NCBI GenBank assembly: GCA_963402885.1
Contig: OY727097.1
Coordinates: 7,130,001-7,194,000, forward strand
Length of the DNA: 64,000 nt
From: Antedon bifida
Lineage: Eukaryota > Echinodermata > Crinoidea > Comatulida > Antedonidae
Direction: 5' to 3'
The position numbers and the translations under genes were made by a program. Shown here one piece after another: positions 1-64,000 of the stretch. The stretch's first letter is position 1, and the number at the start of each line of letters is the position of its first letter. The notes beneath the pieces were generated by a model, which was not told the DNA's origin, made no database searches, and saw only the letters and a list, made by a program, of their open reading frames with translations.

Positions 1-521
1 CCTTGTTTGTTATCATTAAATTAAAAATTAATTTTGGTATAATTCTTTAAAATTGAATGTTGTGTGTTTTCGTGAATTTGAATGCGCCCAATAAATTGTG
101 TGATCTCGTGGGGTTTTAGTAAGTCATTATGGCGGTATTTAATATAAGATGTATATTTTTCTTATTTATAGTTTTGTTCCCATAATGCAACGTAATGATG
201 TAAGGGCGCCGCAAACAAGTTGACCAATTATGACGAATGGATTGTCCAAACTGTATAAATTGTGATCAACTCTTGGGTCATGCCTATACGTTGTTGCGCT
301 TGGTCTATCCTTACGTTGAACTCTAAAGATGGTCTAATGTTTGCAACAATAAAATAATCGTACATATTGTTGAATATTCATGTTAATTAGTCTGATCAAT
401 ACTACGTACATAATGCATTGGTATTGCCATCATTGCTTATGCAAATACGATATAGTATACACCGATTGGCAATAGTATATTAGTCAAAAATTTGATTATT
501 GTTACGAATTGCGCATTTTGC
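1..521. other. Non-coding, nothing recognised
   Basis: This is AT-rich sequence. An AATAAA at 90-95 might be a polyadenylation signal of a gene to the left, but no coding exon supports that. Confidence 0.4.
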
Positions 522-690
522 ATCGAGATACGTAGACTTGTCCAAAATCTGTATTAGTTATTTTCTTTTGTTAGTCCACCAGCCGGCGTTTCGATTTTTG
601 TCTGAAAATACGAAATTATAAGCTCAAGTATTATACGTATGAAACGCCGTATGTGCCAAAATAGTTATCTTTTTATTATTATTATTTCTG
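522..690 (-). repeat. Interspersed repeat family J, copy 1
   Basis: On the minus strand it matches the copy at 48515-48640, including TTTTGGCACATACGGCGTTT and ACGCCGGCTGGTGGACTAAC. Confidence 0.65.
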
Positions 691-1407
691 TCTGAACATA
701 GACTACGAGATACGGTATAACAGTAAGCCCGTTAAAAACGGATATTCTGATATAGGCCTAGACTTTACAATTGTTTTATTATGTATTTATTTCAAATTAT
801 TCAATTTTGATTAATATCTATTAATAATGTAGGCTATACATCCGGGTATTATGTTTTCTTTTGTCTTATACTGCCAAGTCTCATTTCGATCGGCACCAAG
901 GAAAAATATATCATACTTAAACGATTTTGAGTTCAATTGTGACAATCAAACTACGCGTGTGTAGCCTAGAGTAGGAAAGAATTAGTGACATTCTTATTCG
1001 CATCATAATTGTGACAATTAGTAATGGAAAGAGTATAATTGGATAGATAGAACGTCATTTATAAGTCTCTTATTAGTTAAAGCATGGAGGATGCTTAGAG
1101 AATGCGTTAGCGCGGTAATTTGCCCGGCAACTTACAAAACAACCCTTTCTCCCCCTTCGGCCCTTCCCAACAAATCTTTCCGATAATCCAAATCCAATAG
1201 AATAGGACGACCTTGACTTCAAGCATTTATTCAGATCACTGGTTGTTGACATAAATAAATAATTTATTTTAAAAAGATGATTTTTTAAGTACAATAATGC
1301 CAGTGGTGACATATTTCTAGTCTGCCGAATTTGTATAGGATGATTTATAGTTGTAGGCGTCATGATAAAATAAATGCACTGTTCTTATAATAGACAGTTT
1401 ACTTATT

Positions 1408-1578
1408 TATTTATTTGAATAAACGCCCCGCGTTGAATATACGCTCCCTCGAATAAACTCGCAACCCCCTACCCCCCCCCCCCCCCCCCACCCACATCTC
1501 CATAAAACATCATTTGGAATAAACGCCCCTCGAATAAACGCCCCGGGGCGTTTATTTTTAATAACGCCCGCCACATGC
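1408..1578. repeat. Family I repeat (GAATAAACGCCCC units) with poly-C tract
   Basis: Several GAATAAACGCCCC or GAATAAACTCGC units surround a run of about 19 C (1471-1489). The palindrome ACGCCCCGGGGCGT sits at about 1539-1552. Confidence 0.7.
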
Positions 1579-2071
1579 GCATTTAACTGTAAAATCAGCA
1601 TGAGGTTACTAAGTAAGTTACTAACTAAGTGATTTAATTTAATATAATCATAATAAATTATTTCGTCCGTCAGTCTTCCATTGTTTTCACTTTTGGATTA
1701 GCGCCCTCTCTTTTTAAATTATTTATGGGAAATATTTTGTCAAATAAGGTGTGCATATTCGAGACAATTAAATCTGCTGTTATGCTGAAAATACACGTAA
1801 CTATGATTGGTGAATATACATGGTTTTTATTATATATGGTTGTGCCATATTGATTTATCGGTGGCCATATTGTATCCGACAGAAGTTGACAGTTAGACCA
1901 ACGCGTTTACATTTTTAAATATATTATTAATTTAATGATTGAATTTAGAATGTACAGTTCGTTGAATAAAACGGATTGTATACATACTTTAATGCACTCT
2001 ATTAACAAAAACAGTGTCTATGTACACTGTAAAAACAGTGTGGAGCTTTTAAACACGTAGTTACATGTTTA

Positions 2072-2253
2072 AGCGTGGTTCCCACTAGCGACGCGACGCA
2101 AAGGACGTAACGCAACGCAAGTGAATTGACCAATCACAAGCGAATAAGCCATCGCTTGTGATTGGACTAATTGTCTATAACTTCGCTTGTCATTGGTTAA
2201 AACGCTTGCGTTGCGTTTAAGTCCTTGCGTTACGTTCTAGTGGGAACCAAGCT
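2072..2253. mobile_element. MITE family A, copy 1 (182 bp)
   Basis: Terminal inverted repeats are AGCGTGGTTCCCACTAG and its complement. They flank a long imperfect palindrome with GACGCAACGCAAG-type subterminal repeats and an ATCACAAGC centre. The flanks TTA/TTA look like a 3-bp target duplication of PIF/Harbinger type. It has no coding capacity. Confidence 0.85.
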
Positions 2254-2785
2254 TTAGCGTGTTTAAAACATCAACGTGTTTGTAGCTACATGTTGTTTTT
2301 CCTCTACTCGTTTAGCAGTCAACATGTTATTATTATGTTCAATTTTCTCCACATGTTTAGCAGTCAACATATTTAGGTACGTGTTTAGCGTTGACTGATT
2401 AAGGAGTTGGATACAGACACATGTTTATAACTTAAGGCTAAATGTGTGGGAAAAGTGGGTACAAAATACATGTTTAACATCTAAACACTATTTTTACAGA
2501 GTGTAGAATAAAAGGTGAACGAAACACGAAATTCTTGTTCCATCACCAATAGGCCTACTTGTTGTAAGTATGGTGCCGCAAGAAAGGCGGGTTTCGGAGT
2601 GGACTTTTGTATGACGACAGAGAGTCTCCCTGATGATTGAGAATAGGTCTAAGCTATCTTTATTATTTGGTTTTATTTTCACATTATGTTAAGATGATGA
2701 CATGTTGATCTCCGATTCTCTGGAGTATAAAATGTTTGTGTCACGGCTTTAAGTGAAATCAGTTCGTTCCCATTCGCAAAACAGA

Positions 2786-2962
2786 TGCATTTTTTGTTGT
2801 AGACTCCGAGGCCTACACAATAATTCGATTGCAACGTGTTGTAATGTTGTAAGTTCCCATACGTTATAATAAAATCGTAACACAGTTAATTATCAATGTA
2901 AATAGCACTATCTGTCCTATCTCGCCATATCCATCATGTGGACTTTCCATGACGTAAAACTC
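2786..2962 (+). repeat. Direct repeat, copy 1 of a ~175-bp duplicated segment
   Basis: It matches 4846-5028 closely, from GGCCTACACAATAATTCGAT through ACACAGTTAATTATCAA to TCCATCATGTG and TTTCCATGACGTA. Confidence 0.85.
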
Positions 2963-3789
2963 ACACATTACGTGGCATCACCTGAATACCAAGGCGTTTT
3001 AATTAAGGGACTGTATCATAATGCACGGTTCTCAAGCGCGTTGTGCCCAAAGGGCTTTTAACTGAAAACATGGCACAATGTAGGCTAAATTGTGTTTGTT
3101 CAATACCGTACTTCATTTAACTATTGAAAACATTAATGTAGTAGGAGCTGAGCTGCATTGAATTTCTTTTATATCATATTTCTCCTTATTTATGATAAAT
3201 ATAATGTAGAATGAAAGAAATCGGAAAGCTCATTCAATTTCCCTTCTCATATAAAATAATAACCGACCTTATTAAATTTCTAGATATTTTGGCATTTCAA
3301 AAGACAAATTCCAGACACTCAGAAAGCGTGTTGTCTCCAGGCGCATTGATCGGTTCGTGCCAACTGCTTTGCTTGATTCTAGCACATGTCATGTTAGCCA
3401 ATATCATAAATATACCGCATAAGCGGTGGTGCTTTATCATAAACGACATGCCTCGCTGATCGCTTCAAATATCAACCGGACTATTGATCACTCAAGTTGC
3501 TTAGCAACATCACTTGCTGACGTCATATGAGGAAGCGGGATGCACTCATCAGTTCCGAAACGTTTCGAGATCAGACTATTTATTTATAGGCCTACTCAAA
3601 TGTGCAAGCTAAAATTTCAATTTCTCAGTCACTACAAAGTTAAATATGTCCAAAAAACTACTAACTTGACTCGTCATATTACCGTGCATAACTTAGGCCT
3701 ACAAAATACCTGGATGTATATTGTAACGAAAATGTTGGAATTCAATTAGGCCATTGTACCTTATAAACATTAATAATTGGTAGGTTAGA

Positions 3790-3985
3790 CCAAGGCAATC
3801 TATCCGAGCTCCGAAGATCAAAAGATTTACCGTGGCTGCGACACGATCAGACCGCGCGCCGCGGAGAATATGTACATAGTACAGTACTGTTGGTATTTTT
3901 CGCAGCCAGACATAAGATCAAAGGACTGTTACGAGTTCCTATCTTGGCAAGGCGAGCTTAGCGTCCTGTTGTTAGATTGCCTTGG
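3790..3985. mobile_element. MITE family G (196 bp)
   Basis: CCAAGGCAATCTA at the left and TAGATTGCCTTGG at the right are perfect inverted ends. TTAGA on both sides looks like a 5-bp target duplication. Inside is a GC-rich section with further inverted GGCTGCGA and TCGCAGCC. Confidence 0.78.
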
Positions 3986-4845
3986 TTAGACACTGTCTAT
4001 AGTGTCGGATTTATAATAATTCCCTGACCACAATATAACGCAATTGAATTGTTTTCGATTTTTAATAGTAGGCGTAGGCCTACTGTTTGTTCCAAAACTT
4101 ACAATAGGCCTATTATAGGTTATTATTAATTCTTGATAATGCGTATTGGAAATAAAACATAATTAACTAATTTCATAATATGACTTAATGGTAGGATGTC
4201 CTGTTAGTTCCAGTTTCGCATTTTTGAAAAAAAAAACGTCTATATAATGTGATATTAATTTTATTAAAATATGTTTGGGTTTTCTTTATCAATAAGCAAT
4301 ATTGTAATATATTAGACGGTTATTAGTATATCATTTTGATAGAATGGTTTAACAAAAGATTAGTGGATAAGCCTATTGTAATAGTATTCTGTTTGAATTA
4401 CATCGCGGTATCTACCAGCAAGTACGGTGAGATCTGCTTAAAATTATTGCGTTATCGGAACTTTTAAGATGGTCCCTGATCAAGCTGTATAGTTGTTGCA
4501 CAGCCATTTCGTTATGCCTTTGTACACGTCTCTTTTGTAAATTAGACTTTCTGTGTCTGACTATTAAGTTAAGATACTTTATAGGCCTATTATGTAACGT
4601 TATGTATTTGTTATCGTCTCCCTTTATAGATGGTGGTTAGGCTATGTTTTATATTCAGCTTGTTTTTAATTTTAACGGATAAATAACAACTTCCACAATT
4701 TATAACATTTCAACGCATGAAAACCATTACATGGAACCTTTTTTCGCAGTTATAATATGCCGCGACGTATGCCCGAAATTTGTTTTTCACCACAATGTCC
4801 TTAGGCCTATATTTAGAAAGCAAACATATACATAAAAAAAGAAAT

Positions 4846-5028
4846 GCATTTTTTTCTCAGATTGTAGTCTCGTGTAGGCCTACACAATAATTCGATTTCA
4901 ACGTGTTGTAATGTTCCCATACGTTATAATAAAATCGTAACACAGTTAATTATCAAAGTAAATAACACTATCTGTCCTATCTCGCCAGATCCATCATGTG
5001 CACTTTCCATGACGTAGGCCTAAAACAT
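4846..5028 (+). repeat. Direct repeat, copy 2, carrying an extra TAGGCCTA
   Basis: It is nearly the same as 2786-2962. Where copy 1 reads GACGTAAAAC, copy 2 reads GACGTAGGCCTAAAAC. Confidence 0.85.
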
Positions 5029-5147
5029 AAAAAAAAAAAGAAATGTTATTTTTTTTTTTTAAATAGAGAGGATCATCCTGTCGCGATATATTTCCCGAAG
5101 TAATCTGTAGGTCTACCTCCATATTACCAGTTAGATAGGCACATTCT

Positions 5148-5252
5148 GTATACAGTGTCACATATGCATCACATGTGGCGCCTTGTTAAGTTTAAGGTTG
5201 GTGAATGGCCTATGATACATGTGATACATATGATACTGTGTATCTAGAATTT
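5148..5252. mobile_element. MITE family C, copy 1
   Basis: Its arms are of the type ACAGTGTCACATATGCATCA and ATACATATGATACTGTG. The internal CATGTGGCGCCTTG is shared with other copies. Confidence 0.55.
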
Positions 5253-5667
5253 GCCCATTATACCACCATGAAAGAAAATCACGGCAAAATAATACGGTAT
5301 TTTGCTAGATTTTTCCGTGTAGGCCTAATTGTGTTAGTGAACCTGTAGTTCAGTACAACATTTTATTTAAAGTCGATTTCCGCTAGTCTCAGATAGGCCT
5401 AAATGATAGTATAGGAAGGAAATAGTTAGCACTCCTATCCGTGATAGGTCATGACTATCATAACAAGAACACAAAGAGCTGGGATAAGTAGGCTAGTGCA
5501 TGAATACCACATCGTCGGTATCAATACAACTAAACTGGATGTGTTGTACTGATGTCGTTCGTAGTATTGTTGGGGAATTACCAACTTATTGTCTTGTAAA
5601 CCATTACTGAATTTTCCCTTCCCCTTCCCCAAATGTCTTTTCACTCTTAATTAAAGCTATACATTCA

Positions 5668-5994
5668 CTGAGCCCCGATTCGATCCTGTGGCCCATCGTT
5701 GCTCTGACTAAGTCTACACTATCAAACAAGTTTGACAAAAAAAGTGTACCCAAATATGGTAGTGATATCCCCAAATATGGTAGTTATGACATCATCATGT
5801 TCATATATGGGCACATCACATTTGTTTGTCACATAAAGTTTGATAGTGTAGACAGAGCTTAACGATTACACGTAACCTGTTCTTGCACGTTCATTCCTCC
5901 TTAAATGCTACATTATAATGTATACAAACAAAATGTATATGTATATTAAATGTATTCGCCCAATGGATCGGAATTCGAACTCCGTGTGAACGTC
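5668..5994. mobile_element. MITE family K, copy 2, split by a family B insertion
   Basis: The left piece (TTCACTGAGCCCCGATTCG) and the right piece (CGAATTCCGATCC and ACACGGAG on the minus strand, 5961-5994) are inverted ends of the same type as 13199-13385. The family B element lies between them. Confidence 0.5.
5702..5859. mobile_element. MITE family B, copy 1
   Basis: Palindromic ends TCTACACTATCAAAC and GTTTGATAGTGTAGACAGAGCT enclose short CCCAAATATGGTAGTGATAT units and a GACATCATCATG centre. The left tip is degraded. It appears nested in a family K element. Confidence 0.8.
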
Positions 5995-6080
5995 CTCTAG
6001 AACAAAAACCAAATATCGATCTTAATAAGGGAATAATTATCTCTCATTGTTAATATTGATGTTCCGGGTGTGATAAATGC

Positions 6081-6300
6081 ATTTTTTTTTTTGCATACGC
6101 ATCCAACAGCAAGTAACTCGCCAATTACAGGATGGATAAACTATTTTATAATTTATCGTGCTTATAAACTAAGTCTCATTTGAGGCTTAGGGAGTGGAGT
6201 TGAAAGAGTCGTGAGTTACAACCCTGGCACTAGGTCAGGATTGAACACCGGACCTTGGGATTGGAAGGCAAACACGTTAACCACCAAGTTACAGATCCAC
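6081..6300 (-). mobile_element. tRNA-derived SINE, family S1, copy 1
   Basis: On the minus strand a tRNA-like head carries an A box (ACTTGGTGGTTAAC) and a B box (GTGTTCAATCC), followed by a unique body and an A-rich end (the run of T at 6084-6093 on plus). It matches the plus-strand copy at 11133-11365 over its whole length. RNA polymerase III would transcribe it, and reverse transcription would need a partner LINE. Confidence 0.75.
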
Positions 6301-6449
6301 TATTCGGACCTGAATACTATAGTTATAAAGAATATATAAATAATAAGGAAATCACTAGCATATGTATGATTCCTTCGATATTGATTATAATGTAAATAAT
6401 ATTGCTGAATAGGCTATATGTGAATAAATAGAATAAGCATCGAAAAATG

Positions 6450-6625
6450 TATTTTCATTCATTTATTTATCCATTTATTTATCATAGTATATTCGTTCGT
6501 TCTCATTCTTTATTATTCATTCACTAATAAAATGTATTTATTCATTCATACCTTCATTCATTATTCAGTGAGTCATCTGTTCGTTCATTCGAACATTCAC
6601 TAATTCATTTATTTATTTCTGGTTT
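6450..6625. repeat. Degenerate ATTC/ATTT microsatellite
   Basis: About 170 bases are built of CATT, TTCATT and TTATTTA units. Confidence 0.8.
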
Positions 6626-6639
6626 CGTTTTGTATTCTA

Positions 6640-8500
6640 TAACCACCACACGAACAAAAATAATTAAAGTAGGCCAACTTTCTGCGGGTATGTAAAGCAA
6701 TCGAGTATAATTGCACACGTGGCGCCTCATAGCAAGTTCAATGTATGTACCTATACCTAGGGATAAACACAATACATTAGTGTAATACCCAGGAAACAGA
6801 TGATTTGAAATGTATTAGCGTTGCATGTTGAACGTAACCATAATCCAATCAATAACACAAAAAATTCCCTGACTCACCTGAAGCTATGCTGTTTTTTTTT
6901 ATTCAAAAATTATAATTACTAGAAAAGTATCTGTCTATTTCGGGTTAGGTTAAGTGTTCAATATCCGTGTGATGAATGTTGCGTGTAAATCAATAGACTC
7001 ACCGCAGCCATGTGTACTGATTATCCGTCTTCGCTTCAATATCGCGGCGATCTCTGATTGGAGTGATGAGTGTGTTTCGGAACCGAACATACAACGGCAT
7101 TTCGTTACTATGTATTCGAATATTGTTCGTGAAGGTTTTAATGTTGTGTGGGGTGGGGGGGGGGGGGGGGTGGGGGTCGGGTTTAATTGATGGGTCCCTC
7201 GTTACTCGAGTTGGCGTAATTTCAAACGATTCCCCATCGGAGAACGTTTGTTTTTGTGGTGCGCATTTATTCGAATAACATACTTTTGTTATAAAAGGTT
7301 ATTGCAGATATTATTTATAATCGTATTATGAAACCATGGTAAACGTATTACCAGTATTTCAGTGTTAGAATACTAAATTTTACTCTTATTTTTGTACTTT
7401 TTTTGGTTTTGGATTGAATTGAGAAACAGCGGTATCGGAGCGTTATTTATAAATGTTGCAATTAGTAATATTCGTCGATGATTTAATAGGCCTACTTGTG
7501 TTGCACTCGTTCATCTTTTGAAATCTAGGCCACCATTTTGTTTATTACCCGACTGCCATAAGGCTGCAGCAAATGCATTTAATAAGTGGTATGATAATTA
7601 GGCCTATATTGCCGGTATGTTTGTATGGATGAAGCGATTATAACAGTGTGTTTTACGGGTCATACAATCCTCTTAAAACTCCTCTCTAAAACAGATATAA
7701 CCGTCTAAATCACGCAGAATGATGCTCAATAATTAGGACATTTGCTTGGTGTTGCTTTGTTCCACTGCCGACTTGTGTGAAACTCCCACGTGTCGATAAT
7801 GTGCAAGCACACGGTAATTTCAGGGCCGAGATCATCGTCACCCGCCTGCACCCGACAGACGTACTATTAGGGCCTACGTTTAATTGTTCAGAGTGATTTT
7901 TGTTTAGACTATATAGAGATATCCCATATAAGATAAGGAAAATATTGAAAAGTAAATGATGTATCATATAAAATTACAATTTTTTTATAGATAAATGTAC
8001 TGTTTTAACATTATTTAGGCTTATAAACTGTATTAATTATACGGTATTAATTATTTATGTTTCATAATAATATGCATTTTTTATTCAAGAAATAAAAGTG
8101 AGTAAAATACCTACAAAAAAAAGTATAGGCTATAGAGAGACCTTAAAAAGGTCAAACCAACGCTTCTTCCCCGGGTGGCTTAAGACCTCCGATTCCATAT
8201 TATCTCAAATTCACCCCTTTTGTATCAAAAATAGCATTTACACACAATGTTGTTTATGGCGTAGGCTATGTTATACCAAAGTGAACTAATAAACGTATTA
8301 GATTTGTTTATCTTGTTAATTTCTCTCTGTGACGTCAATCGTCCTTAAAGGCTTCAAATGGGTATTCATTTTTGTAACGCAAACAAAATTCGTTATCACT
8401 GTTTAAGTGCAGCTTTACTATATAAATAAACCTAAATACATCTCTATTTTATGTTCCACGTACCACGCCGGGGCTGTTAAAACTAGTCGCTGCCGAACCA
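6640..8500. other. Non-coding, nothing recognised besides the G tract
   Basis: Only short chance frames occur, several overlapping each other on both strands, with no splice-consistent structure. Confidence 0.5.
7145..7180. repeat. G-rich tract
   Basis: A run of about 17 G is followed by TGGGGGTCGGG. Short frames crossing it are artefacts of the homopolymer. Confidence 0.85.
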
Positions 8501-8502
8501 TT

Positions 8503-8580
8503 ACCATGAAAGCCCAGTGGTCTAATGGTAGGATGTCAATGTCATATCAACAAATATTCCAGGTTCGAATCTTGATTCCA
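8503..8580 (+). pseudogene. tRNA-like sequence (degraded tRNA or SINE head)
   Basis: An A-box-like TGGTCTAATGG and a B-box-like GGTTCGAATC sit at roughly tRNA spacing. The D and T arms pair partly (4 of 5 pairs in the T stem), but the acceptor stem does not close. An intact tRNA is not supported. Confidence 0.4.
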
Positions 8581-9091
8581 ACATTTTAACCTCAATTTCC
8601 AGTATACCACCGGGCGTGACTCTATTGTATTGAAAGTTGATGACCCGTTTAGAGTATTTATTGTATTGTTCTACTGCATTTGATTAAGATTGTAATGACA
8701 GCGATTAAACGGCGTGTCGGTTACAAGGAATACGTTACGTAACCGATACGTTTGTCGGCTGTGAAATATGAAATAGATTTTTCTATTGATTGGGTTTAGG
8801 CTGTGTGGTACAATTTTACCTTTAAGTCACGGTTGACACACTACCACACGGGTTCACATTGACACGTTGTAGTATTTTATTTGTATTTGGCCTTTGTATT
8901 TTCCATTTCAAATAATTTTTCCATGACGATTATTATATATTTACCAATTTTTCCAAAATAATAAAGAAGCTTTATTTATAATTATGAAGCGAGTCTAGTT
9001 TGAACGGTTTTAAATCGGAGAGATTAAACGATACTTTTAGACTTTTCCAGAATCGTTCGCAATGATAATAATGAAACTTTTATAGATATTC

Positions 9092-9230
9092 AGAGTCAGA
9101 CGTGTCATCAAAAAGAGTGATGTACCCAAATATGGCAGTTATATGCCCAAATTAGGTAGTGATATGACATCATGTTCATGAGCGCATCACATTGTTTTGT
9201 CACATAAAGTTTGATAGTGTAGACTTAGCT
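9092..9230. mobile_element. MITE family B, copy 2, left end degraded
   Basis: The internal CCCAAATATGGCAGTTATAT unit and the right end TTTGATAGTGTAGACTTAGCT are present. Confidence 0.72.
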
Positions 9231-9557
9231 TAAGTATCATCAAATCATTCTCATATTCTTGGGCATCAGTATCACAATGACCGGCCTCTCAATAAATCTC
9301 CCGATTTCACATTATATGATAATACAATCCTTTAAACAGTAAGTGTGAAATTCCGATAATTTCAATAGCTCTAAGGCCCATATTAATACAGTTTTTTCTT
9401 TGTAATTCACTCCAATCACTCGGATCACCGACGACTTTACCACGCGCCTTGTTTGCTACGTGTGACGTCAATGATTTGCGTAACTGAAATAAGATATATT
9501 TGTTTTAACTTGCGATAGTTACGCTAAAATATCTATGAACAGACAAAGGCAATATGT

Positions 9558-9612
9558 ATATTCATTCATTCAATCTTTTATTTCGGAATCTCTGGTCCAT
9601 AGAAAGTATAAT
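9558..9612 (-). mobile_element. LINE 3'-end fragment
   Basis: On the minus strand it reads ACTTTCTATGGACCAGAGAT, then GAAATAAAAGATTGAATG and an AATG tail. A sister copy lies at 31715-31775. Confidence 0.6.
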
Positions 9613-9628
9613 TACCGTTCACACTACA

Positions 9629-9842
9629 AATAATTTCAACCTTTTGAGAGTTTTGGATTTCAAATAGGCGTCCATATTTTGAGTTCGGTGCTTTTCCCTT
9701 TCAGTACCATACAAAGTCTTATTTTATGTACTTTTTTCAAATAATTTCAACCTTTTTAGATTTGAGAGTTTTGTATTTCAAATATGCATCCGTATTTTGA
9801 GTACAGTGCTTTTCCCTTTCAGTACCATACAAAGTCCTATAT
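9629..9842 (+). repeat. ~111-bp tandem duplication
   Basis: AATAATTTCAACCTTTT begins at 9629 and 9740. Both units end with CCCTTTCAGTACCATACAAA. Confidence 0.85.
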
Positions 9843-11132
9843 ATTTGATGTAGCTTTTTATCTATTGTTTAGAAGCAGTTATTTATGTCACATGCTCTTT
9901 TCTGCCGCAGGCCTAACTGTATCTAACAATGTATAAATACACACACCAACAAAAAGCAATGCTTTTATTCTTCCAGTGTAACACTTCAATTGTGTAGTTT
10001 TCAGTAGGCGACATTCTGTTTACTGATAATTAGTATTCTAGAAGCGTTCGCTCTCTTGGCGACAATAAATGTATTCATAAAAATGTCGTCGTCATTTCAT
10101 ATATCCACTGTGTCGTTGACGGTATATTGGCGTCTACATCGTAACCCCAACGGCCTCTTTGGAAGGCCGCCGTTAGAATAACGTACCGGTACCAGCACAG
10201 TTAAATAATAATTACCACGGTTTATGGAAACGCGCCTAAATGCAATAATGTGACGAAGAATAAAACCGAGACAAAATTGAGAAAATTCTTACTAGATTAT
10301 GCTATACAGGCCTACATGAGACAGTACTTCCTCAGATACATTTTAAAACAAAACTCGGAATATTGGCATTAATATATTATTACTAGTTACTACTATAAAG
10401 GTAAAAAGGTGAAATGGTTAATTAATTACAGCAATAAGTATAATATATACAATGCAATCCTTTATTGACTCTCACTGTACGTTACTGTATTGTTATAGAA
10501 AACAAATAGCACAGAACGAAAACAAACTAAATAATGTTTACACAAAAATAAAAAATGTATTATTAAACCCTAATGTCATCATGGGGTCACATAAGAAGCA
10601 TTCAGTACTGTACTGTTTCGTCAACCTACAGGTCCTGGTTGTAATTATAAATGGAGACGCGAATTAAATTGGGAGCTTTCGATTTGCGATTAAATTGGTC
10701 GACGCACCTTGGGCCTATAATTGGCAAAATTGTGTCGAAAAATACAGTGAAAAGGCACGTCCATCCCCGCATGTACACAATGAACTAGAATGACGTGTTT
10801 ATGTTCTAGGCCTGCGTCGTCGCAAATTGGAAGTTCATAATGGACTATGTTATGGTTATATTATGAAGTTTGAAGTATGACACGAAAAGAGGAAGCAGAC
10901 GACGGCGGTTTGGGGGTGGGGGGTGGGGGAGGGATGGTTGTGGCTTAAGAAAGGGTATAGGGAAAGGAGAATATGAATGTGTGACGATCAGATTGTGATA
11001 ATGATTTAGGATGAGACTATCAGACGGACGAGTAAGAAGTTTATGACGTTGTTATCTACTGTGGCGACGCCGAGAACGACGCTGATAAGTAAATTGGGGA
11101 TGAATATGTGTAAAGGGATGAAAAGGATGACG

Positions 11133-11365
11133 TAGCTTGGTGGTTAACATGCTTGCCTTCCAATCCCAAGGTCCAGGGTTCAATCCTGACCTAAAGCAGG
11201 GTTGTAACTCATGACTCTTTCAACTCTACTCCCTAAGCCTAAAATGAAACTTAGTTTATAAGCATGATAAATTATAAAATAGTTTATGCATCCTCTAATT
11301 GACGAGTTACTCGCTCTTGGATGCGTATGAAAAAATAAATAAAAAAATTAATAAATAAATAGATG
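11133..11365 (+). mobile_element. tRNA-derived SINE, family S1, copy 2
   Basis: The head shows an A box (TAGCTTGGTGGTTAAC) and a B box (GGTTCAATCC, about 11178-11187). The body matches the inverted copy at 6081-6300, and the tail is A-rich with AAATAA repeats (11328-11362). The copy is complete and only modestly diverged from its partner. Confidence 0.78.
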
Positions 11366-11736
11366 TGAACGCCGATGATATGATGAAGAGTTTGAGAAAG
11401 GATGACGTCAGTATCGTCTGATGACGATGATGCTGGTTAATGGTCATTCGTTTAGTTATAGGATGTGCAATATTGAATAATTAGTTAATATATTTCAGAT
11501 TTATATATTTATTTGGAAATATCAAAAAAATGTGATCAAAACAGTGCTGTTTGAAGTGTTTCTTTACTTTCACTCCATACCCATCAGAATTAAGTATAAA
11601 ATAATTTATATACCGGTCGACGCGAAATTTTCCACGCGAGTAAGGCAATCATGCAAATAAAATGGATTTCTTGTTAACGAACGTTACATGAATCTTTTGA
11701 CCCATAACCGGTAAACATTATTTTTGTTTCTTGCAG

Positions 11737-11805
11737 TAATTTGTCTAATTAATCTCAAGTACGAAGTTCTGCTGTCATTGTCATCATCCTATGCATATTA
11801 TAAAG
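11737..11805 (+). other. Weak candidate exon (possibly 5'UTR) with strong splice sites
   Basis: TTTTTGTTTCTTGCAG precedes a 69-base segment followed by AAAG/GTAAGG. One frame is open but short. It could be an upstream non-coding exon of the gene at 47843 or a chance pair of sites. Confidence 0.25.
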
Positions 11806-11882
11806 GTAAGGTTCGAGTCACACTCACTGTCTATATTTGAGTGGGCCTACATTATTGTTCACGTACATTTCGGTTATCAATG

Positions 11883-12146
11883 TTTCAGCGCTTGAGGAAT
11901 TCATCACACAATACTTCCGACACTGATGCACGAATTGTAGTGTAAAATATGTGAAAGTCGATTTTTTTTGTAATAACGAAGAAAATGAAATACTGGGCCT
12001 TATATTTAGTACATTTGTATCACCACCACTTTCAGCGCTTGCGCAAATAATAATCAGACGGACTTTGGTGTAAAGTATGCTGTGAACGTCTACCCTTGAG
12101 GCCTAAACGCGTATGCGTTTTTAATAACGAAGAGGACGAAACACAA
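11883..12146 (+). repeat. Degenerate ~149-bp tandem duplication
   Basis: TTTCAGCGCTTG at 11883 and 12032, and TAATAACGAAGA in both units, mark two diverged copies. Confidence 0.6.
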
Positions 12147-12296
12147 CATGATATTCATGATGACGACATGTTAAACCAATACCGTGCGCGTTTTCGTTGA
12201 GTTCAGCCACATCCTATCTGGTATTCGCTTATGAAGATGACGGAATATTCCTACGTCTCACACGCAAGACCTAGTCTAGGTTCCAGACGGTGTTTT

Positions 12297-12422
12297 TGAC
12301 TTAATATTAGTAAAAAGATAAATAATTTGGCGCATATGGCGTCTCATACGTATACAATTGACTTGTGTTTCAGTACAAAAATCAACACACCGAATAACAG
12401 ACAACAATACAGACTTGGGGTA
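12297..12422 (+). repeat. Interspersed repeat family J, copy 2
   Basis: It reads TTAATATTAGTAAAAAGATA, then TTTGGCGCATATGGCGTCTC, and ends ACAGACTTGGGG, as at 48515-48640. Confidence 0.65.
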
Positions 12423-13021
12423 AGTCTAACGCAAGACCGTATCAAAGCTGTATCGCCACGAGCCTTTCCACACATGCGCAGCGTAATATTAATATAACAT
12501 AAATTTACTTGACATAAACCCATGTATACACATAAATATAATGTAGATACAATGTGCGATTTATTGCGACTCGTCCGTCCACGTCGAAAGTACCTTTATT
12601 AGTTTTATAAGGCGCCTGTTTGCAGCTGATTTAACTTTCATATCTAATTATGACATTTATTTCCCGCGGCTGTTTACGAAGATATTTAAAGTAGTTATGA
12701 CATGATAATGTATTGGGGTTTATTCCAATGACGTCTCAATAACTCATCATAGTTCCCACTAAAGCCATGCGTTTTTATGAGAGATATTTTTGAAGGTGTA
12801 TATATAGACTGTGTCCAAACGTTCGTTTCCTGCGTCGCGACGCGTCGGAATAAGCGAGTTTTCGTTTAGGAATAACTGACACGAAGGAACGGTAATTACA
12901 ATAGACCGTGGGCGCTGAACGCTTTTTAAAAAAAAGCGGTTCATCACATAAGCATTGTGCATAGTTTCGTACTGTACGTCTATGACTTGTGTTACATCCT
13001 CCTACTCCTCCTAAAAACTAA

Positions 13022-13152
13022 AGCTTGGCTCCCACTAGGACGTACGTATCCCCAAGCGACAGTTCGAATAATCCATCGCTTGTGATTGGTCAAATTACTT
13101 GCGTTGCGCGTACGTCCTTGCGTTACCGGTACGTCCTAGTGGGAACCAAGCT
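13022..13152. mobile_element. MITE family A, copy 2 (131 bp)
   Basis: Termini are AGCTTGGCTCCCACTAGG and CCTAGTGGGAACCAAGCT. TAA is present on both sides. The subterminal repeats are the same as in copy 1. Confidence 0.85.
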
Positions 13153-13198
13153 TAATCACGAATGTAAGGAGTAGTGTTAGGCCTACTATTGTAAACAT

Positions 13199-13385
13199 AA
13201 ACGCACACTTAGCCCGGATTTCGGTCCGGTGGCCGTATAAAAAAGAATCATGGAAATGGGTGAACCTTTCACAAACGCATTCCGAATTCCGTACAACACG
13301 TACTGTACGTGTGGTTGATAGGCTAAACGTAACGTAGCACATATGTTGTCCGGCCACCGGTGGAATCGGCTCAGTGTGAACGTAG
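13199..13385. mobile_element. MITE family K, copy 1
   Basis: The inverted ends are CGCACACTTAGCCCGG and GGCTCAGTGTGAACG, with inner CCGGTGGCCG and CGGCCACCGG. The spacer holds TATAAAAAAG and nothing that codes. Confidence 0.65.
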
Positions 13386-14170
13386 GTTTAAATGAGTTAT
13401 GCAATTGTGAGTATAGTCCTACAACCCAAATCAATACAACCGGTCGTTACAAGAAGTAAAAATAAACAAAATATATTTTTAGTCTTATAGTATTTTTGTA
13501 ACATTTCCACTGGAAGTTTCCAGAACAATCATGTCATCAATCAAACTGAAAATGGATTTTAGTAACTATTACTGTAACTATTATCTATTTTGTTTTTAAA
13601 TCCATGTTTTCTCTATCTTGTTGAAAATCATTGCTATATTTAGCAGCGATATTTTAAATATTATACAAACAAACTGGGTTTGTTTATACTGTAAGTAAAG
13701 ATAATATTAAATCTATATTCAGCGAAGTTGACTATCATTTTTTAGTCGAATTTGCAATTCATGGCTGCAATACTTCACACCGTAATTTCAACAGTGCGTA
13801 GTCTAGTGACGTCACTCGCACGCCATGGTAAGGTCGGACAAACCGCAAATATAGACATCTGCACTTAGATTCACGTCATGTGCGTAATAATTTCCATGGA
13901 GATCCGAGATCAATATTAATAATTTATTGAGGATATAAATTGAGAATAATCCAAAAATGATATAGGAACTCTTTATCTTGTAAATTACGTAACGATGGTA
14001 ACCGATCATGTAATGATTAGAGTTAACAGTTATTTCTGTATCCGTGGATGATAGATATATTACTGCACAATGAGACACCATTTTGAGAAGTTAATTAGCA
14101 TACATTTAGTTAAAAACCGTATGATAGGCCTGCTATTAGTATTAGGCCTAGATTCATTGTCTGTCTGTAA

Positions 14171-14394
14171 AGGTTGGTTCCCACTAGGACGCAATGCAAG
14201 TACGTAAGCGCAACGCACAAGCGAGTATTATTATATAACTGTCCGACATTGGTCAACGCACTTGCGTTTATGCTTACGTCATAGCTTTTTATGAAAAAAA
14301 ATGGAAAAAAAATGAAAAAAATGCCTCAGACATTGGTCAACGCACTTGCGTTTATGCTTACGTCGTTACTTTGTATCCTAGTGGGAGCCAAGCT
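14171..14394. mobile_element. MITE family A, copy 3 (224 bp, internally duplicated)
   Basis: Both termini are present and TAA flanks both sides. The right half (ACATTGGTCAACGCACTTGC and following) occurs twice, at about 14246 and 14332, separated by an A-rich spacer. This makes the copy longer than its relatives. Confidence 0.83.
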
Positions 14395-14569
14395 TAAACG
14401 TAGCATGGTATTAATGAAACGCTGTCAATAATTAATATTCATGAATATTAACTTTTTATAAAAGAACTATTAAGAAAATAAACGGACAGACAAATTGGTT
14501 CATGTAAGCCAAACATTGGATGTTAAAACTGTCTTATGTTATCTAAACTAATTCCTTCGTGGAATAATA

Positions 14570-14735
14570 CCCTCTGGCCTCCGAACCCAACAATGTGTCT
14601 CCTTAATATTAGGGTGTCCCCTGAATAAAGATTGACCGTAGTGTTAGCACACATATTTCCCCTCGTTCACAGAGGGAGAAGTGTCCCTTATAATAATTAG
14701 TATGGGTCTCCTAAGGAGGTTTGTACTGTAGGCTA
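14570..14735. repeat. Old repeat, same type as 44516-44698
   Basis: GTGTCTCCTTAATATTAGGG, GTCCCCTGAATAAAG and GGGTCTCCTAAGGAGG are shared phrases. Confidence 0.4.
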
Positions 14736-15060
14736 AACCAAAAGGTTTTGTTTAGATCTGTTGTAAATGTTTGTATGCAAGCGATTATCAGTATCCATTC
14801 TATTACGTGATTGTACATGTTAAAGACGTCGATTCCAGTATAATCACCATCGCTCATTTCATAGTAACGTGCGAATTAATGCGAACACTCACAAGGCCGA
14901 TTTTACGTGTTCTTTGCCTGAAACATAATGTTGCTTTTGTTTGAGTGAGTGTTGAGTTGGAATTCATACCATCAACTTTAGGAAATGACGAAAATAATAC
15001 ACATTACTCATTATTTTAATGGTGATGATTCATGACGTCTCGTTAGGGGATGCGCACACG

Positions 15061-15325
15061 AACACGAGTTGCATCCACAAGTCCGATTTTACGTGTTCTT
15101 CATTTACTTCACAGTGGAAGGGAATAATGGGACAGTGGGAAAGTTGAACACGAGTTAAACCCACAAGTCCGAGTTTACGTGTTCTTCATTTACTTCGCAG
15201 TGAAATGGAATAATGGGGCAGTGGGAAAATTGAACACGAGTTACACCCACAAGTCCGATTTTACGTGTTCTTTATTTATTTCAAAGTGAAAGGGAATAAT
15301 GAGACAGTGGGAAAATTGAACTCAA
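15061..15325 (+). repeat. 86-bp tandem repeat, three copies
   Basis: AACACGAGTT begins units at 15061, 15147 and 15233. Each contains CCACAAGTCCGA, TTTACGTGTTCTT and GGAATAATGGGACAGTGGG. A diverged partial unit occurs at about 14887. Confidence 0.9.
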
Positions 15326-15717
15326 TGCCTCTAAGAGCGATTCGTAATGATCCAATTAAGTTTGATCCTGCCGCAGGAGAAGGGAGTTGAAATTAGGCCC
15401 ACAAGCCTACACTTTGAATAGTAATTTTGTACTGTTGTTGCAATATCAAACCGCTATATATCGTGACCAACGAATTATACACATTATAGGATAGTAGCTA
15501 TACACCCAATTTAATTTAATTAATAACACGAAAGCTTATGTTTACCAACGGAGATAAAGAGAGTACGTTTACTAGAAAACATCACATCGAACATCACATG
15601 AAATATATCAACATTAATAATTGTTAGAATAAAACAGTCGAACTGACAAGGCTATTCTGTCATGGTTAATTAATTGCTGTTACTTAGAATTCACAGTCGT
15701 CATACTTACAATATTGT

Positions 15718-16075
15718 CGACGATCCCTGATTGGTGGGTATCGTCAGGCAATATTGAAATATAATTTCACTGTTTCCTGGTATCGTGAAAATGAATGGCA
15801 ATTAAGCGGGAACGACGACACTCCCTGGTATAGGATACGTCGTATGTGTATGGGGCGCCAAACTGTCTTTTTTTTGCGGAGATAGAAATGTAACGTTGTA
15901 TAAATATTGGCGACGATCCCTGATTGGTGGGTATCGTCAGGCAATAGTGAAATATAATTTCAATGTTTCCTGGTATCGTGAAAATGAATGGCAATTAAGC
16001 GGGAACGACGACACTCCCTGGTATGGGATACGTCGTATGTGTATGGAGCGCCAAACTGTCATTTAGATGGAGATG
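15718..16075 (+). repeat. 193-bp tandem duplication, two copies
   Basis: CGACGATCCCTGATTGGTGG starts at 15718 and again at 15911. The copies are nearly identical through GGGAACGACGACACTCCC and CGCCAAACTGTC. Short frames found in it are duplicates of each other and have no coding signal. Confidence 0.9.
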
Positions 16076-16544
16076 TAAATGTATAAATATGTGGTACGCC
16101 AACGTTTCTATTTTTTTTAAATAATGCATTATTATAGTGTAATACTTTATTGTGTTTTACAATTAACCCATGAGCTTCTGCAAATTCACATTAATGTATA
16201 TACACGGTATACAGTACCAGGCATTTTAACATAATCGATATAATGATTCAATATTCAGAATATTGTTACCGCTGCAATTATTTTTTCATAATTGAGATTA
16301 CTTATTTATATTGTTGTCATATGTTATCACATTGATCCCAATACTGTACATTCGTATTTTTAAAAACGGCATCTCATCCGTTAGGTGCAAAACGGAACAA
16401 GCGAATGATGATGATGCGGATGACGATGATGATGCTGTGAAAACAAGTTACACCAAACGTTTAATGTAATTGAATGAACTATTTATAATTATCACATGCC
16501 TTATTTAATTACCATGTTTGCGTTTTTAGTCGCGTGTGGACGCG

Positions 16545-16630
16545 ACTCTATAGTTCACTATGTCGGTCGGTCGGTCTGTCTGTCGGCCTGTCTGTCGGTC
16601 CGGTATCACTATGCATAGCACGCGACTTAA
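16545..16630. repeat. GACCGACAGACC-type microsatellite within an inverted repeat
   Basis: TCGG and TCTG units (16561-16600) lie between AGTCGCGTG (16529) and CACGCGACT (16620). A related sequence, GATCGACCAACCGACCGACA, is at 46701, with AGTCGCGTGCTCA at 46669. Confidence 0.65.
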
Positions 16631-16929
16631 TGGCTCTTGGCCTTGTTCCTTGTGAGTTTTCCCCATAAACTGGATATTATGATTGACGTACTTTTGCCAA
16701 TTATTTTCGGTATACCGATATACATATACATAAATCCTGGCTGTGTCCATTTTCCAAATACAATTTCTTTTGTTCTCTCTCTCTTTATTTTTAAACGTCT
16801 TTTATTTACCTCAAGGACTCCAATAGAAATAAATCTGAGTTATTGGTTTTCTTGGACTATCCTGATCGAAATCACCTTTTCTCACCCTTTTTATCTCTTT
16901 TATGAATTTTTAATGGTTTTTAAATATTT

Positions 16930-17085
16930 AAAAATATTTTAAACATTGTTTTTATACGGTTTTAGATGTTTTAAAATATTGTTATCATTGTTTTATATGT
17001 TGTTTTTAATACTGTTTTATTCATAAACCTTTTTACTTGTTTTATGTGATTTTGATCAAATAAATGAATGAATGAATGAATGAGT
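16930..17085 (+). mobile_element. Probable LINE 3' end with GAAT tail
   Basis: T-rich sequence ends TTTTGATCAAATAAATGAAT followed by four GAAT-type units, as in CR1/L2 3' ends. No coding part is visible. Confidence 0.5.
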
Positions 17086-18092
17086 TTCAGTTATATATAG
17101 GCCTAACACACAAAAAGACAAAGAACGTGCAAAAACAGATGTTTATGCATGTAAAAACTTGTTTCCGAAAAAACGTGGTTCAATAAATATCTGAGAGACA
17201 AAATTGATGTAAAGTGTTAGGTTTTGAATTGGCCTTTGTAGAAAATGTAATCGGAATATTTCTATCTATTACTGTAATTATTTTTGACATTAATGTATAT
17301 CATAGATCATCATCATATAGGTGTAGATTAATTTCCGGAGGTGAATTAAGTCACCATTGCGTTCACGTAACGTATTATCTCGTTCGCGAACGCGTTTGCT
17401 GAATGGCGAAACCTGCAGGCTCTGTGTATTGCGTGTCATGCACATGGCATTGATGTTGTATAAGAGCATTGTGTCACCATTAATGAAAATCAATAAATTG
17501 AATGGCGCCGATGAAACAATATTGGCGTCGTTTAACTAATAATTACTGCGAATTTGATTATCCGCAAATCGTAAGTATCCATACATACTCCTCGGAAATG
17601 CCTTCAAATGCAGTTTAAACAAATTAAATTTTCCAGACATTTTATCAGGGATTATCTTTGGTTAAGAGTCATCCAGAAAAAAATCTAGTTTCCCGCGCAC
17701 TATGCAATTTCGAACAAGATAAACCAGGTTATATTGAGACAATTATTATCGCAAATGTGTTTGGTTCGTGACTATCAGACACGGTTCGTAATTTCACTGC
17801 AGCAGCACCACGTAACGGATTCGTATCACGCTAAGTATATAACCGGTCATTGTATGCAAAGTTTTATATCCGTCTGAGAAAAATTGATTTAAAAAATGAT
17901 TGAAGTTGTTCCTGCGAGTTAAATCCATAATTAGTTAATGGCACTTTTATTTTGTATTAAAAAAAATCTGAATATCTTTAGCGCTTAACTTACAATGAAG
18001 TAGTCAGGTCGCTTAATCAAAATCACGCGCATTTAATTGCGTGCGTACGTATGGTGTAAACCTTACCCATAATGCATGTTTGTTAAAGTTAA

Positions 18093-18245
18093 AGCTTGGT
18101 CTCTCTTGACGCAACGCGAGGACGTCAGCGCACCACAATTAATTTAAGACGCGATGGATCATCTGAACTGTCGCTTGTGATTGGTCAACTCACTTGCGTT
18201 GCGCTTCGTCCTTGCGTTGTTGCGTCAAGGCAGATTTTAAAAGCT
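18093..18245. mobile_element. MITE family A, copy 4 (153 bp)
   Basis: It starts AGCTTGGTC and ends AAGCT, with TTAA on each side. The GACGCAACGC-type arms are recognisable. The right terminus is partly degraded. Confidence 0.75.
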
Positions 18246-18534
18246 TTAATAATCAAAAATGTTTTTTACCGAACCGGAAACATGGGTCATTAGTTATCTA
18301 TTAGGTTTTCAATATCATGTATTTATTATACAAAAATACTGTGTAGGCTAATGACATTATATTAAAATACAATTTATCACTCAGTGCAATGGTCGGCGCC
18401 TAAAAATAATCAATGTGCTTATGGATGCGAATTATTGCCAATGACGTCACTGATAATGACTTGGTTTATATACCACCGACATAAGTTTACAGAATGATAA
18501 ATGACGCATACAAAAATAATTAAAAACATACAAA

Positions 18535-18945
18535 GAGAATTAGATTGTTTGTTTGAAGTATTGGACCGTCGCCATTTTGAAATGTGTTTGTTGGCTTGCC
18601 ATGGTGAGAACAGATGACACAATTAAATTTAAATGACTATAATCCGCCATTTTTTCTTTGGTATACTCAATCCTGGATACGAGAATTAGATTGTTTATTT
18701 GAAGTATTGAACCGTCGCCATTTTGAAATGTGTTTCTTGACTTTCCATAGTGACAACAGATGACACAATTACATTTAAATTACTATAATCCGCCTTTTTT
18801 AGTACATTCAATGATGATACAAGAATTAGATTATTTTGAAATTTGTTTGGTTGCGCGCCATGGTGAGAACAGACGACCCAATTATTTAAATGACCGTAAT
18901 CCGCCATTTTTCTTTGGTATACGCAATCCTCGATACGAAAAAAAG
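18535..18945 (+). repeat. ~146-bp tandem repeat, three copies
   Basis: GAATTAGATTGTTT-type starts are at 18537, 18683 and about 18823. The units share GTCGCCATTTTGAAATGTGT, GTGAGAACAGATGAC and AATCCGCCATTTTT. The third unit is internally deleted. Confidence 0.88.
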
Positions 18946-19027
18946 AAATACAAAGAGAAACATAATTATGCATGAAGGCCGAATGCAATAGGCTGAGGAG
19001 GTGGAAATAACCATACGTGCGTCATCC

Positions 19028-19163
19028 AGCGTAATGCAAGGACGTGTAAACGTAATTTGACCATGCGTGCATGACGGGATGGCATGGAACCGAACTGTCG
19101 CCCTTGATTGGTCAACTCACTTGCGTTGTACCCTACGAAGTTGCGTTGCGTCCTAGCTTTATT
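19028..19163. mobile_element. MITE family A, copy 5, degraded
   Basis: It has the central GAACTGTCGCCCTTGATTGG and the right arm TTGCGTTGCGTCCTAGCTTT, with a weak left end. Confidence 0.6.
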
Positions 19164-19709
19164 GGGCACGTACGGTATACTTCAATGAATACATCCAATC
19201 TACTGTGTAGGTTGACACTTAAAAAAAATTCAACATTGTATTGAAAAACTCCTACTTCTAAATGTACGTCATATATTGAATACCCGTATTTAGACCTAGA
19301 TCTTGAAAGTTTAAAGTATCTCCTAAAATGTGACAAGTTTAGAAGTACAATGCAGACTTTGTCTTTTTTTTTTCTCTCTTTCAATTCATGTCATGTTATA
19401 TTTATCTCTTATTTTTTAATAACGATTTTTTCCGACGTTTGATTAAATATTGGATCACCTTCAGTATGAAATTGCGAATATTTCAAACACCTCAATGTTT
19501 CCAAGGATACATTAAATAGACACATGATGTTGCTATGGTAACATATACCATGTATGACGATCAAAGAACATGATATTAATACAAAATAGAGAATGTCTGT
19601 AACTCAGTCGTCATCGGCGTGTCATAAAACATTATTATTATTATAAAAAAACTCTTTTAGAAAATAAGAATATTGAGTATATTATAGGAAAACTTCGTAC
19701 AGGGCGGTA

Positions 19710-19806
19710 CGCGCAATCACGATTGACACTGAACCGTCGCGTATGATTGGTTACATTGACTGCGTTGTTGCGTGTACGTCATCATTGTGCTGCTTTAATT
19801 ATACCA
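19710..19806. mobile_element. MITE family A, copy 6, degraded
   Basis: The core GAACCGTCGCGTATGATTGG and the right-end TACCAAGCT remain. It abuts the separate MITE at 19809. Confidence 0.5.
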
Positions 19807-19808
19807 AG

Positions 19809-19981
19809 CTAAAGGCCAATTCAGACGAGCGGTAACGGTAAGCGGAAAACCGCGTAGCTTGTCCCACGTAGAATCTGTATCTATCTAACCACCCCACCAT
19901 GGTCATAGTGAATAACATAGATTCTACATTCTTAGGTGTTTTTGTTACCGTTATTGCTCGTCTGTGTAAATTGGCCTTTAG
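19809..19981. mobile_element. MITE family H (173 bp)
   Basis: CTAAAGGCCAATTCAGACGA and AATTGGCCTTTAG are inverted ends, with an inner pair GGTAACGGTAA and TTACCGTTA. Only one copy is in the window. It sits against the degraded family A copy on its left. Confidence 0.7.
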
Positions 19982-20245
19982 ATTGACATAAGTATGGCCT
20001 AATTAACACGTTTACAATTAACCTTTTCTATTTGAAGAACTCTTCGTCATGGAGTTTGCCTTGCTGATAGACTAGCTCAAATATGACTATTTATATACTG
20101 TACAGTAGTACTGTAGGCAATGTTGGAATTGTTAAACGCTCAATTAAAGATATTATATATATATATTTTGATGGTTAAATCTGTGTTATGAAAGAAAATA
20201 ATGTTAACTTGATACGGTTTAAAGTATCGTAGAGAATACCAAAAT

Positions 20246-20267
20246 GTTCTATAGAATTCTATAGAAC
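20246..20267. repeat. Perfect 22-bp palindrome
   Basis: GTTCTATAGAATTCTATAGA plus AC reads the same on both strands. Confidence 0.85.
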
Positions 20268-20549
20268 TTTTTTGTAAGGGTAATAGTGTATTTCTAACAA
20301 TTCCATCATTGTTATCTACTCCACAATGAGTTATATCTAGGTTGTTAATATTGAACCCTCACACCACCCAGATTGCTAGGTTTGTCCTTTTCTGATTTTG
20401 ACAATTGTGTACTGTTGTAAATTGCAATGGAGCTCATCCCTTGGTCCTGAGGACACTTCTATTAAGGGGACACTTTTCCATTAAAAACGAGTGAGGCATT
20501 TGTTTTAACATAGGCCAACCCCTCTCAGAGGACACTGATTGGTTATTTA

Positions 20550-20696
20550 GGCTTGGTTCTCACTAGGACGCACGCAAGGACGCAACGCAAAGTGGTTTGA
20601 CCAATCACAAGTGATGGATTATTCAAACAGTCGCGTGTCAACTCGCTTGCGTTGCGTCTACGTTATTGCGTTGCGTCGTATAGTGGGAACCAAACT
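20550..20696. mobile_element. MITE family A, copy 7 (147 bp)
   Basis: Termini are GGCTTGGTTCTCACTAGG and the complementary right end ATAGTGGGAACCAAACT, with TTA on both sides. Confidence 0.85.
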
Positions 20697-21401
20697 TTAA
20701 TAGGGGCCCATCGTACGTATTAGTAGTTGTCCTGTTTCTGCCCAGTAGCAGTAGCAATATGATACAATAACCTTAATATTAATATGATCTAAAACAATAT
20801 ATAACCACAACACACTGTATACTCGCAATGGTGTCAAATCGTGGATGTCGTATGTTTATCTTATTTATATCAACGCTATCTAAATAACAAGATTGAACAT
20901 TAATAACTTTATAGTTCATATTACAGCGTACCGTATGCAATTTCATTCCAAGTACTAGCAGAGCAAGGATATTCGGTAATGTCCGTGGATATTAAACCGT
21001 AAAGAGATGTGAGGACGCGATAAGCACAGATTAAAATACACCGCCTAATGCGACTACGACGTGGATTGATGTACTGTATTTGTTTTTTGCATAAAATTAC
21101 GTTCATGTTGTGCGCAGCGCGTTCATAATATTAAAGTTGACATAGATACGTCTACTGCCCGGAGACTACGGTCGGCACATTTTGTTGGCTACACTGCGCA
21201 TTGTTATTTACTGGAAAGATAGCCTTATAAAAGTGGTGTTTCTCACGATGTTCCAAATACAGATATTGTCACCCCTCCAAGGTGACAACCGCACTCTCCA
21301 TGCATACAATCTAACCTTGTAGGTTATACCTTAAATTAAATATTAACCTGTCATTGCTTGAGGTGTATTATAATACAGTAATATAATAGAAGGCCTATAA
21401 T

Positions 21402-21580
21402 TATGGAACGCCATCGACTTTTAGCATTCGGCGCTTTTCTACAGTATTCGGTCCTACTATTACGTTCGGCTCTTTCAGCATTCGGTCCATTTCTATTCGG
21501 CCCATTTACCATTACGTTCGACTCTTTTAGCATTCGGCACATTTTTATTCGGCCCATTTTGGCAACGATGGCGTTCCATA
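21402..21580. mobile_element. MITE family F, TA-flanked (179 bp)
   Basis: TATGGAACGCCATCG and CGATGGCGTTCCATA form perfect 15-bp inverted ends. If TA is the target, this fits a Tc1/mariner-type site. The interior repeats CATTCGGCNCATTT-like units several times. Confidence 0.75.
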
Positions 21581-21982
21581 TATAACCGGTAACATTGATA
21601 GTGCATGATTGATATTCACATAATTACGTTTTTATTAGATACGGTAAGGTCCTAAATGCGCTGGTGCAATACTTTAATGATACGTTTTCGACTAAAATCA
21701 TTGGTTTGGCCAGACAGTGTGAAAGGTTTGGCTTGACGATCATTGAACATTTTGGATTGAGTAATATTGGCGAACTTGGCTTGCCATATACTTTGTATTC
21801 TGGTACATTTCTCACGTTTGAATCCAAGGTGCCGAGAAATCGATCTTTTTGAGCATTGCATTTTTTTACAATATTCAAGCGTAAATCACAAGTCCTTCGA
21901 CAAACAAATTGAAAACTGCGATCAACGTAGTTAACATTATTTTCATTTGTATTGTCCTCGCCACTAATTAGAGCACCATATC

Positions 21983-22085
21983 GACCAATCAGAAGCGACA
22001 ATTCGAATAATCCATCGCATGAGATTCGTTAATTCGCTTGCGTGCGGCTTACGGCCTTACGTTGCGTCCTAGTGAGAACCAAGCT
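21983..22085. mobile_element. MITE family A, copy 8, left-truncated
   Basis: The centre and right arm, ending TGAGAACCAAGCT, are clear. The left terminus is missing. Confidence 0.7.
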
Positions 22086-22229
22086 TTAGATCACCATATT
22101 AGTATTTATACCGCAACAGTAACCATGATGTCATTACATGTGTGTTATTTTCATTGATTTTAATCCGACTGAATATTTATAAAAAAATATTGGCGTCATG
22201 GCGGAAAGTGCCTGGTGCGTTAGACTCAC

Positions 22230-22385
22230 GTTCAGAATGTGTCTGTATTTCGCCTTTGTTCATAAGCTTTACAGCTTTCGTTCCATCAAAATAAGAAAAT
22301 TCCACGCCGTGTTTTATCGATATCACAGCTACTAACTTTCTCACAGCTTGTCTTCTCATTTCAGAAAAGCCTATACTAGATATCT
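22230..22385 (-). other. Weak candidate coding exon on the minus strand
   Basis: One minus-strand frame runs open from about 22385 and contains MRRQAVRKLVAVIS and FDGTKAVKLMNKG. At 22229 it meets a consensus donor (GAAC/GTGAGT). Upstream, a pyrimidine tract and CTAAC precede AG, but that tract is the end of the family E MITE. No partner exon or known family was found, and a chance frame of this size is quite possible. Confidence 0.25.
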
Positions 22386-22399
22386 CTATCGTCGTTAGA

Positions 22400-22520
22400 C
22401 AGTTAGGAGAAAAATGGCAATATAAGCTCTGGGGGTCTTGTTACAAGAGTTGTCAAAATATAGATTATCTGATAAAACTACTAGAAAGTAGGAATACTTT
22501 TGCCATTTTTCCCCTGACTG
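22400..22520. mobile_element. MITE family E (121 bp)
   Basis: Inverted ends CAGTTAGGAGAAAAATGGCA and TGCCATTTTTCCCCTGACTG are flanked on both sides by TAGA, a likely target duplication. Confidence 0.8.
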
Positions 22521-23604
22521 TAGAGACATAGTGCATATCTATGTGCCATCATTCTTGTTGTGTGACTGTTGTGTCACAAGTGAATCTGTGTAGTTATTTT
22601 AAGATCATAACAATACCAATTGATATGTACCTATATATTCAGCATAAATGCTCAGAGCAAATGTTGATGCTCGATGCTATCACCGTGATATAGGGTATTT
22701 TATTTTAAACTAAGGCCAAAAAATGTGTAGTTCATTAATTTTGGAGCGCATGCCATTTTTACTTTACTATTTAATTCGTTTAAACAAAAATGGTCGCACT
22801 CAGTCAAAACAACTGAAATAATCATTACACTTCCGATCGAAATTGGCATGATTGTCAAAGGCTTTTCGAGGTGTGTAGCCTAAACGCCGACTGAACGTTT
22901 TAGACAATCGTTCCGCAGTGATTTGTAGGCCCCACGTATAGCAAATAGATTATGGTAAAGTCTCTTATCAGGGAAGAATAAGATTATTATTACTCATCAA
23001 AAATACAGTTTAAATCCCGACGTTTTTTTTTTCCTATATTGAATGTTATCCTTTTGGCGTATGACTAATGTTTAGCAAGTTATCCAGCTAGTTATTGTTC
23101 ACACATAACGCTTACAACACCTAAACAATGAGCTCTGTAAATTCTGATCTGATTATCCCGAGATTACTTTGTTAATTATCCGATAGGCCTACACCTGTAT
23201 CATGCACATTCAAACCAGTTCAACACCGTCTGAACGCACATTGTAGGAAGTACGAATACGCTGTATGTTTAAACCAGTGTCCAAGTTCGGACAATGGAAT
23301 TTATACCCTTTTACTTCATTAATTAGAAATCAATAATTATTACTGGTAAAGAAATTATTATTGGACTATCGTATACGATGTCTCTATAGGATGGGATAAC
23401 TACTAAGTCCATTTAACTACTCGTCGGGTTATAACTTATAGGCCGAGATATTCCTAATTGGGTAATACATCCTAACAAATCGATTGGTAATGTTAAAGTA
23501 TAGGCTACGGAAATATACTGGAGAAGAAAGAAAGATCTGAAGAATAGATACAGTGATTTCTGAAATAAAAACAGATCATAACGTGTGCAAAAAGTTACTT
23601 CTAA

Positions 23605-23775
23605 AGCTCTGTCTAGGCCTAACACTATCAAACTTTATGTGACAAAAAAAATGTGATGTGCCCATATATGGACGTATGGATATCATATCACTATACCATA
23701 TTTAAGCATATTACTTCCATATTTGGGCACATCACATTTGTTTGTCACATAAAGTTTGATAGTGTAGACAGAGCT
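23605..23775. mobile_element. MITE family B, copy 3 (171 bp, with TAGGCCTA insertion)
   Basis: Both ends are complete (AGCTCTGTCT ... AGACAGAGCT) with TAA on both sides. At 23611-23621 the family sequence GTCTACAC is interrupted to read GTCTAGGCCTAACAC. Confidence 0.88.
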
Positions 23776-24928
23776 TAAGACATAATGGTTGACATTTACT
23801 CGACTATCAACACATACTGGTACCTTTTAATATTACCGGTAGGCCTACAGTATTAACATCGATATTCAAAACCCAGCACGAAAAATGCTCGACATTTCAG
23901 CGCCAATGCATTATAGGCCTACATTATAATTTCAATACAACAATATTAAGAGGATTTACAGTTTGTAGGCCTATAACATTATCTTTATCGAATTTTAAAT
24001 ATAAATATATATGATCCCTCATTCGTTTTACAGAAAGTGTCCCCTGAGTGTCTGAATATTGGGGTGTCCCAAAGGTTTTATACTGTAATTACATCATGAC
24101 TCCTGTAATCACTTCGACTTTTTACTCCACGTTCTCCAGGCGTTTTTATACTATATTATTACCGTACTCCGCCATTCGTTGTTGGATGCATTTTGGTGTG
24201 ATTATTTACTAGAAATAGTTATTATTATTATTTAATAGAAATCTATTTATAGAAATACTAGGAATAAATAATTACGACATAATAAGAATAATATAATCTA
24301 TTACAGCCAAATTTTGGAACCATCATTCATTTTCCCACGGGAATTTAATTGATATTCGTATTCTCCATTATATCGATCGAATGGGATGTTTTGAACAGAT
24401 AATCAGCAGTAGGCCTATATAAGCTCCTCAAACTCACCGCTGTATGCGAGACGTCCAGTGGGCGTTATAATCACTGTGAATTGCGAGTGACCAGTCGAAT
24501 ACGCCTAGCTTTTACGTATTAAATTTTGACTGGCTTACTCTTAACTCTATCGTAGCGTCAAAAGAAACCCATGTCGCCATACCGTTGTTGATTCGAAAGG
24601 GAAACTTTTGTTTGGTTCCGACGAAGGTGCCCCCTCAATAGGGGTTCTACTGTACTGTTGTAGAGGGAATAATCCATCGCCCACATTTTAAATTAAGTAT
24701 GGAAAATTTCAATTATACTGGTCATGGTCTATACATACCACGAAAATTGGATACCACGAAAATTGGTCATTTTCACATTTTAGTCAAAACGAAAAAAATA
24801 ACATCATGATTGCATTGTTGAAAACATGTAATTTCCGGGTGTCTCAATTCAATAATTTTGTTTATTATAATTTCTTCCTATTCAGGTATAAGCATTTTAT
24901 TTCACGTCGAACATTAACATGGGTGTGA

Positions 24929-25138
24929 CACCGTCTGAACGCGCCTTATGAAGTACGGATACACGTCATCACTGTATATTATGTTATGTATGGCACATGG
25001 TACAGAGTCCGTGTACGCCGTACAATAATGAAATGTTCACCACCGTCTGAACGCACCTTTATGAAGTACGGATACACGTCATCACTGTATGTATGGCACA
25101 TGATGCAGAGTCCATGTATACAACTCAATGAAATGTTT
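24929..25138 (+). repeat. ~112-bp tandem duplication
   Basis: CCGTCTGAACGC starts at 24931 and 25043, followed by GAAGTACGGATACACGTCAT in both. A diverged single unit lies at about 23227. Confidence 0.85.
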
Positions 25139-25886
25139 AGACCTATATAATATCATTCTTATTTAAGCTAGATTAATTATTCTTTTGTAATAACTGGCGC
25201 CCCGGATATTTCTGCACGTGTCGTACAATAAAAGAAACGTTTTTGTCAATTGTTGTGAATCTGAAAAACATTGTTCATCAAAGGGCCTGCGGGTGAAATA
25301 TGTGTTGTTGCTCTTGTGGCTGTCTAGAAATACATCTTTATAAATGCTATGAAATATAATGCATAAAAATACATGTCGGAACAATGGTATTAAACGAAAA
25401 CACTCGATTTTGCTGATTCCATGCGTCAGATAAAAAAGACTGCGGCCATTTATACTCTACAGTCTATTTACCACCTTGTCTTTTTATTATTAGTACTAGA
25501 TACGGTACTCGTTGATCAATTGTAATTAAATGTAATAGGCCAATGTACAAGGAATTAATACGAAACACGCACAAGACTTTGATAATCATATTTGACTAAC
25601 ACGTGACCCATTATGGTAATCTGTCCGTTCCATCCGTGAGCGTTTATATTGACATCATGGTGTTGTTCTTGTGAGAATATTTAACGTTACTGCCAGCGGT
25701 TCAGCTGTACCAAGTTAAATTTCTCATGATGGGTTCGTTAGCAATAACCATGTTATTGTGTATAGTGACAATTATGTTTATCATGTCTATGTAATACGGT
25801 TAAACTTGGCTAATATACAAAAGCGTATACATCTGACTAACTAATAATTCACAACAAACAAAACTAATATTTTACTGGCAAGATTT

Positions 25887-25983
25887 ACAGGCCTCTTAGT
25901 TAGTCATTTACCTGGGTAAGTCTTTGACCACTCACCGCCCATAAGACCAACTTACACGGGTAAATGACTTGAACGGGCTTGTC
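25887..25983. mobile_element. MITE family D, copy 1
   Basis: It shares CCAACTTACACGGGTAAATG and the end TTGAACGGGCTTG with the copy at 52153. Confidence 0.55.
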
Positions 25984-26321
25984 GGAATACTCGGGTCAAT
26001 AATTATAACATTTTTAGTGCAGAAAATGTTTTATTTAAAATAAATAATAACTATAGAAACATTTTTCGTTCAATCAAGGGCAAACATTAAAAGCGTTTAT
26101 TGTAAAAACTGTAAACATTGTTTTTCTGCACGTTCATTGTTTTGCTTATTTTATGTAACGTGATATTAATATGCGGAAATAATGAAATGTGTACGTCTTG
26201 TGCCGGAATCGGACCTGGAAATAAGTGCGGTCATGACACTCAAATTTCTTGGGAGGAGATGAATGACGACGCGATATGGACGATGAATGTATAAATGTGT
26301 TGGCCGAAATCGGCTCTGTGG

Positions 26322-28007
26322 GTTTGACCATGGATTAAAGAATAGAAGGATATGCATCGACGGTGACATCAAACGATTTTACAACGCGCTTGCCTATACT
26401 AAAGCACTGCTGCCAATCAAACAAACACGCTCATTGAACTCCGTGTCTCTAACCGCGGCCCTCTGTAAAACGCTGCGAATCAACTGTTACCTTTTTTGAG
26501 ACCAAAACGTAACCATGTAGAAATCGTATGCGCAGTCTGAATGTTCTATTGACATGTCTGCGTCGATGATTAATTGACAACAACAATATATTGCTGAATA
26601 ATTCTGTTTTAGTTTCATCACAATCGGACTACGAAAAGTTCACTTTCTTACGACTAGTAATTTTAAGTAGTTAGTAATATTAATAAAATATGCAATTTTT
26701 ATATTTGAATTATCATTATTTGCCTGCCATCTTCTGTCATTAAAAATTGCGTTAATCTATAGAATATTAAATTATGCATTTGACCATGTATGTTGTTAGC
26801 GTGGCCGGTGTTCACCCATACAACAATCGTGTTTTTAATATATGGCTAAGCAGTGGTTTCTTCATAAATCTCCTTAATTATCGATGTGATTATATTTAAA
26901 TTGTAGTGCCTGGTGATTGGCTAGTGGTTATGTCATCCACACCACATCCAATCATCGGGTCTAATTGAATGAAAACAGCGATCCCTGATCCGGGATTGGC
27001 TGGCTATGTATAGTTGCGATTCGTTACCTAGCGGTCGTTTTGAAAAGTACACGCAGGGCAAACTTAATCACGAAAAAACGAAGTACCTATTATTATTATA
27101 TATATAAACTTTATTTAGACACGAGACTGATGTACAGCACAACTCGTTCAATCAACATTGATTGTTTTTACACAAGTTCGTGATACTGTATTACAAAAAA
27201 AAACCAACACCATATCAATACGAAAGAAACGAAAAAATTGAAATTGAAAAGAAACAAAATTACAGCAGAATCCCCTTCACCTGACACCTCTATTTAGGGT
27301 ACACCATACCGGTACTTCCCGTGTAAACGGGAACCCTTATCGAAGTGTATAATTTATGGGGATTCTACTGTAATACGCTAATACTGTAATTCACACAAGA
27401 AGTAAGACAACGGTGAGTATATAGATCATGATTACACGTTGTATCTACTACACTTAAGATTAGCCTAGGCCTACCTAGGCAGTATCAATGTCGGCAAATC
27501 ATATGGTTTACTAGTAAGCCTAGAAGAAAAGGCCTAGGCCTAGTATCCTTGCTGATTTTGTAATTTTACATGTAGGGCTAGGCCGATACAACAATATTGT
27601 CTCAGATGTAGGGCTACTACAGGTCATAAAATGCTACTTTAATGTCATAAAAACATTAGCGTAGATCAATCGCGGCAGAAACCTATACTAATTACAATTA
27701 TAGCATTTACAATTCCTCATCAGAAAGGTTATAACTAAATTTGTCGTATAAATTGTTCGTCGCCGTTGTTGCTAGCGCTAAAACATCATGCCACCAAAGA
27801 ACGCGCGAAAGAAGCATAGCCAACAAGGTTAGATGTCGTTGCACATGTGCAGTAAACAATATATTAGGCACGCGACCGTTTCGTTGTTACCATGCGGTTA
27901 ATTAAACTGATAACATTGTGGGCGGTCCGCGGTCTGTCGGCGAGAGTCAAGGAACCCTTGATCTCACGTCGATGCATATCCTTCTATTCTTTAATCCATG
28001 GTTTGAC
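26322..28007. repeat. Inverted repeat pair, ~48-bp arms 1.6 kb apart
   Basis: The arms lie at 26322-26371 and 27958-28007. They share a 36-base perfect inverted match including CATGGATTAAAGAATAGAAG. The DNA between has a LINE 3' end (27090-27240) but no gene. Confidence 0.8.
27085..27245 (-). mobile_element. Probable LINE 3' end with ATA tail
   Basis: On the minus strand a short unique segment ends GTGTCTAAATAAAGTTTATA and then an ATA/ATT microsatellite. Confidence 0.5.
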
Positions 28008-28849
28008 GTAGACGTAGTTTGGGCCGGATAATACGGAGCGCCGTTCGGGACATTGCTAATTGCCCAGTAGGATAAAGGCCATCCATAGGTTCACTTTTAC
28101 CCAGTAAACATTTCGAGAGTTCACACAGCTCCTGTCGAGGGTTTCATGTTTTACTACAAAATATTCCCGTAGATTTCCACTGCTGAATATTACTTTAACC
28201 GTTAACTAGGACGAAATAACCAAAGTTACGTGATTATACGAAATCAACCAACGACAATAATTATATTTTTAAACGATATATTTATGCGCGTGCATAAATG
28301 TTGCATCGATGATTATTTTACCAGATTATAGAGTTCATTATATTATTATTATTAAACCAAATAGAATAGTAGGCCTATTACGCGGTATAATAATATTTCC
28401 ATTACCAGCGAAGAATAACAAGTTTCTACATGAGTGATTTATAGTTCCTTGTTTTGATATGCTCTGTCGGCAATTCCAGTACAATTGTATTCTAGCCAAT
28501 TTAGCCTCCAGTATTGGTAATTTTCGGTTCGATAGTTCGAATTTTACATGATTGAGTTTAACAGTGCGCAAATCGCATCGTCGCCTCACTAACCCATTAT
28601 GTTCTATCGTCAGATTCTATACTCTTTATGCAGGTTTTGTGTTTTTAACAAAAATAATTTAAATATATACATTTCGTTTCTTCCGGAGCTAGAGAAGCCA
28701 AATCCCCAATACATGAGTTGATGGTTATGTAATGACGATCGACCAAATCGGTATGTCGATCAGGTTCGGCTCAAATCAATATTTAAATCGGTTTGTTCAT
28801 GTTCACCGTTTCTCTCACAGTATATGACTATGACATTCTGTACCGGTAC

Positions 28850-28930
28850 ATTATTACATGTTGTGGCGCCTGTAATTTTATTGCATAACACACAGGCGTC
28901 ATATGTGATGCATGTGTGACACTGTATTAC
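28850..28930. mobile_element. MITE family C, copy 2
   Basis: ACATGTTGTGGCGCCTGTA pairs with ACAGGCGTCATATGTGATG. The right end reads GTGACACTGTATTACAG. Confidence 0.6.
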
Positions 28931-29584
28931 AGCATTTACCAGTGATATCAATAAACAAATTAATCAGAACAGAAAATTCGTCTCATTTGGGACGCTATTT
29001 TTCAGAGTCTTGTTTTGTCATGGATACTTAATTCACCATACACTAGTTTGGTCACGTCAGCATTCGCAGACTTTCGTACAATAAGCCATCACAAGCATCT
29101 CAATTGACTCTGCATATAAACGCCGTTTATAATTATAATAATTGCAGAGGCCTAGCCATTGTCGACCCAGATTAACCTACCGATTAATGTAGCCATTTTT
29201 AACCTACTTTACGAACATCCTATGAATTTAAGGGGCTGTAAAATGCAATGTATGCCTTTTCTTAAGACATTTGGCGAAAGAATAAACTTCTGCGAATTTA
29301 ACATGCGTTACGTGAGCGAAATTGAGATTCATGGATTCGGATTAACTATTTATTTGCAATGTTGTTGCGAGTCGAGTACATCATTCCGGCTATTCTCCAT
29401 ACCCTCATCATATTTAATCTGAGTCATTTTACAAACGTGGCTAACATAGTTAATATAAACGGCATGCGTGCGCTTGTTTTTTTTAAATATGAAATGTGTT
29501 ACTGGTTGTTTCTGTGCTTAAACCTATAGGCCTACTTAGCATTGAAGTAAATAAAATTGCATTAGGCCTATATAACAATTTTAC

Positions 29585-29766
29585 CACGGAAGCTTAGTGT
29601 GTGGAAACCTGGACAATTTAACAACATCAAAGCCCATTAAAAGCTTGGAAATTGCTTTGTCTAGTTTTACATCGCTCGAATGCGGGCGATATCCTTTGCT
29701 GGGCCACGAAGCGTTACCCTTTCCATAATCTGCCCGAGGCACTGGGTGCTTTAAAACTGGCAATTA
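29585..29766 (-). other. Weak candidate coding exon on the minus strand
   Basis: A 60-codon frame has protein-like composition (DYGKGNASWPSKGYRP, AISKLLMGFDVVKLSRFP) and ends at a possible donor CGTG/GTAAAA. The putative acceptor lacks a pyrimidine tract, and I could not link it to any other exon or family. Confidence 0.2.
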
Positions 29767-30221
29767 TATCAGTACAGTGCTGTTTTATGTTTTGTTTTAT
29801 GTGTAAACTAAACCGAATTCATCATTGATACGTTGTATGATATAAAATACATATTTTAACTGATCTCCGTCCTTCCCGACTTTGACGATTTCAGATCCCG
29901 TCCCCTGAGGCTGGTGTCTTCGGTTAAAAAATCCCCATGCCTTGATAAGTGAAGGTGTTTTTGACACGGAAAAGACACAAACTTTCCGATTTCTCATATC
30001 ATCGCATCGTATGTTTACCCGTCTTGGAGCTCAATTTTCAGGTGATATTGCGATGACTGCTGTTTATAGGTCTAGTGCTGTGCTGCAGTAATTGAATATA
30101 TTTCACCCGCAATCTTTGTACTCTATCACCATGTACATATGTTTCGTACCTGTACCACCATTACACCATCTATTATCTATTTTTATGATGCTGCAATTTA
30201 TGCTGTTATCATAGGCAAATT

Positions 30222-30318
30222 GTGCAATCACATGTGGCGCCTGTATTATGTTATGGTAAGGTTTGGCATTATAGGCCTACAGGCTTTACATGTGATTCAA
30301 TGGGACACTGTATCCCGG
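30222..30318. mobile_element. MITE family C, copy 3
   Basis: AATCACATGTGGCGCCTGTA and ACATGTGATTCA are the arms. The right end reads GGGACACTGTATCCCGG. A TAGGCCTA octamer sits in the middle. Confidence 0.6.
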
Positions 30319-31714
30319 AACTTGCCTTATGATACTATATTATAGAGTTGAGTACTGAAATCGAACGATTGTACACAGTCAAAAAAAAAGTATTGATGTC
30401 GTCATCGCATATCAAATATTATAACAAGGGCGGAAGAAATGAGACCAACGGATTCCAAATGACGTAAAAAAGTAGAATTATCGCAAAATGATCTCATTCA
30501 ATTCAAATGGGATAATAGCGGTAACCGATTGATTTCCACCCCATGGCAATACGATAAGTGTGACCTTTGACCACATTACGTGGTAATCAAAATGGTACGC
30601 AAAAACAACGCCGCGGCAGTCAACAACGGGCCGCGCTGATTAATCTGTCTCCGTCAGCATTTACTGCGGTGCATCATGATAGGGATAGATAGTTAGTTAC
30701 TCCATGTGTTTAATTGACTTAAAGCTAAATTTAAATATACCCTCCCAAATAGGCACCATAAGGGCCAACAGCGCAGCAAACGTGTAAGAACGCAATAGAA
30801 TAAATGCCGCAGTAAAAGTGAAGCAGGCAGCAACGAATCTCAGAAAATGTTCATTCAGGCCTACACAGTATAATTTGAATAATTTCATGCGCGTGCGAAC
30901 CAACACGTTTGTGAATATCACGGATGTTTGTATCTTTGAATGCACGTACTCAGTTAGTTACTGCCGTGAATGTGCCTAGCAATTATTGCGATTAATCAAA
31001 CGGTTTAGACAAACGTCGTACGTAGGAACATTAGATTGCATATCATGACGAGATAATTAATGTTTAGTAGCAGATGGCCATGGTTTTGTATTTATTTGCT
31101 TTTGTCGCGCGCGTAACTTTTGTCTTAAATTATAAGCAAGGCCGGTGATAATATGAGTTGGTTTCAAATGTAGGCCTACAGTTATCGCTAAAATTGGTGG
31201 GTAAGGAATCGATTTACCAGTGTAAATACAGTAACTAAGTGTCCACAAAGAGGATACGAGTTACTGTGATATAATATGATTACTGTACATCGCCTTAAAT
31301 CACATACGACCAACAATCTAAAAATAACACAATATTATTATAATATAATAATTATGCGGAAATAGTTTACAAGGCCTATAGGATTACTGTAGGCCTTATA
31401 TTTTTATTATATTATGTTTATCTGTAACATAATAGATGGGTTAAGAATGTTGCAAAGGCCTCGACATTCTAGTGTCAGCCTCATGTTTACGGAATGTAGA
31501 ATTCCTTCTTTTTATATGAATTGTTAAGAAAATCGATATGGCCTGATGTGTAGACTCAATTCAAGTGAAAATGTTTTAGTCTCAACGATTATAGGCAACG
31601 TCTTATATAAGTCAAAGATGCTCTCCAGGTGGAATGCCATCCTGAGATGAGTAGTAGTAATTAGTAGGCCTATACGTACAGTCTTCTTTATTTTTATTTC
31701 ATTTATAATATGTA

Positions 31715-31775
31715 ATTTTACTTTCTATGGACCAGAGATTATTCCGAAATGAAAGATTGAATGAATGATGTCAAC
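31715..31775 (+). mobile_element. LINE 3'-end fragment, sister of 9558-9612
   Basis: ACTTTCTATGGACCAGAGAT is followed by GAAATGAAAGATTGAATGAA. The tetranucleotide tail is typical of a non-LTR element 3' end. Confidence 0.6.
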
Positions 31776-31831
31776 ATTATTCTACTGCAGTATGCAGTTA
31801 CTGCTGTTTTACTCCAATAACGTCGGGCCAA

Positions 31832-32277
31832 TTTTTCAGTTGATGCAATTAAGCATATGCCTTGTCTCTTACGATTATGTTATGTCACTGTCAGTAGAGC
31901 CAGGTGTCGAGTTGAAAATATACGTCTACAAACTACGTCAAACCATAACGAACGAATGCAATCCTTACGATTGAAGAAAAATGGAATAGCAGGAAATGAC
32001 AATATTGTAAGAAACACAAAGTTGCACGCTTCAGGGGTCTTCTCATCAAAATGGCATTAATGTGAATTAATGATTACCTTACCGATATATTTTCTTGTTT
32101 TCAACATTTTCTATTTTTGTTTTTTACATTGTCCATTGATACGTATAGTACTCTATATTTTTCAGTTGATAATGGAATAGTGTTTCAACGATAACGCCCC
32201 TGTCAGAGAGCAAAGTGTGGCGTTGAAAATTATACTTTTATAAACTACGTCAACTAACCATAACAAATAAATAAAGT
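31832..32277 (+). repeat. Degenerate direct duplication
   Basis: TTTTTCAGTTGAT, CTGTCAG, GTTGAAAAT and AAACTACGTCAA recur in order at 31832-31965 and 32159-32277. Confidence 0.6.
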
Positions 32278-32287
32278 AAATACAAAT

Positions 32288-32400
32288 CAATTTAAATAAA
32301 TAATAATAATATATTTATTTCGTCCAAAATACACAAAATGATAAAATGATGAATATATAAACAATATACACTGGAGGAGGGCAGACAACCGAAGAAGAAA
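32288..32400 (-). mobile_element. Probable LINE 3' end with ATT tail
   Basis: On the minus strand TTTTGGACGAAATAAATATA is followed by ATTATTATTATT. This tail type resembles the full LINE at 54885. Confidence 0.5.
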
Positions 32401-32706
32401 CTATACTTCTGATGTTGATTTTATCAAATTTATTTGATGTATTAATTAAGAATTGAATTATTAGGCCTACCTAAAATGCTTTGACTGCCCTTTGATATAA
32501 CTTATAAACTGTAGGCCTACTTTGAAAGAATACTGACAGAAATGTATAAGTTGCTAATTTAACGATAACAATTACATAAAACATAATAATATGTTGGTCT
32601 GCTGTCCTTTGTCTGTTGCACTTGCATGTAGTGGTGTGAGGATCGAGCTAAGTTTGTTGTTGAGAGAAAAGCATAATTATACAATTTACATACGTAAATA
32701 ATGTTA

Positions 32707-32860
32707 AGCTCTACACTATCAGAAGTTATGTGACAAACAAAATGTGATGTGCTCATATATGGACATGATGATGTCATATTACTACCATATTTAAGCATAT
32801 CACTACCATATTTGAGCTCATGAAACTTATTTTGTCAAACTAGTTTGATAGTAGTGTGTG
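32707..32860. mobile_element. MITE family B, copy 4
   Basis: The left end AGCTCTACACTATC follows TTA. Internal CATATATGGACATGATGATG is present and the right end is decayed. Confidence 0.75.
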
Positions 32861-34251
32861 CATTTTTTTAAATGCTTGTTTTATTGAGTCATATTGCAAT
32901 GAAGGCTGTTTACAAACCGTAATCAATTTTGTTTTAATTTTCTTCTGGACCCCCCGTCGAGACATTCGCGTTTAGCGTGCCATATACAGTATACTGTTTA
33001 GGAAGGTTTATCGCAGTATAATTTCTGTTTAGTTGTCTTAATTATTTTGCCAGTTAGTCAATCAGAGTTATTAATAGATTCCGATGACTCACTCTTCCCT
33101 GGCCATATCAAATATTTTTGTGACGCCATCGTCTTTTGTTTTTAATTGTTCACGCTTCCGTGAGATTATTTGAATTCAGTCGTGTGAGGAGTCTGATGCA
33201 TTCCCCCACCTCACCCCCTCCCCTCATAGTATAGTTTTTACACTTTTTAAAATCCCAATTGACTGAAAATAACCGTTAATGATTATATTATAGGATAGTG
33301 AAGTGAAAAAAACTGAACTGTAGGCCTAATCTTATAGTTTTTTCTCTCTCTCTCTCTTTTGTGGCGTAAACACCACTTTTATTCACATAATATCATCTTT
33401 CATGATGTCATCACCATCATCGTATTATCTTCATTATTATCACATTTTTTTCAATTTCAATTTGATAAACTTCTTCAGTAACATTTTTAAATCTAATGTA
33501 AATTCACTTTGTATTCCATATTACCTCACTTTTTCATTAATTTTCTTATATTTTTTTATACTTACACTTACAAAAGAAGTTTAAAAAGTTAACACAAAGA
33601 CGATATGCCTAAATAACTGCATCATTAACCTTTTTGTTTCCAAACAACGTTATAACATACATATACATTTTTATTGTCATATATCTACATCAGCGTTGGT
33701 GCAAATTGTTTTTTTTAAGGATATTGTAGGTTGGTTTTGTGGAAGTTGCTTAGGCCTATATTGTTAATTTTCTGGTGTAATTGTTTCTCTTCTTGTTTGT
33801 TTTTGTTTGTATGATTTGTTTATGGATGTACTATCCGAAAAAAAGAAATGAATGAATATCTCATTTTAAAATATTTTACACAGAAATAATCTTATTAAAA
33901 TTCTTATACTTATTAATGCTGGATTTAAAATTACTCAACTCCTGTTTTATGAGACATTCGCGGGACGAGTCCCTTTAATAGAGGTTGCCCATGTGTTATA
34001 CATTCATTTCCCTCATTCATTATCATGGCGCCAAAGTCCCCTTCATTTTCTCCCCATTCTGCACAATGTAAATGGAGAATTGTTTTCCAACCATTTTCTT
34101 ATGAGGAGTTCTCTAATAACATGCGGGCAGGTTCTTTGTTCACCGACGTAGCATGGCCGGCTGGTCCTGTTCTCAATTAATGATTGATATGCCGTTTATA
34201 AATTCTACTGGTATTTGCGTTTAATCTTCGATCGTTTTAATATGGACACTC

Positions 34252-34400
34252 CTCTAAGGCTCTGTTCACACTCAGGAGTGGATTCGGCCGGAGAAAACTT
34301 CACGTTTTTCGATCACGCAGGTATGCGTTTTGAACGGAATCCGGAGTGTGAGTGTAGACAAACACTACACGTAGTTTTCACGACTTTTTATCCGTCCACT
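34252..34400. mobile_element. Family K-like fragment, copy 3
   Basis: CTGTTCACACTCAGGAGTGG and GGATTCGGCCGG resemble the family K end. A related GGAATCCGGAGTGTGAGTGT follows at about 34339. A chance 121-codon frame crosses it and is not considered a gene. Confidence 0.4.
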
Positions 34401-34415
34401 GGACTGGAGTCCGAG

Positions 34416-34570
34416 TTATTTATTTATTTATTTATTTATTCAATTTCCAGGTATACAAACAGAAAGAAACCAACATTAACAAACGAAGTGTGGATGGAGT
34501 ACCCTGAGGATTGCCAACAGTGCAAGCACTATCAAAGTGGCTCTCCAATACTCCAAACCACATACATAAA
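34416..34570 (-). mobile_element. Probable LINE or SINE 3' end with AAAT tail
   Basis: On the minus strand TTTGTATACCTGGAAATTGA is followed by five or six AATA units (plus strand 34418-34440). Confidence 0.45.
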
Positions 34571-36493
34571 TCACATATAAATTGAAAACACACATTAACT
34601 TTAAAATATATAAAATACAGATCAAAAGATTATAAATAAGAAAACTACAGAATAACATAAATAGTAAAAATTCAAAATAAAAAAGGCACATACAAATTGA
34701 GCTATCAACAATTATAAGAAATAATTGTAATTACACAAAGATAATGTACAATTTAAAGTTCAGTTAGGCTATAGTTGAATGAAGAGAATTTTTTTTTTAT
34801 TGTGACCTTAAACAATACCTAGAACATATGGAGTATATAGGTAAATAGGATTGTATATAATAAGATTCAAGTATAATATTCAACTATTCTATTGTATTTT
34901 AAAAAGCGAGTTAAACTTTGTATTGCATATTGTATAATTTATTCACGGTACATTTTTTCGTCTTTAATTGAATTTTGTTTACATCGTGTTTAATAAAAGA
35001 GATTTGTTGTCTTTATGTGAACTTCTATGCGTTTACACAGTGCTTATTATGTAATTATGCTTCTTTGTTGCTTTTTTTGTTTTTAAATTTTATTTTTAAA
35101 AAAATGTATTTTATCTGTGTGCACGCACCATTATCGTGTGCCACTGTTATAAAAGTGAACTTTTAAATTTAAATTGTGTTATTATATTAAAACCGTGACA
35201 CGGAGTATACGGTACTGCGATGACGCCCATACAAAGTCTGCTTATATTTATGGAGCGTTATTCAACATAATAAGGTTAAATATTTACCCTTCTTGAAAAT
35301 ACAATTCAGCTAGTTAATGCCTCATATATAATAAACCCTAATTTAATTATTTCTGCGGTGACAATTTCTTTTGTCGCTCGCACACATTTCCGTTCAAACT
35401 CAATAAAGTACTGTACTATTATACGGTGGAGTGGTGTGTTGAATTAAATATTTTCGATTTCTATGTTTATCGGAACTTATGAGACGATCCCTTCATATGG
35501 TAGTCATTGCTACCTCGTGGTTCGGCGGCGCAGAAATAAACAGTGTTTATGCGATTAACGAGAGTCGTTTTCGTTTTAGATTCATATTAACTGTTTGCTA
35601 GTCAATGTACTAGTTTAACTGGCTGAGTGATTGTCCAATTGTTCAACCGAAAAGGTTATCATTCGAAGCTTTTATTTGGCCATCATCTGAACGCTTCGTC
35701 GAAACAATGTTTTACAGGGCATAAAAGTAAGTTTTGTCTTTTTGTTGATTGTTGCTATACTCATAAAGTATCGGAACTGTTGAGGTGGTCCGCTGTCGAC
35801 CAGGGTTTTTTTTTTTCATTGGGGGCTAGATCTGACCTTATGTTTTATAGATACTGTTATGTTTATACAATGCTTTAATGTAACATTTTGTATGAATAGG
35901 CTGTACATATCAAGCTACAAACATCAAAACCAGCCCCTGCATAAACTGTACAGTTTAATCCAAAATCGCCATTATTAAGCGAATTTAGGCTTACTAAATG
36001 CCCGGCCACAAAACACAATGGAGTTTTGTAATTCAATTAACACATGCACTGTTTAAATACAAAATAACATCCGGTTGTTTTTGTGCTGATGGTACTGCTG
36101 CCGTATATTTGTTTCAATTGTATTCTGCTATTTATTCAAGCTTTTGGTACTTCTGCCGTACATTTTGTTTCAGCTATTTATACAATCTCGAGATTTTTCA
36201 ATATTTCTCTGTGTGAAATTTAATTGATATTGTTGTATGCTATAGTTTGTATCGTAATATGAAATGTAGCTCCATTGTGTTCCTGTATTTCAAGAGTGAA
36301 CAAATACAATTATCATTATAACTGCATATGACCTGATAAAGATTGTTCATGTTTACAATATCTAATTACGTCATTATTTTCAAAAAGCCAATCTGAAATA
36401 TTACATTATCATCTGTACGTCTTTTTTATACTTTCGAGGAGGAGTATTGAATTGTAATTGGTAACTTCATACCAGAGAGGCCATTCCATCCAA

Positions 36494-36538
36494 TCAGAGA
36501 AGAGAATGAAATTACATAATTTTACTCTTCCCTGATCC
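36494..36538. repeat. Small palindromic repeat (AAGAGTAAAATTA type)
   Basis: CAGAGAAGAGAATGAAATTA pairs with TAATTTTACTCTTCCCTG. A second copy with CAGGGAACTAAATTG and TAATTTAACTCTTCCCTG is at 41785-41817. Confidence 0.55.
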
Positions 36539-36804
36539 AATAATGTTACAGTTTCTCCTCAAGCCCGTAAATTGTGGATTTAGTCCTAGACATTCCCAAC
36601 ATCGAAAGTCTGCCTTAATTCTTTCTAAAAAATCTCTCGAGGAAAGTTTGTTCAATAGGCCATTTGAATGGCACATACCAGTAATATTAATTCAGACCAA
36701 ACATCGGATCGAAAAAAAAATACTAGCCTGAAACAACTGTAATTAAAATTGTCAACCGGAAGACCTTTGTCTGAACATGGAATAATTGGTTTAATTAGTT
36801 TCGT

Positions 36805-36854
36805 CATGGAGCTATAAAAATTAGCTAATAATAGCTAATTTTTATAGCTCCATG
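36805..36854. repeat. Perfect 50-bp hairpin
   Basis: Two 23-base arms (CATGGAGCTATAAAAATTAG followed by CTA, and its exact complement) flank a 4-base ATAA loop. Confidence 0.92.
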
Positions 36855-37198
36855 GTTTCGTTTAATTCCTCCATGGTCTGGAATTCAAAGAGTTGCTTGT
36901 TGAATTTGACTGTTTATTATGTTTATTATATATATATTTCAAATTTGTATTTAGGCCTATTCGTTTTCATGTTTCGTAGGACAATACATCTTGAAATACA
37001 AATTGAACACCAGCCATTTAGCCAGTCGGAAGCGAAGTAATTCGTTTCGGTCAAGTAAAATACCTCCTCCTTAAAAAACAGAACATTGGAGAAAAACTGA
37101 AATAATATTTACCACCGTACCGAACTACTCCAATGAAATTTCTTTATGAACGATGATACTGTTAGAATGTTCTTATTTGTGTGTGTGTTTGTGTTGGG

Positions 37199-37213
37199 AG
37201 GGGGGGGGGGGGC
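37199..37213. repeat. Poly-G tract
   Basis: About 14 G interrupted by one C follow a GT-rich stretch (37177-37196). Confidence 0.85.
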
Positions 37214-38955
37214 GGGATTTCGGTTTCAAACTGCTTACTGTTGCTTTTTGTAACAACAGCAATTGGCGCACGTGACTAGAAGAATACCTGTCCTCAGCTT
37301 CAACAACGTGTTGATTTCGATTATGGTGTGTTTAAAAGAAATCATATATTAAATTCTACCTTGTAGGCGTAAACAAAATCATGTAGTGAGGCGACAAGTA
37401 CATAAGGTTAGAATATAGTAAAGACTTTAGTTTTATGGTGATTATAAACACTATACTGCTATTATAGTACTATATTACATTATAGGCCTATAGGGGCCTA
37501 CACATTTTGTTTCATGAGGATTTTTGTATGATATGATGTCGTAGCCCACGTTCCATCTTTTATAGGCCTTTACTTCAACGCTCAACTACGGCTTCATGCC
37601 TGTTAACAGACTGAACCCGTAGGCCTAATATAAAAATAGGTATGTTTAATTTTATATTCGAATAATTTCGTGTCTATATTTTTAACTTTTTCAATCCAAT
37701 TGTGGTAGACTAACTGGTTGCACGTACTGCATTACATCTTCCGAATGTACGGTATCGGTTTTCCAGTGTTAGGTTATCTAGACGAATAATAGATATATAT
37801 GCTTATTTTAAAATTATTGCGTACATTTTACCCACCGATAAATGCCAACATAAATAATTTGTCAAGTTGGTAAAGATCCAAAAGTCCGCCTTGGAGAGAT
37901 CCAAACTTGTGTGGACTGTTAACAACCATTTTATTTCGTTTCGCCCAGACAATAATCTCAGATTCGTTTTATTTGTTGGAGTTTAATTCAAAAACGAAGC
38001 TAAACATTTATTATTTATTTTTAACACACCTACTGCCCTAGAGTAAATTTTATTCAATTAATCAGACGCTTCCATCTTGAATCGAATGTCGAAGGCTAGG
38101 CCATGTAAACATTATGATGTTGGCCGCGAGAGGCTATCGCCCGCGGGATCAGAGCAGTTATACTCGGCGCACTCTGTATGTTAGTTTTAAGCCTACCGCG
38201 CTGCACAACAATTTAAGCGCGTGAAATTGTTGGAGGCAAAACTGATGCGTGACACGTGATACGAAATTAACCAATGAACTGGAAAGATCACTTTTATATT
38301 ATTTCTTGGGAAAATTATACAGTATTACATACTTTTTTTTCAATTCGGTTTATGTGTAATGCTGACTTTATATAATAAAAATTCAAGAACATTCAATAAT
38401 TACAATTTACATTGTTCTTTATAATCATATTCGACGCACACACTTTTTATTCATTGCACTACATTCAAATACGCCTACTTTAGGTATATTTGTATAGTGG
38501 AAATTATCACTTGTATAAATATTATTCCATAGTCACCGAACCGATATTTAATGTGTATATTTTTCATGTTACCTGAACCGATAGAAGTATATTTAGACTA
38601 GTATTATTTGGTTCATAATCCTAGAAATATAAATAACTTCAAATGAGGCAAATTATTGAAAATCACGTCACTGAATATACGTACGTCAGACAAACAGTTT
38701 TAATTAATGGTTTATTCGCCGAATGAATGGTTAAAGTATTTTGAATACATAACGGTAATTAAAGAAATAAATAATAGTTATGATAAAATATTGAAGAGTT
38801 CATGATTGGATACCTGTATTATGTCTTCTGGTGGGAGAATTTTCCCGCTTCTGTATCGGTCTTCTTTTTTTTTTACCACTGTAGACCTAACCCAATTTAG
38901 AAAATTATAATTGAAGGCGCGCGTATGCTGCATTATGATATTATTCCTTTTTTAA

Positions 38956-39118
38956 AGCTCTGTCTACACTATCAAACTTTATGTGACAAACAATGTGATG
39001 TGCTCATATAGGCCTATATGGACACGATTACGTCATATCACCACCATATTTGGACACATCACACTATTTTTGTCAAACTAGTTTGATTATGGCATGGTTT
39101 GATAGTGTAGACAGAGCT
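38956..39118. mobile_element. MITE family B, copy 5 (with TAGGCCTA insertion)
   Basis: The ends are complete and flanked by TTAA-like sequence. Internally CATATATGG of other copies is replaced by CATATAGGCCTATATGG at about 39005-39021. Confidence 0.87.
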
Positions 39119-39184
39119 TTAAAAAAAGAATACGTGGTGACAACATTACATGTCACATTTAAATATTCAATAGGAAGCAATTTC

Positions 39185-39470
39185 TAAGCACCAAAACTGC
39201 AAACATGGACGCCGTTGAACATGTTTAAACAATAAGCACCAGAACATCACATAGGCCTATACATGTCGCCACGACACGTCTAAACATTATCAAAAAGCGC
39301 TAAAACATGTCGCCACTGAACACGTTTATACAATTTCTTAAGTACCAACACATCTCACACATGTCGCCACGACACGTCTAAGCATGTCTAAGTACCAGCA
39401 GCAATCATAGACGCCCTAAACACGTAACAATCTCTAAGCACCAAAGCTAACGTTTAACAATTCGCAACAA
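39185..39470 (+). repeat. Degenerate array of ACATGTCGCCACGACACG units
   Basis: ACATGTCGCCACGACACGTC occurs at about 39262 and 39359, with diverged versions (CATGTCGCCACTGAACACG) between. AAGCACCA-type motifs intervene. Confidence 0.6.
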
Positions 39471-40565
39471 CCAGCATAACCGCTCCCCATGAACTCGCAA
39501 TCATGGCACTGTGGCACGCAAACTAAACACATCATCCTAAGTCCTCGTAACTCCTAGACACATCACCATTAGAGAGACTTTGATGTATGATTGGATAAAT
39601 ATTAACATAGCGTTCAATTAATTCTCTATTGTGAAGTTGTTGTTTACTAAGGCATATGCCAGACAATTTATTATATGAAAATTAGACAGTAATTGGCGAC
39701 GGTTTGTGTACAAATTGTTGATTGTTTGTTACTGCTATTATTATTCACTGTAATTTTCGTTTTAGAACACCTAATTTACTTTGCTGTTTATAGTCTGAAG
39801 ATTAATGACGCTTGGTTACCGAGTCGAGTCGACGTCTTCTTCGTTGTTGCCAGTAATTCGTTAGCAATTATCCCTTTATTTCCGCCTTAATAATTCTGTT
39901 TTATAGGGAAATGTGCCATATTTTATAGCTGACCTATATAGTACTATACAATATTGTCGTATTTGCATTGCTCATAATTTGGTTAAATCAATATTAATCA
40001 ATAATTGTATAAATGTATCGGTTGCATTACTTAAATGTATTATTGTTATATTACTTCCCAAAAGACGTTCTTTACTTGAATGTAGAATTTAGTTTAATCT
40101 TATGAAAGCGTGTTAAGTTTGTATAATTATTAATGGCGTTGTATGGTATATCGGGTTCGGTGGGATAGAATGCTGTCAATATAACCAATGAAACCGGGAA
40201 ACCGCAATCACATGGCCTCGTCATTAATGTTTGCCACGTCATTGCAAACACCATCCCCCCTCCCCACCTCCCCCAAACAAAGAAAACACAATATCAGGAT
40301 ATTGCGGGATAACGTTAAATAATACTTTGCTCTCTATTCACTGCTGCACCATTGGTGTTGCCTTTAAATACTAAAACGTAACACTTGGCTTGTAATCGGT
40401 GGTCAAAGCCTGGAGCTATAGAATTAATGTAATAACTCTCCATGGTCGGAGTACTTGTTTTGCACGTACGTCCTCTTTACCACGATTAAGTAGGCTACCG
40501 GAAGTACGTATGATGGTGTACGTGACATGTCATGCGTACTGTTAACCATACACATGTCTTCTTAA

Positions 40566-40712
40566 AGCGTGGTTCTCATTATAGGACGCACGCGCAACGC
40601 AAGCGAGGTGACCAATGACAAGCCACTGTTCGAATAATCCATCACTTGTGATTGGTCAAATCAACTGCGTTAAGTATATGTCCTTGCGTTGCGTCCCAGT
40701 GGGAACCAAGCT
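40566..40712. mobile_element. MITE family A, copy 9 (147 bp)
   Basis: It begins AGCGTGGTTCTCA and ends CCCAGTGGGAACCAAGCT, with TTAA on each side. Confidence 0.85.
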
Positions 40713-41156
40713 TTAAAATTATGATAAATTTACGCACAAAGTACCATTTTCTTTCTTATTACAGTTCTTTCGTGTTTGTATATTGTGATTGTTTAACAGT
40801 ATTATTCCATAAATTAGGGTTTTACTTTGTTTCTTATCGAGTTTTACAATGGTTCGTGACTGCTCATGCGCGTCCTTACCCTTATCGACAATGCGTGTGT
40901 ACTTTTACACCAAAACGTGACCATCTTGTTTTATAATTGCTATTCTTGCATGTTTGTACGGTAATGGTGTATTATTACAGTATGTCCATGGTTGTTTTTG
41001 GTTTTATATTTTGTTAGCTCAGTTTGTTTTGCTATAGTTCGTGATTCCCCATACACGTTTTGAATAATATGATCTTTTACCAAATTGATATCTTGTGTTT
41101 CATTCTTTCTTCCTTATCTGTAACTCGAAAATTCTTCATTATATTAAGCTCTGTCT

Positions 41157-41305
41157 ACACTATCAAACTATTTTGACAAAAACAGTGCGATGTGCCCAAA
41201 TATGATAGTGATATGCCCAAATATGGTAGTGATGACATCATCATGTCCATATATGGACACATCACATTTTGTTGTCACACAAAGTTTGATAGTGTAGATA
41301 GAGCT
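41157..41305. mobile_element. MITE family B, copy 6 (149 bp)
   Basis: AGCTCTGTCTACACTATC and its complement are at the ends, with TTA on both sides. This is among the best-preserved copies. Confidence 0.88.
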
Positions 41306-41784
41306 TTACATGTGTCTGCTCGTTTTTTCAACCAAAAATGTCTCTACTTTTAACCGGGGGTATCCAGTAATCGAGAGAGACCCTTGTTAGTCCGGGTATA
41401 GCACTGGGAAAACCATTTGATTTGTATGTTCGCCGGGGTTAATCTTTATCCGTATTTGGAGGTTTTTGTGGCGATAAGAAGGTGGAGACGTGAGACCTCC
41501 TTCCTGGGAATCGCACACAGCCTGACCTGTGACACATAAACTAGGTCTGGTGTAGTACTATACTATCCCGTATAAACTACTACCGTTGTCGACGGCGTGG
41601 CTACTCATGGCTGACTGTATTTAGGTACGTATTTACTGGCATGGGGATGGGCTTAGCATTAATATACTGTATTGGATGTGTTTGATATACATTAGTAGAC
41701 TCAGAGAAGACCCTGGCAGTAGAACGCACGCAGTTGTCTCGTGACACTGTTTTATGGAACCCTTGATTGTCTCTGACACTGATC

Positions 41785-41817
41785 AGGGAACTAAATTGTA
41801 ATTTAACTCTTCCCTGC
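41785..41817. repeat. Small palindromic repeat, second copy
   Basis: It is the counterpart of 36494-36538. The arms end CAGGGAA and TTCCCTG. Confidence 0.5.
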
Positions 41818-41819
41818 AC

Positions 41820-43420
41820 TGATATACACCGTTTTCACTGTCGCCTACTAACCTCGCCTACTAACCACCAGGGCTAGGCCTCACACCACAGAAGATCTTA
41901 TAGTACAGCCTCTGTTATTCAGCATGTTTGAAAGAACACGTAGAAATTGGAAGGTACAGGTAGATGTGTGGAATCATCAATGGTGAAGAAAGGCCAACTG
42001 TTCTAGTGGAAGCCAAGAAGACCAGCCAGGCTGAACTAACTCCTTAAAAGAACACGACACTTCTGGAATGGATTTCTGTAAAATGAAATCTGCAAATGTA
42101 TTTGGTTTAAGAATATATTTTTATAAACGATGTTTTGGTGTTCATTTTAGCTTCCTTTATTGGTTGAATGCATACTTGTTTTAATTCAATACACTGTGAT
42201 GGTCAGGGTCATTTTGAATTGATTAGGGTTGCTATTGTTGAAAATTGTTGGACGTGGTACCGTATCAGTGACGTAATGTGATGTCACGTCATATGACGCA
42301 ATGATGGTTTCTTGTTTGGTATCTGGCGTTTATTAGTGGTGGAGGAGATCCTCCTAAATTAGGAAAGCAGGACACACACTACCATTGTGGAAGAAACAAG
42401 TAGACAGACGGTGGAAGCTGTAGACAACCGAACGGGCACAAACGCATTGATTCAACGTAGCAGTTGTTGTGGATGCTAGGGTACTGATAAAAAGGGCATT
42501 AGTGATTTAGGTCAATGGGTGAAATAGACATTCAACCAATCAGTGCCCTTGATAAGATGTACTGCATGTGGAGTAAAGAGAAGTGTGGAGATATATGTGA
42601 CACCACACAGAATATACGCACCTAATGACATGTCGTTAAACGCTAATGTTAGACGGGTTTTTCTACGTATGGGATGTGTCTCGTGGTGGTGTCATAGACG
42701 TTTAATTTAGCATCTATAGGGCGACGTTTTGCATGCGTGACATAGGCCTAAGTGAGAATACCTCTGATTTCGTAATATTATAGCTACGTTAAATGCCTAT
42801 GAGACGTTTTGCACGCGTGCTTGTCGTCACAAGCGTTGAACCGAGCATGTCTTGAGCGGATCGTGCTCCACAACATTATTAAGAAACCCGTTGTCCTGTG
42901 ATTTTCTATTTTGGCGGATATCCAATACCTAAAGTTGATAATTAAAAAGCGATCTGAATACAGTTTTCGCTTTAGTGTATTTTCTATGAAAACAAAACTA
43001 GGAATGTAAATCGGAAAATTGCATGCAGTTGTATCTTATGATTTACTTCCGTGTTTATAAATAGATTTCCCATTATATAATTTCTTTAAAAAATGCTATT
43101 TGGATACGCGAATTAGGCCCTATGAATTGTTTACATCCTTCTCGTTGTTTTTTTCGTTCCGTCCCATTAGATCGTCTTGTCGGGTTTGATGTTCTCAAAT
43201 AGAGCTCATTCGTGACGTTAGCATGGCATTGCAAGTGTAACTGTCGCCAATGTCGTTCAATATCTCATATCAGGGTACGGTCTATCGTTTGTTATGCTTT
43301 TATATAATAGGCTATCTTTTCGAATTGAATAATTTTAAGTATGCTCGTAATGCATTGCATTAGACGGCATCATTTAGTATAGCGTATATAAACTATGATA
43401 TTACGCTGCAGTATCTACTA
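41820..43420. other. Non-coding, slightly less AT-rich stretch of unknown role
   Basis: From 41840 to 42620 the base composition is more even than in its surroundings. There are possible splice sites (TCTGTTATTCAG at 41924, GGAAG/GTACAG at 41963) but no frame longer than about 20 codons between them. It might hold upstream non-coding exons of the gene at 47843. Confidence 0.3.
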
Positions 43421-43423
43421 TCA

Positions 43424-43553
43424 CTTGCTTTCCACTGGACGAAAAATAAGGACGTACGCGCGCGTAACGAATGATTGGTAAAATATTATTGGTCAAATGA
43501 CTTGCGTTGCACGTAAAAGGTCTACGCACCCATTGCGTCCTATGTGGGAACTA
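43424..43553. mobile_element. MITE family A, copy 10, degraded
   Basis: The left end TTTCCACTGGACG, the middle TTGGTCAAATGACTTGCGTT and the right end GCGTCCTATGTGGGAAC are recognisable. Confidence 0.65.
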
Positions 43554-44029
43554 TTTCTTTGATTACGATATAACTTAAAGCCTACTGGGTATACGCAGTA
43601 AAGTTCTTGTACTTATAAATGTTACTTTAGTATTTTTACGGATAGCATCGGTGTTTCGAGACCGGTATATTTACATTTATTGATGAGATACGGCACTTAG
43701 CGTAGAATGTTCACTTTATCGACCGCGATGTACTGCAGTACCGAAAGAAGGCATATTTTCATCCACCATGCATAATGTATCATATTATGGGCTAGGATTT
43801 ATAGCATAATACATAGAAACGCACCACCAGCACTTTCAATGGAAATGTATTTTAACATATTGATACTTGGTATTTTGTCTTTGTTCCTCCATTTTATCGA
43901 TGAATTATATATTTTTATGTGTCTTTTGTGCCGTATTGTTCCATTTCTTTTTCAGCGCCACGATGGTTACCGTTTAACCTCGGTAAAAATTACAACAATA
44001 TAGAGGCCTAGTATGAATTTGAATTACCG

Positions 44030-44123
44030 TATTTATGCCCCGCTTTGATAAACGCCTCCCTGGAATAAAGGTCCCCCATAGAACATCGTTTTGAATAAAC
44101 GCCCCCGCCCTCGAATAAACGCA
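44030..44123. repeat. Family I repeat, copy 2
   Basis: TTTGATAAACGCCTCCCTGG, TTTTGAATAAACGCCCCCGC and CTCGAATAAACGC units continue directly into a family B right end. Confidence 0.65.
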
Positions 44124-44151
44124 TAAAGTTTGATAGTGTAGACAGGGATTT
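44124..44151. mobile_element. MITE family B, copy 7, right-end fragment
   Basis: ATAAAGTTTGATAGTGTAGA and the following bases match the family's right end. It is joined directly to a family I repeat. Confidence 0.65.
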
Positions 44152-44515
44152 ACTTGAATTCAATCTATATTCGATTTGCAGGGATCAATTCACATCGTTT
44201 GTCCATCTGTTTCGGTTTACCCAGGAAATTATACGATAGAGTTGCTGACTATAATCAGACGCAATCTGATTCATACGCATGTCCTTAATATCCGTAGCGT
44301 GTGAAATGGTGTATCAGCCTCTAGAGTAGAGTTGGTAGCAGTGGCGATGGACTGAATATTAATAAAAAAATTTTAAAAAAGGGGGAAAGGGGCGGAACCA
44401 CTTGGTTTTTGGCTTAGAGATCGATAGCGCTTTTAGTGAAGGCGTTTTTAAAAATATTGTTATTGCAGACAGACCCCGTAACAGACCCCTAGCTTACGAA
44501 CTAAACTTTCAATTA

Positions 44516-44698
44516 CCAAGAACCCCTATTGGGGACACCTCTGGCGCCCAACACAGTTTCCCCAACTTGAAACGTGTCCCAGAATAGAGGTTTACTGACG
44601 TGTGCCAAGCATATATTTCCCCTTTGTTTGTTTCACGTGAATGTGTCTCCTTAATACATGTTTCTCCTGAATGGGTTCCAAGGGGTTCTGCTGTATTT
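44516..44698. repeat. Old repeat of the CCCCTATTGGGGACACCTCT type
   Basis: It shares phrases such as CCCAGAATAGAGGTTTACTG, GTGTCTCCTTAATA and GGGGTTCTGCTGTA with fragments at 14570-14735, 20433-20545, 24010-24085, 24625-24660 and 27280-27372. It is probably an ancient DNA transposon end. Confidence 0.45.
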
Positions 44699-45094
44699 AT
44701 ATGTTTGTTTATAGAGTTGTAGAATAGTACTTTTCCTTCAATTCAATACAATTATTTACATTAAATAAGAAACATGTTCTGCAAAGAGAGCAATGTGCTT
44801 CAAATATAATAAAGACACGTAAGACCATGGTAAGACTGAGAAGAAGACAATATAATTCAACGTTTCGATCGATCGATTTCATCATTTTAGATGAGTCGTC
44901 CGCTGTTCTCGCATTGGAGCGGTGAACGCACGGGCTGTTAATTACTACATTGCGATGTTTTAGGCAACCAGTTTGTTCTTCAGAGTCTATGCTAATGTTG
45001 TAAAGTACTACATGAATGAATGCGGTTTTTCCTATCATGATTGATGGCTTGTTACGTCACCGTCATTCTGCCGACGCATGTGAAGTGACTGTTG

Positions 45095-45390
45095 AAAATG
45101 TGCTATGCCCGAAAATTATTCTATTCAGATGGTAGGCCTACTCGTATGGCTTCTATAAATTAATCTATTCACACGATACAGTACGCGTCCGTCATGGCTT
45201 CTTTATAAATGCCCGAAATCACTCTTTCACACGTCACGAATGTCATCCAGGGCTTCCAATTGAATTTCCGAAAAATTACCCAATTCAGACATTGCAGAGT
45301 GCGTACAGAGATAATATTATGATAGCCCGAAAATAACGTTATACACGTTGATGCGTAGTAGGCCTACATGTCTATCTAAATGCCTGACAA
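45095..45390 (+). repeat. Degenerate array with ATGCCCGAAA units
   Basis: TATGCCCGAAAATTATT, AATGCCCGAAATCACT, TTTCCGAAAAATTACCC and TAGCCCGAAAATAACG recur about every 70-90 bp, each followed by TTCAGAC or TTCACAC. Confidence 0.5.
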
Positions 45391-45957
45391 ATTTACAACG
45401 AAAAAACGAGTGATACATTTCTGTATTCTAGGAATAAAAAGAACCTCACATTCCGATGTCCGAAACTGTGCTAAAAACATGTATTACAAATATAGCTTTT
45501 TAAACAATAGCTTTATATTACAATGGTTTGAAGCAACGGGTTATTAGTACGCCCTTAGCCACGGCCTTGAATTAGGCTAGAGGCTAGGAGGTGTGATATT
45601 TAACGAAATTAGCATATTATCGTTTCATCAGATACGACGTCAATCAGTCGAAAATCGCCACATGGAAAGTATGATGGTAAACTCGTCGTCCCGATGTACG
45701 TGGCTGATAACGGGTTGATGACGCGGACCACCTCCATGGATTCAACACATTTCTTCATTAATGCGATTTGCATACAATCTGCCGTATAAAAAACGTGCCG
45801 AGAATGTATTCATGTTCTTCGTATATCATGTGCCTATGGTTTTTAGAGATAGAAAGTATGTCTTGTTTTCGAAGTATATCTATAGACTACCAGTAGCCAT
45901 CCCTAATGCATGTATGATTCGTGTTTTGACACATTTCCATGATTTTATTGTTTATGC

Positions 45958-46047
45958 ACAGTATCATATGCAAAGTATGTGATACAGTAGTGTTACATTA
46001 CGTATAATATGCGACACCTGTATCATGCCAAAGCGTAACCTTAACAT
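45958..46047. mobile_element. MITE family C, copy 4
   Basis: ACAGTATCATATGC and ATATGCGACACCTGTATCAT are related to the other arms. It is a diverged copy. Confidence 0.45.
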
Positions 46048-46049
46048 TA

Positions 46050-46660
46050 TACAGAGAATCTTTATGGTGTGATTTCTAATATAGATATTTTGTACCACAA
46101 AGGTTATGTCGTTTGTCTAACTGACATTGATAAACGTATTATAGTTATTCGTATAGTATTTCGTTATTTTATTGTGGGAAATGTTAACTATTCAATATAT
46201 TGTATGATGTCATCCATTCATTTTTTAATATAGACTTCTGTATAGGCCTACGTAGTGATATATTAATTTTGTATGGCAATATATTATTTAATACTGCACA
46301 TTATACGAACATGGCTCGTTGTAATTCAAAATAATTGATATGGGCGAGAGCACACGAATAGGCCGATATAGGAAGGCCTACAATTAATTGTCATGGTCAC
46401 GCTTTAGGTACCCTGTGTCTCATGAAAACATTCATATAGAGTAGTTGTTTTTAACTAATTTTTAAATACAAAACGGGGTAACTGTATGGCGATTCAAGCA
46501 GGCTAGAAGCGTACTTGTCGGCGAGTCGGACTAATTAATTCTAGGCCTAGCGTGGATTAGGTCAGCCTTGATCATATTTTGTCGTACTTCCGAAAAAAAT
46601 TATAATATTTTTATTCCAATGTAAGCGTTCACATTCTTTTAACAAGGCCATATACAGTAC
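46050..46660. other. Non-coding, nothing recognised
   Basis: AT-rich DNA with several TAGGCCTA octamers. Confidence 0.5.
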
Positions 46661-46666
46661 ATGGCT

Positions 46667-46735
46667 GCAGTCGCGTGCTCAAATTTGAGTAGTGTTTACC
46701 GATCGACCAACCGACCGACATAGTGAGCCGTAGAG
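46667..46735. repeat. Second member of the GACCGACAGACC-type family
   Basis: CAGTCGCGTGCTCA and CCGACATAGTGAGCCGTAGA correspond to the reverse of 16547-16627. Confidence 0.55.
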
Positions 46736-47413
46736 ACTAAAAATAAAAAGAAGAGATTGTGTTACGGTAATGTTCAATGTGGTACGGTACTTTTTTCTTC
46801 GAACACATACTTTTATGGTCAATACACTTAAGCATATAATTACCCCCGGGGGGAGGGGGAATGGGGAAAGCTCTCAATAAATATATAATAAAGGCCATTT
46901 GAGTAGTTTTTCGTCTCTGTTGTGGTTTTGTTGTTAGCCCAACGCTGCAGTTGAACAACAGGGACTAAAACTCCGGAGTCAACCCCTTATTCTTTTCGAA
47001 AGAGTGTGCACAAGAGCCAGATTTGTACACTGGAATTAGGCCTACCTGTTTGTCGTCTTTATACGAGAACACGACAACCTCGGAAATATGGTCGAAGGGT
47101 GCCTTAAATTATACCGGTGTTGGTTTATAGTGCCCTTGTCCTAACCGCCGCTCGACCATTAGGCTTAAACAATAGTCAATACCATAACAATTAATTTATT
47201 ATAATACAATATTTTTAATTGTTTTCCTTTGTGGGAACTGTTGATTTATAGCTGACTATATGAAACCACATTTATTTATTTATTTCCTGTTCATTGAAAA
47301 ATAATTGAATCATTCACATAAATATCCGTATATTTGTAGTGATATAGTGAAGTGATGATTAGTTAGGGTGTTGTCCAAGCGTATGCGTTGTTAGGCGTAT
47401 TATTCCATGATAA

Positions 47414-47452
47414 TGTATACACCATGGAGAAATAAGTTCTCCATGGTATACA
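47414..47452. repeat. Near-perfect hairpin
   Basis: GTATACACCATGGAGAA and TTCTCCATGGTATAC pair apart from a 2-base bulge, around a 5-base loop. Confidence 0.8.
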
Positions 47453-47842
47453 CAGACTGTGCTAAATGATTCCACATACAACAGAAGTATGTTCAACGAT
47501 AACAACTTTTATTTCTTGTAGCACAGTATTATTGTACTGTACAATACAACTTCCTATCAGACTAGAGGCCTTTTTATCTCTTACTCTATACGTCTTTCTA
47601 CTGTGATGTTATTCTTTCTTCTCATCAATTCAATCAATATCTACAACATTTTACTATTTATACTCAACTTGCAAATTAGGGGATTCAGAAGAGAATAAAA
47701 TATTCCCTAAAAAATTATAACATTATGATTGGCTTATAAATTACATAATGACCTATAGTCTAAAGTATTCTTTATCTAACCACAGGAAACCACGAACATA
47801 ATATTATACTATAATTCATTAATAAATATTTTGTTGTTGCAG

Positions 47843-47969
47843 GTACAGGTAGGCCTAATTAAGTGAACAAACATCAGGTGCTGAAGTGGTTTACTGTAAC
47901 AGTACGTGTTATGCTGCGTTTAACCGGCAGCGATTCCTCCTCCTCGTCGACGACAAAACACATTCAAAG
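47843..47969 (+). CDS. First visible exon (5'UTR plus start codon) of a predicted CtBP-motif nuclear protein gene
   Basis: The exon follows a good acceptor (TTTTGTTGTTGCAG ending at 47842) and ends at donor AAAG/GTAGGC (47970). An in-frame stop at 47860-47862 lies inside it. The first ATG in the exon is at 47911, with G at -3, so 47843-47910 is read as 5'UTR. The coding part is 19 codons plus two bases and reads MLRLTGSDSSSSSTTKHIQ. It leaves AG, which the first base of the next exon (53891) completes to an Arg codon. That exact phase match, and the matching phase at the following junction, are the main support. The exon contains one TAGGCCTA octamer in the UTR and a second one forms its donor site. 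Upstream non-coding exons and the promoter are not identified. An alternative acceptor (ACTGTAACAG ending at 47902) would shorten the UTR without changing the protein. Confidence 0.66.
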
Positions 47970-48317
47970 GTAGGCCTAGCCTGTGTTTGTTTTTTTAATA
48001 CGCGACGTACATTTTAATTTTATACGGGTTTTTCTATAGGCATGTTATTATTAGAATGATTCATGCGCTAGAAGACGCCGCCTCGATGTCCTTGTCCCCG
48101 GGAATTATTTGATGAAATTTCCCACGATGTGTTGGATGGACGTCACACCGCGGAACTAGAAACATTAATTCATAATTGACCTATGACATAGTGGCTGTTA
48201 TGTGATATATGTATGTCCGTAGGTCTTTATTTCTGTTTGTGTATAAAAAATTAAGTCAATGGCTGAATTTTAAACTGTAAACCGATCTCGGAGTATCTTC
48301 ACATAGAAACATTCACG

Positions 48318-48400
48318 TGTATCGCATGTGGTGCCTGTATATGGTTGTGATACAGCTTCACATGTGATTCACATGCGCCACTGTATCAAAGAATTTGCCA
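48318..48400. mobile_element. MITE family C, copy 5
   Basis: GTATCGCATGTGGTGCCTGT and TTCACATGTGATTCACATGC, with the end CCACTGTATCAAAG. Confidence 0.6.
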
Positions 48401-48514
48401 TTTATACTGTACAAGATACAGTACCGCGAAACAGAGCACAATAGGCTTATATATTGTTGAAATAAAATAAATAAATATCTTAGTCTAGGTTTCTTTTTTA
48501 CCTAATATTACTAA

Positions 48515-48642
48515 AAAGATAAATATTTTGGCACATATGGCGTTTCATACGTATATTACTTGGCTCATGTAGATTTCAGACGAAAATCGAAACGCCGACT
48601 GGTGGACTAACATAAAAAAAGACAATTAAACTACAGACTTGG
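48515..48642 (+). repeat. Interspersed repeat family J, copy 3
   Basis: It is colinear with 12297-12422 and with the inverted copy at 522-690. The three share ends (TAATATTA..AAAAAGATAAAT and CAGACTTGGGG), which suggests a family of about 130 bp. Confidence 0.65.
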
Positions 48643-50162
48643 GGAACTTTAATTCCTCCATGTATATCTGTATAACAGCGGCATCAAACGCCCGTAATCT
48701 GAGCTCGTTGTTTTCGAAGCCTAAAAAAGAACAACAAATATCATGGTTTAAAATGGTGCCACACGGTTAAAGACGTAGCCTCGCTCATCTCCTCAAGTAG
48801 AATTTAATTATCCTACTAGTTGGTACAATTCGATTTCAAGAGGCTGTAATTATAGCTTCTAAATCACCAATTGAGACGACTGTAAAATAAAAACGACGTT
48901 TTTAAGTTGTCTTATTTTAAATCATGTAGCCACTATGTGCAGTGTTTTCACTAATGTACATTGGCAAACATGATTTTTGGACATTTTGGATAAGAAAATG
49001 AGAAATTAATTTGAAAACAATCTAAAATAAGGAGAACGTCTACTGAGAATTATCCGATTGAAAACATGGTGTATAACTAAGGCTTATGATATATACGTCG
49101 TTCGGAGAAAATATCTGGGAGACATGACATTTTAAACTTTTAAGCGGCAGTATAAATGTTTAAATCATATCATATATAGAGTGCTTTGGCTTGGTCGTTG
49201 TATGAGGAAGTACAGATATTAATTCAGACTAATTTAATATTATATAATCATAATACTATGTTTAATAAAGGCATAAAGTTCGATGCCACAATGTCAATGA
49301 AATAGGAACATTTGAGCCTGGAAAAAACAGTATAATGGGCTATTGTATTTTTACTATTGAAAATAACGTACGCTACAACAATAAATATCATAGCTATATA
49401 ACATATAATAGAGGAAAGATACAAGCCATGGTTTTTGAATCGAACAAATACACATAGGCCTATATGTATACTTGTATATACTATACCGTATATACAAACG
49501 CTCTAATATACTTATTATTAGTTTATTTATAGGCATATAACGCTAATAATATTAGCTAGGCCTATGTCGGATACGCACGGATATGTGTTGAAATAGCACC
49601 GTATGTGTTTATTGCAAGATGTTTTTGTCGAGGGATGTCATTGAATAAATTAGCCTGCTTATGAAACGTAACTTTTCTTTATTTATTGATTGCTATCTCT
49701 CTCATGGAAATCACTTTGTAAGCGCATTAATGACCAAAGTGCTATTTACACATCTATTACCGTACTGTTATAATTATATTTGTGAACATTAATTCATCCG
49801 GTAACCGTGCGGATGCACTGGTTGCAATAATTACCGTACGTCTTCATAGAGGCCTCCATATGTTAATAGTTTTTGGTCACTGTCTATTTCTCGTTTGTTG
49901 TATAAGGTATTGTAAACACTTTACTCGTTGGACAACACGGTACATATTTGAGTAATGTATATCGTTATATGTTCAGTCAGTCGATTGAGTATGACGAAGA
50001 ATGACGTAATCGTCAAAATAATTAACAAAAGTAAGGCAGAGATAAACATTTTACAATTAATTATTTAATTTAGCCTAACAAGAGACAAAATAACAACCAT
50101 AAATCGCAAGGAACAAACCCTTTTTTTTAGAAATTTAAAGTTACCGTTCGTTCACGTGCTGT

Positions 50163-50395
50163 ATAATTTTTTTTACATTTTTTTTTTACCATATTTAATG
50201 AGGGTAATTGCTGATCATTAGGGACCATCAGAGGTTCACAAGACAAACATACACAAGATTCTCTACATAAACAAAGGAGTGGAGTTGTAATGTTGTCCTT
50301 AGAAATCCTGACATGTGACGGGACTTGAACCCAGGACCCTTGGAGTGGTAGCCAAGCATCATAACCACCAAGCCACAACTCCACAACAAATTCAA
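50163..50395 (-). mobile_element. tRNA-derived SINE, family S2
   Basis: On the minus strand the head has an A box (TGGCTTGGTGGTTATG) and a B box (GGTTCAAGTCCC), followed by a body unrelated to S1 and a 3' A-rich end (T runs on plus at 50166-50187). It lies in intron 1 of the CtBP-motif gene in antisense orientation. Only one copy is in the window, so family membership rests on the structure. Confidence 0.65.
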
Positions 50396-51298
50396 AAGTT
50401 GCAATAAAAATATTTTATCAAATTTTATACGTGCTCGAAATTTACTAGCAAATATTAAGCCTGGGCAAACCAACAAAACCTACAAGATAACCTAATTGTC
50501 TGAAAATTAATAGTTCCAAAAAAATAGACGCTCATATAAATAGGCCTGTATTTATGAATGCACGTGACGTCAGATAACGTGGAAAAACCATCGTACTATG
50601 GAAGCAAATATACTGTAAAATATGAAGTAATAGTATGCTATAATGGTATACTACTATATGTTTTAGTTAATTTCTTATCGTGGTAGGCCTAAGATTTGAC
50701 CGAAAATAATTATTTTTTATAATGCTAGAAATAAGATATATTTTGTAAAGTCGGCATAAAAAATCGCTAATCAAAATTATGCTTAAGATCTTCCGAAAAT
50801 ATTATGCCTATGCATTGAATGCTATATGGGTTAAACTTTTGATAGATAGCATAATTATGCCTGCAGATTTGGCCACTGTGGGCACAGTATTTGTTTGTCG
50901 AGAATAAAACGTGGGAGAAATATATCATGCGATCGACGTGACGTGTGTATAATGTCTTCGACAGATAAGCCTATAATTTACATGATTTGATGTATGTAAT
51001 TTCCTGTCTCCAAGTTACCGATATTATGTAGACTTTTTGTTTTTATATAAAATACTACTTTTTCCAAAGCAGATGTTATTGTTTGCCTATTTCGGCGTCA
51101 AAATGTTTACGCCTGTTCGTAATTCTGAATATTGTTACGTAATGTTCAGGCCTGCTAACTAACTGCATGCAATAATTACAACAGTCTGTTTCGCTTGGTT
51201 TGTTGAGTTTTTTTACAACATTTAAATTATTTCAGCTATTTATTTTGTTTTATTTTACCTGTTTCGTAATATGTACACATGGAATTTGATTTACCTAA

Positions 51299-51430
51299 AG
51301 CTACACTATCAAACTAGTTTGACAAAAAACATGTGTGTGTGCCCAAATGGTACTGGTATGACATCATTATGGCCATATTATGGGCACATCACGTTTTTTG
51401 TCACACAAATGTAATAGTGTAGACAGAGCT
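51299..51430. mobile_element. MITE family B, copy 8 (132 bp)
   Basis: The left end AGCTACACTATC has lost part of the terminus. The right end GTGTAGACAGAGCT is complete. It lies in intron 1. Confidence 0.78.
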
Positions 51431-52152
51431 TTAGTTTCTACACCATTAAAGATATTATCATACAGTACATTTCAATTGTTATATTAATATCTGTGAAGCA
51501 TAACAACCACAAAAGGTGCGACCTGGCTTATTTTTCTCACCTTATACTTCGTATCTTCAGACAAAACAAAACCGCGTGGTGTGAAGCGACTATTTTGGTT
51601 TAACGGCGCCACGGTAATTATTTAATCATTCTATAGCCAATTTTCGTATTGAATCCTATCTCTCAATTCATCGAAGAATTAAACCTAATTCCTCCATAAT
51701 TAATGCCATTTTAGCCTTGTAGATTTATTTTTAGAATTCAATAACAGAACGTCCCATGGAAACTATCTATCTAATTCTAAATATGATTTGGGAAGAATCA
51801 GGCTCCATTGAGGTACGGTGGTGGGCGCACCGACGATAACTTATATTGTAGAGTACTGTAACCTATGCTATTATTATAGCGTTAAGCAGACCACGAAGGA
51901 ATTATTCAGATTATGTAACAGGGCACCTATATGATAACGTACATTATAATCTTATAGGATGGTGCCGTCATATAATTTCTCCACGCCTTTCATCTCTATA
52001 GTTAGTGTAGTAGGCCTACATTATTTCTATTGACTCGCAATTTTAGCAGCATCAAGAGCAACACGAAGCATTTTCTCTATCACGTGACGTTATAAACAAT
52101 CTTGTTACGATCCGTCTACGTTGCTGAGAAAAACATGTCTATTATAAATAAG

Positions 52153-52247
52153 CCCGTTCAGGCTTAGTTTATTTTATGGGCACAGTTATCGCTAATTTGG
52201 TGAGTCAAACCAACTTAACCGGGTAAATCACCGAGTCTGAACGGGCC
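52153..52247. mobile_element. MITE family D, copy 2 (95 bp)
   Basis: Ends GCCCGTTCAGGCTTAG and GAGTCTGAACGGGC are inverted repeats. The internal palindrome around AACCGGGTAAA is kept. A second left end (GCCCGTTCCGGCTTAG) begins at 52266. Confidence 0.7.
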
Positions 52248-53890
52248 ATACATCCATTCATGGTGAGCCCGTTCCGGCTTAGTCCTGAACGCTCAGGAAG
52301 CCATTTTGCACAGTCTACGTTACAACCAGATATAGAGACATTGCAACGTCGGTAGTTTTATACCCAACACCACATAATGGTACACGCAAGGCCAAGTGGT
52401 TTTTATGGATAAGATATCGTCTACCAGATAAAAATATCAATATCAATATAGGCTATCTGTATGTGCAATAAAACTGTGAATTTATCCAACATTAGTATAA
52501 TTATATCGTGGTCCTTATCGCCATATTGATTGTGTAAAGGAGATAGACAATAAATGGATCGTCAACTGTACGCTTGGTACCGTACCATCTGCAAAAACAT
52601 ACGATGTTCACTGGAAGAAGCGCTGCTCTCTCTCACTCACCGTACGGTACCGTAATAATTAGTAGGCCTGCCTAATTAATAAACTCGACTGATTCAACGC
52701 ATAGAAACATTATTACGCAGACTGGTTTATGAATATGATAATTATTAATGTTCAAAGCTGCTTTAATCGAATAGGCCTAATGTACGGTATATAGTATGTA
52801 TAGGCCGTGCCTATCTAACTAAAGTAGGCCTACGCAGCGCGTGGAAAATAATACTGTATACAAACAAACAAGACAAAGGTAAAATCTTGAAGAAACAATA
52901 CTGTTTCAATTTCATTTTTATAATACATACAAAATCGTTAAGTTTACCAAAATACTAAGAAAAATCAGAACAATAATTTACAAATAGAAACTCTTTACCA
53001 AGCAATTTTACTATTTTTAAGTTGTTGTCAATCTAACACAACATTCGCCATAATCAATTTATTTTTGCATCAAATCGAAATTAATATCACTTAGGCCTAA
53101 TTGTACTGCACAGACCTTACCGTGATTAATTAAATTATTATTTATACAATTTGCGTTGTTTTTGCCAATTGAATGAAAAAAATAATAATGTTGACCAATC
53201 GGCAGTGAGAAAGTGAGCGTCGTCTGCGTTTTGATAATGTGTTCTGCAATTGGAGCGCGATTTAGTTAATAGCGTAATATCTTTTGATGCTCTGGCAGAC
53301 GATTGTTAGAACGGCTATTACAAACTACTAGCTATATTGCTGGGCCGGATTAGTATTTAGTATCAACCTTTGATGTGTTCCGGAGCGCCGTAATCAGGGA
53401 CCGCCTCGAAAACTTACACGGCTAGGTATAAAACAGATGTATATTGATATTTAACGGGGTTTTTTTTGTTATGAGAACGGCACATTTCGATAATTTAGAA
53501 ATAATATGGCCGACTTGTTTGAAATCGTGTAACACCTTTTGTTTGCCAAATCTATTGATCCGTCTTAAACGCCTGATTGGCTACGTCGTGGATTTTTTAG
53601 GTCAGTTCGCGTAGAAAATTAATACTGGTATGTTTCAGTAGATTTTCCTCCGTTTCAAACGAGTATAAAGTTCTTTGTACATCGAGAGAATGCCCGAGTT
53701 ATTGTCGATGTCCACCGAATTGTTTTTTCTATCGATTATCGATAAACTGTGTTAGTGTGTGTAGTGATTGAACCATGTGGTTGGTTTAAATGTTCACTAA
53801 ATACCGGAGCCATGTGCAATTTGCATGACTTGAAATAATAGTTATGTCTCGATTGTGTTTCTTATAGCGGAAGTTTGCTTATCATTACAG

Positions 53891-54017
53891 GGCTAGCACA
53901 CCGCAGAGTAGGGAGCGTTCTATTAATGTAACATCGCCTGTGAAAGCCAACGATGTGGCGTTCATTAAACGACAGATGCGATTGATTGGTCCGGCGGGTC
54001 AGAATCTCTCCAAGAAG
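53891..54017 (+). CDS. Internal exon 2 of the CtBP-motif gene
   Basis: The 127-base exon lies between CTTATCATTACAG and donor AAGAAG/GTTAGT. Of its three frames, one is open throughout. It needs the first G to complete a split codon (AG from 47968-47969 plus G gives Arg), then gives 42 codons and ends on a codon boundary. The next exon (62911) starts in phase 0, so both junctions agree. The product (residues 21-62 counted from the ATG at 47911) is basic and polar, beginning ASTPQSRERSINVTSPVKAN and ending in a predicted basic helix, with IKRQMRLIG in the middle and NLSKK at the end. I do not recognise a named domain. The GC content and codon texture are clearly higher than in the flanking AT-rich DNA. 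Confidence 0.72.
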
Positions 54018-55124
54018 GTTAGTACAGTTTGTATGTGGATTTAAAATGATATCGATTATCAAACGTTTATAATCATTATATCGATATCGGATATTCGTAC
54101 AGGAGACAATTCCAAACGGAGCATATAAAAGGGATATATTAAAAACTGGGAAAGAGAACGTGCGAATTGATACGGATTATGATGTGGTGTATTCGTTTTT
54201 ACATGGAGTTTATTCTTTACTCCATGGTTTTGGCATTTTTGTTTTTCCGTGGACGATGAGTTATTTCCAGCTGTGCGTATTAACTACGTTTTACGAGGAT
54301 TATAGCCTATATGATGTAAAACACCTAAAACACGAATTTTAAAACGTTTATATAATTATTCATAGCTATTTTGGTTTGGTTGGATTCAAAGTCATGTGTT
54401 ACGTACGATTTGAATATCGGATTAAAATTCCTTGGCGTCGGAATATGTAAATGTAGGCCTTATACATAGTGTTTTGTTTTCTATATTCAGAAAATGTTTT
54501 TTTTTTTTGCGGATAATAATTATTATGATTAATTTAATTGCAGATATCTACGCACTATGTCAAATACTCAAAACTTATCATTTTATAATGCTATATTATA
54601 TATGACATGTGCTGTATGCCTTAGGTATTGTTAAAAAATTAGATATTAAGTTTAACGAAAACATTTTGTGGAATGAGATGATTTTAAAACTATTATTATA
54701 ATCAAAATTAGAAATACATCGAATGCAATTGCAAAATCGAACGATGCATTAATTGGATGAGATCAATTAGACGATAGACCTGCAATAATTAGGCCGTTTC
54801 ACGATCCGCTGCTCTGCCTCGGTTTATTTATTTAAGAGATTAGGCCTATATACATTGTATGATGAATACAGTAAATACAACGTGTAATAATAATAATAAT
54901 TTATTGAAACTACACCTTTACAACGGTGGCACCCGTTCATACACGGTGCGTTCTATATACAGATAGACATTCAACAGATACAAATTAATAAAAACAAACA
55001 GATACAAAATAAAATTATCAACCGCCGACTCGATCGCTATCGTAGTCGTACGGCACTTATGCAAAATACAATGAGTTAAAAAGAAAAGAAATACAAACAA
55101 TTTTTAAGTAGTACAGTAACTGAG

Positions 55125-55168
<44 letters not shown>

Positions 55169-55172
55169 TACC

Positions 55173-55203
<31 letters not shown>
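55125..55203. repeat. Two long homopolymer A runs in the LINE 3'UTR
   Basis: On the plus strand there are 41 A residues (55125-55165) and 24 A residues (55180-55203), separated by 14 bases. Relative to the LINE these are T runs inside the 3'UTR, so they are not its poly(A) tail. Run lengths in an assembly are often unreliable. Confidence 0.9.
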
Positions 55204-55260
55204 TAGTAATATTAAAAACTCAAAATAAAAAGATCTCTATACCGCAACAAAACAAAAACA

Positions 55261-58200
55261 TTACATGCTATCTGCGAGTTGTATAAGATTGTTTCGTATT
55301 TTCCAAGATCTTGCTAGGTATACTTTACAAAATTTGTCAAGACTCAATAGAACATTATTACTGAGGGGAAGTGTATCCGTCCCCAGAACATATAACATTT
55401 TTTCGTCATTGTTACTGGTGCAGAATGTTTCCCAAACATCTAACTCGTTATGAAAAATTAAGTCTTGTTTAAGTATATTTAGCTGTTCTTCTCTTACACA
55501 TTGTAATGCATCACAACTAAATAAAAAGTGAGATATGTCCTCTATATTTCCAGAGTTACACAATAAACAGAGACCATCATTATCCACGGTCCATTTACTT
55601 AATTTAAAATTTAAAGGGAGAGTATTGGAACGGGCTTGAAATTTAAGACGGGCACCATTAAAATTTGTTTTATCAAGTAAAAACTTTTCAAGATCCGGCT
55701 TTGATTTTAACTTTGCATAAAAAGATAGCGACGTTTTAGATGCGAGGTCCTCTGACCATTGATTATTTACATTATCTAAAATATTTTGTTTCAGTAAATT
55801 AAACCAATTTTCCATAGTGCGATTTTTAATAACATTGTTAAAAATATGCATGCATTCAAATCTACAGAAAGTGGTTCGTACACAACTAAGGAATTTAAAT
55901 CGTAATTCTTTTGTGTTGTAATTAAGCATAGTCTTGTACAATAGGTTGGGCCATCGTTTTTCATTTAACCCGACTAAACGTTCAAAGAATTTTAGTTGTA
56001 ATATGTTATGAGATACGGTTAAGGGTATCCATCCTAAATCTCCATATAAGGCCACTTTGGGTGTATACACTGGTGCTTTTAAAATATATCGTGCCATCTG
56101 CATTTGAAGCCGTTCCAGTCTCTCAATATCTGAATTGGACCCTCCAGTCCAAACAGAGCAAGCATAATTAATAGAAGGTAAAACTATTGTTTTCCATAGG
56201 ATATTTCCGTAATATACTCTGTCAAAGTCATCAAGATTATCAATTATAGATTTAACATATGAAACTAATCTATTACCCTTTTTAACAACATTGTCAATAT
56301 GCGGATGTTCACATAAATTTCTTGATATTAGCACTCCTAGATATTGGTAGGTGTCTGTTTCTGTGATGTGATGTTTGCCAAGATCCCATTGTTTATATTT
56401 ATTTATCTTTTTTCCAAAAATCAAGACTTTTGATTTTTCATAGTTAAAATTAATTTTCCAATCATTTGAAAAATCACCTGCTAATTTAAGCATCTTTTTA
56501 AGGTCATGCTCATTATTGGCAATTAGCACGACATCATCAGCCCAGAAAAGACTACCCATCCATTTATTTTGGATCTTAACACCAACATTATTTGACTCTA
56601 ACAACTTCTTAAATTCATTAATAAAAATGGAAAAGAGTACAGGAGATAGAGTACATCCCTGTTTAACTCCCTGATCGATTACAAATGAATCAGTAGAAAT
56701 GTTTCCAAATTTTACATATCCTTCAACATTTTTATATAATTTGTCAATAAGTTTCCATATATTACCCCTAATACCACAGTTCCATATAGCTTTTAGTAGC
56801 CCTTCTCGCCATACACTGTCGAATGCCTTTCGGAAGTCCAGGAAGGCCATATAGGTGTTTTTCCCTTCTGCAAATCTGCAGGCAGCAATACTTTTTAATG
56901 TAAAAATGTGATCCTCACACCTATGCTGTGCGCGAAAACCTCCCTGTACTTCCGAAAGGACATCCCCTTCTTCAAGAAAATCAGTTATTGAGAAAGCAAT
57001 AATCCTATTGAAAATCTTAGATATACAGGAAGTCAACGAAATACCTCTATAATTATTTAAGTCTAACCTATTTCCTTTTTTGAAAATAGGGATAATAGTA
57101 GATTTGTTCCATTCATTTGGAATTTCTCCTAGTTCGATAATTCTTTGGAACATAAACAAAAGAGAGTATTCAATATAAACACCCCCATTTTTAAGGAGTT
57201 CGTTTGTAATTCCGTCTGGTCCTGGCGCCTTATTATTTTTGGCATGTGCAAGAGCAATTGAAACAGTATTAATATTTAATTTGATATTATGTAGGAATGA
57301 TTCCGAGTGTTCATTACTATTTGCATTATTATCATTAATATTAGTATTATTAGGATTGTCTGAACTTAGATCGGAACGTACCTTCTGGATAAACATCGAC
57401 GTGTTAAGTGAGATGCAATCAGACATATTCATATGCATTTTTCCTAGAGTTTCCCAGTATTGTTTTACTGTTTGGTTCATTTTAACCTTTTCTGTAATAA
57501 TTTCGTCCGAAAAAGGTGATTTAATACAACTGACCACTTCCTGTTTATGTTTAGGGCCTCTTAGGGCTTTCCAGAAATCTTTACATCTTGGTCCACCTTT
57601 ATTAGCAATTTTAATTGAATTATCGACTCTTTTCTTGTTAATCTTTTGTTTAATTAAAATTTTAGTATCGGCACGTTTTTCCAGGTAATTATTCCATAAA
57701 AATTCTGAAGTAGCATTATCTTTATCTTCTCTTTTGATGTACTTTCTATGCGTTCGTGCAGCATTTTTCCTACGTTTTATTGCAATATCAGCTTCTTTAT
57801 CAAACCATGGTTTATGTTTATTATTAATTACTCTCTTTCCAATTCCATTTACCGCAGCTGAAATAACAATTGACTTCCATGCTTCCCAAATGTCATTAAC
57901 ATTATTGAAGTTGTTAACAATAACATCCCAGTTATCAAATCCTAAGTTCAGTTCTTGGTGGTAAGCAGAATAATCTTGACCTTTATGTGTATCCCAAATA
58001 AATGACTTATTCTTTCTTTCACCTAAACTATACTGATTATTTTCATTATTAATTAAATTTAGGATCAACATGTTATGATCACTACCAATACTATAATGCC
58101 TAAGTTCGTCTACAATTAGCTTACTAATCTTATTAAGAATACATTTAGAAGAGAGCATATAGTCAATTGTACTGGTCTGATTACCTTTTACCCATGTTAT

Positions 58201-58698
58201 TTTCCCTTCACAGAAGATAGTACGATTCAATATTGATAAACTAGAATTATCACTGAACTCTAGTAACTTAATTCCGTTTGAGTTTAAAGTTCTATCACCA
58301 TTTACAATTGCATTGCCTATCCGACCATTAAAATCGCCTATTATCAGGATAGAGGGGTCATCCTCTTCGTTAATATTTTCTATCTTTAAAATTTCTAATA
58401 AGAGTTGATTATATAATTCTGCAGTCAACTCTTTGTTAACTCCCTCGACGGGAAAATATACAACGGCAATATAAAAAGGTTTGTTATTAATATTCATTTT
58501 TAGCCACATCCTTTCATATTCATCTAAATTGCTTTCAAATAAGTTTTCATCGAGTACAACAATATCATTAGACACAAATAGGCCAATACCCCCTCCATTC
58601 TTAAGCTTCCTATTTTTACCGAACCATTTATACCCATTAACAGAGACTGTCATATCGTTTCTTAAAACCGTAAAATGGTATGTAGGCCTACCATCCAC
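55261..58698 (-). CDS. Non-LTR retrotransposon ORF2: truncated endonuclease, reverse transcriptase, C-terminal CCHC
   Basis: The frame is uninterrupted for 1145 codons. It starts at GTG rather than ATG, and an in-frame stop lies at 58711-58713, so this is a truncated reading frame and not a true start. Residues 36-212 are an APE-type endonuclease lacking its N-terminal catalytic strand: GGGIGLFVSND, GDFNGRIG at 121-128, STIDYML at 176-182 and SDHNMLIL at 206-213. Reverse transcriptase spans about 480-770: KAPGPDGI at 490-497, FLDFRKAFD at 619-627 with catalytic Asp621, QGVKQGCTLSP at 676-686, and the active site FWADD at 718-722 where most relatives have YADD. A C-terminal C-x2-C-x9-H-x4-C finger lies at 1044-1062, and there is no RNase H. 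This architecture fits the CR1/L2/Jockey group; the exact clade is unresolved. It encodes self-mobilisation functions (target nicking and cDNA synthesis), but the missing endonuclease N-terminus makes this copy probably inactive. Confidence 0.93.
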   Translation of the reverse strand: MDGRPTYHFTVLRNDMTVSVNGYKWFGKNRKLKNGGGIGLFVSNDIVVLDENLFESNLDEYERMWLKMNINNKPFYIAVVYFPVEGVNKELTAELYNQLLLEILKIENINEEDDPSILIIGDFNGRIGNAIVNGDRTLNSNGIKLLEFSDNSSLSILNRTIFCEGKITWVKGNQTSTIDYMLSSKCILNKISKLIVDELRHYSIGSDHNMLILNLINNENNQYSLGERKNKSFIWDTHKGQDYSAYHQELNLGFDNWDVIVNNFNNVNDIWEAWKSIVISAAVNGIGKRVINNKHKPWFDKEADIAIKRRKNAARTHRKYIKREDKDNATSEFLWNNYLEKRADTKILIKQKINKKRVDNSIKIANKGGPRCKDFWKALRGPKHKQEVVSCIKSPFSDEIITEKVKMNQTVKQYWETLGKMHMNMSDCISLNTSMFIQKVRSDLSSDNPNNTNINDNNANSNEHSESFLHNIKLNINTVSIALAHAKNNKAPGPDGITNELLKNGGVYIEYSLLFMFQRIIELGEIPNEWNKSTIIPIFKKGNRLDLNNYRGISLTSCISKIFNRIIAFSITDFLEEGDVLSEVQGGFRAQHRCEDHIFTLKSIAACRFAEGKNTYMAFLDFRKAFDSVWREGLLKAIWNCGIRGNIWKLIDKLYKNVEGYVKFGNISTDSFVIDQGVKQGCTLSPVLFSIFINEFKKLLESNNVGVKIQNKWMGSLFWADDVVLIANNEHDLKKMLKLAGDFSNDWKINFNYEKSKVLIFGKKINKYKQWDLGKHHITETDTYQYLGVLISRNLCEHPHIDNVVKKGNRLVSYVKSIIDNLDDFDRVYYGNILWKTIVLPSINYACSVWTGGSNSDIERLERLQMQMARYILKAPVYTPKVALYGDLGWIPLTVSHNILQLKFFERLVGLNEKRWPNLLYKTMLNYNTKELRFKFLSCVRTTFCRFECMHIFNNVIKNRTMENWFNLLKQNILDNVNNQWSEDLASKTSLSFYAKLKSKPDLEKFLLDKTNFNGARLKFQARSNTLPLNFKLSKWTVDNDGLCLLCNSGNIEDISHFLFSCDALQCVREEQLNILKQDLIFHNELDVWETFCTSNNDEKMLYVLGTDTLPLSNNVLLSLDKFCKVYLARSWKIRNNLIQLADSM

Positions 58699-58710
58699 TT
58701 GAAGTCGTTG

Positions 58711-58785
58711 TTATTTAACCGGGTAAAATGGTTTCACGGGAAGAAACCAACTTACCCGAGTAAATATAGCTAAGCCTGAACGACC
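58711..58785. mobile_element. MITE family D, copy 3, truncated next to the LINE
   Basis: TTAACCGGGTAAA, CCAACTTACCCGAGTAAATA and AGCCTGAACGACC match family D. It begins directly where the LINE frame is lost, so the 5' end of the LINE probably lies in or beside it. Confidence 0.6.
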
Positions 58786-58814
58786 CCATAGACATGCTCT
58801 TTTCGTTATAGCTT

Positions 58815-59020
58815 CCCAACGACGTGCAGCTTTTCCCTACTAGTGGTTACCGACGTGCCATTTTTAGCAAACGTATAAGGGCACCGATGTGCCACTTTTG
58901 AGTCAATTTAAAGGGGCACCGACGTGCCACTTTTAGCAAATGTATAAGGGCGCCGACGTGCCACTCTCGATAAGGCACCGAGACGGACGTGTCACTTTGA
59001 GCCAACGACGTAAGCAAACA
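58815..59020 (+). repeat. Degenerate array of GGCACCGACGTGCCACTTTT units
   Basis: At least four units of GGCACCGACGTGCCACTTTT-like sequence alternate with AGCAAACGTATAAGG. Confidence 0.75.
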
Positions 59021-60255
59021 AGCAAAACAAGAAATGGTAAAACGGTCAAACTTATTAATGCACAATAATGCAACCTTAAGAATAATTTTTCATGGCCCAC
59101 TTGCGACATCCCCGTATTATTATATTGTTCTTTTTTTATTCATTGTTATTATTATTCGTTGTATCATTGCGCAGTATCCGGAAATAACTCAATATATTAT
59201 AAAGTGATAACAAAAATGGCAAATTTAATAAATTATAGTATCGAATGTTTGCCATGTCATATTTGCTTTAGACAAAACCTTTAAATCTAGGCCTACTGTA
59301 GTAGGCTTACTGTATTTTTTCGATTTTATACAGAAAGCATGCGACGACATAAACTCTACACGTTTTCCTATCGTATGATTAAAACAATGTTACGGCACAG
59401 AATGCGTCGAAAATCTTTCTGGCGTTCCCCCTGCGCATAATTATAAAGCATTGCTGCACTTGCATGAATATTTAAAGTACCGAATAAAGGAAAATATATA
59501 CAGTAAATCGACCCGGAAAACGGGTACACAGGCACAATATGTGTATCCTGTGTATTTTAATCCGGTCGTGCGGTTTAAGAGATTTTGTGCACACATTTTG
59601 ATAACTGGGCATTATAGTATGGCATTATTAGTATTCCACCAAGAACCTTTCGTTTGTTGTATCCCTGAAGTAATATATTAACCCATGATATCTTATCTTC
59701 AATTGTACATAAACAGTGGGTAAACATGTTTGATTTAGTACCTACTTCTAGGCGGTCCCACAAGATAACCAATCGTATCTTTACCCATTCTAAATGTTGA
59801 GAACTGTAACACTTCACCATCACTCCCGGGCCCCCCCTTGACGTTGATTCTTAAACAATGCCCTTTTCCTGGCCTCCATCGTATCAATTCAGCTTTTCGC
59901 TTGGTTAATGTGATTTTATGAAATGAGCCCATTATTTGGTACATTCTTTCTACATTTTTTACGGTACCGTGGTGACCATGTACCACCGGTACCACGCAGA
60001 TTACTGCTGCGCATGTCTCCTCTCCCCACCGCTGGATCATCGTAAATAATCCTTCTACTCCGAGCAGACGAGTTCAGGAACTACAATAAAATATTTTCAA
60101 TGATGCGTTCGATTTTAATGCCATGATTTAAATCTGAAAACATCCGACCCGATTCTCGTTTTTGTTTGGCAAACCACTTGTAAATTGTATTTTTGTTTTG
60201 AACTTTAACTCTGTACAGTGTTAGATTAATATCCTTTATATTTTAGCTATAACGC

Positions 60256-60495
60256 CACGAGCCTTTCGTTAGATCGGTTTTAAAAAACTCGATTGTCTTT
60301 TCCCCCTCAACCTTTTAGGCCCTCCATTCATGTACTTAAAAAAATTGCAGGCGTGGGGTTGGAAGAATGTGTACGTCACGAACCTTTTGTTAAATCGGTT
60401 TTTAAAACCCCTTGATTCCCCCCACCTCAACATTTAGGCTTCCATGCATGTTCTTAAAAACAATTAAACACAATTGTAGACGTGGGGTCGGAAAA
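60256..60495 (+). repeat. 121-bp direct duplication
   Basis: CACGAGCCTTTCGTTAGATC (60256) and CACGAACCTTTTGTTAAATC (60377) start the units. Both contain CCCTCAAC or CACCTCAAC, ATGTACTTAAAAA-like and GCGTGGGG-like parts. Confidence 0.75.
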
Positions 60496-61599
60496 ATTTG
60501 CACGTAAAGTAAATTTGAAATAGTAACTAAACCTTTTCGTACTTTGTCGGAAACATTACTATGCATTTATTGTTATTATATTCCGGTAATCGGCCGCGGT
60601 ATTGATCCTAGGCCACTACAGGAATCCATTTTCTCTGAAGGAAACGTTAGGCCACTAGACACTGCTTACATCCCGGTTTTATATGTATTTGTACAGTTTA
60701 TAAATAAAAATAGACAATTAATCCCACGCAATATTTTCCTGTATTGTCGTCCTTATTGCTGTGTTCTTTGTTCAAAGCGTTAATGATTGTTCCGCCATCC
60801 ATCAGCAACCGCTCCCTTGTGGATTGAGTCCACGAAACCATTTTGATATCGCGACCGTCAGAAGTTGTTCAGCACAGTAGGCCTACACTAAATGGCAATT
60901 GCATACCCTATACCAAATCGTATTATTGTTTTATTATATGCATTATATAATAAAGCAGTTGTTTAGATTTTGTACTATTTGTATATTTGTGCATCATGTT
61001 TCCGAGTCGCAAGTAAAACTTGTTCAAAATATTTAATAAAATGCAGTAGACATTATACCGTGCCATAACGCACCCGTGACCCAGACTAGCCCTGCTAAAT
61101 TGTAATTCGGAAGTTGAAATAGTCAGTGTGGGGATTGTAAAATGAAGTTCTAGATGGCATATAGAAACGTATACATATTGTACTATTGATCCGTACTGAA
61201 CATAAAACACAATGTGCTATTGATCCGTCTATGAATACCATAGTTATTATACACATGAAGAAGATGCTTACTAATTTAAAGAGGTATCGTAAATACATTA
61301 TACAGTACTTCTTCCGATGCGGTCTCACCGCATGCATTTTCAATTCATCGGTTTCTGGAAATCAGATTTCAGTTTCGACAAATGGCTGACGTCGTTGTCT
61401 AACCAACGTGCGAAGTCTGTGATGTGTAATCGTTTGCTTATTAATGCGTTTAGCAGTTGGTACAAAATAAAATACATGCAGTTATTTAATACATTGATAG
61501 CAACGATTGAATTTCGAACAATCAAATAAAATGTTCCACGGCGGAACGAGACGGTTTGTTTACGTGTGTCGATGCATCTGATTCACATAGGCAAATTCT

Positions 61600-61700
61600 G
61601 TAATTAATGATGTATCAAATGTGGTGCCTGTTTTATGTTCTGGTTAAGTTAAGCTTATAGGCTATGAAACAGACATCACATGTGACACAGTATTACAGGC
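61600..61700. mobile_element. MITE family C, copy 6
   Basis: TGTATCAAATGTGGTGCCTG and ACATCACATGTGACACAGTA form the arms. Confidence 0.6.
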
Positions 61701-62910
61701 CTACATTACGATACTGAAGCGATGCACACTCGAACTGCATACAAAAGTTTAACATTCTTGTGGTTTTGGAAACTTTACGATTTGTTCACATTAACCGACA
61801 CCCATTGTCACCGCCCCTGATGCATTGTCACCGCCCCTGAGGTTAATTTTTTTTTACAGACACACATTATGGTTATTATGTTTAATTCACAGGGATCATA
61901 TTATTACGATATTGTTGTCGTGGTAACAAGATATGTGATAACAGACGGGTCTTCCGATCGAAAGAGGTTGTCATGGATACCGCACGTCACTATAACAGCT
62001 ACGGTGTTTAATTCCAGCGAAGTATTAATACTTATGATCGGTTCGCGTAAATTCGATCGTATTATATATTTTTTTATTTGGTTAGAAAGAGTTACTATTC
62101 AATGCATTGTGTGTGTTCTAAGGCGTGACGTAGGCTACGCTTCGTCGGTGTTTTTTAGGCACCATAATTTCAGGGTTTGTAACTATACACCTTTACTTTA
62201 CATACGCTTGCCACGGCAAAGGTCTGTTGTTAACATTCATTCATGTAGATTGTTCCTTACTTACTAAACGTCTCTTTGAAGTGTAAAAGGTATATCAAAG
62301 CAAAAATTGCTACGCGTATATTTTCTTTGCGTTTGAAACCGGATGAAACTTACCGTAGGCCTATGTGTACAGCGCATTATTCCATGGTCTAGGCCGCGCC
62401 TAGATCGTGTTATGGAAATAGAATTAATAATTAATCCTGTTGCGTTCCCGGATGTTTTCATATTGTTATGAACACCCTCTGATATTTATATTAACTGTGT
62501 GACCCTGTTTATAAGAGCATTTAACATTAAATTAAAAAAACAAATGTAACTCCTGGACTTTACTACCGGAAAGAACTTTGTCGTTCAAAACGGTTGCTAT
62601 ATATGATTACTGTTCAATAGCCATACATTTTTTCAAAACTATACGGTTATCGACTTAGGCCTATGAAAACTGTACGTGACTACGTCCTGGGATTGTGATA
62701 GCAATTTACCACACGGCTTTTATAACTAACCATGCATCACGTTACGTACTTATTGAGAGTTTTCAAGAGCATTGTTTGCATTCTTATACTGCTATAGAAA
62801 ATGAAATTATGAATTTCTAATTGGCACATAAGGCCGTAATTATATTAATGATTTCAGAACCTATATTATAAATTAAAACCAAAATATTTTCTTTTTATTT
62901 GTCATTACAG

Positions 62911-64000
62911 ATGTACCGGACACACCAAAAACAGGGTGCGCCCGCAGTCAATTCCAGATACATTATGTTCCCCACGGATCCTGGCAGACAATCTGCGTAT
63001 GAACACGCAGTAAATCAGACAGACGCACTAAGTTCAATCAAGATATCAGACGCCCGGAGTCTTGCGCAATGTGTGCCAAGAATTTCCAATAACGAAACGC
63101 CGTCTGCAGATGCTCGTCGGCCTACTGTCCGTTCAGCTAGCGAGCAGCCCTTAGATTTGTCAGTTAAACGACCTAGAGTGGCAGAAAAGGGCTTTGGCAT
63201 GCGGTATTATGTCAACGAACAAGGGCGTCTGGTTGATTCGGAAGCATTTCGAGAAAGACGTGTTGTTAATCATCCACGTGATAGTCGTAGAGAACTTCTC
63301 GCTAGTGAGTCCGCCGCGCGGTTGGAAGCTATCCAAGCGCAAAAAGCATGGATTTCGATGTTGAAACATCGACAGAACGAGGGACGGCGGGTAAATTATC
63401 TAGAACACGATGCCGCTAAGAAAGGCCGTCTTGCACTTCCCGTGTATAACAATATGCCACCGATTAGCAGTGAACACAGCAGAGGTGAAACTGCACCTAA
63501 AACATTTGTATCTACTAGCGGAAGTAGTACTGCTAAAATGATGTATAAAAAAGATAAAGACATTGTCAAATATGATATAAACAGTCAATCACTAAAGTTA
63601 GAGCAACATCGCCAATATGCAATGAAACGGCCATACCAGGCGATGGAACCAAGAGAAACTGCGAAAATCAAAGAATTTCATCCTGTACGAATTGCTTTAG
63701 TAGCACCACGAAAGAAAGAGAGTAATGAAAAACGGAGACTGGTTGTCCAAGATCGACCAGATGACCCTAGAATTCGGAAAACGCAAGATCGGTTGGAAGA
63801 CCCTAGAATAAGGAAAACGTGCCAATCTGAGATGGTCCGTGGCCGTACTTTCTTCCCTCCTGTAATGTCTGTAAACGATGTGCTTAATCAATTTCCGGAA
63901 GCTTACAAAACAACGGCAGCACAGACGCAAGCGATTCTTCTTCAGAATTTGTACGCCAGAGCCAGGGCTACGGCAGATCCTGCTGCAATCGGACTCATTC
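62911..64000 (+). CDS. Long exon 3 of a predicted nuclear co-regulator with a CtBP-binding PLDLS motif (runs off the window)
   Basis: The frame is open for 363 codons from the acceptor at 62910 to the window edge. The same frame is stopped upstream at 62869-62871, so the exon start is well placed. Counted from the ATG at 47911 these are residues 63-425. Visible features are EQPLDLSVKRPR with PLDLS at residues 142-146, the PxDLS motif bound by CtBP corepressors, followed by basic KRPR that could serve in nuclear import. The protein is rich in Arg, Lys, Ser and Gln with little hydrophobic core, so it is probably mostly disordered. A 12-residue unit is tandemly duplicated (DPRIRKT at 347-353 and 359-365). 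The last 40 residues (around FPEAYKTTAAQTQAILLQNL) look helical. There is no zinc finger, homeodomain, ARID or other DNA-binding fold in the part seen; one may follow beyond 64000. PLDLS occurs in many unrelated repressors (ZEB, PRDM, FOG and LCOR types), so no family is assigned. Confidence 0.85.
   Translation, partial: MYRTHQKQGAPAVNSRYIMFPTDPGRQSAYEHAVNQTDALSSIKISDARSLAQCVPRISNNETPSADARRPTVRSASEQPLDLSVKRPRVAEKGFGMRYYVNEQGRLVDSEAFRERRVVNHPRDSRRELLASESAARLEAIQAQKAWISMLKHRQNEGRRVNYLEHDAAKKGRLALPVYNNMPPISSEHSRGETAPKTFVSTSGSSTAKMMYKKDKDIVKYDINSQSLKLEQHRQYAMKRPYQAMEPRETAKIKEFHPVRIALVAPRKKESNEKRRLVVQDRPDDPRIRKTQDRLEDPRIRKTCQSEMVRGRTFFPPVMSVNDVLNQFPEAYKTTAAQTQAILLQNLYARARATADPAAIGLI

Follow-up and report, generated by a model that had tools for sequence, protein, structure and literature searches.

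The palindromic octamer TAGGCCTA is present in 61 copies in the window, the whole stretch of 64,000 bases analysed here, and at several places in repeats it is a derived insertion at a TA dinucleotide, the empty form being the majority in the repeat families. We consider it probable that this octamer is the scar left behind on excision of a cut-and-paste DNA transposon of the IS630-Tc1-mariner group that targets TA. Moreover, the enriched word set extends the finding beyond TAGGCCTA, since it includes three-nucleotide classes flanked by TA as well as the octamer TACCGGTA.

Abundance and distribution of the octamer

The hexamer AGGCCT is found 86 times in the 64,000 bases, and the 61 copies of TAGGCCTA span positions 753..62663, with outermost starts at 753 and 62656 (features are given without strand, unless a strand is stated). 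Markov models of orders 1-4 with the motif masked predict 0.43-3.96 copies of the octamer; without masking, the expectation is 0.96 at order 2 and 4.7 at order 3. In 100 order-3 simulations the mean was 4.68 and the maximum 11. The claim of an earlier note on this DNA, that dozens of copies occur far above chance, is therefore borne out, and the density within the window departs widely from a third-order Markov expectation. The range quoted in that note, 2786-39021, does contain copies, but their distribution is much wider. Among palindromic octamers, TAGGCCTA is by far the most enriched (z of 26, against 5.6 for the runner-up); when octamers of every kind are ranked, it is surpassed in z only by the simple run GGGGGGGG. 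Its density is about 1 per kb across non-coding DNA. One-mismatch neighbours of TAGGCCTA are in moderate excess (59, versus 13-31 expected), which suggests neutral insertions that are ageing; a hand calculation from these neighbours gives an estimated ageing of the copies of 6-9% per base.

By self-comparison, the window is rich in repeats. It also contains, on the minus strand, a LINE with a long open reading frame (55261..58650; Pfam domains RVT_1 and Exo_endo_phos_2), in which none of the eight footprint words is found.

Filled and empty sister copies

Insertion at TA was directly observed in repeats by comparing filled with empty sister copies. The first case, at 23614..23621, lies in the left terminal repeat of a copy of the MITE-B family (23600..23780, self-comparison). 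A search with MITE-B ends gave 14 matches, and 12 were retained after 15441 and 34527 had been dropped as unrelated; 10 of these 12 ends are empty and read CTACACTATCAAAC, one is filled and one (32853) has diverged. The second case, at 39009..39016, is located within another MITE-B copy (38940..39132, self-comparison). Here, the anchor search gave 20 matches, from which 11 unrelated ones and two that lie in the element's other half were removed. The remaining seven copies comprise one filled, five empty (four with CATATATG and one with CATAATATG) and one, at 9192, that is deleted at the equivalent site. In both cases the empty copies prevail, and the octamer thus does not belong to the MITE consensus within the window.

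Of the three filled/empty comparisons proposed in the earlier note, these two hold. The third is a weak pair, in which TAGGCCTA closes a duplicated segment at 5015..5022 that is compared with 2957: homology is limited to the left side, with agreement over only about five bases to the right of the TA, so the duplication stops just where the site lies. An additional case, which was not among the examples of that note, is provided by a tandem pair in which one unit carries TAGGCCTA (39252..39259) and the sister unit (39339-39385) does not; the sister reads CACACATG, and a TA would have been the target there. A counter-case is also found, in that AGGCCTAC is present in both duplicates, at 2809 and at 4876; since they have it in common, this insertion is older than the duplication.

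The net gain is +7 at 23614 and +8 at 39252; at 39009 it is +7 or +8, according to which sister is taken for comparison. The recurrent gain of 6-8 bp claimed earlier is thus seen as +7 and +8, whereas +6 comes from the weak 5015/2957 pair. For none of the 61 copies is a filled sister better than an empty one. The ratio of empty to filled sister copies is 4:0 for GGCC and CCGG together (66 words) and 1:0 for CAG, GGC and CCG (96 words), compared with 13:87 for the controls (1385 words). A TA or a TA-containing stretch is found in the empty copies of three TAGGCCTA sites, one TACCGGTA site and one TACAGTA site.

The TACCGGTA site is an insertion at TA (13124..13131) within a copy of the MITE-A family (13053..13158, self-comparison), and it is missing from the best sister (2205-2254), as it is from the remaining MITE-A ends compared; the alignment gap is TACCGG, exactly +6. 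A tandem array provides a further insertion at TA: one of its units carries TACAGTA (21440..21446), a footprint word of the Sleeping Beauty type. This unit reads TTTC-TACAGTA-TTCGG, whereas the sister units read TTTC-TA-TTCGG (21480) and TTTT-TA-TTCGG (21532), so that the gain is exactly +5, CAG plus TA. It is the only one of the 96 three-nucleotide words with a direct empty sister.

Companion words and flanking bases

Among the 32 classes of TA-NNN-TA, only three are enriched more than 2-fold, namely GGC/GCC (23 observed versus 4.9 expected), CAG/CTG (48 versus 13.9) and CCG/CGG (25 versus 8.3). All three are palindromic about the central base with G/C edges. This form is shared by four classes, and by hand calculation the odds that the three leading classes all belong to it are about 4 in 4960; the fourth, GAC/GTC, is barely raised (10 versus 7.0). 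Among octamers composed of a palindrome between two TAs, the leaders are GGCC (61 versus 0.6) and CCGG, that is TACCGGTA (5 versus 0.63). The four-nucleotide palindromes nearest to CAG are not enriched (TACATGTA, 1 versus 3.3; TACTAGTA, 1 versus 1.0). TAGTACTA is raised (4 versus 1.03) without a matching enriched three-nucleotide class.

The excess of GGCC is specific to TA flanks, as any one of the 15 remaining dinucleotides, taken as the flank, gives 0-2 copies. GGCC and the three-nucleotide classes have a flank preference in common: a G occupies the outer flank in 39% of the GGCC words and in 32% of the three classes, compared with 16% of other TA-NNN-TA words (p of 5e-9 and 3e-7, respectively) and 19.5% of GC-rich controls. 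Apart from this weak G, the outer flanks of TAGGCCTA show no motif. At position -1, the base on the left does not depend on that on the right (20 matches, 18.4 expected), which rules out an extended palindrome or hairpin around the octamer.

Origin of the insertions

The majority of empty copies, the excess that is specific to TA and the enriched companions with the same outer-flank preference all support the earlier proposal of an insertion at TA left by excision. According to the mechanism we favour, the source element would insert at TA and duplicate it; on exit, a putative transposase would cut a few bases inside the element ends, leaving on each flank a short 3' overhang derived from the transposon end, and the cell would then join the two. 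With element ends that read 5'-GGC, two GGC overhangs annealed in register would contain one G.G mismatch and give TAGGCTA or TAGCCTA, whereas overhangs shifted by one base, so that they pair through the self-complementary GC, would anneal without mismatch and, after gap filling, give TAGGCCTA. For a CCG end the same annealing rule predicts TACCGTA/TACGGTA or TACCGGTA; for CAG it predicts TACAGTA/TACTGTA only, with no four-nucleotide partner. The predicted pairing of CCG with CCGG and the predicted lack of a partner for CAG match the enrichments observed. With the presumed stagger, the inserted length should equal one overhang plus one TA; the gain is exactly that at 21440 (+5) and at 13124 (+6), but not at the TAGGCCTA sites (+7 or +8).

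Several findings stand against the scar model. The gains of +7 and +8 at TAGGCCTA sites exceed the +6 of the model and would require extra target bases or imprecise joining. One product dominates, with 61 copies of TAGGCCTA against 23 of TAGGCTA/TAGCCTA, whereas excisions in rice are reported as very varied, 8 of 94 being perfect with all DNA transposon superfamilies pooled (PMC4423477). At least 60 scars contrast with no visible source element in the window. The barely raised GAC/GTC class, the rise of TAGTACTA without a three-nucleotide counterpart and the single direct empty sister among the 96 three-nucleotide words also count against the model. Two variants were also considered: a two-nucleotide overhang with one strand retained, which predicts TAGGTA/TACCTA, is disfavoured (23 versus 29.7), and the four words predicted by full fill-in of three-nucleotide overhangs have 0 copies each in the window.

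The transposon with GG...CC ends suggested in the earlier note did not emerge. In the 64 kb window, no inverted ends up to 6 kb apart form a TA-GG...CC-TA pair. The best 40 TA-flanked inverted ends of any kind within 3.5 kb include no GG-ended family, nor do the best 12 clusters of similar ends for each of the prefixes TA-GGCC, GGC, GG, CAG, CCG, CGG and CCGG. MITE families A and B were rejected as sources, their ends differing from GG...CC. Family C (~5138-5255, 28860-28940, 30214-30326, 48300-48399 and 61590-61690), considered as a GGC-ended element adjoining TA, was dropped because the aligned homology continues past GGC on both sides. The missing source element constitutes a real puzzle.

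It is possible, but in our view rather unlikely, that a sequence-specific micro-insertion takes place without transposon excision, for instance if GGCC(TA) were added at TA breaks by an enzyme or by templated end-joining. The insertion at TA, the unusual uniformity of the product, the net gains that differ (+7 to +8) and the lack of a source element in the window would agree with such a process. However, the companion words CAG, GGC, CCG and CCGG, which have the flank bias in common, are compatible with annealed overhangs from more than one kind of transposon end, and TACAGTA with a gain of exactly CAG plus TA is a known transposon footprint. On a broader reading, which seems improbable, a single exact scar of excision or elimination would recur about every kb in the genome, its source elements having nearly vanished from the sequenced DNA. 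Their removal might be extremely efficient because self-complementary cut ends reseal cleanly, and might amount to a programmed somatic elimination of TA-bounded elements in an animal. Selection on a functional protein-binding or regulatory motif is very improbable: the palindrome is exact and its copies are many, but three of them were inserted recently into MITE or tandem copies, the outer flanks carry only the weak G, the density is about 1 per kb throughout non-coding DNA, and decayed neighbours are present. Even less credit can be given to scars of programmed DNA elimination, in which TA-bounded germline elements would have been removed from the sequenced somatic DNA; the many scars, exact and at TA, and the lack of a resident element in the window would suit it, whereas the decayed neighbours suggest neutral ageing and several distinct scar words occur. 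An artefact of composition or repeats, with the octamer arising by chance or within a repeat consensus, is hardly conceivable, since a repeat-rich window and one duplicate pair sharing AGGCCTAC are set against at most 11 copies in the 100 order-3 simulations and no better filled sister for any of the 61 copies.

If the octamer is indeed an excision footprint, counting a single word would reveal the history of transposon excision in a genome; scars are normally too short and varied for this history to be followed easily. With a density of about 1 per kb, excision scars would also represent a noticeable share of the small insertions in this lineage. A simple testable rule would follow, whereby the scar has three or four nucleotides according to whether the overhang ends in two self-complementary bases.

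Short palindromes are repeated through the genome in cyanobacteria (HIP1, the highly iterated palindrome) and inserted into AT-rich DNA in yeast mitochondria (GC clusters), as here. Unlike HIP1 and the GC clusters, the present insertions are TA-bounded and of 6-8 bases, occur alongside a LINE and MITEs, and have three-nucleotide companions of transposon type. The footprints of Tc1/mariner elements (Sleeping Beauty, Frog Prince, C(A/T)GTA) are alike in that TAs flank a few bases that are palindromic except at the centre; the Sleeping Beauty word TACAGTA/TACTGTA is itself enriched here, one copy being the exact CAG plus TA insertion. In contrast to these two systems, the main scar is a fully self-complementary GGCC, present about once per kb, with its source not found in the window. 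C(A/T)GTA is tabulated as the Sleeping Beauty footprint (PMC3878927), which is described as arising from 3-nt 3' overhangs (PMC7827188). Stowaway, a Tc1/mariner MITE of grasses, is described as leaving short terminal-repeat fragments between duplicated TAs in natural populations, with several footprints per site that were recognised by species comparison, whereas here one word occurs in many places and was mostly recognised by counting (PMC1925063). No title or abstract among the matches listed reports TAGGCCTA as a genomic repeat, most subscription journals being outside the coverage of that search. Probes from the MITEs and the LINE had no match in viral contigs or prokaryote genomes. At least 120 viral stretches carry two nearby TAGGCCTA octamers.

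Abundance and age of the octamer

Across the 64 kb window there are 61 copies of the palindrome TAGGCCTA (TA-GGCC-TA) and 86 of its AGGCCT core, against 0.43-3.96 octamers expected from Markov models of orders 1-4 with the motif masked and 4.7 from the unmasked order-3 model. In 100 order-3 simulations the mean was 4.68 and the maximum 11, so that the excess over chance claimed in the earlier note holds and the density is not that of third-order composition. The z-score is 26, versus 5.6 for the runner-up palindromic octamer, and the copies cover the entire window with mild clumping (variance/mean 1.4-1.7, bins of 1-8 kb). One-mismatch neighbours are also overrepresented (59 versus 13-31 expected), as inserted, then neutrally ageing DNA would show; a hand calculation from this excess gives ∼6-9% change per base. 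Two-mismatch neighbours show no excess in the window (177 versus 174-193 expected). The LINE region 55261-58650 contains none of the eight candidate footprint words, with ∼8.6 expected from the window average by hand calculation, an absence to which coding composition may contribute.

Insertion at TA and companion words

We compared related repeat copies with (filled) or without (empty) the word at the same site. For the MITE-B repeats (5701-5868, 9109-9238, 23600-23780, 32699-32852, 38940-39132, 41131-41309, 51295-51438), a search of the ends gave 14 raw matches, 2 of them removed as unrelated; ten of the 12 recognisable ends read CTACACTATCAAAC, one is diverged and one (23614) carries TAGGCCTA. 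At an inner site (20 raw matches, 13 left out as unrelated or from the other element half), five of seven copies are empty, one is filled (39009) and one deleted. A third case is a tandem pair at 39252, whose sister unit reads CACACATG, the TA of its empty form being inferred. Judged from these sisters, TAGGCCTA at the MITE-B and tandem sites is an insertion and not a loss from the other copies. Thus, two of the three pairs proposed earlier are borne out, the empty form being the majority in MITE-B within the window; the third (5015/2957) is weak because homology stops ∼5 bases past the TA. Both copies of the 2809/4876 duplicate hold AGGCCTAC, whose insertion therefore predates the duplication.

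A uniform sister test of every TA-x-TA word in the window (x = 3 or 4 bases) gave 3 empty, 0 filled and 58 undecided for the 61 GGCC words, and 1 empty and 0 filled for the five CCGG words, versus 13 empty and 87 filled for 1,385 control words, several of the 13 being poor or A-rich alignments. The CCGG copy at 13124, in a member of the MITE-A family (2063-2262, 13053-13158, 14168-14400, 20543-20700, 21983-22089, 40559-40719), shows TACCGG inserted relative to its sisters. The 96 words with CAG, GGC or CCG gave 1 empty and 0 filled: at 21440, exactly CAG plus TA is inserted in a tandem unit (TTTC-TACAGTA-TTCGG, versus TTTC-TA-TTCGG and TTTT-TA-TTCGG in the other two units).

Only 3 of the 32 TA-NNN-TA classes exceed an order-2 model more than 2-fold, namely GGC/GCC (23 versus 4.9 expected), CAG/CTG (48 versus 13.9) and CCG/CGG (25 versus 8.3). 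The fourth-ranked class reaches 1.64-fold; GAC/GTC shares the palindromic form of the three and stands at 10 versus 7.0. Among the 16 TA-palindrome-TA octamers, GGCC numbers 61 versus 0.6 expected, CCGG 5 versus 0.63 and GTAC 4 versus 1.03. Within each of the 15 non-TA flanking dinucleotides GGCC has 0-2 copies; excesses of other words there are small, the strongest of them being CCG in CC...GG (6 versus 0.9), CAG in TG...CA (9 versus 4.3) and CCG in TT...AA (15 versus 7.8). GGCC half-sites have G as their outer base in 39% of cases and half-sites of the three 3-nt classes in 32%, versus 16% for other TA-NNN-TA words (p 5e-9 and 3e-7, respectively); the share is 19.5% in GC-rich controls. Because the outer bases on the two sides vary independently of each other (20 matches versus 18.4 expected), this bias resembles a target preference rather than an extended palindrome around the octamer.

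Probable excision footprints and other routes

We favour, with moderate confidence, the reading of these words as excision footprints of putative TA-targeting Tc1/mariner-like transposons. For both Sleeping Beauty and Frog Prince, the tabulated footprint is C(A/T)GTA (PMC3878927); Sleeping Beauty transposase is described as cutting three bases inside the element, the resulting 3-nt 3' overhangs producing the footprint (PMC7827188), and a length of 2-4 bp is stated for footprints of Tc1/mariner elements (PMC7913693). If GGC and CCG ends acted likewise, overhangs annealed in register would carry a central mismatch and yield the 3-nt words, and a one-base slip on GC or CG would let them pair perfectly and be filled to GGCC or CCGG. 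CAG overhangs would have no equivalent slip, and the 4-nt palindromes nearest to CAG are not enriched in the window (TACATGTA 1 versus 3.3 expected, TACTAGTA 1 versus 1.0).

TAGGCCTA would equally arise from a GGCC overhang of 4 nt or from a pair of filled 2-nt overhangs. Retention of a 2-nt overhang on a single strand is disfavoured, since TAGGTA/TACCTA fall below expectation (23 versus 29.7). For the footprint reading, insertion at TA and the companion words support the transposon idea of the earlier note, but the GG...CC-ended element that it envisaged was not found among the matches listed for the 64 kb window. Our confidence goes no higher because of this missing source, because direct insertion evidence covers 1 of 96 3-nt words, and because the +7 and +8 net gains at TAGGCCTA sites call for additional target bases or variable joining. 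Moreover, rice excision products are reported as far more varied (8 of 94 perfect, all DNA transposons; PMC4423477) and grass Stowaway footprints as of several kinds (PMC1925063), whereas one word dominates here.

Other content of the window

The window contains a LINE reverse transcriptase and a single ORF of 150 aa or more, and its CpG observed/expected ratio is 1.14 (1-64000). Such absence of CpG depletion is unusual for a methylated animal genome. By this content, together with the MITE-like families, it is eukaryotic nuclear DNA. By eye, MITE-A and MITE-B seemingly have a common end form, AAGCT..GT...CACTA, which may point to related transposases. Family C (approximately 5138-5255, 28860-28940, 30214-30326, 48300-48399 and 61590-61690) is a diverged repeat, ∼110-120 bases long, whose interior has an inverted structure (CACATGTGAT, GGCGCC); the outer end of some copies resembles GATACTG followed by TA, so that, as a guess, the family could represent a Tc1-like MITE bearing CAG ends. 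Among the matches listed, two viral-contig stretches are rich in TAGGCCTA, possibly repeated operator sites: L080 (7,152 bases) with 8 copies versus 0.2 expected and L089 (7,444 bases) with 7 versus 0.1. Finally, 6084-6292 and 11132-11339 form an inverted pair of ∼209 bases with 90% identity, 5 kb apart.
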